A DNA stretch of 64,000 nucleotides, taken from a virus. Below, piece by piece: positions 1 through 64,000 of the stretch. Within the stretch, counting starts at the first letter, position 1. The number at the start of each line of letters is the position of its first letter. Where the stretch lies: positions 276,173-340,172 of IMG/VR virus record IMGVR_UViG_3300042473_001265; one strand, given 5' to 3'. Under the pieces are notes generated by a model that did no database searches, was not told the DNA's origin, and saw only the letters and a program-made list of their open reading frames with translations. Both the position numbers and the translations under genes were made by a program.

Positions 1-10
1 TTGCCCATCC

Positions 11-18
11 GATAAATA
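11..18 (+). promoter_or_regulatory. T4-type late promoter element
   Basis: GATAAATA lies 22 bases before the start codon at 41. It is one base from the T4 late consensus TATAAATA. The same octamer class recurs before other structural-type genes in this window. Confidence 0.45.
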
Positions 19-40
19 ACACAAAGGTGTCAGGCCCAAA

Positions 41-289
41 ATGCAAAAGAAAACTAGAAGTTTGTTAGAAGAACTCGATTCAATGTACGTTGAGCGTGAC
101 AACCGCCATGTGATTGAAAACCGTGCCAGTAACATCATAGCCAGTGCCATACGCCTGCTAGAGCAGATTGACTCCATTTACGAGCCCGAAACTGCTAAGA
201 ATTTACAACGCAAATTGCTCAATGCCATCAACCTGCGTGACCCAGGCAAATTTACCAGAACCGTGAGAAAAACTGATGCAAATTCATGA
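41..289 (+). CDS. conserved phage protein, 82 aa, helical
   Basis: Small charged protein, predicted mostly helical, with an LEELDSMY start and a central stretch rich in Ile, Ala and Leu. I recognise the general look from T4-like marine phages but know no function. No signal peptide or membrane segment is seen. It overlaps the next gene by 14 bases, so the two are probably translationally coupled. A late-type element at 11-18 suggests late expression and a virion or assembly role (inference). Confidence 0.6.
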
Positions 290-1829
290 ACTGAGTCGTA
301 GACGCCGCACAGACGAAGGTGTCTTTGACGTCGTTAAAGGTATCGGTAAGGCCGCAGGTTCTGCTCTCGGGGCTGCCACCGGCGTCACCAATCCCAATGC
401 ACAAGCAGCCTCTGCAGGAATTCTTGACCCTGCAAAAAAATTAGACGCAGTAAGAAAAAACAAGGACATGCAGAGAGTTGCTGCACAACTGGCCGCAGGA
501 TGGACTGCAGAAGCAACAAAACTAACTAAGGCACCAGCAGCTGGTGCAGCACCACTGCCCGAAGCAGTGGGCACATACAATAAAAAAACTGGCGCAGCAA
601 ATTTAGATGGTAAAACAATGACTTCATTGTCAGACTTGCCGCCTGCAATACAGCAACAGATACAAGCAAAACAACAAGCTGCTGTACCAGGCAGCGATGC
701 TACACCAACATCTGCAGAACAAGATGCAGCCGATGCAAGAGTTGCAGCTTCTGGTGCAAGTCCCGAAGAAGTTGCAAAGCAACGAGCAGCTAGAGAACAA
801 ACAATAGCAGCCAGAACTTCGCGTACTGCACCAACGGTCAAAACAGCTGATCCATCCGTTGATCCAAGATTAAATCCAACTGCTAATCCAAGATTAAATC
901 CAACTGCTAATCCGGCGATAAATCCAACTGCTAATCCGGCGATAAATCCAACTGCTAATCCGGCGATAAATCCAACTGCTAATCCGGCTGCCGCAACAAC
1001 AACACCAACTAAACCTGGCGCACCACCGGGATTCAATGCTGCCAATGTAATGAAGATGCCAGGCATGCAGCCGGCTGGTAAGAAACCTGCACCTGCCTCT
1101 GCTGCAACGACACCCAAGCCCGGTGCCCCTCCTGGATTCAATGCTGCCAATGTGATGAAGATGCCGGGCATGCCCGGACAACCTGCAACACCCGGGTCAA
1201 TAACACCCGGAGCAGCAGGAGGTGGTGCTGGACAGCCCGACGCAGTAACACCGCCTGCTGACCCGGCAGAAAAAGAATATTGGAACAAGTTTTTAGCATA
1301 TGTAAATAAAAAAACCGCCATTAGAGATGCCAGCACTTATCAAATGATCGGGCTAGATCAAATTCAAAAGCAATCTGGATATAAAAATGAACTTGAAGCA
1401 GCCAAAGCCAAAATTTTACAAGCATACAAAGCCGGGCAAGATGTAACACCAGCAGCCACTGAATATATATTGACAGCAATGGCTGGCGCCCAACTGATAT
1501 CTTCAAAAAATAGGGCCGGCGTGGAACTAGAACAGCCAGAAGTAGATCCAAACGATCCAGACGCTGCCGCAGGAGCCACAGGAGACAACGGTGCTGCCGC
1601 AGGCGGTGCAGCGCCTGGTACTGCGCCCGGTACTGCGCCCACTGCTGGTGGCAGAATTCTTGATACCGCAGGTGTACAAGGGCTATTCAAGTTGAACGGG
1701 GTTGATCCCGCACTGCTACCCAAACTTGGAACTGAATTAAGACGAGCCAGCGGAACCAACGCTGTGACCACAACTGGCAACGGCACAGTTGATAACATGC
1801 TGAAAGCATTGGGATTCAAAGTAACATGA
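276..1829 (+). CDS. Pro/Ala-rich repeat protein, probable virion or assembly protein
   Basis: 517-residue low-complexity protein. Residues about 195-240 hold tandem NPTANPAI-type octapeptides encoded by near-identical 24-base DNA repeats. Two copies of [18 protein letters not shown] follow near residues 247 and 282. More ordered regions lie at about 330-400 (charged, Tyr-containing) and at the C-terminus (about 460-517, [18 protein letters not shown]). The repeats look like a flexible linker joining folded ends. It overlaps both neighbours (upstream by 14 bases, downstream by ATGA). A 350-residue reverse-strand reading frame over the same bases mirrors the repeats and was rejected. Function unknown; structural role inferred from context. 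Confidence 0.7.
862..990 (+). repeat. tandem 24-base coding repeat (NPTANPAI)
   Basis: About five copies of a 24-base unit containing AATCCAACTGCTAATCC. The later copies are almost identical in DNA, which points to recent slippage or unequal recombination. All copies keep the frame, so this is a protein repeat, not a CRISPR array. Confidence 0.8.
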
Positions 1830-3694
1830 TATTAAAAGAAGGCGGCAATGTATTTAAAGATCAGAATGGTCGCATTCTGACTCAACGCATCAATCAAACA
1901 GACGTGAATCCCACCTTGGCCTGGTTGGAAATGCTGCTGCCGGGCCTGGATCTACAAAACAACAAACTGGGCTCAACTGGGCTAAAACCCACATCCGGTG
2001 ACTTGGATATAGCAGTGGATGCCAATGTTGTCAGCAAAGACCAATTGGCTGCAAAACTGACTCAGTGGGCTCAGAGCCATGGTCTCAAACCCGAAGACTA
2101 TGTGAAACGGTCCGGCATCAGTGTGCATTTTAAAACGCCCATCAATGGAAGACCCACAATGGGCTATGTGCAAACTGACTTTATGTTTTTGACCAATGTG
2201 CCATTCTCCAAGTTTGCGCTGACAGCCGCTGCTGACAGCAAGTACGGCGGATCTGATCGCAATGTGCTGATCAACAGCATAGCCAAAAGCATGGGTTACA
2301 AACTGAATCAAACTTCGGGCATTGCCGACCGCGCAACCAACAAAATTATCACAGATGATCCTGACAAGATTGCCAAGCTGTTGCTGAACAATCGTGCAAC
2401 CAAAGAAGATTTGTACAGTGTAGAAACTATTGTGGCTGCATTGGAACAGGATCCCAAGCGTGATGCCAAGTTGGCAGATGCTAGAGATCACTTTGCTAAA
2501 AAAGGTGTGCCTTTTATGGAAAGCGATGAACCAGTGTACAAAGAATACACCGAAGTGGATTTTCTTGCACGCCTGCGTGATCGTATTGTGAATCAAGGCA
2601 TGCAGGTCATTGTGGAAGGTGCAAAGGATGCCAGAATTGAACACTTAGAAGATCTAGTGTTTGAAAAAGGAACCCGGGGCATTCGTGAAGCAGTGGACAT
2701 CATGCGACATGCTGCTGAAAATACTAGAGCAACTACCACTGTCAAGTGGGATGGAAAGCCCGCCATTATATTTGGACGCAAGCCTGACGGCACATTTGTG
2801 CTCACAGACAAAAGCGGATTCAGTGCCAAAGGCTACGACGGCTTGGCCACATCACCGGAGCATATTCAACAAATAATGGCCCTGCGCAAAGGTGACAGAA
2901 CTGAACTGGTAGCTATCTATCAAAAGTTATTTCCTCTGTTACGGGCTGCCACTCCGGAAAACATGCGCGGCTATGTGCAAGGCGATCTGTTGTACACCAA
3001 CACTCCGCCCGAAGTTGCTGGCGCATTTGTGTTCCAACCAAACTTTGTTGAATACAAGATACCTGCTGGTAGTCAGCTGGGGCAGCGTATTGCTGCCAGC
3101 GAAGTGGGTGTTGCAATTCACACCAGATACAAAGATCCTGACAGTTCGCCTACTGCAATTAAAAACATCGCACTGGATCCTGTTCCAGGATTGTTGTTGA
3201 TTGAACCCAGTGTCAAAGACATTCAAAATATCGAACTCAATACTCAGTTGGTCAAGCAACTGAGTCAAATCATTTCTGTTCACGGCAAAGACATTGATGG
3301 ATTGTTCAATCCTGCGGACCTTCGTTCAGCTGGTATCACTGACTTACCACAGTTATGCAAACGCTATATCAATTCTAGAATTACCAGCAACTACGACAAC
3401 CTGCTGAATGGCTTTGGTGACTGGTTGCAGGCCAATGTGACACCACGCAAATTCAACAACATTGTGGAATATTTACAAAGCCCGCGATCCAACACCGACG
3501 GCATTACCGCAGCATTCGCAGCGTTCATGTTGTTGCACGATATCAAAACTGACATGTTGACACAGTTGGATCGTCAGCAGCCAGGCCAGGAAGGCTGGGT
3601 ACTAGCAACACCAGCAGGCCGCGCCAAACTGGTGAATAGATTTGGATTCAGTGCAGGAAACCGTGCTCTAAACAACCCAGAACAAGCAGCCTAA
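1826..3694 (+). CDS. nucleotidyltransferase/ligase-like fusion protein
   Basis: 622 residues with two recognisable parts. Residues about 45-105 carry [17 protein letters not shown], a Pol-beta-type nucleotidyltransferase signature (GS then DLD, D59 and D61). Around residue 307 is KWDG, the lysine motif I of covalent nucleotidyltransferases (DNA/RNA ligases, capping enzymes). It is followed by QGDLLY (resembling motif III) and VEYKIP. Large phage proteins with a KWDG module occur in T4-like marine phages, usually unannotated. It starts inside the stop of the preceding gene (ATGA). Possible roles are nucleic acid end repair or RNA modification; activity is inferred from motifs only. Sequence after residue about 420 is unassigned. 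Confidence 0.65.
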
Positions 3695-3715
3695 CCGGTA
3701 ATTTTTCTCCAAATA

Positions 3716-3723
3716 CATAAATA
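3716..3723 (+). promoter_or_regulatory. T4-type late promoter element
   Basis: CATAAATA, 42 bases before the start at 3766, one base from TATAAATA. It drives a single small structural-type gene that ends in a terminator. Confidence 0.5.
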
Positions 3724-3765
3724 AAAGTAGGTCAACCAAGACCACATACTTTAGGAGATTTTAAA

Positions 3766-4143
3766 ATGGCAAATATCACAACAGCAACGAACGGCACATA
3801 CCAACCAGTATCCAACATGGACTCTGGAACAGTAGCATCTTCACCAGGTGCTGGTTATCCAACACCGTTAAACAGCGCAACCAGTGCTGTCACAGTTAAC
3901 TTGGCTGGTCCAAAGTTAGACTTCTTCACAATCACTTTGGCAAGTTTGGCCACTAGTGGCGCAGTTTTGAATGCATGTATGCTTGCCATTCAAACCAAGG
4001 CCACTATTGCCATGTACGAAGTCACTGACGCTGGTACAGATACACTGGCTATTGCTGTGTATCCCACAGGCGCTTGGACCACTGCTACACTAGACACTGC
4101 CACTGGCGGTAGTACAGCAGCCACTGCAACATTCACAAACTAA
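3766..4143 (+). CDS. small Thr/Ala-rich virion-type protein
   Basis: 125 residues, very rich in Thr, Ala, Ser and Gly with few charges, as in phage head-decoration or tail proteins. The beta-rich core (SAVTVNLAGPKLDFFTITLA) is followed by a helical LNACMLAIQTKATIAMYEV stretch. It has a good ribosome site (AGGAG), its own late-type element and its own terminator, the pattern of an abundantly made structural protein. Family not recognised; structural role inferred. Confidence 0.65.
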   Translation: MANITTATNGTYQPVSNMDSGTVASSPGAGYPTPLNSATSAVTVNLAGPKLDFFTITLASLATSGAVLNACMLAIQTKATIAMYEVTDAGTDTLAIAVYPTGAWTTATLDTATGGSTAATATFTN

Positions 4144-4162
4144 GCAATTAGTTTTTGATACA

Positions 4163-4195
4163 AAAACCCTGGATTAAAACCCAGGGTTTTCTTTT
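4163..4195 (+). terminator. rho-independent terminator
   Basis: AAAACCCTGG (4163-4172) pairs perfectly with CCAGGGTTTT (4181-4190) over an 8-base loop, then CTTTT. It closes the single-gene unit 3766-4143. Confidence 0.9.
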
Positions 4196-4198
4196 GGC

Positions 4199-4206
4199 GT
4201 TAAATA
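4199..4206 (+). promoter_or_regulatory. T4-type late promoter element, close to ATG
   Basis: GTTAAATA follows the terminator directly and ends 7 bases before the ATG at 4214. The predicted transcription start would be at or next to the start codon, so the message may be leaderless. Confidence 0.4.
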
Positions 4207-4213
4207 CTTCATT

Positions 4214-4468
4214 ATGATGGTGAGCAAGATTACCGAAGTGACGATATTTGAAAGTCCAGATGGCGGCCGGACAGTGTATGCACGTCACCCAGGCGCACAG
4301 AATCGGTCACTGCATTATCAAGATCCCAAACTAAAACAAGAACTAGATGAATTAGAACACAAGCGCCGCTGGGCAGAAATATTTGAATCCCGGCACAACA
4401 ATGTAGCACTCAATGAACTGTGCAGTAAAGTTGAAGTGCTGTATGAATTGAGTAAAAAGAACAAATGA
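4214..4468 (+). CDS. conserved phage protein, 84 aa
   Basis: Has an N-terminal beta-type segment (ITEVTIFESPDGGRTVYARHPG) and a charged helical C-terminal half. The ATG sits 7 bases after a late-type element, with no clear ribosome site. A second ATG follows at once (codon 2), so either could be used. The stop overlaps the next start (ATGA). Function unknown. Confidence 0.6.
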   Translation: MMVSKITEVTIFESPDGGRTVYARHPGAQNRSLHYQDPKLKQELDELEHKRRWAEIFESRHNNVALNELCSKVEVLYELSKKNK

Positions 4469-4905
4469 AATATGCAGTACAAACTTTCTTTGACATAACA
4501 GCCACTGGAATTACAGGACATTTTAAACCGTCAAGGATTCCGTTTCGCGACAATGCAGGAAATATGATAACCGATGCAGAATCCTGGAATCGTGCTAGAA
4601 ATCAACAACGCAACTGGGAAACCGTAACACAGATTCTTGGACTAAGAACTCAGCTGTTCCGCCTGCAAGATCCCATAGTAGACACATCACGCAGTGCATG
4701 GATGTTTGAATTCGAAACAGAATCTGACAACATATACGGCAATGATGTTGATCCCACCAGCATATTGAGAGCCGATGCGGATGGTGTGCCCATGCTGACC
4801 GGACTGGATAACAAGCACGAATTGGCATCGACCATTGTCACTCAGGGCCCGGCTCAGAATATTTGGTTTGTTCCGGTCTCCATAAATAGATCAACGGAGA
4901 CTTAA
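4465..4905 (+). CDS. conserved phage protein, 146 aa
   Basis: Soluble protein with the opening MKYAVQTFFDITATGITGHF and a central RNQQRNWETVTQILGLRTQ segment. Proteins of this appearance are common next to virion genes in T4-like marine phages, but I cannot assign a function. It starts in the preceding stop codon. A late-type element inside its 3' end (4881-4888) serves the next gene. Confidence 0.65.
   Translation: MKYAVQTFFDITATGITGHFKPSRIPFRDNAGNMITDAESWNRARNQQRNWETVTQILGLRTQLFRLQDPIVDTSRSAWMFEFETESDNIYGNDVDPTSILRADADGVPMLTGLDNKHELASTIVTQGPAQNIWFVPVSINRSTET
4881..4888 (+). promoter_or_regulatory. T4-type late promoter element
   Basis: CATAAATA, within the end of the upstream gene and 17 bases before the start at 4906. 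Confidence 0.45.
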
Positions 4906-5169
4906 ATGGTTGATACTACCAATATTGAAAAGAAAAGTTTAGAAGCACATGTGGAACTGTGTGCTGAACGCTACAGTGCGTTGGAATCAAGATTGGATAA
5001 TGTAGATTCTAAAATTTCTCAGCTTGAAAAAATCATTTGTGAAGTGCGCGACATGGTACAGTCCATGGCCGAAAAACGCAATGATCAATTGATCAACTGG
5101 GGCATAGGTACCATTGGTACACTAGTTGCTGTGGTTGGGTACCTTATTACACAATACGTTCTTAAATGA
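4906..5169 (+). CDS. coiled-coil protein with C-terminal membrane anchor
   Basis: 87 residues. Residues about 8-60 form a coiled coil (SRLDNVDSKISQLEKIICEVRDMVQ), and residues about 66-86 are one membrane segment (IGTIGTLVAVVGYLITQYVL). This layout is seen in small phage membrane proteins, including some holin-like ones, but one segment with a long coiled coil does not prove a lysis role. The start directly abuts the preceding stop, and the stop overlaps the next start. Confidence 0.6.
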   Translation: MVDTTNIEKKSLEAHVELCAERYSALESRLDNVDSKISQLEKIICEVRDMVQSMAEKRNDQLINWGIGTIGTLVAVVGYLITQYVLK

Positions 5170-5663
5170 CCCTAGACACACAATTTGAACGCCTGTTTAA
5201 AACTGAGTTTGCGGCGCTACAGTCCAACAGTCTTTGGAAAAATGATGCTGGAGAATACCAAGTATTTGGGCGTTATCGCATTGTGAAAGAATCAGCAGGC
5301 TACAGAGTATACTGTTCTCTAACTGAAGTTGGGCTTTTTCACAGCACAAGAGCAGCACTGAGCTGGTGTATTGCCGACAAGTTTGCGCGGTATAACACAG
5401 CCAGGGATATACTACAGCTGGACAATAATTTACATTTTTTAACAGTGGATATCAACACCAGAGCTGCCCTGGGTGATCGTGCAAAAACTGCTGATCAGCA
5501 TGAAATTATACTGACCAAGCTGGAAAGTAAAATTATACAGAAAAAAGAGATAGAAAATAGGTTAGACATTTGTGTCAACTGGGCTAAATATTATCAACAA
5601 CAAGGATTCGACAATGAAACTGCAAGACCTGGCCGTGCTGCCACAAACAAAACAAATCGCTAA
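5166..5663 (+). CDS. conserved phage protein, 165 aa
   Basis: Soluble protein; residues about 25-75 look beta-rich (YQVFGRYRIVKESAGYRVYC), followed by a helical charged half (ILTKLESKIIQKKEIENRL). Similar-looking proteins of unknown function occur in T4-like cyanophages. Its last 50 bases overlap the next gene in another frame. A late-type element at 5583-5590 lies inside its end. Confidence 0.6.
   Translation: MTLDTQFERLFKTEFAALQSNSLWKNDAGEYQVFGRYRIVKESAGYRVYCSLTEVGLFHSTRAALSWCIADKFARYNTARDILQLDNNLHFLTVDINTRAALGDRAKTADQHEIILTKLESKIIQKKEIENRLDICVNWAKYYQQQGFDNETARPGRAATNKTNR
5583..5590 (+). promoter_or_regulatory. T4-type late promoter element
   Basis: GCTAAATA, 23 bases before the ATG at 5614, within the upstream coding region. 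Confidence 0.4.
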
Positions 5664-6483
5664 AGTATTCGAAAGTTACTTTGGTAATACCATTACCTTT
5701 GAATCAATTTCCAAGCGCCATGCACATGCCATGTTGGGCCGAGTACGCAGCTTGATAAGCGAGCACCGTGCCACCACTTCCTATCATGGCAGTGAAAAAA
5801 GCCCAGCCTACTTAAAGTTGGTAATGATGGAACAAGTGCTGACCAAGAAACTTCGTGAAGAATTTCCAAGCACTGATGGCACTGCTGCGGTTGATCCAGC
5901 CAAGACCAAACAGGCCCTGGCCAAAATTCAAGATCCCAAACTCAAAGCTGCCATGACCAAAAGCGCAGCCGGACAGACACTTTCACCAGACGAACAAAAA
6001 CTTGTGCAAGGTGCAGCACTGCAAGCAGTGGCCGCAGAAAGCCGTCGTAGAACTGGTCGCCGTTTGAGTGAAAGCGAAGTGCAACAAGCTCAGGTTATCC
6101 TGGCCAGTCAAGACATGGTTGACCAAGTACAGAAGATGATTGAACAGGTCACTTCGTTACAATTTAAAGATTTGCCTGCGTTGGTAGATCAGATTCGCAA
6201 TGAAATTGGCTACGAGCAAGCAACAAAATTCAATGCCGACGCAACTGCTGCACTGGGCGGCATGGTTCAAAACTTGCAGGGCTCCAAAACACAATTGGAA
6301 GCTGCAATGGGCACAGTCACTGGTCAAGCTCCAGTAATACCCGGCGGCGATGTAGCTGCTGAATTACCAGTTGATCCAATGGCTGATCCAATGGCTGCTG
6401 CGCCAGCAGATGATTTAGACATCGATGTTGATGCAGACATTGAAGAACCAGTTTCGGCTGGTCTAGGTCGCGATCGCAGATAA
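5614..6483 (+). CDS. helical conserved phage protein, scaffold-like
   Basis: 289 residues. I chose the ATG at 5614 because AAGGA lies upstream and it follows a late-type element; an in-frame ATG at 5572 has no such support. Mostly helical and Gln/Ala/Lys-rich, ending in an acidic segment (DDLDIDVDADIEEP) and a basic tip (GRDRR). This resembles phage prohead core or scaffold proteins, but no sequence motif confirms that. The next gene starts in its stop codon (TAATG). Confidence 0.6.
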   Translation: MKLQDLAVLPQTKQIAKVFESYFGNTITFESISKRHAHAMLGRVRSLISEHRATTSYHGSEKSPAYLKLVMMEQVLTKKLREEFPSTDGTAAVDPAKTKQALAKIQDPKLKAAMTKSAAGQTLSPDEQKLVQGAALQAVAAESRRRTGRRLSESEVQQAQVILASQDMVDQVQKMIEQVTSLQFKDLPALVDQIRNEIGYEQATKFNADATAALGGMVQNLQGSKTQLEAAMGTVTGQAPVIPGGDVAAELPVDPMADPMAAAPADDLDIDVDADIEEPVSAGLGRDRR

Positions 6484-6824
6484 TGCGTTTACGAGAGTTC
6501 GCTGAAGATCAAGCTGATGGTCAAAAACTTGCGGCATTGGCCACCTTTCTCAGCGACCGAGCCAATGACGAAGCAGCAGCAAAACAAATTAGCAAAAAAA
6601 CATTCATCGAACTTGCCCGCTCTGTGGGTGTCAATGTAAACGACACCAATCTCAATGACATGGTTGCTGCTGAACCACTCAGCAACATCCTCAACCCAAT
6701 TGATACTGGTTCAGACATAATCAGTTTCAAAGGCGACACAGAAGCTGCCACCGGCATGAGTGTTGATCAAGCTCAAGAAGTGGTCAACAGCAATGCCAAG
6801 TCGGCAATGAAACGCCGTCAGTAA
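6483..6824 (+). CDS. conserved phage protein, 113 aa
   Basis: Opens with MRLREFAED. Helical protein with a segment FIELARSVGVNVNDTNLNDMV and a GMSVDQAQEVV region near the C-terminus. Homologue-like proteins occur in T4-like marine phages without known function. Coupled to the upstream gene by a TAATG overlap, so the pair probably acts together. Confidence 0.55.
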   Translation: MRLREFAEDQADGQKLAALATFLSDRANDEAAAKQISKKTFIELARSVGVNVNDTNLNDMVAAEPLSNILNPIDTGSDIISFKGDTEAATGMSVDQAQEVVNSNAKSAMKRRQ

Positions 6825-6856
6825 CACACTCAAAATCGCAGTATACTCAAAAGACT

Positions 6857-6949
6857 AGTAAATACACTGAGAGTGTAGTATACTATACGCATAGCTATTA
6901 TTACGATAGCTGTAAATTCAACAATTTAATACAACAGGAAATTTTTTAA
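6857..6949 (+). promoter_or_regulatory. cspA upstream regulatory region
   Basis: This 93-base leader holds AGTAAATA (6857-6864, late-type), a perfect 10-base palindrome TAGTATACTA (6876-6885) containing a -10-like TATACT (6879-6884), and a short inverted repeat AGCTAT...ATAGCT further down. No good -35 pairs with the TATACT. The palindrome could be an operator and the hairpin an mRNA leader structure as in host cold-shock genes; both are inference. Confidence 0.4.
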
Positions 6950-7153
6950 ATGGCATCAGGTAAAGTAAAATGGTTTAATGAAACCAAAGGTTTTGGGTTT
7001 ATTACTCCAGACGCAGGCGGAGAAGAACTGTTCGCACACTACACAGCAATTCAAACAGATGGATTCAAGGTCCTCAAAGAAAATCAGCGTGTATCTTACG
7101 ATGTAGTTCAAGGACAAAAAGGCCTGCAAGCATCTAACATTGTGCCACAGTAA
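6950..7153 (+). CDS. cspA: cold-shock protein (CspA family)
   Basis: 67 residues, the full usual length for the family. It has the RNA-binding motif [15 protein letters not shown] (RNP1-like KGFGFI) and a later ELFAHYTAI stretch where the second RNP motif normally reads VFVHFSAI. The family binds single-stranded RNA or DNA as an OB-fold chaperone and antiterminator. It is a single-gene unit with its own leader and terminator. It lies just ahead of iscU, but the terminator separates them. The E/Y changes in RNP2 are conservative. Confidence 0.93.
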
Positions 7154-7163
7154 ATCGCAACAG

Positions 7164-7185
7164 GCCGGGTTACTCCGGCTTTTTT
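7164..7185 (+). terminator. rho-independent terminator after cspA
   Basis: GCCGG (7164-7168) pairs with CCGGC (7175-7179), followed by six T. Confidence 0.85.
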
Positions 7186-7209
7186 ATCAAATTATAAAAC
7201 AATCAACAT

Positions 7210-7593
7210 ATGGCCTATTCAGAAAAAGTAGTTGATCATTATGAGAACCCAAGAAATGTAGGCAGCTTTGCCAAAGAAGATGGTGATGTCGGCACAGGCA
7301 TGGTCGGGGCTCCGGCCTGCGGCGATGTGATGAAGCTGCAAATCAAAGTCACCGACGGAGTAATCACAGATGCAAGATTTAAAACATACGGTTGCGGCAG
7401 CGCGATTGCGTCAAGTTCGCTTGTTACTGAATGGGTCAAAGGACTCACCCTTGAGCAGGCGGAAACGATCAAAAATAGCGAAATTGCTACTGAGCTTGCC
7501 CTTCCCCCTGTTAAAATTCATTGTTCAATACTTGCAGAAGATGCCATCAAAGCGGCGGTAGCTGACTATAGAATCAAGCATCCAGCGCAATGA
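7210..7593 (+). CDS. iscU: Fe-S cluster scaffold protein IscU
   Basis: 127 residues, full length. All key residues are visible: C37 and D39 in PACGDVMK, C62 in GCGSAIAS, C105 in LPPVKIHCS. LPPVK is the site bound by the chaperone HscA. IscU receives sulfur from IscS and iron, builds [2Fe-2S]/[4Fe-4S] clusters and hands them on. The phage carries no iscS in this window, so the host desulfurase would have to supply sulfur. The stop overlaps the iscA start (ATGA), and the radical SAM gene follows directly. Function is near certain; its purpose in infection is inference. Confidence 0.96.
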   Translation: MAYSEKVVDHYENPRNVGSFAKEDGDVGTGMVGAPACGDVMKLQIKVTDGVITDARFKTYGCGSAIASSSLVTEWVKGLTLEQAETIKNSEIATELALPPVKIHCSILAEDAIKAAVADYRIKHPAQ

Positions 7594-7913
7594 TCGAAGT
7601 CACTGACACTGCTGCTAAAAAAATTAAAAAAAGTTTAGCCGCTCGCGGTCGCGGTGAAGGCATCCAAATTGGTGTACGAACCACTGGTTGTTCGGGACTT
7701 GCTTATGTGTTAGAATATGTAGACAATCCCAATTTGCATTGTGTACGACATTACGATTCAAATGGTGTACGGGTGTTCATTGATCCCAAACACCTGCCGT
7801 ACTTGGATGGCATGATAGTAGATTTCAAAAGGAACGGCCTCAACGAAGGTTTTGAGTTTATCAACAAAAACGAGCGCGACCGCTGCGGTTGCGGAGAATC
7901 ATTCAGAGTTTAG
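7590..7913 (+). CDS. iscA: Fe-S carrier protein IscA/SufA/ErpA type
   Basis: 107 residues with the three conserved cysteines: C34 in TTGCSGLAY and C99/C101 in RCGCGESF. The A-type carrier family takes clusters from IscU and delivers them to targets. Translationally coupled to iscU (ATGA), and its TAG stop directly abuts the start of the radical SAM gene. The three form one operon, suggesting cluster delivery to that enzyme (inference). Which of IscA, SufA or ErpA it is closest to cannot be decided by eye. Confidence 0.95.
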   Translation: MIEVTDTAAKKIKKSLAARGRGEGIQIGVRTTGCSGLAYVLEYVDNPNLHCVRHYDSNGVRVFIDPKHLPYLDGMIVDFKRNGLNEGFEFINKNERDRCGCGESFRV

Positions 7914-9542
7914 ATGAGAGTAAAATTTTGTTCGCATAGTCTGACACAACTAATCAAGCATGAAAAAGTCAGTGTAAATCCTGCATGGCTCTACATGCAA
8001 AAATGGTACGAACTGCATGGAAAAAATCCCAATGTAAAATGGTTGCTTCCTGGGATTGTATTATTAGATCCAATGGATGTTGTAATTGATAAAATTGTGC
8101 AAGAACAACCTGATATTTTGGGTCTTGGATTCTATGTTTGGAACTTTGACTTGCAATATCACATTGCCAGAGAAGTTAAAAAACAATTACCAGATATAAT
8201 TATAGTCTGCGGCGGTCCGCAACTATCGGTACACAAAGAAACAGAGACTGACAACCAAGTTGATTTTTTCATCAACCATCCGTATATAGACTATGTAGTG
8301 TACGGCGACGGCGAACGACCATTTCAGCAAATTATTGATTATCATTCCGGGCTCCTGTTCAATAAAGACGAGTTTGTTAACATTATTGAAAATGCCAATG
8401 GGGTAAGAAAAATATATCCGCACGAAACGTTGACAGATGAACTTTACCTAAGTCAAAGTCCTTATGTGAGTCAAGAAGCTCATATGGCCGAAGTGCGTGA
8501 TCATCTGGCAGCTTACGGAATTCCAATCGAAGACCAATACTGGGCTATTGAATTTGCCCGAGGATGTATGTATAGTTGTACATTTTGTGATTGGTCACAA
8601 AATTTAACTAAAAAAGTCAAACGTCGTACACACAACTGGAAACACGATATTGATTTGTTCCATCGACTAAATGTGGCCATACGAGAAACAGATGCCAACT
8701 TTGGACAATGGCCAGATGACATAAAAGCGTTTGATTATGCAATTTCTTTATATGATCCTGCTCGTAGTTTTTCTTTTATAGTGAACAACACTCCCAAACT
8801 CAAGAAAGATGTAACCGAGTATATTATTACTCAAAATAGTCTTGTGTATGATGTTCCGCCTGTGATCAATCTTCAAGATGCCGATGAAGATGTATTAAAG
8901 GCAATCGATCGTCCAGCAGTTCCGTGGGAAGCTATTGTTAAAATGACAAACAATCTAAGAAATAACTTACCGCCTGAAAAATTTCGCAAGACAGAACTGC
9001 AATGCATACTAGGGTTACCGGGGCAAACAGTTGACAGTCTAATTAATTCTTATGTTAAGTTTTTTGAATTGGGCTTGTTAAGAGCTTCATGGGCCAATTG
9101 GTCATTTTTACCAAACAGTCCAGCAGCTGATCCTGCTTATCAAAGATTCTGGGGGCTTGATATCAAGGAAGTGTACTTTGCATTTGAGTCTCATGTGGTG
9201 CCAGATCTTGGGGAACTATACAGCGAGTTAGCGTCTGGCAACAGTTTGTCAGACAAATTTTATAAGCTACCAATGGTGGTTGGTCATAAAACAATGAAAA
9301 TGTTAGATTTATGGACTGCTCAAATACTAGCAAAAAAATGGAACGAGTTGACTAGTCGTGTAGATCTAGTAGAAAAATACAATAGTTCTCAGGTAAGAAA
9401 CATACTGGGTAAATTAAAAACACACGCAATAAAAGAAGCAACAACACAATATGACATACATCAACACCATATCAACCAGCATGGTATTGTTGTATGGGGT
9501 CATTACCAAACTGAATCAAAACTCATACACAAAAATCTTTAA
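7914..9542 (+). CDS. radical SAM protein with N-terminal B12-binding-type domain
   Basis: 542 residues. The N-terminal 150 residues resemble the cobalamin-binding Rossmann domain of this class (PDILGLGFYVWNFD, IIIVCGGPQLSV, YVVYGDGE). The radical SAM cluster motif is C218-x3-C222-x2-C225 in ARGCMYSCTFCDW. The C-terminal third has ILGLPGQTVDSLINSY, typical of B12-type radical SAM methylthio/methyltransferases. No DxHxxG B12-ligand motif is evident, so cobalamin may not be bound through the usual histidine. Substrate unknown. It has zero spacing from iscA, which fits a client needing a [4Fe-4S] cluster. Confidence 0.88.
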   Translation: MRVKFCSHSLTQLIKHEKVSVNPAWLYMQKWYELHGKNPNVKWLLPGIVLLDPMDVVIDKIVQEQPDILGLGFYVWNFDLQYHIAREVKKQLPDIIIVCGGPQLSVHKETETDNQVDFFINHPYIDYVVYGDGERPFQQIIDYHSGLLFNKDEFVNIIENANGVRKIYPHETLTDELYLSQSPYVSQEAHMAEVRDHLAAYGIPIEDQYWAIEFARGCMYSCTFCDWSQNLTKKVKRRTHNWKHDIDLFHRLNVAIRETDANFGQWPDDIKAFDYAISLYDPARSFSFIVNNTPKLKKDVTEYIITQNSLVYDVPPVINLQDADEDVLKAIDRPAVPWEAIVKMTNNLRNNLPPEKFRKTELQCILGLPGQTVDSLINSYVKFFELGLLRASWANWSFLPNSPAADPAYQRFWGLDIKEVYFAFESHVVPDLGELYSELASGNSLSDKFYKLPMVVGHKTMKMLDLWTAQILAKKWNELTSRVDLVEKYNSSQVRNILGKLKTHAIKEATTQYDIHQHHINQHGIVVWGHYQTESKLIHKNL

Positions 9543-9545
9543 CCA

Positions 9546-10262
9546 ATGTACAATCCAAAATTCAACTATCACTCACTTGCCCGAGAGCAAGTGGACGGAA
9601 AACGTCTATATGCCACTCCTGATGGCAACAGGGTTCCTAGTGTAACCACTATTCTTGACAAGACCAAACCTGCAGAAAGTCGCATTGCACTGGCCAACTG
9701 GCGTAAAGCAGTGGGCGAAACAAAAGCACAGCAAATCACAACAGAAGCGGCCAACCGCGGCACAAGAATGCACACCTATCTTGAAAACTATGTCAAGACA
9801 GGCGAAATCAAAGACAAAGGCACCAATCCGTTTGGATGGGCAAGTCACGCCATGGCCGAAGTTGTGATCGAAAACGGGCTTAAAAATGTAGATGAGTTTT
9901 GGGGTGTGGAAGTGCCCTTGTACTTTCCCGGCATTTACGCAGGTACAACAGACTGCTGTGGCATGCACAACAACCAACAAAGTATTTTGGACTTTAAGCA
10001 AACAAACAAGCCCAAAAAAATTGAGTGGATTGAAGACTATTTCTTGCAACTGTGTGCCTATGCCGAAGCGCACAACGAAGTGTACGGCACAGACATACGC
10101 AAAGGTGTCATTTTAATGTGCGTTAAACCCACCACAGATGACATGGGCAATGTGACCAGCGCACCGCAATACCAAGAATTTGTCATTGAAGGTGCGGAAT
10201 TTGACCACTGGAAATCCCAATGGTGGAAAAGAGTCGAACAGTATTATCTGCTAAATAGTTGA
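9546..10262 (+). CDS. PD-(D/E)XK exonuclease, MGME1/RecB-like
   Basis: 238 residues. Visible motifs are SVTTILDKTKP near the N-terminus, RGTRMHTYLENY (helix motif of Cas4/RecB-like nucleases), YAGTTDCCG (catalytic Asp) and SILDFKQTNKPK (D-x-K). The family cleaves single-stranded or end DNA and is common in T4-like marine phages, with roles in recombination or replication. It starts 3 bases after the radical SAM gene, so is probably cotranscribed. A late-type element for the next gene lies in its last codons. Confidence 0.85.
   Translation: MYNPKFNYHSLAREQVDGKRLYATPDGNRVPSVTTILDKTKPAESRIALANWRKAVGETKAQQITTEAANRGTRMHTYLENYVKTGEIKDKGTNPFGWASHAMAEVVIENGLKNVDEFWGVEVPLYFPGIYAGTTDCCGMHNNQQSILDFKQTNKPKKIEWIEDYFLQLCAYAEAHNEVYGTDIRKGVILMCVKPTTDDMGNVTSAPQYQEFVIEGAEFDHWKSQWWKRVEQYYLLNS
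10250..10257 (+). promoter_or_regulatory. T4-type late promoter element
   Basis: GCTAAATA inside the 3' end of the exonuclease gene, 23 bases before the TTG start of the tail fibre gene. Confidence 0.4.
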
Positions 10263-10280
10263 CAACAGAGGACAACTAAA

Positions 10281-11864
10281 TTGGCTATTGTACAAATTTC
10301 GCGAATTACCCAGCGTAAAGGGTTACAAGAAGATCTACCGCAATTGGCAGGCGCTGAATTGGGATGGAGTATCGACGAACGCAGATTGTTCATTGGTAAC
10401 GGAACATTGGAAGAAGGTGCTCCAGTAATTGGTAATACAGAAATTCTCACTGAATTTTCTGACTTATTGTATCTGGTGCAAGATTATGTATATTCGGGCC
10501 AAGAAGCCACCGGATACACAGTACAAACAGGTGCAACACCCGGAACTCCGGTTCAACTGTCCTTGCAAAACTGGATGGATCAATTTGCCACAGTCAAAGA
10601 CTTTGGTGCAGTTGGCAACGGTGTTGCTGACGACACTGCGGCCATTAACCGCGCACTTTATCAATTGTACTGTAGAGAAGTGAATCCTGCAATTCGTAGA
10701 AGTTTATTCTTTCCAGCTGGCATTTACAAAGTTTCAGGCACTATTGTTATTCCACCCTATGCCACACTGATTGGCGAAGGCCCCAAGAACAGTATTATTC
10801 AACTGACAGCAACTGCCACAGCAGTTTACACAATGCAGACTGGCGACAGCCTACAACAGACCGGTGTCAACATTGGCACCAATGGCGCTCAACCTCCAAT
10901 AAGTGTCACATGTGAAAATATGGCCTTTGCCAGTCTCAAAGCAACAGATGTTGCATGTATAGAACAGGCAACTGAATTTGTGTTTAATCAGGTTGAATTC
11001 CTTGGACCATTGACCACTGTTGATTTGACATCGGCTGTGGCCGATATTTCGTGTGTTAAATTTATCAGTACTGCTGCCAATGACACGCATCAGATCAAGT
11101 TTGACAACTGTACATTCTCCGGCTGTACCTATGGCATGCGAACAGATCAGCAGGTGCGTGGTATTGACTTTACTGGATCACATTTCTCCACACTGTTCGA
11201 AGGCATACTGGTTGAGCCAAACCCCCTGGGTTCTGCCTATGACCCGCGTGGTATTGGCATACAAAGTTGCGACTTTGATACTATCTATGCTCGCGGCATT
11301 GTGTTTGAAGTGGAACGCAATGCCACTGCACAAAATACATTCGGTGATGTCGGCAACCACTTTGGTGGTGTCACACAGCCCTACACTGCCATTATTGATT
11401 TTGTATCGCCCAACAACATCAGCGTTGGCGATATTTTTGATCGACCAGACCAATATGCCACACTGTATCCCAGAGTTGATTTGAATGGCACTGCCAGCAT
11501 TGCGTTTACCAATGGTCAACAGTTGGCCATGGGTCCGTATGTGCGAGAATCTGGCCTCACAGCAACATTGAACAACAATGTAACTTCGCCCACTGCTGCT
11601 TTTTCTTACAGTGAACTTGACACCTGGTCACTCAACATTGATTACAGCATTTCTAGAAGCACTGCATATAGAACTGGCAGAATTACTGTTGTTTTATTTG
11701 ACGGCGCCGGTGCGCTAACATACACTGATGATTTTTCTGAAAATACTTCTACTGGCATCACGCTGACAGTGTCACAGACCGGTAATGAAATTTTTGTAAA
11801 CTACGTCAGCACAAATACCGGCACCGGTGGATCGATAACCTACAGCATAAACCATATACATTGA
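10281..11864 (+). CDS. tail fibre/spike with pectate-lyase-type beta-helix
   Basis: 527 residues from a TTG start with AGAGGACA upstream. The N-terminus (LAGAELGWSIDERRLFIGNG) is the short particle-binding module found in many phage fibres. DFGAVGNGVADDTAAINRAL near residue 110 marks the entrance to a pectate-lyase-3-type parallel beta-helix, followed by about 250 residues of beta-helical repeats. The C-terminal region is a Thr/Asn-rich beta domain. The family binds or degrades host surface polysaccharide. The next gene starts in its stop (TTGA). Confidence 0.85.
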   Translation: MAIVQISRITQRKGLQEDLPQLAGAELGWSIDERRLFIGNGTLEEGAPVIGNTEILTEFSDLLYLVQDYVYSGQEATGYTVQTGATPGTPVQLSLQNWMDQFATVKDFGAVGNGVADDTAAINRALYQLYCREVNPAIRRSLFFPAGIYKVSGTIVIPPYATLIGEGPKNSIIQLTATATAVYTMQTGDSLQQTGVNIGTNGAQPPISVTCENMAFASLKATDVACIEQATEFVFNQVEFLGPLTTVDLTSAVADISCVKFISTAANDTHQIKFDNCTFSGCTYGMRTDQQVRGIDFTGSHFSTLFEGILVEPNPLGSAYDPRGIGIQSCDFDTIYARGIVFEVERNATAQNTFGDVGNHFGGVTQPYTAIIDFVSPNNISVGDIFDRPDQYATLYPRVDLNGTASIAFTNGQQLAMGPYVRESGLTATLNNNVTSPTAAFSYSELDTWSLNIDYSISRSTAYRTGRITVVLFDGAGALTYTDDFSENTSTGITLTVSQTGNEIFVNYVSTNTGTGGSITYSINHIH

Positions 11865-12289
11865 AGTGGCCTGCAACATTTGAAGCAAGACTCGACAGCT
11901 GGAATCAACTTCGAACACAAGTTGCTGACCAGCCTGTTGAATCGGCACTGGAAACCATTAACTCTTGGTGGTTTCAATCTCCTTGGACTGCTTACCATTT
12001 GCACTGGGACGACCAAATCACTTGGCCGGATCCTTGGCAGTTGTTGAGCGACAACATGTATTGTGAGGTTGCAAGAGGGCTGGGAATCCTGTATACTATA
12101 ACATGCTTGAATCGTGGCGATATGGACTCTGCAGAGCTGGTTTTGACCAATGATGGCCGTAATTTAGTCCTCGTGGACAAATCTAAATATATACTGAATT
12201 GGGACCGGACAGTTGTATTAAATACCAGCTCGGAGATAGAAGTCAAGAAGAGCCTGCACCAGTCACAGATAACACAGCAGTACAAGTAA
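11861..12289 (+). CDS. conserved phage protein following tail fibre
   Basis: 142 residues from a TTG that overlaps the fibre stop codon (TTGA), implying coupled translation. Trp-rich (INSWWFQSPWTAYHLHWDDQITWPDPWQLL), with LLSDNMYCEVARGLGILYT further on. Seen-alike proteins accompany fibre or baseplate genes in T4-like phages. A chaperone or adaptor role for the fibre is possible but unproven. Confidence 0.6.
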   Translation: MKWPATFEARLDSWNQLRTQVADQPVESALETINSWWFQSPWTAYHLHWDDQITWPDPWQLLSDNMYCEVARGLGILYTITCLNRGDMDSAELVLTNDGRNLVLVDKSKYILNWDRTVVLNTSSEIEVKKSLHQSQITQQYK

Positions 12290-12306
12290 AATAACAAGAG
12301 AAGTAA

Positions 12307-14625
12307 ATGTCAACAATCAATGTAGTAAAACGAAGCGGTCGGCGCGAGATCATGGCCATCGAAAAATGGCAAACCCAAGTAGCAAAAGTGTGCCAAGGCA
12401 TAGCAGATGTCAGCCAAAGTATGGTGGAGATCAAAGCACAATTGCATTTCTACGATGGTATCACCACCAAAGAAATTGACGGTATCACACTTAGAGCTAT
12501 TGTGGATTTGATCGATGTTGAATCAAATCCTGATGTGGGCCATACCAACTATCAATATGTGGCCGGCAAACAAAGACTTAGCATGTTGAGAAAAGATGTG
12601 TACGGCAGCTATGATGTGCCATCACTGTACACGATTGTAAAAAAGAATGTGGCCACTGGCCTGTACACTCCTGAGCTGCTGGAATGGTACACTGAAGATG
12701 ATTGGAACCGAATGGATTCTTTCATTGACCACAGCAAAGATGAACTGTATGGTTATGCAGCCATTGAACAGCTGATTGAAAAATATCTAGTTAAAAATCG
12801 TTCAACAGGACAAATTTATGAAACTCCACAAATTAGATACATGGTCGCGGCCGCTACTGTATTTCACTCAGAAGAACCGAACACAGCGAGAATGCGCTTC
12901 ATCAAAGAATACTACAACGCTGCCAGTGATGGGCTATTTACTCTTGCTACTCCTGTTCTTGCTGGGCTTGGTACTCCTACGAAACAATTTTCATCTTGCG
13001 TTCTTATTAGATCAGATGATGATTTGGATAGTATTTTCGCGTCTGGTGAAATGATGGCCAAGTATGCCAGCAAGCGAGCTGGCATTGGATTAGAGATTGG
13101 TAGATTGCGTCCACTAGGTTCGCCCATTCGTGGTGGTGAGATCATGCACACAGGTATGATACCATTCTTGAAGAAATGGTTTGGAGATTTGCGTAGTTGT
13201 AGTCAAGGAGGTATTCGTAATGCTAGTGCTACTGTGTTTTACCCTATTTGGCATCATCAATTTGATGATCTTATTGTACTCAAGAACAATCAAGGGACTG
13301 AAGAGACCCGAGTTCGACACATGGATTATGGAGTCGTATTGTCAGCATTCTTCTGGAGACGATTTAAAAACAAAGAAGACATAACATTCTTTGATCCTAA
13401 CGAAGTGCCCGACTTGTATCAAGCGTTCTATAGTAATACAGAACTATTCGAAGAACTTTATGTAAAGTATGAAAAGCAATCTGGCCTGCGTAAGAAAACT
13501 ATGAGTGCTGAAGAAGTATTTAAATCAGGCATCTTGAAGGAGCGCACAGACACTGGACGCATCTATCTAGTGTTCATTGACAATGTGATGAAGCAAGGAC
13601 CGTTTGATCCTGAATACCACACCATTTACCAAAGTAACCTTTGTTGTGAAATACTTTTACCTACTCGTTCTTTTAAGCGTCTCGATGATGCTGATGGGCG
13701 CATCGCTTTATGCACTCTTGGTTCAATTAATTGGGGTGCCTTCCGTAATCCTGAAGATATGCGCAGGGCTTGTCGCATTCTACATAGAAGCCTCAATAAT
13801 ATACTGGACTATCAAGATTTCCTATCAATTCAGTCGAAGTTGAGCAACGATGAAATCAGACCACTGGGAATTGGTATCACCAATCTTGCCTACTGGCATG
13901 CCAAGCGTAGTTTGAAATATGGTGAGAAGGATGCTCTGGCAGAAGTCAAAACTTGGATGGAACATCAGACATATTATCTAACTGAGATGAGTGTTGAACT
14001 GGCTGAGGAGCGAGGCCGATGTGAAGGCAGTGATCACACACGCTATGGCCAAGGACAGTTTCCCTGGGAACTTCGTGCAGTAGGAGTCAATGAACTGACT
14101 GATTTTACCCCGGAACTTGAATGGGAAACACTTCGTGCTAGAATGAAAGTGAGTGGCGTTCGTAATGCTACTAATGGAGCAATTGCTCCTGTTGAATCCA
14201 GTTCGGTGGCCATCAACTCAACCAACGGCATTGAAATGCCCATGAGCCTGATCACTGTGAAAGAAAGCAAGGCCGGCAGTTTGATTCAAGTGGCGCCCGA
14301 ATACAACCGGTTGAAAAACAAATATCAACTGATGTGGGCACAAAAAGATTGTGATGGCTACTTGAAAACAGCCGCAGTACTAGCTGCCTATGTGGACCAA
14401 AGCATCAGTACCAACACATTCTACAATCCTGCACACTTTGCAGATCGTAAGGTACCAACAACTCTAATTGCTCGGAACTTGATGCAGTCGCACTACTGGG
14501 GTCTAAAAACTTTCTACTACAGCCTGATCAACAAAGCAGGTAGCAAAGGTCAAGACGAAGTTGTTGCACCATTGGAAGCGATTGAGTTTGATGATCAAGA
14601 AGATTGCGAGGCATGCAAGCTCTAG
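12307..14625 (+). CDS. nrdA: ribonucleotide reductase class Ia alpha subunit
   Basis: 772 residues, normal length. It keeps an ATP-cone N-terminus (INVVKRSGRREIMAIEKW), the active-site cysteine in KQFSSCVLI, NLCCEI (the N-x-C-x-E catalytic motif), the radical-transfer pair YY in LKTFYYSLINK, and the C-terminal redox pair in CEACKL. It converts NDPs to dNDPs with NrdB and is re-reduced by glutaredoxin, encoded about 2.2 kb downstream. It starts 17 bases after the preceding gene and heads the unit nrdA, alarmone hydrolase, small ORF, nrdB, unknown, glutaredoxin. Confidence 0.97.
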   Translation: MSTINVVKRSGRREIMAIEKWQTQVAKVCQGIADVSQSMVEIKAQLHFYDGITTKEIDGITLRAIVDLIDVESNPDVGHTNYQYVAGKQRLSMLRKDVYGSYDVPSLYTIVKKNVATGLYTPELLEWYTEDDWNRMDSFIDHSKDELYGYAAIEQLIEKYLVKNRSTGQIYETPQIRYMVAAATVFHSEEPNTARMRFIKEYYNAASDGLFTLATPVLAGLGTPTKQFSSCVLIRSDDDLDSIFASGEMMAKYASKRAGIGLEIGRLRPLGSPIRGGEIMHTGMIPFLKKWFGDLRSCSQGGIRNASATVFYPIWHHQFDDLIVLKNNQGTEETRVRHMDYGVVLSAFFWRRFKNKEDITFFDPNEVPDLYQAFYSNTELFEELYVKYEKQSGLRKKTMSAEEVFKSGILKERTDTGRIYLVFIDNVMKQGPFDPEYHTIYQSNLCCEILLPTRSFKRLDDADGRIALCTLGSINWGAFRNPEDMRRACRILHRSLNNILDYQDFLSIQSKLSNDEIRPLGIGITNLAYWHAKRSLKYGEKDALAEVKTWMEHQTYYLTEMSVELAEERGRCEGSDHTRYGQGQFPWELRAVGVNELTDFTPELEWETLRARMKVSGVRNATNGAIAPVESSSVAINSTNGIEMPMSLITVKESKAGSLIQVAPEYNRLKNKYQLMWAQKDCDGYLKTAAVLAAYVDQSISTNTFYNPAHFADRKVPTTLIARNLMQSHYWGLKTFYYSLINKAGSKGQDEVVAPLEAIEFDDQEDCEACKL

Positions 14626-14636
14626 CATGAAATGGT

Positions 14637-15134
14637 ATGAAAATAAATGAACTGTTAGAAAGTGCAGATGACATAGAGTTCAAGGCAAAAACTCTTGCTG
14701 TTGATGCACACAAGAACCAAAAATACGGTGTACACCCTTATGTCACTCATTTGGCGGATGTTGTTGCCCGTGTTAAAACAATTACACAAGACCCGGAAAT
14801 AATTGCTGCTGCTTGGTTGCATGATATAGTGGAAGATACAGATGTTACCTTAGAACAAATCAAACAACAATTTGGTGATAATGTTGCCAATATAGTTTGG
14901 GCAGTGACAGGACGCGGAGAGAACCGAAAAGAAAAAATGGCAAATGCCATTGCCAAGATTGCTCAAACTCCGGGAAGTGAATTGGTAAAGAGTGCAGACC
15001 GATTGAGCAATGTTTCTGCCAGTTTAGCAAACAATCCAAAAAAACTTAAAATGTACCGAGATGAACACAAGGATTTGAGTCCAGTCTTGGGCAATAATGC
15101 ATTGGCTTTAGAGCTAGTGGATTTATTTAAATAA
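14637..15134 (+). CDS. HD-domain small alarmone (ppGpp) hydrolase-like protein
   Basis: 165 residues carrying the SpoT/MESH1-type HD pattern: HPYVTH near residue 33, HDIVEDTD (the HDxxED motif) and KSADRLSN. These residues bind Mn2+ and hydrolyse the 3' pyrophosphate of (p)ppGpp in that family. There is no synthetase domain, so a hydrolase-only enzyme is expected. It sits between nrdA and nrdB, 11 bases after nrdA. Lowering ppGpp would favour stable RNA and dNTP synthesis (inference). Other HD phosphohydrolase substrates cannot be excluded. Confidence 0.82.
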   Translation: MKINELLESADDIEFKAKTLAVDAHKNQKYGVHPYVTHLADVVARVKTITQDPEIIAAAWLHDIVEDTDVTLEQIKQQFGDNVANIVWAVTGRGENRKEKMANAIAKIAQTPGSELVKSADRLSNVSASLANNPKKLKMYRDEHKDLSPVLGNNALALELVDLFK

Positions 15135-15149
15135 AGAAAATAAATCGTA

Positions 15150-15248
15150 ATGTTAGAAACCATTTGTGATGTGATGTTGGATGCGTACGAGCGCAATTGG
15201 TCAGCCGGTGATGATTGGTTTTACTCCATTGATGCAAAAAAAGAATAA
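15150..15248 (+). CDS. small protein, 32 aa
   Basis: ATG to TAA frame encoding an acidic, aromatic peptide starting MLETICDVMLDAYERNW. It fills the gap between the alarmone hydrolase and nrdB and ends 15 bases before nrdB. Only a weak ribosome site (AAGAAAA) is present. No recognised family; it could also be spacer sequence. Confidence 0.4.
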   Translation: MLETICDVMLDAYERNWSAGDDWFYSIDAKKE

Positions 15249-15263
15249 CAGGAAAATATTAAA

Positions 15264-16364
15264 ATGAGCCAAGCGCAATACAACTTAAAAACAAAAACAG
15301 ATTATCTCAATCGTAAGATGTTTCTGGATCCTGCGGGTCCTGTGACCATTCAACGCTTTGAAGAAGTCAAATACAACAAGATTGTAAAATTTGAACAAGA
15401 GGCTCGCGGATTCTTCTGGGTGCCCGAGGAAGTCAGCCTGACCAAGGATGCCAACGACTTCAAGGAAGCCAGCAGCACAGTCAAACATATTTTTACATCA
15501 AACCTGCTGCGTCAAACAGCACTGGACAGTTTACAAGGTCGTGGACCCACACAGGTGTTTACTCCTGTGGTATCAATTCCTGAATTAGAAGCCTTAATGT
15601 ACAACTGGGGATTCTTTGAAACCAACATTCACAGTAGAAGTTACAGTCACATCATCCGTAACATCTACAATGTGCCCAAGGATGTGTTCAGCACAATCCA
15701 TGACACAAAAGAAATTGTTGAAATGGCCAGTACAATTGGCCTGTATTATGATCGCCTGCACATGATCAACTGCCGCAAAGAACTACAAGAAGATTTTGAC
15801 GAATATGAACACATCAAAGCCATCTGGTTAGCACTGAATGCCAGCTACGGACTAGAAGCGTTCAGATTCATGGTCAGCTTTGCCACCAGCTTGGCCATGG
15901 TTGAGAACAGAATCTTCATTGGCAATGGCAATATCATCAGCTTGATACTGCAAGACGAAATTCTACACAAGGACTGGACAGCCTGGATCATCAATCAGGT
16001 GGTCAAAGAAGATCCACGCTTTGCCCGAGCCAAGCAAGAATGCGAAGCCGAAGTGTATCAAATGTATCTAGATGTGATTCGTGAAGAAAAAGCCTGGGCC
16101 GACTATTTGTTCAATCAAGGTCCAGTGATTGGACTCAATGCCAACATTCTCAAAGACTTTGTGGACTACACAGCCGTGGGCGCACTGAAAGAAATTGGTA
16201 TCAAGTATCAAGAACCTGCACCTCGTTCAACCCCCATTCCGTGGTTCAACAAGCATACAAACACAGCCAACAAGCAGACAGCTTTGCAAGAAAATGAAAG
16301 CACAAATTATGTCATTGGCGTGATGTCGTCTGACCTGGACTACGAACAACTACCGGAGCTATAA
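15264..16364 (+). CDS. nrdB: ribonucleotide reductase class Ia beta subunit
   Basis: 366 residues, normal length. Metal and radical residues can be traced: D in TALDSLQGRGP, Y in IHSRSYSHIIRNIY, E in EAFRFMVSFATS, ExxH in DEILHKDW, and a C-terminal Tyr in DYEQLPEL for radical transfer. Odd point: the first metal motif reads FFETNIHSRSY, with three residues between E and H, where E. coli NrdB has ETIH (two). It makes the tyrosyl radical used by NrdA. Good GG-containing ribosome site at 15249-15255. Confidence 0.95.
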   Translation: MSQAQYNLKTKTDYLNRKMFLDPAGPVTIQRFEEVKYNKIVKFEQEARGFFWVPEEVSLTKDANDFKEASSTVKHIFTSNLLRQTALDSLQGRGPTQVFTPVVSIPELEALMYNWGFFETNIHSRSYSHIIRNIYNVPKDVFSTIHDTKEIVEMASTIGLYYDRLHMINCRKELQEDFDEYEHIKAIWLALNASYGLEAFRFMVSFATSLAMVENRIFIGNGNIISLILQDEILHKDWTAWIINQVVKEDPRFARAKQECEAEVYQMYLDVIREEKAWADYLFNQGPVIGLNANILKDFVDYTAVGALKEIGIKYQEPAPRSTPIPWFNKHTNTANKQTALQENESTNYVIGVMSSDLDYEQLPEL

Positions 16365-16366
16365 AA

Positions 16367-16819
16367 ATGAATGACGATATTCGACAATCTATTGCAGCAA
16401 CCGCACCCGGAGTAGATGATGCCTGGTTTGATGCTGGCGGTTTCCAGACCTACAAACACCCAACACCTATCAGTTATGAAACTGCCACAGACAACGGCAC
16501 AGTAGATACACTAGAAGGACCTGTGGACTACACCGTGGGTCACAAGATCATCACTGGTCCCAAAGGTGAGAAGTATCCTGTGAGCCCCATCAAGTTTGCT
16601 GCATACTACGACGACAATGGTGATGGCACAGCAACACCCAAGAAAATCATGAAGGTGGCAAAGATTGCCGACCATGACGGTGTTGTCCGAGCCAGCTGGG
16701 GAGATTTAAATTATACCAAGGGCAATGACTACATTGTGAAACATGGTCCTGGTGACTACGGTGTTGTGAAAGCAGACATCTTTGCCAAAACATACAACAA
16801 ATCAAAAGAAGGAAAATAA
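16367..16819 (+). CDS. conserved protein between nrdB and glutaredoxin
   Basis: 150 residues, soluble. The C-terminal part KHGPGDYGVVKADIFAKTY resembles a PGDYL-type module seen in other phage and bacterial proteins of unknown role. The middle holds a beta-rich KIITGPKGEKYPVSPIKF segment. It lies 2 bases after nrdB and directly before glutaredoxin (start abuts stop), so probably serves nucleotide or redox metabolism; function unknown. Confidence 0.6.
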   Translation: MNDDIRQSIAATAPGVDDAWFDAGGFQTYKHPTPISYETATDNGTVDTLEGPVDYTVGHKIITGPKGEKYPVSPIKFAAYYDDNGDGTATPKKIMKVAKIADHDGVVRASWGDLNYTKGNDYIVKHGPGDYGVVKADIFAKTYNKSKEGK

Positions 16820-17047
16820 ATGAAAGCAATTATATGGTCAAAAGACTCGTGCCCTTACTGTGTTCAAGCCAAGGCGATGTTAGAAAGCCGCGGCATAGAT
16901 TACGAAGAACGCAATATTACACAAGGCACCTGGACCCGAGAACAACTATTAGAAGCTGTACCAACAGCTCGAACACTGCCACAAATCTTCTTGGACCAAG
17001 AACTGGTGGGCGGATTTACAGAACTTAGAAAGAAACTAACAGAATGA
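16820..17047 (+). CDS. glutaredoxin (NrdC-like)
   Basis: 75 residues, typical of short phage glutaredoxins. It has the dithiol active site CPYC, the cis-Pro motif TLPQIFLD and the GSH-binding GGFTEL. It reduces the C-terminal disulfide of NrdA, which is encoded in the same unit. RBS AAGGA lies upstream. The stop overlaps the next start (GAATGA). Confidence 0.93.
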   Translation: MKAIIWSKDSCPYCVQAKAMLESRGIDYEERNITQGTWTREQLLEAVPTARTLPQIFLDQELVGGFTELRKKLTE

Positions 17048-17349
17048 ATATTGAAAAAACAATGGGACAGGTTTGCACATTTAAACTCAATTCAGGAGAA
17101 GAACTGATTGCAAGAGTAGAACTGATTGAATACAATTTTATCACAGTGAGCGAGCCAGTCAGTGTGGCACCGGGCCCACAAGGACTTGGTCTTGTACCCA
17201 GCGTGTTTACCGCAGAACGAAAGGGTTCTGTCACACTAAATATTAACAATGTTGCAATCTATGCACTCACTGACGAAGAAGTCAAAATGAAGTACATTGA
17301 AGCAACCACTGGCATCCGGGTGCCGGAGAAAAAACTTATACTAGGATAA
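17044..17349 (+). CDS. conserved phage protein, possible Sm-like fold
   Basis: 101 residues. The pattern FKLNSGEELIARVELIEYNFITVSEP matches the beta-strand rhythm of Sm/Hfq-like barrels. I see no Hfq RNA-binding YKHA-type motif, so the fold suggestion is weak. Similar proteins precede baseplate genes in T4-like phages. Coupled to glutaredoxin by overlap; the PAAR gene follows after one base. Confidence 0.55.
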   Translation: MNIEKTMGQVCTFKLNSGEELIARVELIEYNFITVSEPVSVAPGPQGLGLVPSVFTAERKGSVTLNINNVAIYALTDEEVKMKYIEATTGIRVPEKKLILG

Positions 17350-17350
17350 C

Positions 17351-17632
17351 ATGCCAGCAGTACAGCGAGTAGGCGATTCAAATTCAGCAGGCGGTCAAGC
17401 CACCGGTGGCGTGGCTTCTGTACGAGTGAATGGCAGTCCTATTGTTGTCGCGGGCAACGGTGTCACTGGGCATGCTCCGTGGGGAAAACCGCATCCTCCA
17501 CATGCTTCTGCCACAGTCAAAGGTGGCAGCGCCACAGTGCGAGCCGGCGGCAAGCCAGTGATCCGAACTGGAGATACCGACACCTGCGGTCATCCACGAT
17601 CAGGTGGTAGCTCCAATGTAAGGGCTGCATAA
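17351..17632 (+). CDS. PAAR-domain spike tip protein
   Basis: 93 residues of PAAR type: MPAVQRVGDSNSAGG, GSPIVVAGNGVTGH, HASATVKGGSATVRAGGKPVIRTGD and a final CGHPRSGGSS. Repeated G-S-x-x-V-x-V-x-G-x-P strands build the conical tip, and His/Cys residues probably bind a metal. The family caps the VgrG/gp5 spike of contractile tails and pierces the outer membrane. Its stop overlaps the start of the large structural gene (TAATG), implying baseplate assembly. Confidence 0.88.
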   Translation: MPAVQRVGDSNSAGGQATGGVASVRVNGSPIVVAGNGVTGHAPWGKPHPPHASATVKGGSATVRAGGKPVIRTGDTDTCGHPRSGGSSNVRAA

Positions 17633-19581
17633 TGGCAGCAATACTAACACCATTGCAATTGCAAGCAGGTGCTGCTCTGCTGCAAAATACAGGAATTGAC
17701 ATTCCTTCTACACTGACAACAGCAATCACCAATTATACCTCGTTGCCGTTGTTGGCAAATTTGATTGCAACCATTGGTAATTCTGGTTCTTTGCCCGGCA
17801 GTACACAAACAGCGCTACAGACATTTGCAGGCAACATTGGCAATAGTTGTCCTGCATTGGCGGATTCCATAGTGACCGGAACTGTGTCGTCGGTGTCGTC
17901 TACCATTGTTGATCCAGGCATGACCGGCATCATTACATTGACTGCTGATGAGTATTTGGGCAACAACAATGTCAGCAAGTTTACACAGATATTCAACACC
18001 GCAGCAGCGTATGCAGACACTACAAATATCTTTATCAACAGTGCTGTAAACGCCAACACTTATCTGGCAGACACATTCACCAACATGAATAGTCTGACCA
18101 CCGGTGGATTGACAGATGTAAATTTGGCAACTCAGGCCATGGGCGATGATTTGTTCAATGCCGGCTATTGGATAAATTTAGGTAACTTGGCCAACCTGGG
18201 ATCACCCTTGGCCTTGATACAACAAATCTCATTACGATCGGGCACAATAACTCCGCTGATTGGCGCATTGTCTGATGCCGGCATAAATGAAAATATCATA
18301 TTGAACCTAAGCAACAATGATTTAATTGTCACTGACGATGTGCAAAAAATCATGTACTTGGCACTGACAGCCATAACAGGCTCTACGCTAGAACAGATAC
18401 TGCAAACACTTGGCATATGGACACCCAACATCAATTCATTGGCAGATTTATTAAACCCAGCCATAATGCTGCCCAACAGTTATGCGTCATTGACAACAGC
18501 CACTGCTGATGGTCTTCGTGGCATCTATATAACACCCGAACCTGTGCCACCCTACAGCACTTTAGATCAAGAAGCCGCAGCACGAGTAGTTGAACGCCCA
18601 TTGGCATGTGCAGTGCGACAAAGTTCCACGATTCCCACCACCAACAACACCAGCTCAGGTGTATTTTACACAGTGAATTCTAATTTGGAAACTACACTGC
18701 CACCGTTTGGTATAAGTCTTGAGCGCTTGTCCATCATAACTGAGCCTGGCCTGGCTTTGGCTAACAAAGCGCTTGCCAATGCTCTATTGCAAATTACCAA
18801 CATCAGCAGAATGACATTGCCACAGTTGTCAGATGCATTCTTGGCAGTGGAAACAAACACTGACTTGCCAGATATCACTGCACAGACTCAGGCTGTTCCG
18901 CAAACAGATTTAGATTACTATGCCAACACCTATGCCACGGGTTCTGGCGACAACGGCACAATACTGATAACAGATATTCTTGGCACAGCAGTGGGCACCA
19001 ACATCATTGACAGTTTAAACAATTCTGTCACAGTTATCAATTCACTGTATGCTGCTGGTCAGCTGACCAATCTAATTACCATTTACAACAACATGTTGGG
19101 GAATGTGGCATCGGACGCCACAATACTGACCTTGATTGGGCAAGCACAAACTGAAATTGGAAATATTATCACGGCCAACCCTACACAGACCACAGAACTC
19201 AACACATACTTCTCAGCAATCAGTTCACAGATAACGTCAGAAGTCTCTTTCCAAACAGCAGCCGCAATAGATGTTGCAAATGTTGTGGCCAGTCAAACCT
19301 CCACTCAAAGTTTTATATTCTCTTTGCCCAGCTACGGCGTTGATACCAAAGTAGGTGGCACTGCGCAATATCTCGAAGATGTTGCCAATGTGGCCACAGC
19401 AGGCGGACAAGCAATAGTGGCCACCTTGAGAGAAGGACGCAGCAAGTTAGGACTAAACAGTTCAGGCGTAGGAACCGCATCCAATGTTGTGCCTGCTGAT
19501 CCAGATCAAATACCACCACAGGCAAATTTGATACCGTCCATAGTGAGCGAAAGCGCTGCCCGGGCCAATGTAGTTTACTAA
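17632..19581 (+). CDS. large structural protein following PAAR gene
   Basis: 649 residues, Thr/Asn/Ala/Leu-rich, with few Lys or Trp. It has many short helices and repeated N-N/T-T patterns and looks virion-exported rather than enzymatic. Comparable large proteins follow PAAR genes in T4-like marine phages and are found in virions; the exact baseplate or tail role is unknown. Strongly coupled to PAAR (TAATG). A terminator follows 28 bases after the stop. Confidence 0.72.
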   Translation: MAAILTPLQLQAGAALLQNTGIDIPSTLTTAITNYTSLPLLANLIATIGNSGSLPGSTQTALQTFAGNIGNSCPALADSIVTGTVSSVSSTIVDPGMTGIITLTADEYLGNNNVSKFTQIFNTAAAYADTTNIFINSAVNANTYLADTFTNMNSLTTGGLTDVNLATQAMGDDLFNAGYWINLGNLANLGSPLALIQQISLRSGTITPLIGALSDAGINENIILNLSNNDLIVTDDVQKIMYLALTAITGSTLEQILQTLGIWTPNINSLADLLNPAIMLPNSYASLTTATADGLRGIYITPEPVPPYSTLDQEAAARVVERPLACAVRQSSTIPTTNNTSSGVFYTVNSNLETTLPPFGISLERLSIITEPGLALANKALANALLQITNISRMTLPQLSDAFLAVETNTDLPDITAQTQAVPQTDLDYYANTYATGSGDNGTILITDILGTAVGTNIIDSLNNSVTVINSLYAAGQLTNLITIYNNMLGNVASDATILTLIGQAQTEIGNIITANPTQTTELNTYFSAISSQITSEVSFQTAAAIDVANVVASQTSTQSFIFSLPSYGVDTKVGGTAQYLEDVANVATAGGQAIVATLREGRSKLGLNSSGVGTASNVVPADPDQIPPQANLIPSIVSESAARANVVY

Positions 19582-19608
19582 TCTGTTGCTAAAAAACAAC
19601 AAAAATTA

Positions 19609-19630
19609 CCCCAAAATCAGGGGTTTTTTT
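19609..19630 (+). terminator. rho-independent terminator
   Basis: CCCC (19609-19612) pairs with GGGG (19620-19623), followed by seven T. The stem is short but the U-tract strong. It ends the spike unit just before the early-type promoter at 19645. Confidence 0.75.
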
Positions 19631-19644
19631 GTGGCATAAAACGG

Positions 19645-19673
19645 TTGACCCAAAATCGCCATTCTGCTATAAT
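19645..19673 (+). promoter_or_regulatory. sigma70-type promoter, class CATTCTGC
   Basis: TTGACC, 17-base spacer, TATAAT. The spacer end CATTCTGC is shared with four other promoters here. The ATG at 19680 lies 6 bases after the -10, at the predicted transcription start. Confidence 0.9.
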
Positions 19674-19679
19674 ACAGTT

Positions 19680-19913
19680 ATGAAATTAGATGTTAACGAA
19701 ATTTTGCAGTGGGCCGGCGCTGTATTCATAGTGGCCGGGCATAGCCTGAACGCCATGGGCCCGGAGGCTTACCCCTACAATATACTTACATTCTTTGTGG
19801 GAACAATACTGTTTCTAGCATGGACTATTCGTGTTGCAAATAAACCACAAATGTTTGTGAATCTTGTAAGTGTAGCCATTGGCTTTTCTGGGCTGGTAAA
19901 AGCATTTGGTTGA
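19680..19913 (+). CDS. small three-helix membrane protein
   Basis: 77 residues. Three hydrophobic segments at about 7-25 (ILQWAGAVFIVAGHSLNA), 33-50 (ILTFFVGTILFLAWTI) and 57-75 (FVNLVSVAIGFSGLVKAF). The start at 19680 is 6 bases after a perfect -10, so the message is probably leaderless; an in-frame ATG at 19629 lies before the promoter and was rejected. Small three-helix proteins of this kind are frequent in T4-like phages, role unknown. The stop TGA is inside the next -35 box. Confidence 0.7.
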   Translation: MKLDVNEILQWAGAVFIVAGHSLNAMGPEAYPYNILTFFVGTILFLAWTIRVANKPQMFVNLVSVAIGFSGLVKAFG

Positions 19914-19938
19914 CTCAAAATTGCCATTCTGCTATAAT
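19910..19938 (+). promoter_or_regulatory. sigma70-type promoter overlapping upstream stop codon
   Basis: TTGACT, 17 bases, TATAAT. TGA at 19911-19913 is both the stop of the membrane protein gene and part of the -35. Confidence 0.9.
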
Positions 19939-19968
19939 TAATGCATAAACAGCAAACAGGAGCCAGAG

Positions 19969-20193
19969 ATGATCAAGCAATTTGTCCAAGTTAGTGCCCA
20001 CAGAGACAGCAACAATTTTGCTCATTGCAGTAATCTAAGCCTGATGGCTGATCGCGATATGAGCGCCACACAGGCCCTGCACTACCTGCAGGTCATGGCC
20101 GATGACTATGCCCAGCGCGGATATGCCATCGAATGGATCCGCGAAGACTTTGATGCAGTGTACGAAGAAATGTACGGAGAATTGTTTGCCTAA
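19969..20193 (+). CDS. small protein, 74 aa
   Basis: Soluble, opening MIKQFVQVSAHRDSNNF, with a helical YLQVMADDYAQRGYAIEWIREDFDAVYEEMYGEL C-terminal part. It follows the conserved leader AACAGCAAACAGGAG and has a strong ribosome site. Probably an early gene; no family recognised. Confidence 0.65.
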   Translation: MIKQFVQVSAHRDSNNFAHCSNLSLMADRDMSATQALHYLQVMADDYAQRGYAIEWIREDFDAVYEEMYGELFA

Positions 20194-20199
20194 TTTTGG

Positions 20200-20228
20200 T
20201 TGACCCAAAATTGCCATTCTGCTATAAT
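20200..20228 (+). promoter_or_regulatory. sigma70-type promoter, class CATTCTGC
   Basis: TTGACC, 17 bases, TATAAT; 6 bases after the upstream stop codon and followed by AAAAGGAG before the ATG at 20259. Confidence 0.9.
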
Positions 20229-20258
20229 ATACATACACAGACACAAAAGGAGTTGATT

Positions 20259-20480
20259 ATGGGCTACAAGGTACTGGCAGACAAATTCGAGACAGACCTG
20301 ATGCGTGTCAAATACGGTCCACGGGCGGGACTTGAAGGTCCGTTCAACTTCTCGGGTCGTGTGCTCTACTATGATGTCAAACAAGGTCAGTACTATGATC
20401 CAACCACAGACTTCTATGTGGAACGCGACGAGATGGACATGATCAACAACAGTTTGATGGCGGTACTGGCGGCAGCATGA
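20259..20480 (+). CDS. small protein, 73 aa
   Basis: I chose ATG 20259 (AAGGAG upstream, downstream of the promoter) over an in-frame ATG at 20196 that precedes the promoter. The sequence is beta-rich and Tyr-rich (VLYYDVKQGQYYDPTTDFYVERDE). It overlaps the next gene (ATGA). Function unknown. Confidence 0.65.
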   Translation: MGYKVLADKFETDLMRVKYGPRAGLEGPFNFSGRVLYYDVKQGQYYDPTTDFYVERDEMDMINNSLMAVLAAA

Positions 20481-20662
20481 TATCAATCCATCCTGATCTT
20501 AATCTGTTTGAAGTCATGCTGGTGCAGGAGCACTATCGAAAGCGTGGCATCAAGTGTTACACCTTGACCAAAGGCAACGATTGCATCTGGGCTTACCATG
20601 GCGCGATCAACGAGTATTTTATTTTTCGCAACGGCCAAATTGCCGACATTCAAATTGACTAA
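20477..20662 (+). CDS. small protein, 61 aa
   Basis: MISIHPDLNLFEVMLVQEHY opens a soluble protein with a beta-hairpin-like YFIFRNGQIADIQ end. It starts within the stop of the preceding gene, so is translated with it. No family recognised. Confidence 0.55.
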   Translation: MISIHPDLNLFEVMLVQEHYRKRGIKCYTLTKGNDCIWAYHGAINEYFIFRNGQIADIQID

Positions 20663-20672
20663 GGAGTATGTT

Positions 20673-20948
20673 ATGAATATCCAAGAAATCAACACTGCCA
20701 TCATTCAAGGCCCATTTACCAACGATCAGCTGACCAGCATTGTAGACGCAGTGCGATTTGCTCGTAGTCAACTCACTCGCCGCAACACTGGATCCTTTGT
20801 GATTGGTACTCGCGTCAAGTTTCACAATCGTAAAACTGGTGTGACCTATACCGGAACAGTCAACAAGGTCAAGCTGAAGAATATTCTGGTCGACACCGAT
20901 GTTGGTGTTCGATACAATGTTCCGGCTGCCATGTTGGAAACAGTATAA
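20673..20948 (+). CDS. small basic protein, 91 aa, possible SH3/KOW-like barrel
   Basis: ATG 20673 has AAGGAG 8 bases upstream. After an N-terminal helical part (TNDQLTSIVDAVRFARSQL) comes GTRVKFHNRKTGVTYTGTVNKVKLKNILVDT, the rhythm of a small beta-barrel that binds nucleic acid or protein. Similar proteins occur widely in T4-like phages. Function unknown. Confidence 0.6.
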   Translation: MNIQEINTAIIQGPFTNDQLTSIVDAVRFARSQLTRRNTGSFVIGTRVKFHNRKTGVTYTGTVNKVKLKNILVDTDVGVRYNVPAAMLETV

Positions 20949-20964
20949 TTGACTGTGCTTGCAA

Positions 20965-21129
20965 ATGAAACAATCAACTTTTCGTCTGTGGTTAACACAG
21001 ATGTGGATGGAAAATCGCGAAGAACATCAGGCCCATCGAGAGCCTGTTGTCAGCCAACAAGAGTATTTTAACCGATACAAATATTGGCTTAAACGAGAGT
21101 ATAAACATCAGCAACGCAACAGTAAATAA
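20965..21129 (+). CDS. small basic Trp/Tyr-rich protein, 54 aa
   Basis: Starts MKQSTFRLWLTQMWMENREEH and ends in EYFNRYKYWLKREYKHQ. This compact type (FRxWLxQMWxEN ... EYFxxYxxWLKRxY) is one I recognise from many phages, function unknown. It ends two bases before the ligase start, so is probably in the same message. Confidence 0.6.
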   Translation: MKQSTFRLWLTQMWMENREEHQAHREPVVSQQEYFNRYKYWLKREYKHQQRNSK

Positions 21130-21130
21130 C

Positions 21131-22507
21131 ATGAACAAAATAGATTTTAGCACAAAAGAATTTGAAGGGATCAAGTTGGCAGCAGACTGGATTCGAGATC
21201 TTGAAAGCAGCGACAGTAGATTACACAAAGAATCTGTGATCGAAAAAGCCTATGTGGCCTCACAACTTGGCAGCGCCAGTGCTCAATGCTTTTTGTTCAA
21301 CTGCTATCAGGCCTACAACCCTTTCTATGTGTTCGGCGTCAAACAAATACCCGAGACTACTGGACTTGAGAACCAACCCAACAACTGGCCTGTGTTCTGG
21401 GCCTTGTGTGAAGCACTGCGCACTCGTAGCTTGACCGGACACGAAGCTCGTGATCGTATTGCGGCCGTGAGCCAAGAGTTTGACAGTGCCGAATGGAACA
21501 TGTTGTGTCGTCGAGTGCTGATCAAAGACCTGCGATGCGGCATCAGTGAAAAGACCATCAACAAAGTTGTGGGCCGAACAGAATGGAAGATCCCTACCTT
21601 TACTTGTCAGCTGGCACAGGACTCCACCGACCACCCCAAGAAGATGAAGGGCATCAAACGCCTGGAAGTCAAATTGGACGGTGTGCGTGTGATTGCAGTG
21701 GTGTCGGGCAATAGCTGTGTGTTGTACAGCCGCAATGGCAAGGAGTTTGAAAACTTTCCGCAGATTGCTGAGGCTATCTTGGACAACCGTCGGGCATTCC
21801 AACACGGTCGAGGCACAGGTGGACACTTTGTGTTGGATGGTGAAATTGTAGGTGAGAATTTCCAAGCCTTGATGAAACAGGCACAACGCAAAAGCAATGC
21901 CAAAACAACTGGTATGGTTTATCACATTTTTGATATCATTCCATTGGATGCACTCAAAGAAGGCCATTGCAACTTGCAACAGCACAAACGTATAGCATGG
22001 CTAGAAAGTGCAAAAACGGTGTTGGACGAAACCGATTGTTTGCGTATCATGCCGGGTATGGATGTGAACCTGGACACTGCGGAAGGACATGATGTTATGC
22101 GCAGGTTTGCTGAAGCGTCAGTTGAGCAAGGATATGAAGGCATCATGATTAAAAATCTCGATGCTCCGTACGAATGCAAACGCAGTGATCACTGGATGAA
22201 ATGGAAACCCACCATCACAGTGGATTTGACCATTGTGGGTTTTGAAGAAGGAACTGGTCGCAATGCAGGCCGGTTGGGTGCTATAATTTACGAAGGAGTT
22301 GATAATGAACGAAATATTCGGGTTAATGTTGGTACTGGCTATAGTGATAATGATCGTGATGAGTTTTGGGCTGCCCGGGATCAGTTACTTGGTGTCATTG
22401 GCGAAATCCAAGCTGATGCAGTTACTCAAAATCAAGACGGATCATACAGTTTGAGATTCCCTAGGCATGTTCGGTTCCGTGGATTTGAAGCCGGGGAGAA
22501 ACTGTAA
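21131..22507 (+). CDS. ATP-dependent DNA ligase
   Basis: 458 residues. Ligase motifs in order: I EVKLDGVR (adenylated Lys), III FVLDGEIV, IV YEGIMIKN, V WMKWKPT, followed by an OB-fold region (DLTIVGFEEGTGRNAGRLGAIIYEG). It seals nicks, joining Okazaki fragments as T4 gp30 does. I chose ATG 21131; the in-frame ATG at 21047 lies within the preceding small gene and lacks a ribosome site. The stop overlaps the next small gene (TAATG). Confidence 0.95.
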   Translation: MNKIDFSTKEFEGIKLAADWIRDLESSDSRLHKESVIEKAYVASQLGSASAQCFLFNCYQAYNPFYVFGVKQIPETTGLENQPNNWPVFWALCEALRTRSLTGHEARDRIAAVSQEFDSAEWNMLCRRVLIKDLRCGISEKTINKVVGRTEWKIPTFTCQLAQDSTDHPKKMKGIKRLEVKLDGVRVIAVVSGNSCVLYSRNGKEFENFPQIAEAILDNRRAFQHGRGTGGHFVLDGEIVGENFQALMKQAQRKSNAKTTGMVYHIFDIIPLDALKEGHCNLQQHKRIAWLESAKTVLDETDCLRIMPGMDVNLDTAEGHDVMRRFAEASVEQGYEGIMIKNLDAPYECKRSDHWMKWKPTITVDLTIVGFEEGTGRNAGRLGAIIYEGVDNERNIRVNVGTGYSDNDRDEFWAARDQLLGVIGEIQADAVTQNQDGSYSLRFPRHVRFRGFEAGEKL

Positions 22508-22608
22508 TGCATTGGCTACTGGTATTGATCTTGGCATTTGTTAACCTGCCGCTGGCCCTGGGGTTGGCAGCAATTTTTATATTTTTTGGCAAACAAACAA
22601 AAAATTAA
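22507..22608 (+). CDS. small single-helix membrane peptide, 33 aa
   Basis: MHWLLVLILAFVNLPLALGLAAIFIFFGKQTKN, one continuous hydrophobic helix with a basic tail, is read from an ATG overlapping the ligase stop (TAATG). It resembles tiny phage membrane peptides. No specific role known. Confidence 0.55.
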   Translation: MHWLLVLILAFVNLPLALGLAAIFIFFGKQTKN

Positions 22609-22626
22609 TCTAACAAGGAATTGAAA

Positions 22627-22800
22627 ATGGAAAAATTTATGGAATGGTTTGGTCGGCACCGTAAGACGATTGGATACACTGTCGGTGGTGTTAACTTAGG
22701 AGCTGGCATTGCCGCAATTGCCGGTGGCAGTGTTTGGCCTGGGATATTATGGTTAGTCTTGGGCGCTGCAATAATTTTAGATGCTAGGATGTTCAAATGA
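22627..22800 (+). CDS. small membrane protein, 57 aa
   Basis: A basic N-terminus (MEKFMEWFGRHRKTIGY) is followed by two short hydrophobic segments (GVNLGAGIAAIAGG and GILWLVLGAAIIL). AAGGAA lies upstream. Its end overlaps the next start by 4 bases (ATGA). Function unknown. Confidence 0.6.
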   Translation: MEKFMEWFGRHRKTIGYTVGGVNLGAGIAAIAGGSVWPGILWLVLGAAIILDARMFK

Positions 22801-23348
22801 TTTCAATGAAAGAATGGATGGAATTGGTCGACTATAAGATCACCGAAGGCAGTGCATACGGCTGGTCATGCTACGGTCCCGATGCTTATACACTAGATTC
22901 GTGGAACGGTGTTCAAGGCGAAGGCGGATACAGTTTCAGCATTGTGTTCAGTACTGAATCTGCACAAACAGCGCATCAAGTGTCGGCATACGACTACACC
23001 AACAATCGTGCTTACCGAATGATCAATCCAGACTATGCAGAGCAGTATCATAACGAAGCCAAGTCTAGAAATGTGCCGGCTAATCAAGCCTGGGACAATG
23101 TTGACTATGTGGATTTGGAAGTGGCAGACGACTTTATTCAAAAGTGCCTGGCCATTCGCGCCGGTGAGGATTATGACACACGAGTACAGATTACAGTTGA
23201 CTTTTCAGATGAAGATCTGTTGAAGTACATGAAACTGGCACACGAGCGTGATATCACATTCAACGAATTGGTGGTGCAGGCCTTGACCGAGGCCATTCAA
23301 CTCCGCGACGCGAACCCAGAAAGATTTGGTCAGTTGTACAACGATTAA
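22797..23348 (+). CDS. hypothetical protein with C-terminal ribbon-helix-helix-like segment
   Basis: 183 residues. The N-terminal two thirds is aromatic and Gly-rich with no known motif. The last 60 residues read RVQITVDFSDEDLLKYMKLAHERDITFNELVVQALTEAI, a strand followed by two helices as in ribbon-helix-helix DNA-binding proteins. A DNA-binding regulator is possible; the fold is inferred from pattern only. Confidence 0.6.
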   Translation: MISMKEWMELVDYKITEGSAYGWSCYGPDAYTLDSWNGVQGEGGYSFSIVFSTESAQTAHQVSAYDYTNNRAYRMINPDYAEQYHNEAKSRNVPANQAWDNVDYVDLEVADDFIQKCLAIRAGEDYDTRVQITVDFSDEDLLKYMKLAHERDITFNELVVQALTEAIQLRDANPERFGQLYND

Positions 23349-23364
23349 GCACTTGGAATAACAT

Positions 23365-23559
23365 ATGAACAAGAAACTTGAAATTGATTTTGAAACAGCA
23401 GACCGCATCACAGTGCTCACACTGAAAGAACAGCGCAAGTATCTCAAAAAAGAACTGGCCGACTTCAAAAAAGGCGAATACCTGCATCCTGAAGATGTAA
23501 GCGGAAACACAATCATGATCCATCACTTGGATGCTGTGATCAAACATTTTGGTGGCTAA
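23365..23559 (+). CDS. conserved phage protein, 64 aa
   Basis: Starts MNKKLEIDFETADRITVLTL, then KEQRKYLKKEL and a C-terminal LDAVIKHFGG. I recognise the LEIDFETADRITVL...KKEL type from T4-like cyanophages, where it is unassigned. Coiled-coil-like middle. The next gene starts directly after the stop. Confidence 0.65.
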   Translation: MNKKLEIDFETADRITVLTLKEQRKYLKKELADFKKGEYLHPEDVSGNTIMIHHLDAVIKHFGG

Positions 23560-24000
23560 ATGAAAATTGGACTCAGTTACAGCCGATGTGTTCGAGACAT
23601 TGCGGAAGGTCGTGTGGACATTGACGATGTGCTGGTTATCATTGCTCGTACAGATTTTGATCCCAATGACGACGAGCAATGGGCAAACATGTGGTCGGCC
23701 TACGGCGGCGGCTCGCCTAGATTTGATTCTATTACGGGCTTTAGTCGTAGTGCTCCAGAGTGGGCTGGTCAAACTGACGAAGATCTTTTCCGTAGTGTGA
23801 GCGTAGGCTTATGGAAGTTGGGCAAGCTGCACCAGCCACGCAAATTTGGCGCAAATCCGAGTCGGCGTGGTGAATTTTGGTTGGAAGCAGTGCTGCCTGA
23901 TTCTGAACTGGAATCACGCCCCGCAGTAAAAGACGCATGGGATCGGTTTCAGATGCTGGCCGGATTAACCAACACAAAGTTGGATCGAGATTATCAATGA
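23560..24000 (+). CDS. hypothetical protein, 146 aa
   Basis: Soluble protein, opening MKIGLSYSRCVRDIAEGRVDIDDVLVIIART. The middle is Gly/Ser-rich, and the C-terminal ESRPAVKDAWDRFQMLAGL is helical; a similar HPAVVDAWEKFMLTCEL ends the next protein, suggesting a shared C-terminal module. Its end overlaps the next start (ATGA). Confidence 0.6.
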   Translation: MKIGLSYSRCVRDIAEGRVDIDDVLVIIARTDFDPNDDEQWANMWSAYGGGSPRFDSITGFSRSAPEWAGQTDEDLFRSVSVGLWKLGKLHQPRKFGANPSRRGEFWLEAVLPDSELESRPAVKDAWDRFQMLAGLTNTKLDRDYQ

Positions 24001-24461
24001 AAAAGGTGTATTATGAAAAAATTGGACGGCGGTATCGGCCTGTGGCTGAGTATGATAGCAATCTTTTGGATAGTTTCCATCGAGGTAGTCACCTTGTCTG
24101 CGTATACCCCGGGGGACAATCCCGTAGGTTTAATGTGGAACCTAACCATGCGGCCATGATTGCCGCTGGACGGCTGGCTGAAGATGCCATCTGTCAGGCC
24201 CTACACAAGGCCAGTGAAATGCGGCCACAAAAAACTCCCATCACTCCGGGTCAACTCAAGGCCTGGCAAAAATTAGCCAAGGAGTTTGGTGATGAATTGT
24301 GTACATTACAGCATGCCAGTGCCAGAGATTTGGCCGAAGCAGGTGTCAAGGCCATGCAGGCCGAAGCTGACAAACTGATGAGTCATCCCGCAGTGGTTGA
24401 CGCATGGGAGAAATTTATGTTAACATGTGAACTTACTAAGGAGAGAAAAAATGGCAACTAA
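23997..24461 (+). CDS. hypothetical protein, 154 aa
   Basis: ATG 23997 overlaps the upstream stop; a longer in-frame start at 23937 lies deep in the upstream gene. The N-terminal domain RRYRPVAEYDSNLLDSFHRGSHLVCV is common in phage small proteins. The C-terminal part is helical and ends with HPAVVDAWEKFM, paralleling the preceding gene. Function unknown. Confidence 0.6.
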   Translation: MKKVYYEKIGRRYRPVAEYDSNLLDSFHRGSHLVCVYPGGQSRRFNVEPNHAAMIAAGRLAEDAICQALHKASEMRPQKTPITPGQLKAWQKLAKEFGDELCTLQHASARDLAEAGVKAMQAEADKLMSHPAVVDAWEKFMLTCELTKERKNGN

Positions 24462-24663
24462 AGCAACAGTATCAAAAATCAGCGACAAGCTGACCAAGAT
24501 AAATGAATCATACACTGTGTATCGTTACGACAACGGCTTCATGATAGAAGCAGGCGGTCGCAACAAAAAAGGCGACTATGTTACTGCCAAGATCCTGTGC
24601 AACACACTAGATGAGGTACTGATTCTTGTGAAAGAAGCCGGCGAAATGGACCTAGACGTTTAA
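24451..24663 (+). CDS. conserved phage protein, 70 aa
   Basis: ATG 24451 has AAGGAGAG upstream, inside the end of the preceding gene. Composition is beta/alpha (YTVYRYDNGFMIEAGGRNKKGDYVTAKILC, then LDEVLILVKEAGEM). A widespread small phage protein type of unknown role. Confidence 0.6.
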   Translation: MATKATVSKISDKLTKINESYTVYRYDNGFMIEAGGRNKKGDYVTAKILCNTLDEVLILVKEAGEMDLDV

Positions 24664-24673
24664 GGACAACAAC

Positions 24674-25351
24674 ATGGCCACCTGGAAACTATCACCACAG
24701 TACAAAAAATCAGCAGTAGAGACAATGTTTTTCTACAATGGCAGCAAAACTATTGTTGTTGAACAAGGCTGGCGCTGGGGCACGTTCACAGTAGAATCAG
24801 ATGAGCGTCCGCTTACAGATTCAGAACTTGCAAATGAAGACGGCTATGAACTTGGTTGCATTGACAACGACGAGTCATGGGAACTTTATGAAATGACCGA
24901 CGGTTGCTGGCTAGATATTGACGCAGGCCGCGACGCCACTGAAGAGGATGTGGCAGCGTTTGAACAAGCCTGGGAAGATGATGGCTACGATGGCGTGGAA
25001 GCTCTGGGCTGGAGCAATGACGATACTGAGTATTGGTACCATGGTCCGTTGGAATTAACCAACGAAGACACTGGTGAAGTATTCCTAGGTAACGCTGCGG
25101 GTACTCAAGCTCAAACTGAACAACAGTTGCTGGCAGAGTTGGACCAGCTGATTGCCGCCATGCCAGATCCAGATGAACCTGCTGTTACCGACTGGTTTAC
25201 AGCAGATGTCAAGCCTGTACATAAAGGCAATTATCAAGCAATTACTGAGGCAGCACCTATGTGGCCGTTTCCTACCATGGTAGAGTGGAATGGCAAGCAG
25301 TGGGGCGAGCCTGTCAAAGAATGGCGCGGACTGGCAAATAAACCTGAGTAA
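24674..25351 (+). CDS. acidic Trp-rich hypothetical protein, 225 aa
   Basis: Strongly acidic, rich in Trp, Tyr and Glu (CWLDIDAGRDATEEDVAAFEQAWEDDGYDGVEALGW). The C-terminal third repeats the Trp-rich style (MWPFPTMVEWNGKQWGEPVKEW). The composition resembles DNA-mimic or host-inhibitor phage proteins, but that is only a compositional hint. AAGGACAAC ribosome site upstream. Confidence 0.6.
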   Translation: MATWKLSPQYKKSAVETMFFYNGSKTIVVEQGWRWGTFTVESDERPLTDSELANEDGYELGCIDNDESWELYEMTDGCWLDIDAGRDATEEDVAAFEQAWEDDGYDGVEALGWSNDDTEYWYHGPLELTNEDTGEVFLGNAAGTQAQTEQQLLAELDQLIAAMPDPDEPAVTDWFTADVKPVHKGNYQAITEAAPMWPFPTMVEWNGKQWGEPVKEWRGLANKPE

Positions 25352-25354
25352 AAC

Positions 25355-25383
25355 TTGACAACACTGGTTGCTACTGTTATAAT
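25355..25383 (+). promoter_or_regulatory. consensus sigma70 promoter
   Basis: TTGACA, 17 bases, TATAAT, both hexamers perfect. It lies 3 bases after the upstream stop and drives the gene starting at 25419. Confidence 0.92.
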
Positions 25384-25418
25384 CGCTATGCATAACATAC
25401 AAATGTCAAGGGTTTATT

Positions 25419-25877
25419 GTGATAAAAAATGTAAGGACAGACTATTATTTGAATTTCATTAAAGACGACCCTGTTCGTCCTCATCTGCCGACCTTTTGGC
25501 GTGTAGAACCCAATCGCGAAGTCTATGTGTTGGAAGATGATGAAACCAACGAAGTTACTGCAATGATATGTGTGGCATTCTGCAACGAAATACCCATTGA
25601 CGAAGGTGAATTAGAAAAATATTCCACGCCAACAGACGAACACAGCGCCCGAGGCACCAATGCAATATTCTATACTGTGTGGAGTTACCGGCCTGGTTCA
25701 GGTAGAACAATTGTGTTGGGTGTGGCTGAATTGATCAGAAACACAATGCCCGATGTCAAAAGATTTGTCACACTGAGTCCAATGACCGACATGGCACGCC
25801 GATTTCATCTCAGCAACGGCGCTGGTGTACTACAGGTCAATTCAACATCGGTAAATTACGAATACAAATTTGACTAA
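25419..25877 (+). CDS. conserved phage protein, 152 aa, possible GNAT-like fold
   Basis: GTG start at 25419, 35 bases after the -10. AAGGGT upstream is a weak ribosome site. The C-terminal half (RTIVLGVAELIRNTMPDVKRFVTLSPMTDMARRFHLSNGA) recalls the C-terminal acetyltransferase fold of malonyl-CoA decarboxylase (FxTLSP...), which is why I suggest GNAT-like. Catalysis is not evident. The next gene begins at its last base (TAATG). Confidence 0.6.
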   Translation: MIKNVRTDYYLNFIKDDPVRPHLPTFWRVEPNREVYVLEDDETNEVTAMICVAFCNEIPIDEGELEKYSTPTDEHSARGTNAIFYTVWSYRPGSGRTIVLGVAELIRNTMPDVKRFVTLSPMTDMARRFHLSNGAGVLQVNSTSVNYEYKFD

Positions 25878-26275
25878 TGAGCGACGATCAATCCCACGAT
25901 GATCTGATTCGACATCTCAAAGGCATACGAGAAATAGTCATTAACAGATGTCATGGTGGGTTTGGGCTGAGTCATGATGCTGACCTGTTGTATCTTAAAC
26001 TGGCCATGATTGACTATACCCAACAGGATCGAACAAGTCGCGATGAAACCACAAGACTGGGACCGCAACTGATGGTCGACGGAGATGAGTGGTTGTCAAC
26101 TGACTTGAAAAGAGACGATCCTGTGCTGGTATCTGTGGTAAAAAGATTGGGGAAAAAAGCCAATGGTCCGTATGCCGACTTAAAAATTGTAAAAATCCCT
26201 GCCAGTGTTGAATGGGAAATTATGAATCGCGGTGGTAAAGAGTGGGTGGCTGAAGCTCATCAGCGCTGGTACTAA
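25877..26275 (+). CDS. conserved phage protein (GGFGLS type), 132 aa
   Basis: The motif REIVINRCHGGFGLSHDADLLY is typical of a family frequent in phages and some bacteria, unknown in function. The C-terminal half IVKIPASVEWEIMNRGGKEWVAEAHQRWY is also typical of that family. Coupled to the upstream gene by TAATG. Confidence 0.7.
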   Translation: MSDDQSHDDLIRHLKGIREIVINRCHGGFGLSHDADLLYLKLAMIDYTQQDRTSRDETTRLGPQLMVDGDEWLSTDLKRDDPVLVSVVKRLGKKANGPYADLKIVKIPASVEWEIMNRGGKEWVAEAHQRWY

Positions 26276-26279
26276 ACCC

Positions 26280-26287
26280 TATAAATA
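26280..26287 (+). promoter_or_regulatory. perfect T4-type late promoter element
   Basis: TATAAATA, identical to the T4 late consensus, ending 6 bases before the ATG at 26294. Transcription would start at or beside the start codon. Confidence 0.7.
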
Positions 26288-26293
26288 CACATT

Positions 26294-28042
26294 ATGATAT
26301 TCGGATACTTTACATTATTTGTTGCACTGGTCATCAGTGCAGTGGCAGAGTTCTATAGCATTATAGGCCTGACTTCTATTTTTTCCGCAGCTTTTTGGCC
26401 GGTGGTTATTATGGGTGTTGCACTTGGAGTAGGCAAAATCACAGCCGCAATTTGGTTGAAATTAAATTGGCACCGTGCCAGTATAACTTATAAACTGTAT
26501 CTGGTTCCAGCACTGGTATTCCTCATGTTGTTGACCAGCATGGGCATTTTTGGCTTTTTGAGCAAGGCACACAGCGATCAAAGTCTGGTGTCGGGCGATG
26601 TTACCAGTAAGATTGCAATATATGATGAAAAAATCAAAACCGAAAAAGAGAATATTGAAGCAAACCGTAAGGCACTTAAACAGATGGATGAAGGAGTGGA
26701 CCAAGTACTGGGCCGCTCAACATCAGAAACGGGTGCCGACAAAGCTGTGGCTCTGCGTCGAGCCCAGCAGAAAGAACGTGCTCGCCTTCAAGCTGAAATA
26801 TCGCAGTCGCAAAAGTCTATTGCGGAACTTAACGATGCCCGTGCGCCTATTGCCGCTGAGGTCCGTAAAGTTGAAGCCGAGGTTGGACCAATAAAATACA
26901 TTGCGGCATTTATCTATGGTGATAATCCCGACGCCAATTTGTTGGAAAAAGCAGTGACATGGGTGATTATTATTATTGTTGCAGTGTTTGATCCTCTGGC
27001 GCTGATGTTAATTCTTGCTGCTCAACAAAGTATAAAATGGAATCGTGAAGAAACGGATGAAGACGCCCACAAAAGGATTGAGCAAGAGTTAACAGAAACA
27101 ATGCAGGATCTCGGCAGAGTGGCCGAGCCCAAGTATGAAGCCGACGACGGCGCGTTGACCGGCCATCAGGTTGAACAGATTAAAAAAACACTAGCACAGC
27201 AACACCCTTATCTGGACCAGCCGTTTGTGCATTTTAAAAATCTTACACCAATGGTGTATAAACCGGGTGAAACAACTACACTGCCAAAACATCCAAGCAT
27301 CAATGACTTTGTACCGCAGACCACAGAGTACATCATTGAAGAAGATACTATCCCTTGTCACAAGTGCGGCACTGATTTAGTAAATGCACCGGGCATCGGG
27401 CTATTTTGCCCCAACAAGGCGTGTGATGTACTAGACGGCCCATTGTGGGATGATCAACTAGAACTTGATTTTACCCAGCCATTGCCCTCAGAGTACCGTT
27501 CTTACAAATTGTTTGTGCAACCGGAAACAGTGGTTGAGCCAGAAGTGCAGCCACCAACAACAATTATCAGCAGCGACGACCCAATGGATGACGATGTCGA
27601 ACTTAGTTCGATGGATTCTGTTGAAAAGGACGCGGCCAGACGATGGAAAGCAGCTCACCCCGGCCACACTTTGAAATTTCAACGACGACTAGTTGACATG
27701 GGAAAACTGGCACAACTTCCTTGGTTGGCAGCAGAATACAATTCTAGCTTGGTTCCAGATATTGATTTGGGCAATGAAACACAATCAGGATTTGGCATTG
27801 CGTTTCCTACTGCTCCCAACAAAGGCGACAGCTATCTGCGTGTAGACCGACTGCCAAGTGTGCTGTACAAGTTCAATGGCCTTGGCTGGATAGAAGTAGA
27901 CAAAGCTCTCAGTGACCGTTACGCACACGACGAAGCATACATTGATTATCTCATCTCCAAGATAGACACTGGTGAGTATGATCCAGACCTGCTGAGTGAT
28001 GCCGAGAGAGAACAGATTGAACAAAGATTAACTGGAAACTAG
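26294..28042 (+). CDS. membrane protein with coiled coil and zinc ribbon
   Basis: 582 residues. Three N-terminal membrane segments (about 2-22, 32-52, 68-90), a long coiled coil (about 105-205), a fourth segment (about 228-252), then a soluble half. C-H-K-C near residue 355 and C-P-N-K-A-C near 370 form a zinc ribbon. The C-terminal 90 residues (GDSYLRVDRLPSVLYKFNGLGWIEVD, then EAYIDYLISKIDTGEYDPDLLSDAEREQIEQRL) match a module I know from cyanophage-like virion proteins. A virion or membrane-injection role is possible. It is followed by clpX after one base. Confidence 0.7.
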   Translation: MIFGYFTLFVALVISAVAEFYSIIGLTSIFSAAFWPVVIMGVALGVGKITAAIWLKLNWHRASITYKLYLVPALVFLMLLTSMGIFGFLSKAHSDQSLVSGDVTSKIAIYDEKIKTEKENIEANRKALKQMDEGVDQVLGRSTSETGADKAVALRRAQQKERARLQAEISQSQKSIAELNDARAPIAAEVRKVEAEVGPIKYIAAFIYGDNPDANLLEKAVTWVIIIIVAVFDPLALMLILAAQQSIKWNREETDEDAHKRIEQELTETMQDLGRVAEPKYEADDGALTGHQVEQIKKTLAQQHPYLDQPFVHFKNLTPMVYKPGETTTLPKHPSINDFVPQTTEYIIEEDTIPCHKCGTDLVNAPGIGLFCPNKACDVLDGPLWDDQLELDFTQPLPSEYRSYKLFVQPETVVEPEVQPPTTIISSDDPMDDDVELSSMDSVEKDAARRWKAAHPGHTLKFQRRLVDMGKLAQLPWLAAEYNSSLVPDIDLGNETQSGFGIAFPTAPNKGDSYLRVDRLPSVLYKFNGLGWIEVDKALSDRYAHDEAYIDYLISKIDTGEYDPDLLSDAEREQIEQRLTGN

Positions 28043-28043
28043 A

Positions 28044-29252
28044 ATGACCATCAGATCAACACCCACGCATTGCAGTTTTTGTGACAAGCACAAGGATCAA
28101 GTCGTCAAACTGATTGTGGGGCACAATGTAGGCATATGCAACGAGTGTGTTGATTTTTGTCACGGGCTACTGATAAAAGAACAGGCCAAAACAAAAAACG
28201 TCACAGAAGAATCAATTTTAGATCCACGAGCAATACACAAATATCTTGATCAGTATGTGATTGGTCAACCAACTGCTAAAATTGTGTTGAGTGTGGCTGT
28301 GGCCAATCATTACAAGCGCATCAGTGATACAGGTCTAGAACAAGAAATACAAAAAGCCAATATCTTAATAACAGGACCAACCGGCACAGGCAAAACACTG
28401 ATGGCCCGTACTGTGGCCAAATATTTAGATGTTCCTTTTGTCATTGCAGATGCAACCACATTGACCGAAGCAGGTTATGTGGGTGATGATGTTGACAGTT
28501 TGATCACACGGTTATATCATGCCAGTGGAAATGATGTGGAACGCACACAGCGCGGTATTATATTCCTAGACGAAGTAGACAAAATAGCCCGCAAAAGCGA
28601 AAGCGCCACGGTAACACGGGACATATCCGGCGAGGGTGTGCAGCAAGCACTGCTCAAACTGATCGAAGGTACCAAGTGCAAAGTGGCCCAGCAAAATAGT
28701 CGCAAGGTCTCAACAGGTGAAACAGTTGACATCGACACTACCAACATCCTGTTTATCTGTGGTGGAGCTTTTGTTGGGCTAGACAAAGTTATCAAAACCC
28801 GCACACACGGAACTGCCATTGGATTTGGTGCAAAGTTAACAGTGCCAAACAACGCCACAACAGAAGCAATCACTCCAGACGATCTAGTACGCTACGGAAT
28901 GATACCGGAGTTTGTGGGAAGATTTCCCAGCATTATACAACTGGACGAGCTGACCAAACCACAACTTATTACCATTCTTACCGAAGTAAAAAACAACCTG
29001 GTTGGTCAGTACAGATGGTTGTTTAACCAAGATGGGGTAGCATTGGACTTTGATACCGACAGTTTAGATCTAATTGCTGAACGCACAATGGTCACAAAAA
29101 CTGGTGCTCGTGGACTGCATACAGAACTAGAGCGTGTGTTGTTGCCGCATATGTACAACTTGAAAGATTATCAGTCACGCAATGTGCTAAAAATTGCCAT
29201 TGACAAAACACAAGTCACAACGCCTCTTAAATTAGAACAACAAAATTCTTAA
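28044..29252 (+). CDS. clpX: ATP-dependent unfoldase ClpX
   Basis: 402 residues, near the host ClpX length. It has the N-terminal zinc-binding domain (C10, C13, C32, C35), Walker A GPTGTGKT near residue 112, pore loop GYVG, Walker B IIFLDEVDKIA and EFVGRFP. The IGF tripeptide that docks ClpX onto ClpP is kept (AIGFGAK, near residue 260), so it can be expected to work with a ClpP. Two ClpP genes lie 22-25 kb downstream and clpS 0.6 kb downstream. The start is one base after the preceding stop. Confidence 0.95.
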   Translation: MTIRSTPTHCSFCDKHKDQVVKLIVGHNVGICNECVDFCHGLLIKEQAKTKNVTEESILDPRAIHKYLDQYVIGQPTAKIVLSVAVANHYKRISDTGLEQEIQKANILITGPTGTGKTLMARTVAKYLDVPFVIADATTLTEAGYVGDDVDSLITRLYHASGNDVERTQRGIIFLDEVDKIARKSESATVTRDISGEGVQQALLKLIEGTKCKVAQQNSRKVSTGETVDIDTTNILFICGGAFVGLDKVIKTRTHGTAIGFGAKLTVPNNATTEAITPDDLVRYGMIPEFVGRFPSIIQLDELTKPQLITILTEVKNNLVGQYRWLFNQDGVALDFDTDSLDLIAERTMVTKTGARGLHTELERVLLPHMYNLKDYQSRNVLKIAIDKTQVTTPLKLEQQNS

Positions 29253-29257
29253 ATTTA

Positions 29258-29288
29258 TTGACAGATGTTGAGATATCTGTTATAAATA
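29258..29288 (+). promoter_or_regulatory. hsp20 dual promoter: sigma70 type plus T4 late element
   Basis: TTGACA (29258-29263), 17 bases, TATAAA (29281-29286). The -10 is also part of a perfect late octamer TATAAATA (29281-29288). One site could thus serve both early and late transcription. Confidence 0.75.
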
Positions 29289-29353
29289 ATCGTGTAGTGC
29301 CCATGGTGGGGCTACATTTTAAAAGTCATCTTGCTTAATAAAGGAGAAAACAA

Positions 29354-29812
29354 ATGACAAAAACTCTCACCCTTCGCTCTTTCGACATTCCTGCAATTCA
29401 CAAATTTGGCATCGGATTCGACAACATGTTTGATGATCTCATGCGTGTGAGTGCTCAACAATCTACCACAAATTATCCACCTTATGATATTGTACAAATC
29501 AACGAAGATGAGTACATGATTGCTGTGGCTGTGGCCGGATTTGGCGACGACAATCTTTCAGTGATCAAGGACAAAAAAGTTTTGGTCATTGAAGGTAAGC
29601 ACAGCCGTGAAACTGTGGACAATGAAGATTCTACTGCAAAATATCTGCACAAAGGCATCAGTGAAAGACATTTCCGCAGGGAATTTCAGTTGGCTGATCA
29701 TGTGGAAATTGTCAATGCAAATCTTGAACTGGGCATCTTGAGCATACACCTAAAGCGTGATATTCCTGAAGAAGCCAAGCCAAAGACCATTGCAATCAAC
29801 TACAAAAAGTAA
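29354..29812 (+). CDS. hsp20: small heat-shock protein Hsp20 (IbpA/alpha-crystallin type)
   Basis: 152 residues. Alpha-crystallin domain about residues 40-140: YPPYDIVQINEDEYMIAVAVAGF, LVIEGKHS, GISERHFRREFQLADHVEIVNANLELGILSIHLKR, the last with the G-I/V-L motif. Hsp20 holds unfolding proteins; T4-like marine phages often carry one. Strong ribosome site AAAGGAG. It lies between clpX and clpS, forming a protein quality-control cluster. Confidence 0.94.
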   Translation: MTKTLTLRSFDIPAIHKFGIGFDNMFDDLMRVSAQQSTTNYPPYDIVQINEDEYMIAVAVAGFGDDNLSVIKDKKVLVIEGKHSRETVDNEDSTAKYLHKGISERHFRREFQLADHVEIVNANLELGILSIHLKRDIPEEAKPKTIAINYKK

Positions 29813-29831
29813 TATAATAATCATAAGTACA

Positions 29832-29852
29832 GTGGCAGCACAGTGCTGCCAC
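29832..29852 (+). other. perfect inverted repeat between hsp20 and clpS
   Basis: GTGGCAGCAC, one A, GTGCTGCCAC. A strong hairpin in RNA with no U-tract; it could be an mRNA processing/stability element or weaken read-through. Confidence 0.7.
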
Positions 29853-29873
29853 TACTACAACAAAGGACACACT

Positions 29874-30188
29874 ATGACATCACCAGATATCAATACATTA
29901 ATCAAATCAAAAGTAGAACTGCGTGAACCACCAATGTTTAAGATCATCTACTTGAACGACACCAAGACATCTGTAGATTTTGTAGTTGAAAGTTTAATCA
30001 CACACTTTGAATACACAGCAGACACTGCTGTCGCCATCACTGAAGATATCCATAATTCTGGATCCGCAGTGGTAGCAGTATTGCCCTACGAAATTGCTGA
30101 ACAAAAAGGCATCGAAGTCACTGTGGATGCTCGCAATCATAATTTTCCATTGCAGATCAAGCTGGAACCTGAAACAGTTGTGCATTGA
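29874..30188 (+). CDS. clpS: Clp protease adaptor ClpS
   Basis: 104 residues. The start at 29874 follows AAAGGACAC; an in-frame ATG at 29757 lies inside hsp20. The family pattern is clear: PPMFKIIYLNDTKT, FVVESLI, IHNSGSAVVAVLPYEIAEQKGIEV, AR...FPLQIKLE. By alignment with E. coli ClpS, N34, D35 and H66 are kept (N28, D29, H60), but D36 is T30 and the gatekeeper M40 is V34. ClpS hands N-degron substrates to ClpA; no clpA is seen here, so the partner may be host ClpA. Confidence 0.88.
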   Translation: MTSPDINTLIKSKVELREPPMFKIIYLNDTKTSVDFVVESLITHFEYTADTAVAITEDIHNSGSAVVAVLPYEIAEQKGIEVTVDARNHNFPLQIKLEPETVVH

Positions 30189-30195
30189 ATAAAAT

Positions 30196-30984
30196 TTAAA
30201 AATCTATGCTGATGCGTTTGGGATAATAAGTTGGTGTCCAGCCACTGTCTTCTTGTCGGCCCTTGCAATTGTTCACATAGCGTACCCCGTTGATGTTGCG
30301 ATCTACTGAATTGTGATAGTGACCAAAGCACCATGTGTCTATTTTGTTTTCAGTGTCTTCGTCCAGCACTAGCGACATGTGCGAATTACCCATTTTGTTG
30401 AACTCGTAGGTGTCGGTTATGCTGACATCGTGACTGATAAGATCCATGGCAGGCACAGTGTGCGTGACCACAACAATGCGTTTGACATCTGAATGTGTTT
30501 GTAGTTTTTTAACACTGTTGATTAGATAAGCAACATCATCAAATGCAAAAGACTCTATTTCTGCGGTGGTATCGTAATTGGTTTTCATCACATCAGTCCA
30601 CCACAGCTTGCACTGTTGTTCGTCTATGTTGCGATCAAAGTCCCAGGTCCACCATCCATTGGTGCCAATGATAGCAACACCATTGATGATCACACAGTTG
30701 TTTTGTAAAAACACAACATTTGGAATGTCAGTTATTGCTTCTTCCAGTATGGAATAACTTTGTTCAATCACATCTAAATTGTATCTGTGTTCGTTGTTGC
30801 CATCTATATAAAACACTGCTTGATAGCATTTGCCCAAGTGCTCAAGAGTTTCTCTTACCACTTCTACATCACGGGAAATGTCTCCGGCAACTATACAAAT
30901 AGGACTGGTAGCTTGCCCCATCCAGTCCAGGGTCTCATGCGGATCCAAATGCAGGTCGGAAATTAAATCAAAGGTCATTTGCAT
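30196..30984 (-). CDS. metallophosphoesterase (calcineurin-like)
   Basis: 262 residues with the full motif set: SDLHLD, VAGDISRD, GNNEH, VVTHTVP, GHYHNSVD. The family hydrolyses phosphomonoesters or diesters with two metals; the substrate (protein, cyclic nucleotide or nucleic acid) cannot be told. It lies on the reverse strand within forward genes. TTTAAATA (complement of 30991-30998) ends 6 bases before its ATG, so a leaderless late message is possible. Confidence 0.88.
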   Translation of the reverse strand: MQMTFDLISDLHLDPHETLDWMGQATSPICIVAGDISRDVEVVRETLEHLGKCYQAVFYIDGNNEHRYNLDVIEQSYSILEEAITDIPNVVFLQNNCVIINGVAIIGTNGWWTWDFDRNIDEQQCKLWWTDVMKTNYDTTAEIESFAFDDVAYLINSVKKLQTHSDVKRIVVVTHTVPAMDLISHDVSITDTYEFNKMGNSHMSLVLDEDTENKIDTWCFGHYHNSVDRNINGVRYVNNCKGRQEDSGWTPTYYPKRISIDF

Positions 30985-31010
30985 GATACATATTTAAAAG
31001 GATTTACAAC

Positions 31011-31373
31011 ATGAACATTATTATTGACCCAGATCAGCTGAAAACATATCAGGAAAAATACACTGTGTTGGAACTGGACACTATTCGCATGGTGCCAGAA
31101 AACAAACAAGTGACGGCCTACTGTGTGGTTGAATCAATTCCTATTTTGGAATTGCATTTGACAGAAAGCAAGCGAAATCTACACAATGGTCTATTGGAAA
31201 ACTATCGCAAACGCGACTGGAACTACTGCCATCAGGCCCTGGACCATTTGATCGGCAGTTGGAATGGCGAATTAGATTCATTCTACGATGATGTACGCAA
31301 CAGAATCAATGTGTTTATGGAAAATGATCCCGGGCCGCAATGGGACGGCATTATAGAAAAACACACAGCATAA
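31011..31373 (+). CDS. conserved phage protein, 120 aa
   Basis: Soluble, opening MNIIIDPDQLKTYQEKYTVLELDT. The middle AYCVVESIPILELHLTESKRNLHNGLLENYRKRDWNYC is typical of a T4-like marine phage protein of unknown role. RBS AAAAGGA. It is divergent from the phosphoesterase gene. Confidence 0.65.
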   Translation: MNIIIDPDQLKTYQEKYTVLELDTIRMVPENKQVTAYCVVESIPILELHLTESKRNLHNGLLENYRKRDWNYCHQALDHLIGSWNGELDSFYDDVRNRINVFMENDPGPQWDGIIEKHTA

Positions 31374-31392
31374 TTGTATTGGACACTGGTGC

Positions 31393-31400
31393 GATAAATA
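31393..31400 (+). promoter_or_regulatory. T4-type late promoter element
   Basis: GATAAATA, 45 bases before the start of the secreted-protein gene at 31446. Confidence 0.45.
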
Positions 31401-31445
31401 TCAACAAGCCAACAAAGATTGGCTGCGATTATAAAGGCCAGTGAA

Positions 31446-32021
31446 ATGAAAAAATTAAATTACCTGGCGGCAATTTTGGGGTTTGTTGCCGTTTCTGCGT
31501 TTGCACAGTCAGACCCAATTGTGACTGACAGTACCAGTCGTAGTACCAGCACCAGCAACAATACCAATACCAACATCAGTGACAGTCGTAGTGTGAGTGA
31601 CAGCACTCAGACTCTACGGTCGCCACCACCCACGGCCGTGGCACCAGCAGTCACAACCATCAACAATGATGTGTGCGCTGTGGTAGCATCAGGTGCTGTG
31701 CAAACACAGATTTTTGGATTCAGCATGGGCGGTACCATGCGGGACATGAACTGCGAACGCATCAAACTCAGCAAGAACTTGTTTGACATGGGCATGAAAG
31801 TAGCAGCCGTGGCCACCTTGTGCCAAGACGAGCGTGTGTTTGCTGCCATGATTGCAGCAGGAACACCTTGCCCCATAGACGGCAAAATTGGTGTACAGGC
31901 CAAGGCTGAATGGGACAGTCGCGGTGTGCTAGCAAATGACAAAAAGGCCATTGGCTTCTACGGCGTACCGCCCAAAAAAGCACCTGCTGCTGTTGTGTCT
32001 GAGACTCCTGAGGTCAAATGA
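31446..32021 (+). CDS. secreted protein with Ser/Thr-rich linker
   Basis: 191 residues. Residues 1-20 are a Sec signal peptide (MKKLNYLAAILGFVAVSAFA, cleavage before Q). A Ser/Thr/Asn-rich linker follows, then a domain with four Cys (DVCAVV, MNCERI, LCQDERV, TPCPIDGK) probably forming disulfides in the periplasm. The ATG at 31446 gives a clean signal peptide, so I preferred it to 31419. The stop overlaps the next signal-peptide gene. Role unknown, perhaps an envelope or late-infection protein. Confidence 0.7.
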   Translation: MKKLNYLAAILGFVAVSAFAQSDPIVTDSTSRSTSTSNNTNTNISDSRSVSDSTQTLRSPPPTAVAPAVTTINNDVCAVVASGAVQTQIFGFSMGGTMRDMNCERIKLSKNLFDMGMKVAAVATLCQDERVFAAMIAAGTPCPIDGKIGVQAKAEWDSRGVLANDKKAIGFYGVPPKKAPAAVVSETPEVK

Positions 32022-34264
32022 AACTGATCAGTCAACTGCTTGTGGCATTGGCTGTGTCAATCTCAGGGTTGACTGTGTCAGCACAGACCACAGGAACCAG
32101 TGCTCCACTCACAGGCAGTTGGAACAATGTAGTGACCGGCACTCATCCCGGTGCCAATGAGTGTTGCTGGGGCGGTCCACAACCTCTGTATGATCCTGCA
32201 ACCAACACCATACATTTCTCCTACACTCTGACCGCAGTGCATAGAGTCATAGCCATCAATCAAGCACTGTCTGGTTCTGGTGTACAAATCAATGGGTACA
32301 ACTGGGGCTATGATTTGAGAAACATGAACGGTGTGCGTGGTGTGCAAACCGGAACTGACTCTATTGTGGCCACCACATTCATGACCAATCGGTTCAATCA
32401 GTTTCTAGCGCAAGATGACCGACACTACAACACACAGTTTGACTGGACTAGATTTTCTGGCACAGTGGGATTGCCCACTAGTGTGAGCCTGGCAGATAGT
32501 GGTTCCCTGGGCATTCAGTTTGTGGCCAACGACAGCGGTAACTGGGGTGGATATTACGGCCCTCAGGTGCGCGATGTTGAGATGACTGTGAACTATACCT
32601 CGGCACCGCCGGATCCTTGTGTGGCCAATCCTCAGAGTTCGCCTTCATGCCCGGGCTACACAATTATTTCAGACAACCTGGTGCCATTTCCCAACCACTG
32701 GACCACTGCCGGCCAAGGCATCAATCAGACCTATGCCATCAACCAGGCCCTGAGTTCAGTGGGCGCTGGTGTTGTGATCCACGGTTTCAATTATGGCTAT
32801 CAATACAATCTGGGCAGCTCATACTCTCAGTGTACAGCGTTCAATCAAGACGGCAGTTGCTCATGGACCATGACATTTAATCCGCGAGTGGATGTGAACT
32901 TTAAAATTCGCAGCAACACCAATAGCCTGTTGTATGATGTTACTCACAGCGAAACTGGCAATAATACCGGCAATCGCAGTAGAGATTATCAATACAGATT
33001 TGCCAATCCCCGATCAATCACTGAACTGGGCAACATTGGATACTCAGCTACGACTGCAGGTAATTCTACAATTTTTGGTATGTATAGCCAGGCTGCTTAT
33101 ACCATAGACGAGTGCGTGGTCAACCCACTTAGTTCAACCACCTGCTCGGGCTATGCACAGGCCTACTTTGACCAACAGTGCGGTGCTAATCCCCTATACA
33201 ACTCACAGTGTGCTGGCTATGCACAGGCCTATTTTGATCAACAGTGCTCGAACAATGCGTTATACAGCTCACAGTGTCCAGGCTATACTCAGGCCTATTT
33301 CAACCAACAATGCACAGCCAATTCCTTGTACAGCACTGCCTGTCCAGGATATGCCACTGCCTACTACAATTATCAGTGTTCGGCCAACCCATTATACCAC
33401 ACAGGCTGTACAGGATATGCACAGGCCTATTTTGACCAACAGTGCAGCTTGAACACACTTTACAATTCGCAGTGTCCTGGGTATGCTGATGCCTATTATG
33501 TACAACAATGCACTGGCAGTCCACTGTATGATTCAGGATGTACAGGATATGCTCAAGCCTACTTTGATCAACAGTGCGGCCTGGATCCACTCTACAATTC
33601 GCAGTGTACAGGCTATCGTGAAGCTTATGCTTTGAAATACATTGTGATTGAAAAACCCAAGGCAGAAGAAACAGTGTCAGTCGGAGTCATGGCCATAGCA
33701 AACACCGCTCCGGCAGCAGCCGAACCAGCACCTCCAGCAGCACCTGCACCAATGGCCACAGCATCGCCTGCAGAGTCTGCCACTGCCCCTGTGCAACTTG
33801 TGCCACCACCTGCACCCGTGGCCGCAGCAGCACCTGCAGAAAGCAAAAAAGAAACCAAGGCCACTGCTGATGCAACCAGCAGCACCTCCGGCACCTCCAA
33901 CAGCAGCGGTTCAAAAGAACAGCCCAAAACCAATCGGCAAGCCTTGGCCGAACGCAGAATGGAAGCAGCCCGTGAAAAAGCAACAGCCGCGGCCAAACAA
34001 AATCCTGCTGCAATGGCAGCACAAATGGACGCAGCAGGCAGCATGGAACAACAGGTTGAACTGCAATCCGTGGTACTAGGTGCAATGGGATTTGTAGCAG
34101 GATTTGATACATACAGCCGCAGCACCATACCCGACGCTGTGGGATACAAGCCATTTGATATCTATCCTGGGCAGCGCAACATAGACTCACCTGCAGCAAG
34201 ATTGCTGCTGGTGCGCAGTGATAGAATCCACCAAGACATGGTGGACAGTCAATACAAAAAATAA
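32018..34264 (+). CDS. secreted protein with eight 22-residue Cys repeats
   Basis: 748 residues. Signal peptide 1-22 (MKLISQLLVALAVSISGLTVSA). Two related N-terminal beta domains follow (about 25-205 and 215-360; both hold INQALS...GxNxGY), joined by CVANPQSSPSCPGY. Residues 366-541 are eight exact 22-residue repeats, C-x2-NPLY-x3-C-x-GYAQAYFDQQ, Cys every 10 and 12 positions. Then an Ala/Pro-rich stretch, a charged helix (about 625-665) and a C-terminal domain ending RIHQDMVDSQYKK. It looks exported to the periplasm or surface; adhesion, fibre or envelope function is inference. Confidence 0.75.
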   Translation: MKLISQLLVALAVSISGLTVSAQTTGTSAPLTGSWNNVVTGTHPGANECCWGGPQPLYDPATNTIHFSYTLTAVHRVIAINQALSGSGVQINGYNWGYDLRNMNGVRGVQTGTDSIVATTFMTNRFNQFLAQDDRHYNTQFDWTRFSGTVGLPTSVSLADSGSLGIQFVANDSGNWGGYYGPQVRDVEMTVNYTSAPPDPCVANPQSSPSCPGYTIISDNLVPFPNHWTTAGQGINQTYAINQALSSVGAGVVIHGFNYGYQYNLGSSYSQCTAFNQDGSCSWTMTFNPRVDVNFKIRSNTNSLLYDVTHSETGNNTGNRSRDYQYRFANPRSITELGNIGYSATTAGNSTIFGMYSQAAYTIDECVVNPLSSTTCSGYAQAYFDQQCGANPLYNSQCAGYAQAYFDQQCSNNALYSSQCPGYTQAYFNQQCTANSLYSTACPGYATAYYNYQCSANPLYHTGCTGYAQAYFDQQCSLNTLYNSQCPGYADAYYVQQCTGSPLYDSGCTGYAQAYFDQQCGLDPLYNSQCTGYREAYALKYIVIEKPKAEETVSVGVMAIANTAPAAAEPAPPAAPAPMATASPAESATAPVQLVPPPAPVAAAAPAESKKETKATADATSSTSGTSNSSGSKEQPKTNRQALAERRMEAAREKATAAAKQNPAAMAAQMDAAGSMEQQVELQSVVLGAMGFVAGFDTYSRSTIPDAVGYKPFDIYPGQRNIDSPAARLLLVRSDRIHQDMVDSQYKK
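33113..33640 (+). repeat. eight tandem 66-base coding repeats
   Basis: Each 66-base unit encodes one 22-residue Cys repeat. Units keep CAGGCCTA(C/T)TT and CAACAGTG blocks. There are no spacers and the frame is preserved, so it is a protein repeat. Confidence 0.9.
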
Positions 34265-34275
34265 AGGAGACCAAA

Positions 34276-34896
34276 ATGTCAGAAGAAATTAAAGATGTCA
34301 ATGCCAAAATTGACGAAGCTGAAAAAGCTGTAAAGAAGTATGCCAGCAAAGACACTGTGATCAGCATTGGCGGGTATGAATTTACTCCAGCCAAGCTCAT
34401 GGTAGCAGCTACCATTGTGAGTTCAACACTAGGCGGCTTATATGGTGCGTTTGAAGTGTACAAGGACTATCAGGGCATGAAGAAAAAGATTGCTGAATAT
34501 TCAGCACCAGACTTGAGTGGCTTTGACAAAAGGCTGGCCGTGATTGAAGAAAATTCAGGCAAGACCAGCGACTACACTCGTGACATCAAAAATGATCTAA
34601 AGAACGATATTCGCCGCAACGAAACTGTGACAGAACAAGTGGAGCGCAGTGTAAAAACTGCTCAGCGTGAGACTGAAGCTGAAATGCGAGCAGCCCGCAA
34701 AGATGTGCGTGAAGACCTTGACAAGGCTCGTGCTGAAGTCAATACTATACGCAAAGAAATGGCTGATGCTCGTAGAGAGATCAATTCTGAAACTCAATCA
34801 CTCAAGAGAGAAGTCAATAGAGAAGTGGAAGCATTGAAGAAAGAACTTGATCAAAAAATTCAGCGAGCCATTGATAATCCCTTGGCTGGTAAATAA
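34276..34896 (+). CDS. membrane-anchored coiled-coil protein
   Basis: 206 residues. One membrane segment near residues 38-58 (LMVAATIVSSTLGGLYGAF), then a very long charged coiled coil (about 95-200) rich in K, E, R and A. Preceded by AAAGGAG. It could span the periplasm or tether host structures. Part of the exported/membrane block 31446-36176. Family not recognised. Confidence 0.65.
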   Translation: MSEEIKDVNAKIDEAEKAVKKYASKDTVISIGGYEFTPAKLMVAATIVSSTLGGLYGAFEVYKDYQGMKKKIAEYSAPDLSGFDKRLAVIEENSGKTSDYTRDIKNDLKNDIRRNETVTEQVERSVKTAQRETEAEMRAARKDVREDLDKARAEVNTIRKEMADARREINSETQSLKREVNREVEALKKELDQKIQRAIDNPLAGK

Positions 34897-34911
34897 TTCA
34901 AAGGAGTTAAC

Positions 34912-35460
34912 ATGGCAGAAGAAAAGAAACCCCTATCAAGATCAGAACGTGAAGCACAAATCAAGGACAAAGCAGGCTTAGTAATTGTTTTCATGGCCTT
35001 GTTCCTAGCAGCAAATACATACATTGCCAACAACTTCAGCAGTGTAGCACAAACCAATCTGCTGAAGGCCAGCAACACCTACGGATTTTATCAGTCCAAA
35101 AGTATCAAGCAAACTCTGGCTGAAGGACAACTGGAAGAAGCCCGGATTGTTGGCAACAAAGAACGCATGGAAAAACTGCAGGCCAAAATTGATCGCTACG
35201 AGTCAGAACCCGACACAGGCGAAGGCAAACGAGAGTTATTGGTCCGAGCACGAGCACAAGAAGCTGCAAGAGATGAAGCTAGACTACACAGTCCGTGGCT
35301 GAACTTTTCGGGCATGCTGTTTCAGTTGGCCATTGTGCTGTTATCTGCCAGTATTTTAGCAGTTAACATGCGTATGTATTGGGGTTCAATAGGAGTAGGA
35401 GCACTAGGTCTGGTACTCATGAGTCAAGGCCTATGGCTGTGGGCTCCGCTAAGTATGTAA
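34912..35460 (+). CDS. DUF4337-type membrane protein
   Basis: 182 residues. Residues about 22-40 are a first membrane segment (AGLVIVFMALFLAANTYIA), then NNFSSVAQTNLLKASNTYGFYQSKSIKQ, a pattern I associate with DUF4337 proteins, then a charged helix. Two further membrane segments end the protein (about 133-152 and 158-180). Function of the family is unknown. Its stop overlaps the desaturase start (TAATG). Confidence 0.7.
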   Translation: MAEEKKPLSRSEREAQIKDKAGLVIVFMALFLAANTYIANNFSSVAQTNLLKASNTYGFYQSKSIKQTLAEGQLEEARIVGNKERMEKLQAKIDRYESEPDTGEGKRELLVRARAQEAARDEARLHSPWLNFSGMLFQLAIVLLSASILAVNMRMYWGSIGVGALGLVLMSQGLWLWAPLSM

Positions 35461-36176
35461 TGACATATTTAATTTACACCTTGATAGTCACGCACATTAC
35501 CATAGTGTGCGTGACTTTGTTTTTGCACCGTAGCCAAGCACATCGTGGCGTGACTTTTCATCCTGTGATTGCTCATGCCATGAGATTTTGGTTGTGGTTG
35601 ACCACAGGCATGGTCACCAAACAATGGGTTGCAATACATCGCAAGCATCATAGATTTAGTGATCAACAAGGTGATCCGCATACACCACATGTGTATGGCA
35701 TCAGGCGTGTGCTATTTCGAGGAGCAATGTTATATCATGCAGCAAGCAAAGATAAAGTCATGGTTGATTCATACGGCGTTGGTACTCCTGCTGATTGGAT
35801 GGAGCGCAACATATACACTGCTCACAGTAGACTTGGCATTGGCATTCTCTTTGTGTTCAACCTAGCGGTGTTTGGCTGGTGGGGGCTGCTGATTTGGGGC
35901 ATACAGATGATCTGGATACCGTTTTGGGCAGCAGGAATAGTCAACGGTGTAGGACACTGGATAGGATACAGAAATGGCGAAACCAAAGATCACAGTAGAA
36001 ACATTATGCCTTGGGGTATTGTTATTGGTGGGGAATGCCTGCATAATAACCATCATTTGGATCCTGCTAACCCTCGACTGAGCAGACGTTGGTTTGAATT
36101 TGACATAGGTTGGATGTATATTACTGTGCTTAAATCCATAGGACTAGCAACGCTGACCACAAGACGGCCGCAATAA
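35460..36176 (+). CDS. fatty acid (acyl) desaturase
   Basis: 238 residues with three His boxes of the membrane di-iron desaturases: HRSQAHR (about 23-29), HRKHH (about 57-61) and HNNHH (about 191-195), plus four hydrophobic helices. The family inserts a double bond, usually delta-9, into acyl chains. Somewhat shorter than bacterial enzymes, but the core is complete. The ATG at 35460 overlaps the upstream stop; longer in-frame starts lie inside the upstream gene. Altered membrane fluidity during infection is the likely effect (inference). Confidence 0.88.
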   Translation: MTYLIYTLIVTHITIVCVTLFLHRSQAHRGVTFHPVIAHAMRFWLWLTTGMVTKQWVAIHRKHHRFSDQQGDPHTPHVYGIRRVLFRGAMLYHAASKDKVMVDSYGVGTPADWMERNIYTAHSRLGIGILFVFNLAVFGWWGLLIWGIQMIWIPFWAAGIVNGVGHWIGYRNGETKDHSRNIMPWGIVIGGECLHNNHHLDPANPRLSRRWFEFDIGWMYITVLKSIGLATLTTRRPQ

Positions 36177-36185
36177 TTAGCCAAT

Positions 36186-36206
36186 AAAAAAGAGCCTTGC
36201 GGCCCT
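36186..36206 (-). terminator. rho-independent terminator of pstS (reverse strand)
   Basis: On the reverse strand AGGGCC, GCAA tetraloop, GGCTCT, then T-run. It lies 47 bases after the pstS stop and 10 after the convergent desaturase stop. Confidence 0.7.
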
Positions 36207-36252
36207 TAGTGCTGGTTACGAGTTCCAGCCTCCGCTCAATCTTGCGGCCGGT

Positions 36253-37254
36253 TTATTTGATCTGTGTCCAAACTCGTTCACGAATTTGTTTAGTCAAGCT
36301 GTCGGGCAATGACACATAGTCAAGGTCAGCAGCATCCTTCTTGCCGTTGCGGAATGCCCAGTCAAAGAACTTGAGCACTTCAGCTGAAGATTTTTTATCT
36401 GCTGGATCTTTGTACATGATAATAAAGCTGGCAGTGCTTATTGGCCAGACCGCATCACCCTTTTGATCCACAATGCTCAAGCCCATGCCCGGCACACTGA
36501 ACCAATCAGCACCTGCGGCTGCGGCCGCAAATGTCACATCATCAGGGCTGACAAATTTACCGTTTTTGTTCTGTAGCTGCATAAAAGTCATGTTGTTTTT
36601 CTTTACATAAGCATACTCAACATAACCAATGCCGCCCTTGGTACGATTCACAATGGCTGCAACACCTTCGTTGCCTTTGCCACCAATACTGCTCACAGCA
36701 GGCCATTTGATTGCTGCACCACGACCCACACGCTTGGCCCACTCGGTGCTGGCCACAGTCAAGTAGTCAGTCCAGTTGAATGTTGTGCCCGACCCGTCTG
36801 CACGATGAACCACGGTGATTGGTTGATCAGGCAGCTTCTTGCCAGGGTTCAGTGCTGCCAGTCTGGCATCATTCCAACGAGTGATGTCACCCAGAAACAC
36901 TTCTGCCAACACTGTGCCAGTGATTCGCAACTCTCCAGGTTTAAACCCTTCCAAGTTCACAATAGGCACTGTGCCACCAATGATGGCGGGAAACTGTACT
37001 TGTGCTAGCTTGTCTAGCTCTGCACCTGCTACTGGAGCATCGCTGGCACCAAAGGTCACTGTTTTGTTGTTGATCTGGCGTATGCCACCTGAACTACCAA
37101 TTGACTGATAGTTGAGTCCAATGCCTGTTTCTTTCTTGTAGGCTTCTGCCCACTTGGCATAGATGGGATAGGGGAATGTTGCGCCTGCGCCAGTGATGTC
37201 TGCGTGAGCTGTGACAGTTATGGCCGCTAGCAAAATAGCTAATAGTTTGTTCAT
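36253..37254 (-). CDS. pstS: phosphate-binding protein PstS
   Basis: 333 residues, full length. Signal peptide about 1-18 (MNKLLAILLAAITVTAHA). Phosphate-binding motifs: TGAGATFPYPIY, SIGSSGGI, FGASDAPV and ADGSGTTFNW. It binds phosphate in the periplasm and passes it to the host Pst transporter. T4-like marine phages commonly carry it. A Pho-box-like sequence lies upstream (37321-37338) and the gene stands alone between two terminators or convergent ends. Confidence 0.95.
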   Translation of the reverse strand: MNKLLAILLAAITVTAHADITGAGATFPYPIYAKWAEAYKKETGIGLNYQSIGSSGGIRQINNKTVTFGASDAPVAGAELDKLAQVQFPAIIGGTVPIVNLEGFKPGELRITGTVLAEVFLGDITRWNDARLAALNPGKKLPDQPITVVHRADGSGTTFNWTDYLTVASTEWAKRVGRGAAIKWPAVSSIGGKGNEGVAAIVNRTKGGIGYVEYAYVKKNNMTFMQLQNKNGKFVSPDDVTFAAAAAGADWFSVPGMGLSIVDQKGDAVWPISTASFIIMYKDPADKKSSAEVLKFFDWAFRNGKKDAADLDYVSLPDSLTKQIRERVWTQIK

Positions 37255-37275
37255 TTTGTATGTTCCTTAAATAAT

Positions 37276-37301
37276 TGTGCAATGCAGAATGCTCTTGCAC
37301 A
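37276..37301 (-). other. hairpin in pstS leader
   Basis: TGTGCAA and TTGCACA form a 7-base stem over a 12-base loop in the 5' untranslated region of pstS. It could affect mRNA stability; role unknown. Confidence 0.45.
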
Positions 37302-37303
37302 GT

Positions 37304-37338
37304 TATTTAAGTGTTAATATATTACAGTTTTGTTACAA
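37304..37338 (-). promoter_or_regulatory. PhoB-type Pho box and -10 of pstS
   Basis: On the reverse strand TTGTAAC, AAAA, CTGTAAT: two 7-base direct repeats 4 bases apart, as in the Pho box (CTGTCAT repeats). A -10-like TAAATA (37304-37309) lies 11 bases after the second repeat, with no separate -35, the usual layout of PhoB-activated promoters. Confidence 0.65.
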
Positions 37339-37350
37339 ATTTGTGAATAT

Positions 37351-38667
37351 TTACTTTTTAAGCGATTTCAAATATCTCTTGTAATAGCTTCTGGCCTTAA
37401 GCGTTACAACCATTGTTTCGCTGATATCATTTCTTCTACTCTCTCTTTCACTTTTATAAAGTCCTGGTATCTTTCTAATAGTTTTTTTAAAATCAAAAAA
37501 AGTTTTACTGGTATTGGTTTCTTCCATTTCAGCAAATGCCACGGCCAAGTTGTGTTTTAATTCATTGACGATCAAATTAAAAAACTGTTCACTAAAAAAA
37601 TGTTGCTTATTGTGATTTGTAATTTCTTTAATCTTTGCCCAATTGATCAATTGTTCTTCGGGCGTCCACTCTGTGATAGTTTTCATTGCAGCAACAATTG
37701 AATTTAATCGATCAACCGGATCTGTCACAGTGTCATACGATTCGTCGATGATGCCGGCAAATGTTTTAAAGCCGTAATTTTGAAGATATGCCAAGCTGCC
37801 CGGGGTTGCCGCCAATATAAACGGGTGTCCACAAGCAATGGGTCTGAGTATTTTTTCAGTCAACTGTATTCTATCGTCGTCAAACAGTGTTTCTAACACC
37901 ACTTCAAATTTTGTATTGGCATAGTCGTCAACAGTAAAATCTGCACTAGAACTGCTTGATGCTGCGGTAGTGGGTAATGTGTCTTGAATGTGAACTGGTT
38001 TAAATACTGCATTCTTAAACTCATGCGCAGCGTAGTGTACACTGTGTTCGGGGTCAATAGGATTGAATGATGTTTGACAATCGTCGACCAATTGATGTTG
38101 TTGTAGTAGTTCTACAAATTTAAGTCTGTATTCTCTTGTTCCTGCCCAGGCACGATTGTAAATAAGAAATTGTTTTTGTAATTTGTTAGGTGTGATATCC
38201 ATATGTTTTGCAAAACGAAACCAGTCTTGTGCGATCACAGCATGTGCCCAATAATATACCGGGATAAAGTGACTGTGTTGGTATTTTTGAACATTTGTAG
38301 ATTGTTGTTCACTGTGTAACAGGATACATTTATCATATATATTATCCATGTATATTCTTAGATTTGGTGGCTGTGCGTATGGCACAGGGCCGCCGTTAAG
38401 ATGCTCGGTAATCCAGTGGTGAGTGCGAACAAAGTTACTGGATTGATAAAAATCATAATCCAATGGTTCTTGATCGTGGCACACTATCTCTGGATATATT
38501 CGGTAAGTTGGCGATGCATAGGCTCCGACATGATCACACACCATATCTAAATCTTCAATATTTTTTGAGCCATGTGGGAAAAAGCGATAAATTAATACAT
38601 AGTCGCCGCGCACCTGTTCGGCAATACTATGAATGTAGTGATACAATCGATCTAAAGGAATACTCAT
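37351..38667 (-). CDS. GT10/exostosin-like glycosyltransferase-type protein
   Basis: 438 residues from the ATG complementary to 38665-38667; an upstream extension would run antisense to the dehydrogenase gene and was rejected. The C-terminal half, FEVVLETLFDDDRIQLTEKILRPIACGHPFIL and GSLAYLQNYGFKTF, matches the nucleotide-sugar end of GT10/exostosin-type transferases (LTEK...GxPFI...GFKTF). The N-terminal half has IYPEIVCHDQEPLDYDFY. Probably adds a sugar to a phage or host glycan. The start is only 3 bases from the divergent dehydrogenase start. Confidence 0.7.
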   Translation of the reverse strand: MSIPLDRLYHYIHSIAEQVRGDYVLIYRFFPHGSKNIEDLDMVCDHVGAYASPTYRIYPEIVCHDQEPLDYDFYQSSNFVRTHHWITEHLNGGPVPYAQPPNLRIYMDNIYDKCILLHSEQQSTNVQKYQHSHFIPVYYWAHAVIAQDWFRFAKHMDITPNKLQKQFLIYNRAWAGTREYRLKFVELLQQHQLVDDCQTSFNPIDPEHSVHYAAHEFKNAVFKPVHIQDTLPTTAASSSSSADFTVDDYANTKFEVVLETLFDDDRIQLTEKILRPIACGHPFILAATPGSLAYLQNYGFKTFAGIIDESYDTVTDPVDRLNSIVAAMKTITEWTPEEQLINWAKIKEITNHNKQHFFSEQFFNLIVNELKHNLAVAFAEMEETNTSKTFFDFKKTIRKIPGLYKSERESRRNDISETMVVTLKARSYYKRYLKSLKK

Positions 38668-38670
38668 AAA

Positions 38671-39930
38671 ATGAAAAATATAGGCTTTATTGGCATTGGA
38701 AAATTGGGGCTGGATTGTGCCGAAGTCATGGCAGAAAAGTTCACAGTGCGGGGTTATGATATTTACCCAAGAACCAGTGACCTGATAAAAGTTTGCGGCA
38801 TTGAAGAAACTGTAAATGAAAGTGAATGGATTTTTATTGCTGTTCCTACACCGCACGAAGCTGGATACGACGGTTCGGTTCCCAGCAGTCATATGACGCC
38901 AAAAGATTTTGGACATGATGCTGTCAAAGATGCCATTGCCAAAATAAATCAATACGCCACAGAGCCTAAAAAGATTGTGTTGATCAGCACAGTGCTGCCC
39001 GGAACCACTCGCAGGCATTTTGTTAATCTACTAGACAAGCAACATCAATTTTTATACAATCCTTACTTGATTGCCATGGGTTCGGTCAAATGGGACATGG
39101 CTCATCCAGAAATGGTCATGATCGGAACCGAAGATGGCAACTGGAACGGGGTAGCATCTGAACTGGTAGACATTTACAAACAGATTATGGCCAACAATCC
39201 ACGCTACGAAATTGGCACCTGGGACGAATGCGAAGCAATAAAGATTTTTTACAACACATTCATTTCGGCCAAAGTTGGACTGGTCAACATGATACAGGAC
39301 TTTGCCATGAAGATTGGCAATATCAATGTGGATGTAGTAACTGATGCCTTGGCTCGTAGCACCATGCGTATCATGGGTCCAAAGTACATGACAGCAGGCA
39401 TGGGCGATGCCGGTGCTTGCCATCCCCGTGACAACATTGCACTGCGGTGGCTGGCCGAAGAATACGACATTGGCTACGATCTGTTTGACACTGTGATGAG
39501 TGCTAGAGAAGTGCAGGCAAAGAATCTTGCTCAGTTTTTGTTTGACACAGCCCTTCAGGACGGAAAAGCCTTTGGTCTTTTACCCATTGTGATTCACGGC
39601 AAAGCCTACAAACCCGATGTACCATACTGCATTGGCAGCTACAGCACCCTGGTTGGACACTACTTGAAAGAACTGGGAGTATTGGTCAAGTATGTTGACC
39701 CATTGGCCGACGACCTTGCTGATGTGGTGGCCACAGTTGACGGGCCCGCGGTATTTTTATGGGCTCACAATCGCAAGATCACTTACGAATACACCGGTGA
39801 TCAGCAGGACACTCAACCGTACTGTACAATTCATCCCGGCAGTGTCATTGTTGATCCGTGGCGTAAACTGTCCAAGACCATGAATGACATTACAGTAATA
39901 CACTACGGAAATACTCGTAAAACAACATGA
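38671..39930 (+). CDS. UDP-glucose/GDP-mannose dehydrogenase family protein
   Basis: 419 residues. Rossmann motif GFIGIGKLGLDCAEVM at the N-terminus, FIAVPTPHEAGYDGSVP, the middle domain lysine region EAIKIFYNTFISAKVGLVNMI, and the catalytic Cys in GACHPRDNIAL. The C-terminal UDP-binding domain (IHGKAYKPDVPYCIGSYS) is present. The family oxidises NDP-hexose to NDP-uronate with two NAD+. It precedes SGNH hydrolase and is divergent from the glycosyltransferase, suggesting a glycan decoration set. Confidence 0.88.
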   Translation: MKNIGFIGIGKLGLDCAEVMAEKFTVRGYDIYPRTSDLIKVCGIEETVNESEWIFIAVPTPHEAGYDGSVPSSHMTPKDFGHDAVKDAIAKINQYATEPKKIVLISTVLPGTTRRHFVNLLDKQHQFLYNPYLIAMGSVKWDMAHPEMVMIGTEDGNWNGVASELVDIYKQIMANNPRYEIGTWDECEAIKIFYNTFISAKVGLVNMIQDFAMKIGNINVDVVTDALARSTMRIMGPKYMTAGMGDAGACHPRDNIALRWLAEEYDIGYDLFDTVMSAREVQAKNLAQFLFDTALQDGKAFGLLPIVIHGKAYKPDVPYCIGSYSTLVGHYLKELGVLVKYVDPLADDLADVVATVDGPAVFLWAHNRKITYEYTGDQQDTQPYCTIHPGSVIVDPWRKLSKTMNDITVIHYGNTRKTT

Positions 39931-39989
39931 TTAATTCTGATTTTGGATTTACGCCATTGAGACAAATATGGATTAGTGATCAGTACTGA
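39927..39989 (+). other. 20-codon frame, possible gene remnant
   Basis: An ATG overlapping the dehydrogenase stop (ATGA) opens MINSDFGFTPLRQIWISDQY then stops. It reads like the N-terminus of a larger protein, so it may be the remains of a deleted gene rather than a working peptide. Confidence 0.3.
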
Positions 39990-39991
39990 AT

Positions 39992-40789
39992 ATGAATGCA
40001 GTCATTGATTTATTAACAGTGCCAGAATTAGCCAACAAACAATTTGCTTACTCCGGAATAGATACTTTAAACAGTTGTTTGGATAAAGAATTATTCATTC
40101 ATTGGTCACACCCGATTGAGTACAAATATAACACTAGAGGATTTCGTGATCAAGAATGGCCAGTGAATCTGGCCAATGCCGTATGGTGTATTGGTGATAG
40201 CTTTACTGTAGGAATTGGAAGTCCCGAGTCGCACACTTGGCCTAAAGTATTAGCACAAAAAAATAAATGTAGCACTATCAATATCAGTATGGATGGTGCC
40301 AGCAACGCCTGGATTGCACGACAAGCAAGATTGATATTGAATCATATTCGACCGCACTACTGTGTGATACAGTGGAGTTTTTTACATAGAACAGAAAACA
40401 AAAGTTTCAAAAAGATGCATCACACTGCGCTGAGTGCAGACTCTGAACACAATATACCGCAATGGCGCGAGCTGTGTGCAGAGTTTGCTTGCTATCCCAA
40501 TGTTGTTCAAAGTGTCATACCCGACGCTGCTCCGGGAATCAGTCGCTCAGAAGCAGAAGGTTGGTGGTGGAATCTGCGACAAGACAATTGGCCAGAAATT
40601 TTACCCAATTTACCGCCCAAAGATATCACAGTGCCACAGCAGTTTGATCAACATTGGCAACTGCAATCTATTCTGTCAGATTATAATGTAATTTTAGTGC
40701 AACAAAAAGACCGTGCTAGAGACGGGTTTCATTATGATATTCAAACTGCCAACTGGTTTGTGGACAAAATTTCACACAGGTTGCGTTAA
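39992..40789 (+). CDS. SGNH/GDSL-type hydrolase
   Basis: 265 residues. Block I GDSF near residue 70 (WCIGDSFTVGIGS, nucleophile S70), an Asn-containing middle (SMDGASNAWIARQ) and the catalytic D-x-x-H (D244, H247 in DGFHYD). The family removes or transfers acyl groups on glycans or lipids. Its 3' end overlaps the convergent sulfotransferase-like gene by 18 bases. Substrate unknown; context suggests glycan O-acyl editing. Confidence 0.75.
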   Translation: MNAVIDLLTVPELANKQFAYSGIDTLNSCLDKELFIHWSHPIEYKYNTRGFRDQEWPVNLANAVWCIGDSFTVGIGSPESHTWPKVLAQKNKCSTINISMDGASNAWIARQARLILNHIRPHYCVIQWSFLHRTENKSFKKMHHTALSADSEHNIPQWRELCAEFACYPNVVQSVIPDAAPGISRSEAEGWWWNLRQDNWPEILPNLPPKDITVPQQFDQHWQLQSILSDYNVILVQQKDRARDGFHYDIQTANWFVDKISHRLR

Positions 40790-41926
40790 TTGTGGACGAG
40801 TGTGCCACTGATTCATCTCTGTTTCTGTTTGTTGATCAATATCCTGGTCTGAATAAACATCGCCTAACCCGCATATTTTACTGTGTTGATCAGTCATCCA
40901 TTGATTGTAAACTGCTACGCACTGATCAAAGTTCTTGATCAACAAACGTTTTTCCAACAGAGTGTTTAATTTGATGGGTATTGGTGTGGTGAGTGTTTTT
41001 CTTTCTACTAATTCATCAATGGCCTGTTGAACTAATTGATATTTGGGTCCGTGTGTTAATAAAAAGTCCCGATCAGCACTGCTGAGACTGAGCGAGATGT
41101 CGTTGTGTGCAATGCTTTGTAGTTGCATATTCGTGTGGCTGCTGTGAGAATGTTCTAGCTGCAACATTTTATCGGGTGCAGGCAATTGTTGACTTATGCC
41201 ACTCAAATCGCTCAACAAATAATGACAGCGATTCCACTGCTGAAAATCAATGCCAAAATGTTCGTTCCAATTGATTTTTTTAGACTGGCCGCGAAATATT
41301 CCAAGATTCAGTATGTACTGTTCTATATTGGGCAAGTGCTGCTCGTATTCAAAATGACTGCTGACCACAAAGTGTTGATCTACCCATTCCAGATAGGCCT
41401 TGTATTTGAATAGGTAATTGATCATTATCCCTGTATCAACTGTGATTCTATCACGATACAGTGCGCCCAGTGTTTGTATTTTTTCTGCGTGGCTGTACAC
41501 ATTCAATCGTTTGGTTTCATTGTAAATGCACCAGCTCAATGCATGTTCTAATAGATTATGACGTCGGGCTTGAATAATGAAAAAGTTTTCGTTTAGATAG
41601 TTGTAAAAAGGTATCTGCTGCTCCAGTGAGTCTGCACGGCCTTGAATGTGATAGTGCGCCAGTCTAGACGTTTTGTAGTGATCAACAGAATTCAGCAATT
41701 CAGTTATGTCATCAAGGCTCTGATAATAACCCCAAGATCTTCCATTTGGCTTGCCCAGTACTTCACGCTGATAAGCAGGATTGTAATATTTGATCAGGCC
41801 ATTGCTGAGTTCGTGCAAGTTGATCACAGGACGATCAAAAAAATCGTGAAAATTCATGTACACTGTGATTAGCCGTTGCAATAAGGTACTTCCCACTCGA
41901 TCGGGGGTAAGGATTAATACATTCAT
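40772..41926 (-). CDS. sulfotransferase-like protein
   Basis: 384 residues from the ATG complementary to 41924-41926, preferred because MNVLILTPDRVGSTLLQRLI then sits at the N-terminus. That segment is the 5'-phosphosulfate-binding loop of PAPS sulfotransferases (RxGSTLL). FIIQARRHNLLEHALSW resembles the 3'-phosphate motif (RxxxxxxxS). No second domain recognised. Sulfation of a glycan or protein is plausible; activity is unproven. Confidence 0.65.
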   Translation of the reverse strand: MNVLILTPDRVGSTLLQRLITVYMNFHDFFDRPVINLHELSNGLIKYYNPAYQREVLGKPNGRSWGYYQSLDDITELLNSVDHYKTSRLAHYHIQGRADSLEQQIPFYNYLNENFFIIQARRHNLLEHALSWCIYNETKRLNVYSHAEKIQTLGALYRDRITVDTGIMINYLFKYKAYLEWVDQHFVVSSHFEYEQHLPNIEQYILNLGIFRGQSKKINWNEHFGIDFQQWNRCHYLLSDLSGISQQLPAPDKMLQLEHSHSSHTNMQLQSIAHNDISLSLSSADRDFLLTHGPKYQLVQQAIDELVERKTLTTPIPIKLNTLLEKRLLIKNFDQCVAVYNQWMTDQHSKICGLGDVYSDQDIDQQTETEMNQWHTRPQLTQPV

Positions 41927-42099
41927 TATGTACTTATCGAGGATAAATATCATATATATGTTATCATATATGTTTATCTTGCACCTTCTCTCTGACAATT
42001 TGATTTTTAGAACAGCAGTCGGCATTGTTTCACGCTTGACATCAATCGGGATGACAGTAAAAATAATTTATTTTGATATGACAGTCAGACTGGCATACA
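41927..42099. other. AT-rich divergent intergenic region
   Basis: 173 bases between divergent genes. 41941-41978 is AT-rich with nested palindromic pieces (GATAAA...TTTATC, CATATATATG). A TTGACA at 42036-42041 is followed 16 bases later only by a weak TAAAAA. No gene seen. Confidence 0.4.
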
Positions 42100-42789
42100 G
42101 TGGAAACTAAATTAAGTTTGCTTATACATGCTGATCCTGGAGCTAGGTCTGGATTCGTGGCTGCATGGCTTACTCAAAAATTAACCAAATTAACATTTGA
42201 TTCGGGCGAAGAACTTAAACCACAATTTTATAAAATACATGACTTAGATAATACACAACAAATTACAAATTTTAGTGGAATAAAAATAAGAATTCGTCCA
42301 ACATTAAAAATGATTGACTTACATTGTTTATTATTTTTAAGAAAGAATGTGCATGTTCAACTTCCAGATTTTACACGAGATGAATTTTGTCTAGACACAT
42401 TTACTAAACTAACGCATTTTGCACAAGAATTGTTTGAGAATGATGCACAGTTGAATTATTCCGTATACGATTACATTATAAATTTTGAAGATACATTTGA
42501 TACACAATGTATGATTGATTTATTTCAACAAATTAATAACAAATCACCAACCGCAGCAGAAATAGATATGTTACTGCAAACTAATCAGTTGAATTCTATA
42601 ACAATTGAAAAAAATCATAGCACATCAATTTTAAAATTGTGTCTTGAAAAAGAGGAACAATTGTCTTTGAAAGAATCAGAAAGATTTTGGTCAATAGTCG
42701 ATGTGTATAATACAGTAGATTGTGAATTATTATATGATGTTGTTTCGGATAAAATTAAAACAGAAAACTATGGAATATTCTTAAAATGA
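42100..42789 (+). CDS. AT-rich hypothetical protein, 229 aa
   Basis: GTG start. Opens METKLSLLIHADPGARSGFVAAWLTQKL, which hints at a nucleotide-binding loop as in glycosyl- or sulfotransferases, but a true Walker or PAPS motif is not clear. The rest is helical and Lys/Asn/Ile-rich. Its codons are visibly more A/T-ending than those of neighbours, suggesting separate acquisition. The stop overlaps the next start (ATGA). Function unknown. Confidence 0.6.
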   Translation: METKLSLLIHADPGARSGFVAAWLTQKLTKLTFDSGEELKPQFYKIHDLDNTQQITNFSGIKIRIRPTLKMIDLHCLLFLRKNVHVQLPDFTRDEFCLDTFTKLTHFAQELFENDAQLNYSVYDYIINFEDTFDTQCMIDLFQQINNKSPTAAEIDMLLQTNQLNSITIEKNHSTSILKLCLEKEEQLSLKESERFWSIVDVYNTVDCELLYDVVSDKIKTENYGIFLK

Positions 42790-43298
42790 ACAACATAAAA
42801 AAATATCAACTGTACAAGTTCTGGGATGACGAGTATAAAAATTTAGCGTATGCTAATGAAAACTTCAATGATGTTGAGTTGTCGGCTCGCTGGGTGACAC
42901 AAGGATATCCCAACCGGTTCACCGGCGACATGTGTGACATGCGACATCCGCAGCCATCATGGAATCAACGATTTGTTGATATCTTTGCTGCCCAAGGGTG
43001 GCGAGACATTGGCACCAGTTATTATCGCATGAATACCGGAACAGTTTTGCCCACACACAGTGATCTATATTTGCGGTATATCGACCTGTTTGACCTACAC
43101 AAAAAACAGACAACCATACGGCGTGCCATAGTATTTTTAGATGACTGGGCACCCGGTCATTATGCCGAATACAGTGACCAGGCATTTGTAAATTGGTCAG
43201 CCGGCGCCACTGTGGAATGGAGTTATGACACTCCGCACATGGCAGCTAATCTGGGACTGACGCCCAGATACACTTTGCAGATCACAGGTCATGTATGA
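42786..43298 (+). CDS. 2-oxoglutarate/Fe(II) oxygenase-like protein
   Basis: 170 residues. The facial triad pattern is visible: H91-x-D93 (LPTHSDLY) and H151 (DTPHMAANLG), with R161 (TPRYTLQITGH) for 2-oxoglutarate. The family hydroxylates proteins, nucleic acids or small molecules. It is coupled by overlaps to both neighbours; the amidinotransferase next to it suggests a joint pathway on an amino-acid-like or aminosugar substrate (inference). Confidence 0.75.
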   Translation: MNNIKKYQLYKFWDDEYKNLAYANENFNDVELSARWVTQGYPNRFTGDMCDMRHPQPSWNQRFVDIFAAQGWRDIGTSYYRMNTGTVLPTHSDLYLRYIDLFDLHKKQTTIRRAIVFLDDWAPGHYAEYSDQAFVNWSAGATVEWSYDTPHMAANLGLTPRYTLQITGHV

Positions 43299-44212
43299 TT
43301 GACAGTCGCAACGAATGGGATCCATTGCAAGCAATCATGGTTGGCAGTGCATCAATGGCCAACTGGCCCAGCTCAGACCCAGTGTTTGCCAAAGAAGCAT
43401 CTCGAACACTGTGGACCGAAACTCCTGTGCCCAGTGGGCCCGTGCCCGGCTGGATAGTAGAAGAAGCCAATATTGAGTTGGACAAGCTGACAGAAATATT
43501 AGTGGATTACGGTGCTGTTGTGTACAGACCGATACCAATGGACTTTGTGGCACGAAAAGGCATGTACAACTACTGTCCTAGAGATCGACTTATTGTGGCC
43601 GGGGACACTGTGGTAGATTGCAACATGATGTATCCTTGTAGAAATCAAGAATCTCAAGCTCTGCGCACAGTCTTGGATCAGGCCAGAATTATCAAAACAA
43701 TGCCACGAGATCAAGGCATGACATTGGACGCTGCCAATGTGTGCAGACTGGGCAACACATGGTTATATCTGGAAAGTCACAGCGGCAACCGTGCTGCATA
43801 CAATTGGTTGTGTGAACAATTTCCTGAAATCAACATTGAGTTATGTAACTTTTATGCTGGAGTACACATTGACTCCACCATTGTGCCTGTACGCGAAGGT
43901 CTCGTGCTGTTGAATGGCAGCAGAGTGAACGAGTCAAACTGTCCACGGGCGTTTGACTCTTGGGAAAAAATCTACATCAATGATGTGGTTCCGCAAGGCT
44001 TTTTTGAATATCCGTACGCATCCAAATGGATTGCGCTGAACATGCTGGTATTGGATCCCAAGACAGTTATTGTTGATTCGCAACAAACTGAGCTAATTAC
44101 ATTGTTAAAATCAAAGGGAGTTGATGCTGTTCCACATACACTCAGTCACAGTCGTACCTTGGGCGGCGGATTCCACTGCGTAACACTTGACACACGGAGA
44201 AAACATGATTGA
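43295..44212 (+). CDS. amidinotransferase (glycine/inosamine type)
   Basis: 305 residues. N-terminal NEWDPLQAIMVGSA is typical of the family. Catalytic residues: YNYCPRDRLIVAGD region, H in GVHIDSTIVPVREG, and the nucleophile C295 in LGGGFHCVTLD. The enzyme moves the amidino group of arginine to an amine, as in creatine or streptomycin-type guanidino sugar synthesis. The acceptor is unknown. Start overlaps the oxygenase stop; its last codons overlap the next start. Confidence 0.85.
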   Translation: MIDSRNEWDPLQAIMVGSASMANWPSSDPVFAKEASRTLWTETPVPSGPVPGWIVEEANIELDKLTEILVDYGAVVYRPIPMDFVARKGMYNYCPRDRLIVAGDTVVDCNMMYPCRNQESQALRTVLDQARIIKTMPRDQGMTLDAANVCRLGNTWLYLESHSGNRAAYNWLCEQFPEINIELCNFYAGVHIDSTIVPVREGLVLLNGSRVNESNCPRAFDSWEKIYINDVVPQGFFEYPYASKWIALNMLVLDPKTVIVDSQQTELITLLKSKGVDAVPHTLSHSRTLGGGFHCVTLDTRRKHD

Positions 44213-45482
44213 CACTGAAGTACTAAAACGAATGATAGAACGACAGATTGCTGAAACTGTTGGCAGTCATGTGTCGGGCGTACTCACATCCAACGAATGG
44301 GCTCAGCCAATTGAAGAAAAAATATTAAAATACACTCAAGATCGTATACTTTCCAAGTTTGCTAATTCAACTGCAATGCCCGAAATCATCGAAGCTGTCA
44401 AGGCAAGTGTGGGTGAGTTATTTGCCAATGGGCACATACCTGGAGTATCTGCATTTGTTGACAACGATCTCATACAAACCACAGTGGATAAAGGAGTAGA
44501 AAATCTAACACAATTAACTGTGATAGAACTGTTCAAAGACCCAGCATGGTTAGAAAAAATTGAAAAATTAGTTAACCAGGCAGTTGTTCGTCGAACAGTG
44601 ATGACCATTGGGTCAATTGATATTGCCACTATTATTCATCAGCGTGTGGATGAAAACATGGCTGTGTTCAAGCGTGAATTGCTAGAAAGTTTTTCAAGCA
44701 CTGGCATAGATGACAAAGCAACTGCGTGTCAGTTGACCATTATGGACGATGCCACTGTGATTGAAAATACATTGACTGCTCGGTCTGCAAATTTTGTAGA
44801 ATCTGTCACAGTAAAAGATCTGGCAGTAACAGGTTCTATCAACACAGACAACCACAGTTGGAATGCCTTGGCTGCCGACATCAGTGCCAAGACATTGACC
44901 CAGCTGGATCAAGATTGGAAACACCGGCTGGTTGCTCAGGTAGCAGATGAAATTAAAGCCAATGGGATTGATTTTGCCAATGTAAAAGTTGATGGATATC
45001 CATTGGTATCTGGTGCCGAGCTGGCCAGAACTGTGACACAGAGCAGTTTACGCAAGGTAGGTCGACTGCAGGACTTGATAGTGGATGGTGAAACAAGTTT
45101 GAATGAAACAGTGATAGTGGTAAAGAAACGAGTGGGCATCAACACAGAACAACCGGATGCTGCGCTGAATCTATGGGACGAGGAAGTCAGCATTTCCGCA
45201 GGCAAATATAAAAATCATGAAGCATATTTTGGAACCAACCGCGATCAAGCCTTGAACATCGGCGTCAATAAACTTCCGCACATTACCATTGGTACTGACG
45301 GCATCACCAGCATTAAAAAATTGCGAGTAGCACAGTACCTGATTGGGCACGGTATCTCAGTACCTGGCTACGCTGGTACCAAAGGCGACCTTGTGTTCAA
45401 TGTGAATCCTGTGCCCAACAGTGCATTTGCCTGGGTATGCCTGGGTGGTCACAACTGGAAAGTGCTTCGGGCAGCGGAATGA
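44205..45482 (+). CDS. tail-fibre-like structural protein
   Basis: 425 residues. ATG 44205 has GGAGAAAAC upstream, inside the end of the previous gene. The N-terminal 160 residues are helical. The middle (VESVTVKDLAVTGSINTDNHSWNALAADISAKTL) and the C-terminal part (VVVKKRVGINTEQPDAALNLWDEEVSISAGKY, TIGTDGITSIKKLRVAQYLIGHGISVPGY) have the beta-strand and GINTxxP patterns of phage fibre proteins. Probably a fibre or baseplate attachment protein. Confidence 0.72.
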   Translation: MIDTEVLKRMIERQIAETVGSHVSGVLTSNEWAQPIEEKILKYTQDRILSKFANSTAMPEIIEAVKASVGELFANGHIPGVSAFVDNDLIQTTVDKGVENLTQLTVIELFKDPAWLEKIEKLVNQAVVRRTVMTIGSIDIATIIHQRVDENMAVFKRELLESFSSTGIDDKATACQLTIMDDATVIENTLTARSANFVESVTVKDLAVTGSINTDNHSWNALAADISAKTLTQLDQDWKHRLVAQVADEIKANGIDFANVKVDGYPLVSGAELARTVTQSSLRKVGRLQDLIVDGETSLNETVIVVKKRVGINTEQPDAALNLWDEEVSISAGKYKNHEAYFGTNRDQALNIGVNKLPHITIGTDGITSIKKLRVAQYLIGHGISVPGYAGTKGDLVFNVNPVPNSAFAWVCLGGHNWKVLRAAE

Positions 45483-46036
45483 GAATCAACTGGGTTGTGG
45501 CCGACGCCACTGTGATTGCACCAGATGTGGACATTGCTGCTGTCAAAGACATTGCCAGCATTTGGGGCAGCTGGCGCACCTGGCGTGGATGCAGCACCGA
45601 CAATGTGGTGTGCAATGACGCCGGCAAAGCTCGCGAATTGTTAAAACGCAACATGCAAGAAATGTGCAACATGTATATTCCTGAGTCCATGTATGCTGAA
45701 TTGGATAGACCTCGATCGGTTCGGTTGTTTGGTGGCCAGTTTACATTTGCAGTAGACAATCAAGATGAACTGATTGCTATACAATTGGTATCTGGCCAAA
45801 GCGATATTGTGTTACTGATGGGATTTGATTGGACCGAAAAGCCCATCAGCAGTGATCGGTTAATAGCACACAGAGCAAACAACTATCGTAAATTTGTTGT
45901 GGACGCTGTACAAAACAATCCCCAAGTGCAATGGGTTTTGGTAGACCACGAAGGCGATGTCATGCCCGAATTGGCTGATTTTGATAACTTGACACAAGAT
46001 ACCCTACAAAATGTAATGGAACTACTGTCCACTTGA
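45479..46036 (+). CDS. conserved phage protein after fibre gene
   Basis: 185 residues. ATG 45479 overlaps the fibre stop (ATGA); a longer in-frame start at 45437 lies in the fibre gene. It opens MRINWVVADATVIAPDVDIAAVKDIASIWGSWRTWRGC and has IVLLMGFDWTEKP in the middle. I have a sense of similar proteins beside fibre genes in T4-like phages but no function. Confidence 0.6.
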   Translation: MRINWVVADATVIAPDVDIAAVKDIASIWGSWRTWRGCSTDNVVCNDAGKARELLKRNMQEMCNMYIPESMYAELDRPRSVRLFGGQFTFAVDNQDELIAIQLVSGQSDIVLLMGFDWTEKPISSDRLIAHRANNYRKFVVDAVQNNPQVQWVLVDHEGDVMPELADFDNLTQDTLQNVMELLST

Positions 46037-46061
46037 CAATGTCCAATGATCAGTGTACAAT
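46033..46061 (+). promoter_or_regulatory. sigma70-type promoter of uvsE
   Basis: TTGACA, 17 bases, TACAAT. The -35 overlaps the upstream stop (TGA of ACTTGA at 46034-46036). The ATG at 46069 comes 7 bases after the -10. Confidence 0.8.
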
Positions 46062-46068
46062 ACTCTGT

Positions 46069-47100
46069 ATGACTACACTAAAGCGTATTGGTTTCTGTTG
46101 CAAATGGCTCAATGATCCGTCCGAATGCGGCGGCATGAAAGTCAATGCTGTGGACCGTGAACTCAACGGCCGATCAACCACCATGCGCTGGCTGCGCGAA
46201 CATCCTGCCGAAGCTGAACAGCGCCAGTGGGACATCATGAATCACAACACTGCTGCTGCTGTGCGAATGATCGAGCGTGTGGCCACACTGCCGGCCAATC
46301 GCAGAATGGTGCGGTTAGGCAGTGAAATGTTGCAAGGCTACACTGAACCCAGTTGGAAGGCCTGGTGGCAACGACCAGAGATACAAGATCATCTGGCTCG
46401 TATATTTGCACCCATTGGTGAAACTGCTCGTAGACTGGATGTTAGACTCAGCTTTCATCCCGGACAGTTTTGCGTGTTGGCAAGTGAGAATCCTGGCATT
46501 GTAGAACGCAGTATAGAAGAATTCGAATATCATGCAGACATGGTGCGTTGGATGGGCTATGGCCGAACCTTCCAGGACTTTAAGATCAATGTACACATCT
46601 CAGGCAAACGCGGACCAGCTGGTATTCGAGATGCACTCAAACGACTGTCGCCTGAAGCAAGAAGTTCAATCACAATCGAAAACGACGAAAACGCCTGGGG
46701 TGTTGACTCAAGTCTTGAACTGGCCAAAGACTGTGCTCTTGTGCTGGACATACATCATCATTGGATCCGTACTGGAGAATACATCCAGGCCACCGACGAT
46801 AGGGTCAAAGGCATAGTTGACAGCTGGCGCGGTGTTAGACCTGCACTGCATTACAGTGTGAGTCGTGAAGATGTGCTGGTGGATCATGCTGCGGATATCA
46901 TTCCGGATCATGCTGTGTTGTTAGAGGCCGGCTACAAAAAACAAAAGATGCGAGCACACAGTGATTTTTATTGGAATCAACCTGTTACTGATTGGGCTCT
47001 GACCTTTTGGGATCAGTTTGATATACAGTGCGAATCCAAAGGCAAAAACTTGTCCAGTGAACAAGTTTACCGTCGTGCTGTTGAATTGGGATTGGCATAA
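46069..47100 (+). CDS. uvsE: UV-damage endonuclease UvsE/UVDE
   Basis: 343 residues. The start at 46069 gives MTTLKRIGFCCKW, the usual family N-terminus (LGYAC-like); the longer in-frame TTG start at 46033 would read through the promoter. TIM-barrel motifs: VRLGSEML, LSFHPGQFCVLAS, INVHISGKRG, ITIENDENAWG, LVLDIHHHW and a C-terminal ADIIPDHAVLLEAGYKKQKM, with His/Glu metal ligands. It nicks DNA 5' of UV photoproducts, an alternative to phage DenV. Probably a leaderless message. Confidence 0.92.
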   Translation: MTTLKRIGFCCKWLNDPSECGGMKVNAVDRELNGRSTTMRWLREHPAEAEQRQWDIMNHNTAAAVRMIERVATLPANRRMVRLGSEMLQGYTEPSWKAWWQRPEIQDHLARIFAPIGETARRLDVRLSFHPGQFCVLASENPGIVERSIEEFEYHADMVRWMGYGRTFQDFKINVHISGKRGPAGIRDALKRLSPEARSSITIENDENAWGVDSSLELAKDCALVLDIHHHWIRTGEYIQATDDRVKGIVDSWRGVRPALHYSVSREDVLVDHAADIIPDHAVLLEAGYKKQKMRAHSDFYWNQPVTDWALTFWDQFDIQCESKGKNLSSEQVYRRAVELGLA

Positions 47101-47402
47101 TGAATTTTATTTCAAAAGCAGTCGGCAGTGTGCGTCAATATATTCGTACTGACTGGGCCAGCAATCGTGTGCGTTTTTGTACAGAAGTATTTGCCTGGGC
47201 TTGCAGCGTAGTTTCTGCTGTGATGTTTGCAGCCACAGTGCCCAATATTCCAGTGGTGCCACTGTATACGATTTTTATTGCAGGCTGTTTTGCCAGCGCC
47301 TGGGCATGTTGGACCAGACGGAGTTTTGGCTTGATGGCCAATTCCGTGTTCCTGGTTGTGATCGATGGTGTCGGCTTGATCCGATACCTGTTGCAGAATT
47401 AA
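47100..47402 (+). CDS. small membrane protein, 100 aa
   Basis: Three hydrophobic segments (about 30-47, 50-68, 76-96). The start shares a base with the uvsE stop (TAATG). Cytoplasmic basic N-terminus (SVRQYIRTDWASNRVRF). Its last bases overlap the convergent reverse-strand gene. Role unknown. Confidence 0.65.
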   Translation: MNFISKAVGSVRQYIRTDWASNRVRFCTEVFAWACSVVSAVMFAATVPNIPVVPLYTIFIAGCFASAWACWTRRSFGLMANSVFLVVIDGVGLIRYLLQN

Positions 47403-47620
47403 ACTTTGGGTGCTCGTGGCTTGCGAGCAACAGCCTTGGCCACCGCCGGTTTCTTTGCAGCCGGCTTTTTCTTTTCAACCACCGCAGGAGCAACTTCCGC
47501 CACCAATGGAATTGGAGTAGTTGCAGCCGGCTCTGGAATCTTGTATGGTGCTGATTCTACTGTTGGTTCTTGTTTTGGCGCGGTGACAAAAAAGTTCTTA
47601 ATCGCTGATAAAAATGACAT
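47399..47620 (-). CDS. basic Lys/Ala/Pro-rich histone-like protein, 73 aa
   Basis: The N-terminus MSFLSAIKNFFVTAPK is amphipathic; the C-terminal half is KKKPAAKKPAVAKAVARKPRAPK, like histone H1 tails and bacterial/phage nucleoid proteins. AAAGGAAAC ribosome site lies upstream on the reverse strand, favouring it over a 93-residue forward frame. DNA binding or packaging is likely (inference). Confidence 0.7.
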   Translation of the reverse strand: MSFLSAIKNFFVTAPKQEPTVESAPYKIPEPAATTPIPLVAEVAPAVVEKKKPAAKKPAVAKAVARKPRAPKV

Positions 47621-47696
47621 AAAGTTTCCTTTTGGTTATGTTAAACATATTTACTCAAACTGCCAAAACAAGTGTAAAAAATGTTGAAGAATACTA

Positions 47697-47739
47697 ATGG
47701 TTTCTACTGAGAGACACTAAATAACTCAGTAGAAACCAT
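47697..47739. other. 15-base perfect inverted repeat with late-type element in loop
   Basis: ATGGTTTCTACTGAG (47697-47711) and CTCAGTAGAAACCAT (47725-47739) around a 13-base loop that includes most of ACTAAATA (47716-47723). It lies between divergent genes (47620 and 47758). No U-tract, so not a simple terminator; operator or RNA structure. Confidence 0.75.
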
Positions 47740-47757
47740 GAGAAAGAAAAACACACA

Positions 47758-47901
47758 ATGTTAAAATCTATCAAACAGCTCTTACAACAAGTTTTCTATC
47801 GGCCTTCGGATATTGAAATGTTCGTTTCAAGTAAGAATCCCAAAAATGCAGGCGATGTTGAACATTGGATGAGAGTATATCAGCACAAAGGAAATTGGTA
47901 A
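47758..47901 (+). CDS. small protein, 47 aa
   Basis: Starts MLKSIKQLLQQVFYRPSDIEMF and ends VEHWMRVYQHKGNW. First of a chain of tiny genes with overlapping ends; the next starts in its TAATG. It follows the inverted repeat at 47697. The style (short amphipathic opening, Trp/Tyr end) suggests a membrane-associated peptide; unknown. Confidence 0.5.
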   Translation: MLKSIKQLLQQVFYRPSDIEMFVSSKNPKNAGDVEHWMRVYQHKGNW

Positions 47902-48029
47902 TGAAAAATTTTTTTAAAATCATATATGATCTATCGGACATAATCAGCTCTGCTAATCGCGCTGCTTGGCTGACACGCCGCGGACACATTAAACAGGCTA
48001 GAGAAATATATGAAAAGGCACATACATGA
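47901..48029 (+). CDS. small protein, 42 aa
   Basis: MKNFFKIIYDLSDIISSANRAAWLTRRGHIKQAREIYEKAHT, split here by eye into a hydrophobic amphipathic first half and a basic helical second half. Overlaps both neighbours by start/stop (TAATG, ATGA), which supports translation. Unknown role. Confidence 0.5.
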   Translation: MKNFFKIIYDLSDIISSANRAAWLTRRGHIKQAREIYEKAHT

Positions 48030-48127
48030 AAGACAGCATCATTCATGTGGCAGTAGCGCTGAGTGTGGCTGTTGTTGCGTTTGGACTGGTAACAGTCAAC
48101 ACTCTGCATTTGATTGGGAAATTGTAA
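48026..48127 (+). CDS. single-helix membrane peptide, 33 aa
   Basis: MKDSIIHVAVALSVAVVAFG continues into LVTVNTLHLIGKL: one membrane helix with short polar ends. Starts inside the preceding stop (ATGA). Possible small membrane effector; unknown. Confidence 0.5.
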   Translation: MKDSIIHVAVALSVAVVAFGLVTVNTLHLIGKL

Positions 48128-48128
48128 C

Positions 48129-48185
48129 ATGTGGCCTGTAACTGACGAAGAATGGGAAGCATGGTTTAATCAACCATCCAACTAA
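48129..48185 (+). CDS. very small frame, 18 aa
   Basis: MWPVTDEEWEAWFNQPSN, one base after the preceding stop. Acidic and Trp-rich. It continues the chain of tiny genes, but the length gives little statistical support. Confidence 0.3.
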   Translation: MWPVTDEEWEAWFNQPSN

Positions 48186-48338
48186 TTTGTCCTAACTAGA
48201 ACTTTTTGAAGAGATAGATCAGCAAAAATTGCTGCGTTGCACAAAAATCATAAATAAGTGTGTTATAATAACAACCATAGGATGCCGCAATAAGGCGGGT
48301 CTTATTTTCAGTAAACTCGCTTAAATTAGGAGAAAATT
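48186..48338 (+). promoter_or_regulatory. phasin gene upstream region with two promoter types
   Basis: Contains CATAAATA (48249-48256, late type) and an extended -10 TGTTATAAT (48261-48269) without a good -35. CCGC...GCGG near 48286-48298 then TCTTATTTT could form an attenuator-like hairpin before the AGGAG ribosome site. No gene seen. Confidence 0.45.
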
Positions 48339-48620
48339 ATGTTTACAACCGACTCATTCGTGGACACCGTCCAAACAGCCAAAAAAACCTGGATCAAAAC
48401 TTTCATCACAAACAATCACATTGCCGAGTCAATGAATCATTTTGTTGACAGTCAAGCTGACTACACCAAAAAAGCATTCAAAGCAACCACTGATGCTGCA
48501 CAAGAAATTGCTGCTGAAACAGTCAAAGCTGCACAGGCTGCTGCCAAGTTTGACTATTCCAAATTTGGTGAAGGTATCATGAAGGCCTACTCTGCTCAAA
48601 GCACAGCCAAAGCCAAGTAA
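48339..48620 (+). CDS. phasin-like protein
   Basis: 93 residues, all helical, Ala/Lys-rich, no Cys: MFTTDSFVDTVQTAKKTWIKTF, DYTKKAFKATTDAAQEIAAETVKAAQAAAKFDYSKF. The F-x-x-F/Y...ATTDAAQ amphipathic pattern resembles phasins that coat polyhydroxyalkanoate granules in proteobacteria. Shorter than most host phasins. Strong leader (AGGAG) and own promoters suggest abundant expression. A generic helical protein is the alternative. Confidence 0.55.
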   Translation: MFTTDSFVDTVQTAKKTWIKTFITNNHIAESMNHFVDSQADYTKKAFKATTDAAQEIAAETVKAAQAAAKFDYSKFGEGIMKAYSAQSTAKAK

Positions 48621-48638
48621 TATCCAGTTCAAAACCGC

Positions 48639-48667
48639 TTGACCAATGGATCCAGTTCGTGTACACT
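48639..48667 (+). promoter_or_regulatory. sigma70-type promoter fused to terminator, copy 1
   Basis: TTGACC, 17 bases, TACACT. The -10 lies in the loop region of the hairpin at 48652-48682. Predicted transcription start is near 48674. It serves the FkbM gene. Confidence 0.7.
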
Positions 48668-48690
48668 AGGTGCATGAACTGGATTTTTTC
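48652..48690 (+). terminator. terminator hairpin overlapping promoter, copy 1
   Basis: CCAGTTCGTG (48652-48661) pairs with CATGAACTGG (48673-48682), one G-U, then ATTTTTTC. It would end transcripts from the phasin gene, while transcripts starting at 48674 lack the 5' arm. Confidence 0.7.
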
Positions 48691-48723
48691 TTGAGTGTAC
48701 ACAAACAAACAAATGGAGTCGAT

Positions 48724-49473
48724 GTGTCTGTAGATAATTTTGTAGTGTTAGACAGTGTGTATGGTAAATTTATTGTGGCCAGAACCTGTTTGTTCCAGGC
48801 CGAAGCCTTGGTCAAGACCGGCCGTACCCACATCGAAAGTGAGTTGGCCAATATTTTTGCATTGATCAACACACTGTCCGATGATGCAGTGATTGTGGAT
48901 GGTGGAGCCAACATTGGATTCTTCACTGTGCCTGTGGCCCACAAAACACAGGGCCGCGGCATTAGGATCATTTCGTTTGAACCACAACGACAATTGTTCC
49001 ATGCCTTGGGTGGCAGTTTGGCCTTGAACGGATACGATCATGTGTATCTACACAACCGTGGACTTGGCGCCAAACCCGGCATCGGCACTTTGCCCAAAGT
49101 GGATTACAGTCGCATAGAAGATTTTGGCACAGTGTCTTTGAACGATCAAACCAAACTCATTGAAGACAGCTGGATGGCAGACCGTTTGGTTGACATTGTA
49201 AGCATTGATGACATGCATTTGCCCAGACTGGATTTCTTCAAATTGGATGTTGAAGGATACGAAGTTCCAGCGTTGACCGGAGCTCTCAACACAATCAAAC
49301 AATATCGTCCGTGGATTTGGGTTGAGTATTTCATCACCGGAACTGAACCAATCAAAGCAGCCCTGGCAGACCTTACCGATTATTCTTTTTATTTGGTTGA
49401 TTACCAAAACATGTTGGTTGCTCCCAAAGAACGGTTGGCCAACATTTCCACAACAGGACTGCAACAAGTGTGA
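48724..49473 (+). CDS. FkbM-family methyltransferase
   Basis: 249 residues. I chose GTG 48724 because AATGGAGTCGAT in front matches the leader GGAGTCG of other early genes here; a GTG at 48670 in the same frame lies on the predicted transcription start and within the terminator arm. SAM-binding motif VIVDGGANIGFFTVPVA, then ISFEPQRQLFHAL and DFFKLDVEGYEVPAL as in FkbM. The family O-methylates sugars and other small molecules. It is bracketed by two copies of a promoter/terminator repeat. Confidence 0.85.
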   Translation: MSVDNFVVLDSVYGKFIVARTCLFQAEALVKTGRTHIESELANIFALINTLSDDAVIVDGGANIGFFTVPVAHKTQGRGIRIISFEPQRQLFHALGGSLALNGYDHVYLHNRGLGAKPGIGTLPKVDYSRIEDFGTVSLNDQTKLIEDSWMADRLVDIVSIDDMHLPRLDFFKLDVEGYEVPALTGALNTIKQYRPWIWVEYFITGTEPIKAALADLTDYSFYLVDYQNMLVAPKERLANISTTGLQQV

Positions 49474-49510
49474 CAACAGCAACACAATTGACCATTTGGG
49501 TTGCCTGCAC

Positions 49511-49539
49511 TTGACCAATTAATCCAGTTCGTGTACACT
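49511..49539 (+). promoter_or_regulatory. sigma70-type promoter fused to terminator, copy 2
   Basis: TTGACC, 17 bases, TACACT; same arrangement as copy 1. The ATG at 49546 is 6 bases after the -10. Confidence 0.7.
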
Positions 49540-49562
49540 AGATACATGAGCTGGATTTTTTT
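49524..49562 (+). terminator. terminator hairpin overlapping promoter, copy 2
   Basis: CCAGTTCGTG (49524-49533) pairs with CATGAGCTGG (49545-49554) through two G-U pairs, then A and seven T. Ends the FkbM message. Confidence 0.7.
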
Positions 49563-49641
49563 GGATTTACACAAACCAATTCTGGTTGACCAATCAAGTT
49601 CAGTGGTAATACACCATCAACATTTAAGGGTATTGAAATGA
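49546..49641 (+). CDS. possible leaderless 31-aa peptide
   Basis: ATG at the predicted start of the copy-2 promoter opens MSWIFLDLHKPILVDQSSSV and ends in a TGA that overlaps the lipoprotein ATG (ATGA). In copy 1 the matching frame is only six codons. It could couple translation into the lipoprotein gene; low confidence. Confidence 0.35.
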   Translation: MSWIFLDLHKPILVDQSSSVVIHHQHLRVLK

Positions 49642-50324
49642 AACATCGTATTTTAACTGCTGTGGCATTGGCTGCTGCTATGATGACCACAGGATGCAGC
49701 AACAATCCGCTCAAACCCGGCAGCGGCGCAGACCCCGGTGCCAGTGCTACCACTGCCATCAGTGAACAAGTGGCAGTGAACGACTTTACCCGCATCGGAG
49801 TGCGTATCAAATATAAATTGATCACAGGTGAGCTTGAAAGCATTGAAGCCACTGGATATGCTCCAGTCTGGGGCAACAGTGCATCCGCAGTGCGAGAATC
49901 ATTCCGTGTGGCCGAACTCGAAGCCAAGAAAAGTCTTAACGATTTTATCAATCGTGAAAACATCACCAGCAGCACTTCGGTCAAAATGATCAGTCATAAT
50001 CTGGAGCAGGCCACAGACAACAAGAAAAACAACTTTGTAAGCAATGTGGTCAAGTCCACTGACGAGTTTGCCGAAGTTGAAACGGCTGTCAATCCCAATC
50101 GTATCAACAACAACGAAACCAACACTGCTGTACGCAATGACGCATTGAAAATTGCCAGCACTGTGAACAACACAATCACTGTGAAAGCTTCGGGTATCCT
50201 GGGCGGGCTGTACCTGGTCGAAGGTAAAGTGATCAACAGCGGCAAAACTGTAATGACCGTCTATCGCTGGGACGCTCGGAGCAATGCTGTTCGTCCCACT
50301 GTGCGTTCTGCAATGATGCAGTAA
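49638..50324 (+). CDS. LPP20/FlgO-like outer-membrane lipoprotein
   Basis: 228 residues. Lipoprotein signal peptide with lipobox MTTG|C at residue 20 (MKHRILTAVALAAAMMTTGCSNN). The middle domain IEATGYAPVWGNSASAVRESFRVAELEAKKSLNDFI has the (E/A)A...A...L pattern of LPP20-type envelope lipoproteins. Directly followed by an exported FlgT-like protein after one base, so the two probably act together in the envelope. Role in phage biology unknown. Confidence 0.7.
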   Translation: MKHRILTAVALAAAMMTTGCSNNPLKPGSGADPGASATTAISEQVAVNDFTRIGVRIKYKLITGELESIEATGYAPVWGNSASAVRESFRVAELEAKKSLNDFINRENITSSTSVKMISHNLEQATDNKKNNFVSNVVKSTDEFAEVETAVNPNRINNNETNTAVRNDALKIASTVNNTITVKASGILGGLYLVEGKVINSGKTVMTVYRWDARSNAVRPTVRSAMMQ

Positions 50325-50325
50325 C

Positions 50326-51390
50326 ATGTTCAAGCGTTTACTGCTGGCCATCAGCACTGCCACAGTGCTGACAACTGCTCATGCTGATGTGCTTTCTATA
50401 TTTTTACCAACGCCGTGGACTGTGGGCATTGGGTTAGTTCGATGGCTGGCTGAAGGCCAAGAAAAAATTCTTTATGTAGAAGTTGTTGGCGAAGGCGCCA
50501 CTGTGGATCAAGCAAGACAACAGGGATTTGCACTGGCGGTGGAACATGCTGTGGGCACTGTGATTGTGAGCGAAACTGCTGTGCGCAACAGTCGTATAGT
50601 ACGGGACGAGATCATCACCTACTCTTCGGGCTATGTGGATCGATTTGAAATTGTCAAACAACAGCAGGCGGGCAATAGAGTTCAGGTCAGTATGAAAATA
50701 TGGGTCAAGCACAGCAAGTTGGCCAATAGATTGTTGAACCAATCTGAAACAGCCGGCACCATCGACGGTGGGCGTATCAGCGCACAGATACAGTCTCTGC
50801 AACGAGAACGAGTGTCCGGCGATCGATTGTTGCAATCTGTGCTAGCAGACTATCCACGCAGAGCGTTTGATATTGAATTGGCACCGACTCGAGTATTTTT
50901 CGATGCCAACAGAAATGGACAGTTGGAAGTGGCATTTCATCTGTCCTGGAACAAGTTGTACATTGACAGCATAGCCGAAGCTGTTGCTGCAATAAATCAA
51001 AGACCCGACTGCGGTAGATTTCCCGGCTGTACCAATGTGACTTCGGAAGTGACTGTTAAACGGCGTGGATTTGGATCCACCACCACAGCATATTTTGATG
51101 ATCGCAATGCACAGGAATTGATACGAAAAGAAATGGTGCAAAGCCAGCCCACCGTTCGTGTGGCCATTATGGATGTGAACGGCAATGAACAGTTCAAACA
51201 GTGCTTTTATGCCAAAGAACTGGATTATCGCGAGTACGCGGCCTGGTATTATGTAACGCTGGACCACAACAAAGTGTCCATAAACGGCCAGGCCAGCAAG
51301 AGATTCAGCACATTGATCAATCTTGGTTCTGTGCCGGCAAACCGGCTGGACAAAGTGGAAATATCCCTGGTTCGCGGACCTGGTTGTTAA
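50326..51390 (+). CDS. exported FlgT-like protein
   Basis: 354 residues. Signal peptide about 1-20 (MFKRLLLAISTATVLTTAHA). Residues about 50-125, VEVVGEGATVDQARQQGFALAVEHAVGTVI, VRNSRIVRDEIITYSSGYVDRFEIV, match the N-terminal FlgT/LPP20-like domain of periplasmic flagellar and envelope proteins. Four Cys in the C-terminal half could form disulfides. Pairs with the preceding lipoprotein. Changing host envelope or motility is a speculation. Confidence 0.65.
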   Translation: MFKRLLLAISTATVLTTAHADVLSIFLPTPWTVGIGLVRWLAEGQEKILYVEVVGEGATVDQARQQGFALAVEHAVGTVIVSETAVRNSRIVRDEIITYSSGYVDRFEIVKQQQAGNRVQVSMKIWVKHSKLANRLLNQSETAGTIDGGRISAQIQSLQRERVSGDRLLQSVLADYPRRAFDIELAPTRVFFDANRNGQLEVAFHLSWNKLYIDSIAEAVAAINQRPDCGRFPGCTNVTSEVTVKRRGFGSTTTAYFDDRNAQELIRKEMVQSQPTVRVAIMDVNGNEQFKQCFYAKELDYREYAAWYYVTLDHNKVSINGQASKRFSTLINLGSVPANRLDKVEISLVRGPGC

Positions 51391-51396
51391 TTTGGA

Positions 51397-51418
51397 TTAT
51401 GGCACAATAGTGCCATAA
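51397..51418 (+). other. perfect hairpin before clpP promoter
   Basis: TTATGGCAC, AATA loop, GTGCCATAA. No T-run, so a weak terminator or mRNA 3' stabiliser for the preceding gene. Confidence 0.5.
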
Positions 51419-51422
51419 GTAG

Positions 51423-51451
51423 TTGTGTACCAATTTGGTTAGCTGTACAAT
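51423..51451 (+). promoter_or_regulatory. sigma70-type promoter of first clpP
   Basis: TTGTGT, 17 bases, TACAAT, 32 bases before the ATG at 51484. Confidence 0.55.
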
Positions 51452-51483
51452 GCTAACTACTATAACTTTAATTAGATCACATC

Positions 51484-52059
51484 ATGGCAAACCAAACAGA
51501 TACAGAATTCAACAAAGACCACACACAGGCCTTGGCCGACATAGGCATGTATGTGCTGATGGGAGAAATCAATGCTGAAACAGTCAAACCGGTGATTGAA
51601 TGGATTTTACACGAAAACTTTGTGTCCAAGAAAAAACGCAAAGAACTCTTGTTGATGATCTGTAGTGAGGGCGGCGATGTACAAGATGCATTTGCCTTGA
51701 TTGATGTGATGCGCAGCAGTCTTATTCCTGTAAAGACAGTGGGCTTGGGAATGATTGCCAGTTCGGGACTGTTGATTTTTCTTGCTGGCAGTGCTGGACG
51801 CCGTGTGTTGACTCCAAACACTTCGATACTGAGTCATCAATTCTCTTGGTACAACGAAGGCAAGGTTCATGAGTTATTTGCCACTATGAAAGAGTTTGAA
51901 CTGACTCAACACCGTATGGTCAAGCACTATCAAGAATGCACTGGGCTTGATGAAGAAAACATTCGTAAAAATTTACTACCACCACATGATGTATGGCTCA
52001 CTGCCGAAGATGCATTAAGACTCCGCATCTGCGATAGCATTTCAATACTTCAGCGCTGA
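51484..52059 (+). CDS. clpP: divergent ClpP-type protease
   Basis: 191 residues. Divergent from the second ClpP but with an intact triad by alignment: S93 (IASSG), H118 (SHQFSWY) and D169 (HDVWLTAEDAL). Lacks the classic GQAASMG and MIHQP wording. ClpP forms a 14-mer chamber fed by ClpX. It may form mixed rings with ClpP2 at 53701, or act as a specialised protease (inference). Its end overlaps the convergent gene by 10 bases. Confidence 0.82.
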   Translation: MANQTDTEFNKDHTQALADIGMYVLMGEINAETVKPVIEWILHENFVSKKKRKELLLMICSEGGDVQDAFALIDVMRSSLIPVKTVGLGMIASSGLLIFLAGSAGRRVLTPNTSILSHQFSWYNEGKVHELFATMKEFELTQHRMVKHYQECTGLDEENIRKNLLPPHDVWLTAEDALRLRICDSISILQR

Positions 52060-53600
52060 CGTTTACGGCCAAACATTGGCACATTATCTCTCGGAGGTTT
52101 CACAACTTCTGTCTCGTCTTCGTCGCCGCCGGCTCTAGCAGTAACTCTTGAGCGTTTTTGTGTCACTGCATCTAGGTCGGCAGCATTTAGATTTGCAGGT
52201 TCTTGCCCAGTCCCAGCGGCATCCGCATCATACGGTTCCATACTGGGTTCAGACCTGGCACCTTTGGGTTTGAGTTTGAAACTGAATCCGCCTTTGGTAG
52301 GGTTAACGCCGCCAGATTTTGATTCTATAGTAACTTCGCCATCAAGTTTTGCAGGCCATTGAGTGTTGAAAATCAGCGTGTTGCCAGATGCTGTGGTATA
52401 CTGCTGAATGAAATTGTAATCCAACACTTCCAGCACAACAGCTTGAAATTCAGGGACTGCTCCGCTGTTCACAATGTTCATCACAGCAGCTTTGGTCACA
52501 TAGGTAAGTTTTCCACCGTCACTGCCTTTGCTGTCTAACTTGGCAAACAGTGGCTCGTACTTGGGCATGGCTGTGCCATTTTTTAAACTGTCTGACACCT
52601 GGGCCACAATATCTTTTGACCAAGGAAGGAATGGTTGAAAGTCTGCAGGGATCGCGTCAGGTCCCAACCGCTGGTTCAACAAATTCATGACCTGGAACAC
52701 TTGACTCACAGTCCATGGCTTGGGTAAATTTTCGTTTTGACACAGCTCAATCAAATCAATTGCTGTTTGGTATTGAGTCTTTGAACGCAGATGATCAGGA
52801 ATCTTTAAGCTGCTCACACTGGGTGCAGCGCCGCCGCCGGTGCCCTTGCTGCTGATGTTTAGTGTGTGTGCATTTTCTGGATTGGTAACTGAAGCAAAAC
52901 TGTCAGCAATGGGATTATTTTGTTCACTGGGAAAGCTCAATACCAGGCTCATCATATCTGTGCCCAACCAGGCTAAAAACTGGTCACGCGATGCAAATTT
53001 GGATTGATTGTAGACCAATGCCAGCACACCAAGATATTCCCCTGCGTAATCCACAATGGCTTTTTTTAGCTTGTCGTTTTTGCGAATTTCGTCAGGCATC
53101 ACAGCAGGATTGCCAGCCATGATATTCTGTGCCATGACGATGACTGCTTGTCCGTATTCAGTTGATTGTAGCACTGGATTATTCACAATGGCCGCACCAA
53201 ACTCATCTGCTGGAATGGCCTGATCAGTAATACCAATCTGTGCTGGTTTGACCAATACACCTTCTTTGCTGGTCTGCCCAGGTGCTTGCGCTCCGGGCTT
53301 GGCGCTGCTGCCACCAAATTCAGCAGTTTTTCTAAAGTTCGAAAGCGGCCATTGTTTTCCATCGGCGTCGACTGCTTTGATGCTGCCTTGGAATTCGCCG
53401 GCTGCTTTCATCTTTAAGAATCTGTCAGCTTCGGCGGGAGCCAACACAACTTCGGCGCCTTCTTTTTCGGTATAGAATGGCCGTTTATTTTGAATGTGCG
53501 CAATAAATGCGTCAAAGCGTTCGGGATACTTGGTGATCTCACCCGGGCTCAGAGTTGCTTCCTGAAGCAAATCATCTAGTATGTTGATTAAATCTCTCAT
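52050..53600 (-). CDS. conserved phage protein, 516 aa
   Basis: Opens MRDLINILDDLLQEATLSPGEITKYPERFDAFIAHIQ, a start style (LLQEATLxPGEIxKYPxR) I know from virion or unknown proteins of T4-like marine phages. Later TLNISSKGTGGGAAPSVSSLKIPDHLRS, and a basic C-terminus (PPRDNVPMFGRKRQR). The middle may be a nuclease-like fold, but no catalytic motif is clear. It sits reversed between two clpP genes and overlaps the first by 10 bases. Function unknown. Confidence 0.65.
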   Translation of the reverse strand: MRDLINILDDLLQEATLSPGEITKYPERFDAFIAHIQNKRPFYTEKEGAEVVLAPAEADRFLKMKAAGEFQGSIKAVDADGKQWPLSNFRKTAEFGGSSAKPGAQAPGQTSKEGVLVKPAQIGITDQAIPADEFGAAIVNNPVLQSTEYGQAVIVMAQNIMAGNPAVMPDEIRKNDKLKKAIVDYAGEYLGVLALVYNQSKFASRDQFLAWLGTDMMSLVLSFPSEQNNPIADSFASVTNPENAHTLNISSKGTGGGAAPSVSSLKIPDHLRSKTQYQTAIDLIELCQNENLPKPWTVSQVFQVMNLLNQRLGPDAIPADFQPFLPWSKDIVAQVSDSLKNGTAMPKYEPLFAKLDSKGSDGGKLTYVTKAAVMNIVNSGAVPEFQAVVLEVLDYNFIQQYTTASGNTLIFNTQWPAKLDGEVTIESKSGGVNPTKGGFSFKLKPKGARSEPSMEPYDADAAGTGQEPANLNAADLDAVTQKRSRVTARAGGDEDETEVVKPPRDNVPMFGRKRQR

Positions 53601-53643
53601 CTTGTACTTATCTCAATTGCCTGTATACGAGCAAATTGCTCAG

Positions 53644-53672
53644 TTGACTATTGCACAGTTTGATGTTACAAT
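53644..53672 (+). promoter_or_regulatory. sigma70-type promoter of second clpP
   Basis: TTGACT, 17 bases, TACAAT, followed by the leader AACAACAACAAGGAAT of the early-type genes. Confidence 0.8.
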
Positions 53673-53700
53673 TGTTTATTGAACAACAACAAGGAATTTC

Positions 53701-54291
53701 ATGCCCCATCTAGTCCCAATGGTAATCGAGCAAACCTCCAAAGGCGAGCGCAGTTACGACATCTACAGCCGTCTGCTCAAAGATCGTATTGTGATGTTGG
53801 ATACCGAAGTCAGTGATCACAGTGCCAGCTTGATCGTTGCACAAATGTTATTTTTGGAGAGTGAAAATCCCGACGCAGATATCCTGTTTTACATCAACAG
53901 CCCAGGCGGTGTTATTACCGCAGGTATGAGCATTTATGACACAATGAACTTTATCAAATGCGATGTCAGCACCATTGTGATGGGACAAGCCTGCTCAATG
54001 GGGTCATTTTTGGCACAGGCTGGCACAGCGGGCAAACGACTGATGCTGCCACATGCACGACACATGATACACCAACCGTCGGGTGGTGCCCGTGGCATGG
54101 CCAGTGACATTGAAATCAGCTACAAAGAAATCATGCATATGAAAAAGATGCTGACCGATCTGTATGTCAAGCACAACAGCCGTGGCAAAACCTATGAGGA
54201 ATTTGAGCGCGACATGGACCGAGACACCTTTATGAGTGCAGCGGAAGCGCTGGATTATGGGTTGATTGATAAAATTGTGGAAAAGCGCTGA
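53701..54291 (+). CDS. clpP: ClpP protease subunit (canonical)
   Basis: 196 residues, normal length. Triad S99 ([11 protein letters not shown]), H124 (MIHQPSGG) and D175 ([20 protein letters not shown]); oxyanion region [20 protein letters not shown]. One usual Ala before the Ser is Cys. Forms the proteolytic chamber for ClpX, and the phage ClpX keeps the IGF loop. Own early-type promoter and ribosome site. Confidence 0.95.
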
Positions 54292-54299
54292 AATAACAG

Positions 54300-54328
54300 T
54301 TGACCAATAAATCCATTTGTCGTATAAT
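54300..54328 (+). promoter_or_regulatory. sigma70-type promoter
   Basis: TTGACC, 17 bases, TATAAT, 9 bases after the clpP stop; leader AGCAACAAGGAGTCG follows. Confidence 0.88.
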
Positions 54329-54352
54329 TAACACTTAGCAACAAGGAGTCGT

Positions 54353-54526
54353 ATGGCAGGCAAAGCAAAATCATGTTATCTTTCGGTAACTCAAATTGAC
54401 ACCAGGAAAACTGTGTTGAACCGAATGTTTTTTAAAATGGCCGACCTTAATGATTTTGTGAAAACTGATGAATTCAAAGCAAAATATCCTCCCGAACAGT
54501 ATCAAGTAACCAAAGAAATCTATTAA
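54353..54526 (+). CDS. small protein, 57 aa
   Basis: MAGKAKSCYLSVTQIDTRKT opens a soluble protein ending KYPPEQYQVTKEIY. Strong ribosome site (AAGGAGTCG). Early-type gene, first of two before a terminator; the next ATG abuts its stop. Unknown. Confidence 0.6.
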   Translation: MAGKAKSCYLSVTQIDTRKTVLNRMFFKMADLNDFVKTDEFKAKYPPEQYQVTKEIY

Positions 54527-54697
54527 ATGATTTTCAATCCCATTATTAATCCTAGAAAGAAAACCATGACTGTTCCTACCACAATCCGCACTGCCACTGG
54601 CGGCACAATTACCTATACCAAAACAGGGCTGATTCATCGCTCCAATGGCGCATATTCTGGAAAAATTGCTGCACTGGAAAAACCACCAAAAAAGTAA
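54527..54697 (+). CDS. small Thr/Gly-rich protein, 56 aa
   Basis: Starts directly after the preceding stop (MIFNPIINPRKKTM) with a beta-rich part TTIRTATGGTITYTKTGLIHR. An internal ATG at 54566 (MTVPTT) could also be the start. Basic end (EKPPKK). Unknown. Confidence 0.5.
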   Translation: MIFNPIINPRKKTMTVPTTIRTATGGTITYTKTGLIHRSNGAYSGKIAALEKPPKK

Positions 54698-54711
54698 TAC
54701 TTTTTACTACT

Positions 54712-54743
54712 AAAAAACCCGTCTGATTGGCGGGTTTTGTTTT
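54712..54743 (+). terminator. rho-independent terminator
   Basis: AAAACCCG (54714-54721) pairs with CGGGTTTT (54731-54738), then GTTTTG. Confidence 0.85.
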
Positions 54744-54745
54744 GG

Positions 54746-54774
54746 TTGACTCAAAATGCTCTTTTTGCTATAAT
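54746..54774 (+). promoter_or_regulatory. sigma70-type promoter, TAGTAAGTAAA leader class
   Basis: TTGACT, 17 bases, TATAAT. Its leader AGTGG-ATAGTAAGTAAA-AGGAG is shared with the promoters at 54983 and 55368. Confidence 0.9.
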
Positions 54775-54804
54775 AGTGGTATAGTAAGTAAAAAGGAGCG
54801 TGAA

Positions 54805-54993
54805 ATGGACTACACCAAACACCTGGAACTTGTCACCAATTGGGGCATGTACCACAACATCCAGGGCGGCATGCTGGAAACTTTACAGGCCATGCAGGCA
54901 TGTGGGTCAGACGAACTGCACCGCGACGAGCGCCTGGCCGTGCGTGAATTGATGGCAGGCTTTGGCCAATTGCTGGCGCCAGTTGACCAATAA
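54805..54993 (+). CDS. small protein, 62 aa
   Basis: ATG 54805 follows AAGGAGCGTG; an in-frame ATG at 54727 lies before the promoter. MDYTKHLELVTNWGMYHNIQGG opens a helical protein. Its last codons V-D-Q-stop are read from GTTGACCAATAA, which is also the -35 of the next promoter. Unknown. Confidence 0.65.
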   Translation: MDYTKHLELVTNWGMYHNIQGGMLETLQAMQACGSDELHRDERLAVRELMAGFGQLLAPVDQ

Positions 54994-55011
54994 TTCCCAA
55001 AGTGCTATAAT
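54983..55011 (+). promoter_or_regulatory. sigma70-type promoter embedded in upstream 3' coding end
   Basis: TTGACC, 17 bases, TATAAT. The -35 encodes the last residues of the gene ending at 54993. Confidence 0.9.
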
Positions 55012-55041
55012 AGTGGCATAGTAAGTAAAAAGGATGTCAAT

Positions 55042-55371
55042 ATGAACGCAACTGAACTGGACTCTAAAGCCGCACCGTTTGCATGGCTCGCCGCCAGAGA
55101 TGCAGCAATAAAAAGTTATGCTGCCAGCACATTGTACACTGAAGCTCAAAAAATTCGTGCAGAGCGCATGAAGTTGGGACTGGAGATGGTGTACTCCGTT
55201 AAGAGTGCTTTCCTCACTTATCGCAAGAAGTTTGTGACTATTAAATTGGATCAAGCTCAAGTGCGCGACCGTAAGACACTGGCTTTGCTGGAACAAGATT
55301 ATACTGCACAAGGCAACATTAGCAAAGTAATTACCGCACAAGGCATCACTTATCGTATTGCCCGCAGTTGA
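55042..55371 (+). CDS. small basic protein, 109 aa
   Basis: Helical, MNATELDSKAAPFAWLAARDA opening, then EAQKIRAERMKLGLEMV and a basic RKKFVTIKLDQAQVRDRKTL part. The stop TGA lies inside the next -35 TTGACT. Early-type gene, unknown function. Confidence 0.65.
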   Translation: MNATELDSKAAPFAWLAARDAAIKSYAASTLYTEAQKIRAERMKLGLEMVYSVKSAFLTYRKKFVTIKLDQAQVRDRKTLALLEQDYTAQGNISKVITAQGITYRIARS

Positions 55372-55396
55372 CTAATAATTCCCAATCGGTTATAAT
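55368..55396 (+). promoter_or_regulatory. sigma70-type promoter overlapping upstream stop codon
   Basis: TTGACT, 17 bases, TATAAT; TGA 55369-55371 is the upstream stop. Confidence 0.9.
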
Positions 55397-55426
55397 AGTG
55401 GCATAGTAAGTAAACAGGAGCAGACA

Positions 55427-55681
55427 ATGATTGTTAAAACAGGTGATGTGATTCGCAGTTACGATTTCAAACCCATGCTGGGTCGTGAAGATTGCTTTGT
55501 GGAAGGTATGGTAATCGAAGCCACTGCCGAGCAAGGTTACGATGCTTATAAAATCCGTGTGACTCGGGACTCCTGGTCAGATGCTGAAGACAAAGGTCGT
55601 TTTGGCAAAGTCATCTTTGTGCCTGTGGCAGTGGCCTACAACGACTTTCCGGGTCGTGTGATGAATCTGAGCCGTGTCTAA
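55427..55681 (+). CDS. small protein, 84 aa
   Basis: Beta-rich, MIVKTGDVIRSYDFKPMLGR, EGMVIEATAEQGYDAYKIRVTRD; looks like a small barrel fold. ACAGGAG ribosome site. A phage family of this type is widespread in T4-like phages, function unknown. Confidence 0.65.
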   Translation: MIVKTGDVIRSYDFKPMLGREDCFVEGMVIEATAEQGYDAYKIRVTRDSWSDAEDKGRFGKVIFVPVAVAYNDFPGRVMNLSRV

Positions 55682-55686
55682 AACGG

Positions 55687-55715
55687 TTGACTAATATTCA
55701 CCAAAGTGCTATAAT
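55687..55715 (+). promoter_or_regulatory. sigma70-type promoter
   Basis: TTGACT, 17 bases, TATAAT, 5 bases after a stop codon; leader GAACAGCAACAAGGAATCG. Confidence 0.88.
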
Positions 55716-55745
55716 TAACACTTGAACAGCAACAAGGAATCGACT

Positions 55746-55946
55746 ATGACACGATATGTTCACATTGTTTATGTCCACCCCGTAGAACTTGGTCTGCCCA
55801 ACCTGTCGAAGGTCAAGTCGGAACAAGAATTTGACACTTGGAAACAGGCAATGGGGTATGTTGAACACTTCAATGCTCACGCAAAAGACGGTGTTGAGGC
55901 CGTGTACTACGGCAGGGTCAATGATGCCACAGGAGAATTAGAATGA
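55746..55946 (+). CDS. small protein, 66 aa
   Basis: MTRYVHIVYVHPVELGLPNLSKV, then a helical KQAMGYVEHFNAHAKDGVEAVYYGR. First gene of the long coupled chain to 60005: the next ATG overlaps its TGA. Unknown role. Confidence 0.6.
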   Translation: MTRYVHIVYVHPVELGLPNLSKVKSEQEFDTWKQAMGYVEHFNAHAKDGVEAVYYGRVNDATGELE

Positions 55947-56155
55947 ACATGAGCTATTGTATGTTTCAAAATACCGCAACTGATCTGCGGCACTGTCTTG
56001 AGAGCATGGATGCAGCCGAGACCCTGGCTGAACTGGAACTGAGCCGCGACGAAAAACGCAGCTACGATCTCATGCGAGAATACTGCGAAAACTTCCTGAA
56101 CATTGCTGAACGACTGGATGATGCTGACGCTGACGCTGTTGGAGTTGCGAAATGA
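55943..56155 (+). CDS. small acidic protein, 70 aa
   Basis: MNMSYCMFQNTATDLRHCLESMDAAETLAELELSRDEKRSYD (shown in part), acidic and helical. Overlaps both neighbours by ATGA. Not a member of the MNxRI...HFGVE family that follows. Unknown. Confidence 0.6.
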   Translation: MNMSYCMFQNTATDLRHCLESMDAAETLAELELSRDEKRSYDLMREYCENFLNIAERLDDADADAVGVAK

Positions 56156-56397
56156 ACGAACGAATTCTAGAACTGTTGAAACAGGCATCTAAACTTGCCA
56201 ACACCGATGACAACAAAGATATTGACCGCAATTTTGATATGATTGTGGCAGAAAAGTTCGCCGAACTGATTGTGAAAGAATGTTTGAATATTGTTATGCT
56301 TACACACAACGAAGGCAATGCAGATAATTTTTCATACGACGATGCACTTGATCATGTGTTTAGTAACATGAAAGAACATTTCGGAGTTGAATCGTGA
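56152..56397 (+). CDS. MNxRI/HFGVE paralogue 1, 81 aa
   Basis: Family layout: MNERILELLKQA start, EKFAELIVKECL middle, variable acidic stretch, MKEHFGVES end. ATGA overlaps on both sides. Similar proteins are common in T4-like marine phages; function unknown. Confidence 0.75.
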   Translation: MNERILELLKQASKLANTDDNKDIDRNFDMIVAEKFAELIVKECLNIVMLTHNEGNADNFSYDDALDHVFSNMKEHFGVES

Positions 56398-56597
56398 AAG
56401 TGACCCATCCCTACACCTTGATAAAGCGGCGTATTGATGTTGTGGCCCGAGTGCCAGCCTGGGCGGTTGGAGAGATAAACAAAGGCGATCTGGTCATACG
56501 TCTGGATGCTCAAACTGTTTTTTTGCGAGATAAAGGCAGATACAAGGTGGGCGAATCCTACACCGAGTTCTGGGGCTACACAGGAGAAAATGCATGA
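56394..56597 (+). CDS. small basic protein, 67 aa, inside paralogue chain
   Basis: GTG start overlapping the previous stop. Sequence KVTHPYTLIKRRIDVVARVPAWAVGEINKGDLVIRL suggests a small beta-rich fold unrelated to the flanking paralogues. It ends in ATGA with paralogue 2. Unknown. Confidence 0.6.
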   Translation: MKVTHPYTLIKRRIDVVARVPAWAVGEINKGDLVIRLDAQTVFLRDKGRYKVGESYTEFWGYTGENA

Positions 56598-56923
56598 ACA
56601 AACGAATTCAACAACTTGCCGAACAGGCTACATCTTACAATAACAGTGATGGTTGGCTTTTTGATAAAGAAAAGTTCGCTGAACTGATTGTGGCTGAATG
56701 TTTGGCACAGGTTGCCCGGGTGGATGACATGTTGGAAGATGAGCCTGCACAACATGCGGCAGTGGCCTGGGTGGCCCGGTCGATTGCCGACCATTTTGGA
56801 GTTGCGAAACCCCAGTCAGACTGGGATCAAGAAGCAGCTGAATTTATTGCCGCAGAGGATAAAAAGGTTGCCAGCAGATACGGATATGTCCCAAAACTTC
56901 ATCCATCAGAATGGAAAGACTAA
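56594..56923 (+). CDS. MNxRI/HFGVE paralogue 2 with C-terminal extension, 109 aa
   Basis: MNKRIQQLAEQA, EKFAELIVAECLAQV, IADHFGVAK. Differs by a 34-residue tail (PQSDWDQEAAEFIAAEDKK...) after the usual end. TAATG overlap with the next gene. Confidence 0.75.
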   Translation: MNKRIQQLAEQATSYNNSDGWLFDKEKFAELIVAECLAQVARVDDMLEDEPAQHAAVAWVARSIADHFGVAKPQSDWDQEAAEFIAAEDKKVASRYGYVPKLHPSEWKD

Positions 56924-57138
56924 TGAACGAACGAATTAAAGAACTTTATACACAAGTCTGTATGGAACAGAATCTTCCGTTCACACTTGAACATAACAGT
57001 GCGTATATGTTAGATGCATTTGCAGACAAGTTCGCCGAGTTGATTGTGCGGGAATACTCTTACGATGTGATGAATTTACACGGGGCGAGTCCAGAGCGAG
57101 TAGCGATGGCTGCTAAACATTGGGAAGTTGAACTATGA
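56923..57138 (+). CDS. MNxRI paralogue 3, degenerate end, 71 aa
   Basis: MNERIKELYTQV, DKFAELIVREYSYDV. The usual Cys after RE is Tyr and the HFGVE end is replaced by AKHWEVEL, so this copy has drifted. Overlaps both neighbours. Confidence 0.7.
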   Translation: MNERIKELYTQVCMEQNLPFTLEHNSAYMLDAFADKFAELIVREYSYDVMNLHGASPERVAMAAKHWEVEL

Positions 57139-57365
57139 ACCTACGAATTAAACAACTGGCTGAACAATGCTGGGACAAGCGTCCAGAAGGCCAATTACAT
57201 TTTGACAACGAAAAATTCGCCGAATTGATTGTTCAGGAATGTATATCAGTTATTAATACTAAGGCTACCGAAGTTCCTGTTGAAGATGAATATGAAAGAA
57301 TGTGGAAGATGGGAACGGAATTTGCTGTATATCAGATTGATAAACATTTTGGAGTTGAAGAATGA
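57135..57365 (+). CDS. MNxRI/HFGVE paralogue 4, 76 aa
   Basis: MNLRIKQLAEQC, EKFAELIVQECISVI, QIDKHFGVEE. ATGA overlaps on both sides. Confidence 0.75.
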   Translation: MNLRIKQLAEQCWDKRPEGQLHFDNEKFAELIVQECISVINTKATEVPVEDEYERMWKMGTEFAVYQIDKHFGVEE

Positions 57366-57622
57366 ATCAACGAATTCGAGCTCTTGCTGAAAAAGCAAAC
57401 ATTGAGTTTACCTATGACCCAACAGAGACACCTGTCAGAGCATTTGTCGAGTGTTGGGAAGATGATCTTGAAAAGTTCGTTGACATGATTGTGAAGGAAT
57501 GTATCGCTCAATGTGAAAGCCAGAACACAGTCATTACCACAGATATAGGCACAGAAGCGTGGGGAGAAATTTCTGATGCGGTAGAGCAGATTAAACGACA
57601 TTTTTACGGAGTTGAAGAATGA
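57362..57622 (+). CDS. MNxRI/HFGVE paralogue 5, 86 aa
   Basis: MNQRIRALAEKA, EKFVDMIVKECIAQC, IKRHFYGVEE. Shares an extra block IEFTYDPTETP and RAFVECWED with paralogue 8, showing these two are the closest pair. Confidence 0.75.
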   Translation: MNQRIRALAEKANIEFTYDPTETPVRAFVECWEDDLEKFVDMIVKECIAQCESQNTVITTDIGTEAWGEISDAVEQIKRHFYGVEE

Positions 57623-57855
57623 ACTTACGAATTCAACAACTTGCCGAACAGGCTAGGCAATATGCTGAATCCAAAATGCATCTAACCGGATGGAACTATA
57701 TTGCCGAGTATAACGAAAAGTTCGCCCAGTTGATTGTGCGGGAATGTATGGATGCAGTGGGTGATGGACCAATGCAAAGACCAGAAATTCAAAGGATCAA
57801 AGCCAAGTTTGGGGTTGAGTATTACAAGCCAATTGAAAAAGCATTTGGGAGTTGA
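57619..57855 (+). CDS. MNxRI/FGVE paralogue 6, 78 aa
   Basis: MNLRIQQLAEQA, EKFAQLIVRECMDAV, IKAKFGVEYYKPIEKAFGS. The end is extended and His is Lys. Followed by a short gap and a GTG-started gene. Confidence 0.72.
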   Translation: MNLRIQQLAEQARQYAESKMHLTGWNYIAEYNEKFAQLIVRECMDAVGDGPMQRPEIQRIKAKFGVEYYKPIEKAFGS

Positions 57856-57858
57856 ATC

Positions 57859-58254
57859 GTGAACATAACTGTATACAGCTGGAATCTACTAAAAGAATCC
57901 TGTGAGCGTTGGTCGGTGCCCAGAGACTTTGCCGACCCCATGCTGAACTATCTGGTGTATGGTTATGCGCCAGGTAGTTGTTTCTCTGCGGTGTTGGCCA
58001 ATGACTTTTTTAGAGCAATTGGATCCAGCCATCCCAGTAACACTGTGGAAGCATTCAAGGCCTTGTCTGGTTGGATCCAAGATACTATGCCTCGTGAAGC
58101 ATTCGGCAGCTACGAAACTGTTCGACAGTGGTGTCAGCTTGATGCTGGGACTCGCCGAGCGATCCTTGAACGTCAGGGGCTGATCTATACCCAGCATGAA
58201 GAAGTGTTCAAGATTCTACGGAATGAGCATGCTGTGGAACCTGTATTATACTAA
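57859..58254 (+). CDS. hypothetical protein, 131 aa
   Basis: GTG start. Pattern YLVYGYAPGSCFSAVLANDFFRAIGSSHPSNTVEAFKALSGWI is typical of a phage protein family without known function (compact helical domain). Not related to the paralogues around it. Possible ribosome site GTTGAATCG is weak. Confidence 0.65.
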   Translation: MNITVYSWNLLKESCERWSVPRDFADPMLNYLVYGYAPGSCFSAVLANDFFRAIGSSHPSNTVEAFKALSGWIQDTMPREAFGSYETVRQWCQLDAGTRRAILERQGLIYTQHEEVFKILRNEHAVEPVLY

Positions 58255-58268
58255 CACGGAGTTGAACC

Positions 58269-58568
58269 ATGATGCAAGATTTCATGTATGAGCAAACTCG
58301 AGTCACTGTGACCGACACATGGGATGACGAGATATCACAGTCTGTGATTGCAGCCGCAGTCAATGCGCCTCGAGTCAGCTACAGGATTTATTATTCCCAG
58401 GACAACCTGACCCGTAGGATTTTTGTTCATCGCGGCTGGCCCAACTGCACACCCGCAGAGATTGACGCATTGTTGGGCTTGGGATTTGTATTTGCACAAC
58501 CCGGTGATGCAGACAACATTCCCAACCAAGCCGTAGAGGAACATGAAATTGAAGGAATCGAACCATGA
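58269..58568 (+). CDS. hypothetical protein, 99 aa
   Basis: MMQDFMYEQTRVTVTDTWDDE opening; middle APRVSYRIYYSQDNLTRRIFVHRGWPNC; acidic end EEHEIEGIEP. Starts after an ACGGAGTTG site. ATGA overlap with the next tiny gene. Unknown. Confidence 0.6.
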   Translation: MMQDFMYEQTRVTVTDTWDDEISQSVIAAAVNAPRVSYRIYYSQDNLTRRIFVHRGWPNCTPAEIDALLGLGFVFAQPGDADNIPNQAVEEHEIEGIEP

Positions 58569-58687
58569 AAGTCTACAAGCACAGCAACGGTAAAACAAGT
58601 CTATTTCCTGAACACATTCCCCAGGGTTGGGTAGTTTTTCTAAATCCCAACACATTTGACATTGTATGGCGTAGGAGTGGATCATGA
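58565..58687 (+). CDS. small protein, 40 aa
   Basis: MKVYKHSNGKTSLFPEHIPQ, then GWVVFLNPNTFDIVWRRSGS. Too short for family assignment, but its ATGA overlaps on both sides fit the chain of coupled genes. Confidence 0.5.
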   Translation: MKVYKHSNGKTSLFPEHIPQGWVVFLNPNTFDIVWRRSGS

Positions 58688-58926
58688 CAATTGAACAAGA
58701 ATATCTAGAAAAATACATAAATCCTCGGATTAAAAAATTGTTTGAACAGGCCAATGGACAATTTTACATTTCTCCTGGCAACCAAACTCCGCGATTCGTG
58801 TTTGAACACAACAACATGCTTGATTTTATTGACTTGATTGTGCAGGAATGTGCCCGGATTGCTGACACAGCAGAGCCCTATCAAACCAGCGATTTGATTT
58901 TGAAACACTTTGGAGTTGAATCATGA
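58684..58926 (+). CDS. MNxRI/HFGVE paralogue 7 with N-terminal extension, 80 aa
   Basis: MTIEQEYLEKYINPRIKKLFEQA replaces the usual start; LDFIDLIVQECARIA and ILKHFGVES are kept. ATGA overlaps. Confidence 0.72.
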   Translation: MTIEQEYLEKYINPRIKKLFEQANGQFYISPGNQTPRFVFEHNNMLDFIDLIVQECARIADTAEPYQTSDLILKHFGVES

Positions 58927-59042
58927 CCGAAGGAGAACGAGCAGGACGCTGGGCTATGATATATCTCTATACGGCGTTGTTTGCTTTATGGTTTAATATT
59001 GTTGCCATTGCGGTTTGGCACATCCGGGAGTGGTTTTTATGA
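58923..59042 (+). CDS. single-helix membrane peptide, 39 aa
   Basis: MTEGERAGRWAMIYLYTALF, then one hydrophobic helix (ALWFNIVAIAVWHI) and REWFL. Overlaps both neighbours, inserted between paralogues 7 and 8. Unknown. Confidence 0.5.
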   Translation: MTEGERAGRWAMIYLYTALFALWFNIVAIAVWHIREWFL

Positions 59043-59269
59043 ACGAACGAATTCGAGAACTTGCCGAACAGGCTGGAATTGAATTTACCTATGACCCAAC
59101 TGAGACTCCTATGCGAGCTTTTGTGGAATGTTGGGAAGATGAGATGGCAAAGTTCGCCCAGTTGATTGTGCAGGAATGTGGTCGAGCATTGAATCCCATG
59201 TTGCGTGACATGATCAGTCGCGGCCAGGCCGTAGACATGATTAAACAACATTTCGGAGTTGAAGAATGA
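59039..59269 (+). CDS. MNxRI/HFGVE paralogue 8, 76 aa
   Basis: MNERIRELAEQAG, IEFTYDPTETP and RAFVECWED block (as in paralogue 5), AKFAQLIVQECGRAL, MIKQHFGVEE. ATGA overlap with the GIY-YIG-like gene that follows. Confidence 0.75.
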   Translation: MNERIRELAEQAGIEFTYDPTETPMRAFVECWEDEMAKFAQLIVQECGRALNPMLRDMISRGQAVDMIKQHFGVEE

Positions 59270-59778
59270 AATCACATTATACCTGCGGAAAATGTAACCT
59301 GTTGTTAGAAGCAGGTGACAAACATTTTTTTACTCACAGTCTTAAAAAAGTATCTAATAATAGTAATTTAACAGTTATTGGACAATGTAAAGCCTGCGCC
59401 AAACAATATGCTACAAAATGGCGTAGTGACATTAAGGCCAAAGGATTAGTTCGTAGTCAAAAGACAACAATAGCATTAGCAGGTGCAGTTACAGGAACCG
59501 TGTATGTTATCGGTACTGATAGTCCCGGAGCTCCTTATAAAATTGGAATAACTTCGGGATCAGATACTCGAAAAAGAAAAGCAGCATTACAAACAGCACA
59601 CTGGATGGATCTTAAAGAAGTTTGGAAATCAGACTTGTTGTACCGAGCAGATATTATTGAAAAAAAATTACACAAACATTTTGAAAAGAAATGGGTGAGG
59701 GGAGAATGGTTCAATATCACAAAAGACGATATTACCAATATTCCAAACTTAATAGAACATTTTGGTGTGGAAGAATGA
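59266..59778 (+). CDS. GIY-YIG/T5orf172-like homing nuclease with captured tail
   Basis: 170 residues. Zinc-finger-like C7-x2-C10 and C41-x2-C44, then GTVYVIGTDSPGAPYKIGITSG (GIY-YIG-like core of the MUG113/T5orf172 type), and LYRADIIEKKLHKHFEKKWVRGEWFNI. Its DNA is more AT-rich than its neighbours. The final residues LIEHFGVEE copy the C-terminal tail of the flanking paralogue family, so insertion into a paralogue probably made the fusion. Nuclease activity inferred. Confidence 0.78.
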   Translation: MKSHYTCGKCNLLLEAGDKHFFTHSLKKVSNNSNLTVIGQCKACAKQYATKWRSDIKAKGLVRSQKTTIALAGAVTGTVYVIGTDSPGAPYKIGITSGSDTRKRKAALQTAHWMDLKEVWKSDLLYRADIIEKKLHKHFEKKWVRGEWFNITKDDITNIPNLIEHFGVEE

Positions 59779-60005
59779 GTGACTCCATCATACCCGTAAC
59801 TCAGTTTGCTACCAGCTTCACTGGCGTGCTGCCCATTGCCACTGTGGGCAAAGGTGTTGTCAAACAGGAAAGTTGGCAACAGACCACTTATCCCAATGGT
59901 GCCACGGTCACCAGGATTTATCACAACAGCATTGAAGTGTATGATAACCGTGCAGTTGTGACCCGGCACAATGAACCAAACATCATTGACATATTGATCA
60001 AGTAA
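59775..60005 (+). CDS. small protein, 76 aa
   Basis: MSDSIIPVTQFATSFTGVLPIATVGKGVV, then beta-rich TYPNGATVTRIYHNSIEVYDNRAVV. Overlaps the nuclease stop (ATGA). Last gene of the coupled chain. Unknown. Confidence 0.6.
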   Translation: MSDSIIPVTQFATSFTGVLPIATVGKGVVKQESWQQTTYPNGATVTRIYHNSIEVYDNRAVVTRHNEPNIIDILIK

Positions 60006-60047
60006 TATTAAAATAACACACCAGGAGAAAAGACGATTTTGCTCTGG

Positions 60048-60076
60048 TTGACCATTAATTCCCGTTCTGCTATAAT
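60048..60076 (+). promoter_or_regulatory. sigma70-type promoter, class C(A/G)TTCTGC
   Basis: TTGACC, 17 bases, TATAAT; leader ATACACATAAACAGCAAAC then GGAG. Confidence 0.92.
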
Positions 60077-60104
60077 ATACACATAAACAGCAAACGGAGC
60101 AGAC

Positions 60105-60263
60105 ATGCAGATGACACCGGAACAGAAGGCAGTAGAGATTGAGCGTTTGACAGCTGAATACGAGTGGCTGACTCTCATCAGCTGTAACGGTCGTTACGGT
60201 GGCAACATTTTTATCAAGCAGGCTGCTATTTCTGAAAAATTGCGTGAGTTAGCCAACGATTGA
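60105..60263 (+). CDS. small protein, 52 aa
   Basis: MQMTPEQKAVEIERLTAEYE and a helical end EKLRELAND. Strong promoter and GGAG site. Its TGA stop is inside the next -35. Unknown. Confidence 0.6.
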   Translation: MQMTPEQKAVEIERLTAEYEWLTLISCNGRYGGNIFIKQAAISEKLRELAND

Positions 60264-60288
60264 CCATTAATTCCCATTCTGCTATAAT
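60260..60288 (+). promoter_or_regulatory. sigma70-type promoter overlapping upstream stop codon
   Basis: TTGACC, 17 bases, TATAAT; TGA 60261-60263 is the upstream stop. Nearly identical to the promoter at 60048 including the leader. Confidence 0.92.
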
Positions 60289-60318
60289 ATACACATAAAC
60301 AGCAAACAGGAGAGCCAA

Positions 60319-60534
60319 ATGAGCAAGTTTGAAGTTCGTTTTTTTCGTAGTGAAGATGCAGCATCTTCCAGCTGGCTGGTGACTGAAGTGCTGGCGGACG
60401 ACGGCGAAGGCAATCGCACCAGCGATATCCGTGCTGAATTTGACCCCACCCCTGCGGGGCAGGAACAGGCCCGCGACCTGGCTCATGCGCTGAACCGCGA
60501 AATTGAACAAGAAATCTACGCAGAATTTGGTTGA
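60319..60534 (+). CDS. small protein, 71 aa
   Basis: MSKFEVRFFRSEDAASSSWLV, then acidic DDGEGNRTSDIRAEFDPT and helical LAHALNREIEQEIYAEFG. CAGGAG ribosome site. Unknown. Confidence 0.62.
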   Translation: MSKFEVRFFRSEDAASSSWLVTEVLADDGEGNRTSDIRAEFDPTPAGQEQARDLAHALNREIEQEIYAEFG

Positions 60535-60541
60535 GGCAATT

Positions 60542-60694
60542 ATGAAACCCGTGTCTTTTGTTATACAACTACCGCGTCAGCGTCGCCGAGCTGTGGAACT
60601 GTACAGCCGCGACACGCCGTTCAAATCCCGTGTTGAGCAGTCACGAACAGTGTACACTCGTCGGGTCAAACATGCCAAACAATTACAAGAGTAA
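60542..60694 (+). CDS. small basic protein, 50 aa
   Basis: ATG 60542 with GAGG upstream; the in-frame ATG at 60503 lies in the preceding gene. MKPVSFVIQLPRQRRRAVEL, strongly basic, perhaps nucleic-acid binding. Unknown. Confidence 0.55.
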   Translation: MKPVSFVIQLPRQRRRAVELYSRDTPFKSRVEQSRTVYTRRVKHAKQLQE

Positions 60695-60699
60695 ACCGT

Positions 60700-60855
60700 A
60701 TGACTATTCAACATTGGGATTATTTAAAAACTGCAATGGAAGTGCTGGAGTCTGGCCAAGCCAGTGACGCCAACACCATCAAAATACTCAAGATCATGAG
60801 CGAAATCTGTGCAATGAACGCACAAAAGATGACACAGCTTCTGGTTGACCAATAA
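60700..60855 (+). CDS. small protein, 51 aa
   Basis: MTIQHWDYLKTAMEVLESGQ, helical, ending LLVDQ. As with the gene ending at 54993, the last codons GTTGACCAATAA are also the next -35 box. Unknown. Confidence 0.55.
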   Translation: MTIQHWDYLKTAMEVLESGQASDANTIKILKIMSEICAMNAQKMTQLLVDQ

Positions 60856-60873
60856 TTGCCATTCTGCTATAAT
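60845..60873 (+). promoter_or_regulatory. sigma70-type promoter embedded in upstream 3' coding end
   Basis: TTGACC, 17 bases, TATAAT; spacer ends CATTCTGC; leader AAACAGCAACAAGGAGTCG. Confidence 0.92.
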
Positions 60874-60903
60874 TAATACTTAAACAGCAACAAGGAGTCG
60901 AAA

Positions 60904-61377
60904 ATGGGTACACGAAGTCGAATTGGTGTCATGCACGGTGACGTTGTTAAGAGTGTTTACTGTCATTGGGATGGCTACCTGGAGCACAATGGCCGGATCC
61001 TGCAAGAGCATTATGGCTCAGATCAATCTCCTAAAGCAAATCATCTTGTAGCACTGGGCGACATCAGTAGTCTGGACAAAGAGATTGGTGAGAAGCATCC
61101 GTTCAGTCGATTTGACACTGACATGTCAGACGAAGCGTATGAGAAACTCTACGGCAACATGACCACTTTTTACGGTCGTGACCGTGGCGAAGAAGGCGTG
61201 GACTTCAAAGTGGCACACACCTTTGCTGCCTTCCTAGATCAGGTTGAGGGCTGTGGCGCAGAGTACTACTACATCATGAAGGACGGTGTGTGGTACTGTG
61301 GTAGCCCTGACAAGGGTAGTAAGCTGGTGGCTCTCTCAGAGGCCTTGGCTGCAATTGGGGAGACTGAACATGCGTAA
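60904..61377 (+). CDS. widespread phage protein (MGTRSRIGV type), 157 aa
   Basis: MGTRSRIGVMHGDVVKSVYC, HWDGYLEHNGRILQEHY, then ALGDISSLDKEIGE. This is a protein family I recognise from many unrelated phages, with no settled function. The next lipoprotein gene starts inside its last codons. Confidence 0.8.
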   Translation: MGTRSRIGVMHGDVVKSVYCHWDGYLEHNGRILQEHYGSDQSPKANHLVALGDISSLDKEIGEKHPFSRFDTDMSDEAYEKLYGNMTTFYGRDRGEEGVDFKVAHTFAAFLDQVEGCGAEYYYIMKDGVWYCGSPDKGSKLVALSEALAAIGETEHA

Positions 61378-61492
61378 AATTGCGTTGGCATTGATTTTGA
61401 TCAGCGTAACTGGCTGCGGCACCATTGGCGGCGCAGTGTCCGGAGCAGGACAAGACCTTGGCCGCGCTGGCGAATACATTCGTAAAATTTAA
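61370..61492 (+). CDS. entericidin-like small lipoprotein
   Basis: 40 residues. Signal peptide with lipobox SVTG|C (MRKIALALILISVTGCGTIG), then a short Gly/Ala-rich helix VSGAGQDLGRAGEYIRKI. This size and GAGxDxxxAGExI pattern match entericidin A/B type lipoproteins, small membrane peptides of proteobacteria. It starts 7 bases before the upstream stop. Lysis or envelope stress roles are possible, unproven. Confidence 0.7.
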   Translation: MRKIALALILISVTGCGTIGGAVSGAGQDLGRAGEYIRKI

Positions 61493-61507
61493 CAATAGGA
61501 AATCATC

Positions 61508-61666
61508 ATGGGTTATTTTAGCGAACTGCACTACGACATTCAAGAGCTGTACCTTGACGGATACGAGCCGCACGAAATTGCCAGCAAATTAAAAATCAGC
61601 ATTGGCAAGATTGTGTCTGTGTTGAATGAGTTTGGTGTGCGATACGACCAACAGGATCCAGCGTGA
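61508..61666 (+). CDS. small helix-turn-helix protein, 52 aa
   Basis: HYDIQELYLDGYEPHEIASKL and KISIGKIVSVLNEFGV form a helix-turn-helix of the resolvase/sigma-like kind. Probably a small DNA-binding protein. GTG of the next gene overlaps its stop. Confidence 0.65.
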   Translation: MGYFSELHYDIQELYLDGYEPHEIASKLKISIGKIVSVLNEFGVRYDQQDPA

Positions 61667-62007
61667 AAGTGGTACAAGAAACCACTGAGTGGACTCATCC
61701 CAATCATGTGTATTTCCTCAACGATGCCCGTAACAAAATGGTTGCGTATGTTCGTTGGGGTACTACACAAATACAGGAGTTCAAAAAGCCCATCAGTTTT
61801 TACACCACAGGACGCCGGTTTCGGGAAGTGCCGAATTTGTGGAATTTTGTTCCAAAAGATCTGGAAACACCGCAGGGTCGTAGTTGGACCGTAGCCGGCT
61901 CAAAAGGTGCAGAATACACTGTGACCGAGTACCAGGGCGAACAAACCTGTTCTTGCCCGGGATTCAAGTTTCGTGGCGCTTGCAAACACATCAAGGAGAC
62001 AGCATAA
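61663..62007 (+). CDS. SWIM zinc-finger protein, 114 aa
   Basis: GTG start overlapping the previous stop. The C-terminal CSCPGFKFRGACKHIKE is the SWIM motif C-x-C-xn-C-x-H, a zinc finger for DNA or protein binding. The N-terminal two thirds (HPNHVYFLNDARNKMVAYVRW) is unassigned. Possible partner of the adjacent HTH protein. Confidence 0.75.
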   Translation: MKVVQETTEWTHPNHVYFLNDARNKMVAYVRWGTTQIQEFKKPISFYTTGRRFREVPNLWNFVPKDLETPQGRSWTVAGSKGAEYTVTEYQGEQTCSCPGFKFRGACKHIKETA

Positions 62008-62213
62008 TGTGGACATTATTGTTAGTGACAGCAATCAACGCTGCACCTGCGCCGGTTGGAACATTTGCAACACAACAGGCCTGCCAAACCTCTGCTAAAG
62101 AATGGCAAGCGCAGGGTGTCAAGGCCGGGTGCGTTCAGCAACCATCGGCGGAAGAGGCCATGAAACAGGCCATGACCATGATGAATGCCTTTGTAAACAG
62201 CATGCCGAAATAA
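62007..62213 (+). CDS. small exported-type protein, 68 aa
   Basis: MWTLLLVTAINAAPAPVGTF resembles a short signal peptide. Two Cys (QQACQT, AGCVQQ) and a helical Met-rich end. Overlaps the SWIM gene (TAATG). Periplasmic location is inference. Confidence 0.6.
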   Translation: MWTLLLVTAINAAPAPVGTFATQQACQTSAKEWQAQGVKAGCVQQPSAEEAMKQAMTMMNAFVNSMPK

Positions 62214-62275
62214 CCCAGGATAATGGCAAAAGTGCCCAGAAACCCCGTGGGAATTTGTGGTCTTTGGCGATAGTA

Positions 62276-62283
62276 CTTAAATA
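62276..62283 (+). promoter_or_regulatory. T4-type late promoter element
   Basis: CTTAAATA, 47 bases before the start of the membrane gene at 62331. Confidence 0.45.
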
Positions 62284-62330
62284 TTTGTCCGTGAGTCGTC
62301 GACTGGCGTATTTTAAAAGGAGTCTATTAT

Positions 62331-62564
62331 ATGGACAAAGCATTAAGCGTATTCAGCAGTCTAATCACTAACATTACCGATGTGGGTATCAAGTTGATTT
62401 CTGTTGCAGTGGTACTTCAAATTCTTTTTGGCGCAGCAGTGCCATTTTTGGGTCTGGATGTAATTGCTAATATCACAAAGATTGTTGCCTCGTTGGGCAG
62501 CCAGGGTCTAGTTGGTTTAGTTGCAGTGGCAGTGTTGTACATGTCATTCACCCGAGGCAAGTGA
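62331..62564 (+). CDS. small hydrophobic membrane protein, 77 aa
   Basis: Two hydrophobic segments (about 18-40 and 58-75) between which lies DVIANITKIVASLGSQG. AAAGGAG ribosome site and late-type element: an abundant late membrane protein. Holin-like size and shape, but two-segment hydrophobic proteins also occur in virions. Confidence 0.6.
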   Translation: MDKALSVFSSLITNITDVGIKLISVAVVLQILFGAAVPFLGLDVIANITKIVASLGSQGLVGLVAVAVLYMSFTRGK

Positions 62565-62587
62565 TAGACTAGCAGTCTATAGAATAG

Positions 62588-62612
62588 AAAACCCGCCTAG
62601 GCGGGTTTTTCT
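62588..62612. terminator. bidirectional rho-independent terminator
   Basis: AAAACCCGCC (62588-62597), TA, GGCGGGTTTT (62600-62609), with T-run on the forward and A-run (T on reverse) before the stem. It sits between convergent genes. Confidence 0.9.
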
Positions 62613-62618
62613 TTGTTT

Positions 62619-63344
62619 TTATATTCCGTACTTTAATTGTAGTGCGTTGGAGTTTTGTTTTATTTGGTCAGCAGTCAGGGCTCGTCCGTATACCGCAGTG
62701 ACACCAATGTTGCCATACCAGAAGTTGTCAAGTCTACCTACATTTTCAGTTGAACTGCTCAGATACTGACTAAATGTTTGCCCTGCCACAGTTCCTACTG
62801 CTTGTCCGTTGAAATAAAAAGTTACTACACCGCCTGTGGTCTGTGTCACAGCAACAATCACCCAGGTGTTTGCGGGAATTGACACATTGTCGCTGAGTCC
62901 GCCAAAACTGTTTGCACTGTAATGTATTTGTAAATTATTCGAAACATCGTGGTGTATATAAGTGTTAAAGTTTCTAAGGCCAGTGTTTGTGCCAAATATC
63001 CCCCGGTAAAAATCAACTCCCGGAGTCCAAGCACTGGCATTGATTTGTATGGCTGCCATGACAGTTTTGCCAGTGTAGGTTTGATTGTACTTGTTAGAGA
63101 CAGTGGACGCATACTGTGAACCGGTGCCGTTGAGTGAGAAATAACTGGCTGGCCCAGCACTAGTCCAAGTTGGACTACCAACCAAGGTGGCTGTGTTGTT
63201 GTTGCCTGACAGATCAGTCCATGTGGTTCCAGAACCAGGATAACTGGCAACATTTCCTGGATCTAGGTACAGTAGCGCACCCGTTGAATTAAACGATGCA
63301 TCGTACACAACGGTGTTGCTGAGTTTTACGCCTTGTATAATCAT
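62619..63344 (-). CDS. LamG/concanavalin-like tail adhesin
   Basis: 241 residues. LYLDPGNVASYPGSGTTWTDLSGNNNTATLVGSPTW and YFNGQAVGTV with VTAVYGRALTADQI are laminin-G/ConA-like lectin domain patterns common in phage tail adhesins. Starts 10 bases after the stop of the fibre gene upstream on this strand. Probably binds host glycan. Confidence 0.8.
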   Translation of the reverse strand: MIIQGVKLSNTVVYDASFNSTGALLYLDPGNVASYPGSGTTWTDLSGNNNTATLVGSPTWTSAGPASYFSLNGTGSQYASTVSNKYNQTYTGKTVMAAIQINASAWTPGVDFYRGIFGTNTGLRNFNTYIHHDVSNNLQIHYSANSFGGLSDNVSIPANTWVIVAVTQTTGGVVTFYFNGQAVGTVAGQTFSQYLSSSTENVGRLDNFWYGNIGVTAVYGRALTADQIKQNSNALQLKYGI

Positions 63345-63354
63345 GGTTGATCCA

Positions 63355-64000
63355 TTAACTAATTTGTATCCAACCGTAATTCACAGTTACAGTGTTGCCG
63401 CTGGTATTGTCGATACCAAAAGAGAACACATTGGTATTGGCCACCGCAGGAGAGGCATTGCTGATAGCGCCGGCTGTGCCTATGATTTGAGCAGGGATGC
63501 TGGTAAACATCAATATGTTGCCACCGCCTGTATAGTTCCAGGCATACTGATATCCTATTGCTGGCACGTTGGTGTTGGACACACTGACCGTGGCATTGTA
63601 GACTATGATACCGTTGGGTATGTTGCCGTTGATCCATAGTTGATACGTGTTGTTGATTGGCACTGTGAAACTGTAGTTGTTGGTACCTGCAGTCACCGTC
63701 CAAGTTCCTTCGGCCCTGGTGACAACATCCACTGGTGTGTTGTTGGCATAGTTTACAGAGAATGTGTTGCCGGGTAGTGTTAGATTTCCTGTGTTGTCAA
63801 ACACAGTTGAATAACTGCCGGCAACCAGAGTAACATTTGGCTGTGTGCCCACAACATTGCCGGTGATTGAAATATTGCCTACAAAGTTGCTGGCAGTGAC
63901 GTTGCCTGTGGTGCTGATGGCATTGCTGCCAAATGCAGCCAGGAAGGTGGACACATTGGCATTGCCATAACTTGCGGCTATGCCAGTTAACTGGCTACCA
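63355..64000 (-). CDS. tail fibre protein, partial (runs off window)
   Basis: The reading frame stays open to the last base of the window. The end nearest the window edge reads SYGNANVSTFLAAFGSNAISTTGNVTASNFVGNISITGNV, the YGNxNV...ISTTGNVT repeat of phage fibre proteins. The C-terminal part is a beta-rich domain (WTVTAGTNNYSFTVPINNTYQLWING). The N-terminus is missing. An internal GTG (complement of 63952-63954) is not the true start. Confidence 0.85.
   Translation of the reverse strand, partial: GSQLTGIAASYGNANVSTFLAAFGSNAISTTGNVTASNFVGNISITGNVVGTQPNVTLVAGSYSTVFDNTGNLTLPGNTFSVNYANNTPVDVVTRAEGTWTVTAGTNNYSFTVPINNTYQLWINGNIPNGIIVYNATVSVSNTNVPAIGYQYAWNYTGGGNILMFTSIPAQIIGTAGAISNASPAVANTNVFSFGIDNTSGNTVTVNYGWIQIS

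Follow-up and report, generated by a model that had tools for sequence, protein, structure and literature searches.

A giant-phage Clp set comprising ClpX, ClpA, ClpS, and ClpP, with a second ClpP that appears to have lost its motor-docking socket

Does a giant phage that carries clp genes supply separate parts to the protease of its host, or could it run a regulated protease of its own, and what would a second, divergent ClpP contribute? The question arises from a window of 64,000 nt (the whole stretch of DNA analysed; positions 276,173 to 340,172 of IMG/VR record IMGVR_UViG_3300042473_001265), which is the terminal part of a 340-kb virus record and contains intact clpX, hsp20, clpS, clpP1 (canonical ClpP), and clpP2 (divergent ClpP). 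We favor, with a probability of roughly 0.55, a self-contained phage ClpAP/ClpXP protease with a docking-deficient accessory ClpP2, most likely stacked with ClpP1 in one-sided chambers.

The window encodes ClpX, Hsp20, and a canonical ClpP

Family matches and motif alignment place all five genes where a preliminary description, made from the sequence without database searches, had placed them. Four of them (clpX, clpS, clpP1, and clpP2; hsp20 and clpA were left out) are under purifying selection, with dN/dS of 0.02 to 0.13 in 11 of 13 comparisons with a few chosen relatives and saturation in the other two, both of clpP2. Among 18 large records, 17 have Clp_N, 17 the ClpX zinc domain, 16 ClpS, 17 ClpP, and 11 two ClpPs; these counts describe co-occurrence, not prevalence, because the records were reached through Clp genes, and they include near-duplicates, as judged by near-identical hits (G003/G004 and G013/G014/G017). 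Family alignments used distinct sequences: 78 of 83 for ClpS and 90 of 98 for ClpX (coverage filter 0.85), 91 of 91 for ClpP1, and 45 of 45 for ClpP2.

ClpX (402 aa; positions 28044–29252, + strand) contains both a C4 zinc domain (zf-C4_ClpX, 47.7 bits; cut-off 27) and one AAA+ domain (AAA_2, 110.5 bits), and scores above the NCBIfam cut-offs (NF003745, 509.1 vs 359; TIGR00382, 475.3 vs 370.75). Alignment confirms the zinc motif, Walker motifs, and IGF loop that had been read from the sequence. In particular, the protein has Walker A GPTGTGKT, Walker B IFLDEVDK, a GYVG pore loop, arginine finger EFVGRFP, sensor-2 TGARGL, and docking loop AIGFGA, with IGF, MGF, LGF, or VGF in 89 of 90 ClpX relatives. 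The window ClpX has RKV, and many relatives have RKH. The next gene, hsp20 (29354–29812, + strand), encodes a 152-aa small heat-shock protein whose alpha-crystallin domain (PF00011, 60.6 bits; cut-off 20.8) bears out the earlier assignment; its best NCBIfam model, IbpA, scores 126.2 bits, under the cut-off of 212.

ClpP1 (196 aa; 53701–54291, + strand; Pfam ClpP match, 263.2 bits) begins three residues ahead of the LVPM in the mature E. coli form and keeps the triad, the IGF pocket, and the axial hairpin. Across the family, the triad Ser97-His122-Asp171 (E. coli mature numbering) is present in 91, 91, and 90 of 91 sequences, respectively, and the pocket has Tyr or Phe62 in 91/91, Phe82 in 87/91, and Leu114 in 89/91. 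ClpP1 exceeds the cut-off of subfamily model NF001368 (309.3 vs 249) and lies below that of equivalog model TIGR00493 (293.9 vs 308.6). The IGF loop of ClpX and the receiving pocket kept by ClpP1 support the view that the phage encodes the parts of a ClpXP-type protease, as the preliminary description had suggested.

ClpS has a phage ClpA as potential partner

The earlier statement that no clpA is seen holds for the window and fails for the record: a search of the rest of the genome found clpA, directly behind a dnaJ, at G000:C1:49656-51929 (same record, outside the window), which rules out a set without clpA. The 757-aa product has Clp_N and two AAA+ modules, aligns over residues 4–724 with solved ClpA (1ksf, 564.8 bits), and carries the docking loop NNNIGFGKS, with IGF present in all 7 ClpA relatives compared (L218, a ClpX hit, was excluded as an eighth). 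Its best model is the ClpA equivalog TIGR02639 (783.8, below the cut-off of 993.15), with ClpB (TIGR03346) behind at 629.5. A dnaJ immediately precedes clpA in 8 of 8 fetched loci, drawn from the 17 Clp_N records.

The clpS frame is open from 29757, with a likely start at ATG 29874, preceded by AAAGGA, giving a 104-aa ClpS (29874–30188, + strand). The PF02617 match (73.6 bits; cut-off 23) agrees with the earlier identification; the best NCBIfam equivalog score is 69.3, below the cut-off of 149. We take an Asn, an Asp, and a His to form the N-degron pocket, and a Glu and a Lys to contact ClpA. On this assignment, the pocket Asn and His are invariant in all 78 ClpS sequences, including the window ClpS, while the Asp, which is Asp in the solved ClpS chain, is Thr in the window protein and Asp in 10 of 78; at another position Thr replaces Met in 76 of 78. 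Because of these two replacements, the N-degron specificity of the phage ClpS may differ. A match to Leu/Phe-tRNA transferase was found in 0 of 21 records searched.

The Glu and Lys taken to contact ClpA are present in the window ClpS and kept in 78/78 and 77/78 sequences. This conservation, and a phage ClpA that carries an IGF loop and is encoded behind dnaJ, argue against the earlier proposals that ClpS redirects host ClpA or binds ClpX in a new way; since ClpS has a phage partner, a new role is not needed.

The same gene list bears on whether these proteins act as individual modulators that fit into the Clp machinery of the host, with phage ClpS and ClpX acting on host ClpP, or ClpP1 serving host motors. 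This was the line taken by the preliminary description, and it is close to a suggestion for ClpS in the portion of a jumbo-phage overview available to us (PMC7824862). The canonical docking parts are compatible with host partners, ClpP1 and ClpX matching solved chains with 263.7 and 400.3 bits; however, the phage owns all the parts, ClpA included, and we consider the proposal distinctly unlikely, exchange with host subunits still being compatible with the data. The phage may reshape host proteolysis, as the preliminary description had inferred.

ClpP2 keeps the catalytic triad and lacks the IGF pocket

ClpP2 (191 aa; 51484–52059, + strand; PF00574, 95.9 bits, cut-off 20.2) has a predicted structure that superimposes on ClpP with Z 25.2 and rmsd 2.0 over 170 aligned residues. 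Alignment confirms the earlier claim of a full Ser-His-Asp triad in both ClpPs, and in the ClpP2 family the triad is present in 45 of 45 sequences. In the same alignment the aromatic/hydrophobic IGF-binding pocket is absent: its positions hold Met62 (37/45), Ser82 (36/45), Thr114 (43/45), and Ser189 (38/45). ClpP2 thus appears to have lost the motor-docking socket. The axial hairpin has probably been lost as well: neither alignment nor model has a canonical hairpin, and the beta-hairpin that the ClpP1 model has at its N terminus is missing from the ClpP2 model, which is weak at residues 1–11 (pLDDT under 50), 120–125, and 137–140.

The best NCBIfam ClpP score of ClpP2, 87.0, does not reach the cut-off of 228. 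Its closest solved chain is 4jcr (57.7 bits), which we take to be Listeria ClpP1, and its best match in the viral structure library is 31% identical. A recent duplication of ClpP1 is unsupported, as the window pair is 25% identical (46/184) and ClpP2 forms a conserved family of its own. One scan of genome contigs with two narrow peptide patterns found five relatives, all on MAG contigs that look phage-like, with small ORFs mostly on the same strand. A cellular origin was rejected on these five of five matches; with so narrow a pattern search, cellular copies are possible. The family, with triad kept and IGF pocket rebuilt, is apparently undescribed in the portions of the phage Clp literature that were available.

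clpP2 is linked to clpP1

The genes clpP1 and clpP2 lie near each other in most loci. Specifically, in 46 of the 48 ClpP2 loci counted (L102, at 25% identity, was omitted from the 49), clpP1 lies downstream of clpP2 on the same strand and no more than 5 kb away, and in the remaining two the contig ends 584 and 1,543 bp past clpP2. Every large record in which a ClpP2-type protein was matched (11 of 11) also has ClpP1, as do 4 of 4 additional virus records (G021–G024; 130–154 kb), most records with both types having been reached through ClpP2 itself. One record, G012, has two clpP genes ~78 kb apart. A mixed ClpP1-ClpP2 chamber, judged from these sequences, is plausible.

This linkage argues against a ClpP2 that works without ClpP1, either as a motor-free homo-oligomeric peptidase or by mixing into host ClpP and blocking docking on one side. 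Lone copies favor such a ClpP2: in the complete, circular genome of cyanophage BUCT-ZZ01 a ClpP2-type protein is the sole ClpP match, indicating that ClpP2 does not depend on ClpP1 as a partner; of three MAGs searched whole, two (G018 and G019, archaeal-labelled bins with a phage-like contig) have a ClpP2 relative only; and the docking pocket is gone in these lone copies too. Bins such as G018 and G019 say little about the phage. We regard independent action of ClpP2 as possible, though on the unlikely side.

In the favored arrangement, a self-contained protease with an accessory ClpP2, ClpP1 would be the docking peptidase, fed by ClpX and ClpA, both with IGF loops; ClpS would deliver N-degron-type substrates to the phage ClpA; DnaJ, whose gene adjoins clpA, would, together with Hsp20, hold proteins prone to aggregation in an accessible state; and ClpP2 rings would stack on ClpP1 rings, giving chambers in which a single face receives a motor. 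How the subunits assemble, that docking is one-sided, which substrates are degraded, and how the system is used in infection are the parts of this explanation that we infer.

Promoter-like elements and a possible late role of ClpP2

In the window, TATAAATA, which we take to be the T4-type late-promoter consensus, occurs on the + strand at 29281–29288, 73 nt before the hsp20 start. Sigma70-like promoters, also on the + strand, precede clpS (TTGCAA-17-TATAAT, 29790–29818, overlapping the hsp20 end) and clpP1 (TTGACT-17-TACAAT, 53644–53672). The count of TATAAATA is no higher than chance in the window (2 vs 1.42 expected) or in two 20-kb head-gene stretches, and its placement alone is informative, not its number; the site at 26280 in the window precedes an ORF start by 14 nt, a spacing too short to serve that ORF. 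ATAAGTA elements show no excess near the Clp genes (4 vs 5.25 expected), and CATAAGTANTTG has a single occurrence, before clpP2. In part of the phage group a T4-type late-promoter motif lies at clpP2, and sigma70-like promoters are found more often at clpS, clpP1, clpX, and dnaJ-clpA; the window clpP2 has neither. Speculatively, ClpP2 might be a switch subunit that enters ClpP1 or host ClpP chambers late, closes one face to ClpX and ClpA, and retunes or shuts down an early Clp protease as virion proteins accumulate, a role that we hold doubtful.

A separate prohead protease is encoded in the record

In PHROGs, many phage proteins resembling ClpP are classed as head-maturation proteases, and both ClpPs match such families, but the record encodes a T4-type prohead protease (Peptidase_S77; G000:C1:197443-197898), as do 16 of the 21 records searched in total, so that neither ClpP has to fill this role. 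Moreover, the ClpP-related model NF045542 scores ClpP2 at 55.1 and ClpP1 at 94.2, under its cut-off of 120, and ClpP1 is a full-length canonical ClpP. On the S77 protease and these scores we rejected head maturation as the main ClpP role; that one or both ClpPs serve in it is highly improbable. Separately, 'ESI-MS/MS' notes in the PA5oct annotation hint at a virion role for ClpP. The text of PMC6950013 makes no mention of Clp.

The corrected gene list, with clpA present and a separate prohead protease, removes two misleading readings. If the favored reading is true, giant phages run a regulated protease of their own and do not only borrow that of the host, and some combine two ClpPs much as mycobacteria and chlamydiae do, docking having been lost because the residues of the pocket were themselves replaced. 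Such phages would offer a small model, open to testing, of why cells retain ClpPs that do not dock, and their protease could be a tool to remove host defence or host regulatory proteins.

Comparison with known Clp systems

Phage Clp sets are already known from Atu_ph07, AP-J-162, freshwater bS21 phages, moraphages, and the cultured phage PA5oct. Agrobacterium phage Atu_ph07, according to the part of its description available, shares ClpX, ClpA, ClpS, a canonical ClpP, and DnaJ with the present phage and also has ClpB (PMC6102473). Its ClpP is 67% identical to the window ClpP1. It differs in having a single CLP_protease match at E 0.001, with no ClpP2-type match at that threshold, and in Clp gene numbers that are far apart (PMC6102473, same part).

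Pseudomonas phage PA5oct (MK797984, Arenbergviridae) has clpX, a heat-shock gene, and clpS in the same order, a ClpP ~7.4 kb on from them, a Clp_N protein (ClpA-like) elsewhere, and, like the present record, a T4-type prohead protease. In contrast, it has one ClpP match only, its clpS and clpP are separated by ftsH and a gene for an FtsH-interacting membrane protein, and its sequences are distant (ClpS, 29%). Sinorhizobium phage Phosso (PV764938) has ClpX, ClpS, a canonical ClpP (70%), and a ClpP2-type protein (52%), but its clpP genes are ~85 kb apart, and it has no Clp_N match at E 0.001.

The freshwater bS21 phages and moraphages are likewise large phages of aquatic habitats that encode chaperones and Clp proteases. 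In the portions of their descriptions available (PMC9723584, PMC12619734), ClpA is among the shared moraphage groups; two groups that recur near bS21 in published genomes (50 and 47 cases) are labelled Clp-protease only, alongside Hsp20 (127 cases); and loss of a docking pocket, as in ClpP2 here, goes unmentioned.

The two-ClpP systems of M. smegmatis (PMC6889138) and C. trachomatis (PMC9823225) differ in being encoded by cells, and the phage ClpP2 differs from them in low identity and in a pocket of mostly polar or small residues. In the parts of these reports available, one-sided docking in M. smegmatis ClpP1P2 is set by pocket composition and a C-terminal extension, and the non-docking ClpP of the two species has an altered or occluded pocket or an axial loop predicted to be absent. 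The likeness to the present phage is that both bacteria have two ClpP types, with the AAA+ motor on one only.

The window contains a Clp gene set under purifying constraint

The window spans positions 276173-340172 of a virus record 340,172 bp long. It encodes clpX (28044-29252), hsp20 (29354-29812), clpS (29874-30188, in a frame open from 29757), clpP2 (51484-52059), and clpP1 (53701-54291), where ClpP1 is the canonical ClpP and ClpP2 is the divergent second ClpP, together with the family of its relatives. All five have Pfam matches exceeding the gathering score, confirming the genes that a preliminary description had named at these positions. For clpX, clpS, clpP1, and clpP2, the four genes covered, comparison with a few chosen relatives gave dN/dS values of 0.02 to 0.13 in 11 of 13 cases (the other two being saturated), indicating that they are maintained genes.

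The window ClpX contains a C4 zinc domain, Walker motifs, a GYVG pore loop, an IGF docking loop, and the sensor-2 GAR, has RKV at the position of the RKH pore loop, and passes both NCBIfam ClpX cut-offs. Among 90 ClpX relatives with good coverage, the docking loop is IGF in 69, MGF in 18, LGF in one, VGF in one, and unreadable in one (fetched locus L218). Immediately upstream, a 582-aa protein (26294-28042 (+)) stops one base before the clpX start; it carries a hydrophobic segment at its N-terminus as well as a CxxC...CxxxxC stretch, lacks a match in Pfam, PHROGs, or NCBIfam at the thresholds used, and is represented by a relative at 40 of 47 ClpX loci. Elsewhere, the window encodes a PstS-type phosphate-binding protein (36253-37254 (-); phrog_5385, PBP_like_2), which recurs in the flanks of 3/48 ClpP2 and 2/47 ClpX loci, a UV-damage endonuclease UvdE (46033-47100 (+); 109.9 bits), and a 152-aa protein matching the malonyl-CoA decarboxylase C-terminal domain (25419-25877 (+); 34.5 bits, cut-off 23.2).

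ClpA and DnaJ are encoded outside the window

The preliminary description had seen no clpA, which is correct for the window but not for the whole record. Searching the window's own record revealed two domains within a single 763-aa open frame, Clp_N (49701-49844) and ClpB_D2-small (51588-51815); in a fetched stretch (L266:2657-4930), ClpA is a 757-aa protein. Residues 4-724 align with solved ClpA (1ksf) at 564.8 bits, and the best NCBIfam model is TIGR02639 ClpA (783.8, under the equivalog cut-off of 993.15), with ClpB scoring lower (629.5). The IGF loop is present in this ClpA and in all seven ClpA relatives compared. A 262-aa DnaJ gene lies 54 bp ahead of clpA, and dnaJ precedes clpA in 8/8 fetched loci; an Hsp70 match was found in none of 21 records.

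ClpP2 retains the catalytic triad and has an altered docking pocket

ClpP1 is canonical and matches solved ClpP at 263.7 bits; relative to the LVPM of mature E. coli ClpP, its N-terminus (MPHLVPM) starts three residues earlier. ClpP2 shares 25% identity with ClpP1, and its best solved-chain match, 4jcr (which we take to be Listeria ClpP1), reaches only 57.7 bits. The top structural matches of the ClpP2 AlphaFold2 model (mean pLDDT 79.6) are ClpP structures (1y7o_F, Z 25.2, rmsd 2.0, 170 aligned). In the ClpP1 model (mean pLDDT 90.5), the N-terminal hairpin is present and the handle helix is continuous; ClpP2 is modelled with no such hairpin and with a broken, low-confidence handle.

We compared triad and pocket residues in one alignment of 45 ClpP2 sequences with 91 ClpP1 sequences as control, in E. 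coli numbering and with a partly presumed list of IGF-pocket positions. The triad is complete in 45/45 ClpP2 sequences. Their pocket residues have changed: position 62 is Met in 37, Ile in 3, Ser in 2, Tyr in 2, and Leu in 1; position 82 is Ser in 36, Ala in 5, Asn in 2, Gly in 1, and Thr in 1; position 114 is Thr in 43 and Gly in 2; and position 189 is Ser in 38, Ala in 3, Leu in 2, Gly in 1, and Arg in 1. Three pocket positions are kept: 48 (Leu in 44/45), and 90 and 92 (aliphatic in 45/45). The ClpP1 control has Tyr (81) or Phe (10) at 62, Phe at 82 (87/91), Leu at 114 (89/91), and Ile, Val, or Leu at 189 (88/91). In published work, the docking pocket is aromatic/hydrophobic with a tyrosine in all ClpP sequences (PMC6889138), corresponding to S. 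aureus Y63 (PMC8182300), and one-sided docking in M. smegmatis is governed by pocket composition plus a C-terminal extension (PMC6889138).

clpP2 is usually linked to clpP1

Downstream of clpP2, on the same strand, clpP1 follows at 54 to 4,959 bp in 46 of 48 ClpP2 loci (a 49th, 25% identical, was excluded); in the other two, the contig stops 584 and 1,543 bp beyond clpP2. Two observations count against a ClpP1-ClpP2 partnership: the complete, circular cyanophage genome BUCT-ZZ01 encodes the ClpP2 type only, and in one large record (G012) about 78 kb separates the two genes. In the window, a 516-aa protein without family match (52050-53600 (-)) is encoded between clpP2 and clpP1 on the opposite strand; it is present again in 23/48 ClpP2 loci.

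The order clpX, then hsp20 and clpS, same strand, is found in 38/51 ClpX loci. Among 18 large records, each picked because a Clp gene led to it, 17 have ClpP (two ClpPs in 11), 16 ClpS, 17 Clp_N, and 17 the ClpX zinc domain. One or more ClpPs accompany Clp_N, ClpX, and ClpS in 16/18, and two ClpPs do so in 10/18, including the window's record.

ClpS residues suggest retained ClpA docking

We take the ClpS Asn, His, and second Asp (the next after that adjoining the Asn) to be degron-pocket residues, Met to be a pocket-wall residue, and E. coli E79 and K84 to be ClpA contacts. Across 78 distinct ClpS sequences from phages, the Asn, the His, and the Asp adjoining the Asn are each invariant; the second Asp is kept in 10 and replaced by Asn in 53, Ser in 7, Glu in 6, and Thr in 2 (Thr in the window); and the Met position is Thr in 76. 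E79 and K84 are kept in 78/78 and 77/78. With contact residues kept and some pocket residues changed, docking to ClpA looks retained, and the choice of substrate may be altered. A Leu/Phe-tRNA transferase match was found in 0/21 records. One phage record already containing clpS has a second, weaker ClpS-domain match (G009:C1:22597-22800, 31.9 bits).

Promoter-like sites differ among Clp genes

We scanned distinct stretches of up to 150 nt before each start for exact TATAAATA, which we take to be the T4 late promoter (background about 0.9% per stretch), and for sigma70-like pairs matching at least 10/12 positions. TATAAATA precedes hsp20 in 34/88 and clpP2 in 17/46 stretches, compared with clpP1 0/91, clpX 2/91, clpS 1/86, clpA 0/8, and dnaJ 0/7; when each 85% protein cluster is represented once, hsp20 gives 17/48 (shuffles predict 0.74) and clpP2 5/23 (0.24 predicted). 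Sigma70-like pairs precede clpS in 64/86 stretches (3.0 expected), clpP1 in 36/91 (3.8), clpX in 25/91 (3.2), clpA in 3/8 (0.4), dnaJ in 6/7 (0.0), hsp20 in 12/88 (3.7), and clpP2 in 3/46 (0.7). By cluster, the corresponding values are 32/46 (1.35), 9/34 (1.05), 16/57 (1.70), 3/8 (0.25), 6/7 (0.45), 7/48 (2.10), and 3/23 (0.40), so clpP2 and hsp20 too have some sigma70-like sites beyond expectation; for clpP1, the majority of clusters have neither type. Of 43 distinct clpP2/clpP1 gene pairs, each from the same locus, 17 have TATAAATA before clpP2 only, none before clpP1, and 26 before neither gene; a sigma70-like pair stands before clpP1 alone in 7, before both genes in 2, and before neither in 34.

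The window has a late-type site at hsp20 and sigma70-like sites at clpS and clpP1; its clpP2 has neither upstream (best sigma70 score 8/12). Seven of seven TATAAATA sites, two in the window and five in 20-kb stretches around prohead protease genes (five stretches, ORFs called mechanically), lie at most 150 nt ahead of a same-strand ORF start, three at only 13-14 nt; one lies before a 763-aa ORF that is itself upstream of the prohead protease gene, and TATAAATA is absent from two of the five stretches. At several fetched loci (L060, L064, L066, L074, and others), a terminator-like GC hairpin with a T run comes directly after TATAAATA, a short way ahead of the clpP2 start. The distribution of late-type versus sigma70-like sites is suggestive only, because starts were set by homology and the sequences are related.

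ClpP2 is the apparently new element of a known type of phage Clp set

Our best reading is a phage ClpAP/ClpXP protease that would act with ClpS, DnaJ, and Hsp20, to which a docking-deficient ClpP2 would be added, probably within predicted one-sided ClpP1-ClpP2 chambers. The earlier proposal, that the phage may reshape host proteolysis with its own chamber, perhaps a mixed ClpP ring, is partly supported: the protease parts are borne out, and a mixed ClpP chamber is plausible, with BUCT-ZZ01, which has ClpP2 alone, counting against it.

Clp sets as such are already known in phages. Published reports describe seven Clp-family proteins in Atu_ph07 (PMC6102473); six Clp ORFs, Hsp20, and DnaJ in AP-J-162 (PMC11242549); ClpP, ClpS, ClpA, and ClpX across various jumbo phages (PMC7824862); chaperones and Clp protease in freshwater bS21 phages, with Hsp20 and two Clp-protease groups recurring near bS21 in published genomes (PMC9723584); and, in moraphages, ClpA in a table of common groups and a discussion of DnaJ (PMC12619734). 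Short records named as Escherichia, Staphylococcus, or Listeria phages (OR845177, OR849975, OR848442, and similar) contain ClpX or ClpP genes, and our impression is that they may be bacterial contaminants. The phage PA5oct has the same order as the window, clpX, heat-shock protein, clpS, and also encodes ClpP and a Clp_N protein. The stretch between its clpS and clpP (L265, 11826-14241) carries annotations for FtsH and for a membrane protein interacting with FtsH; this cultured phage thus seems to have two kinds of AAA+ protease.

What appears new in the set is ClpP2; the accessible parts of the literature searched, a body that most subscription journals lie outside, describe no phage ClpP without the docking pocket. 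In those same sources, the nearest counterparts of the phage ClpP pair are the two protease-like proteins of Atu_ph07 and, around bS21, the pair of Clp-protease groups.
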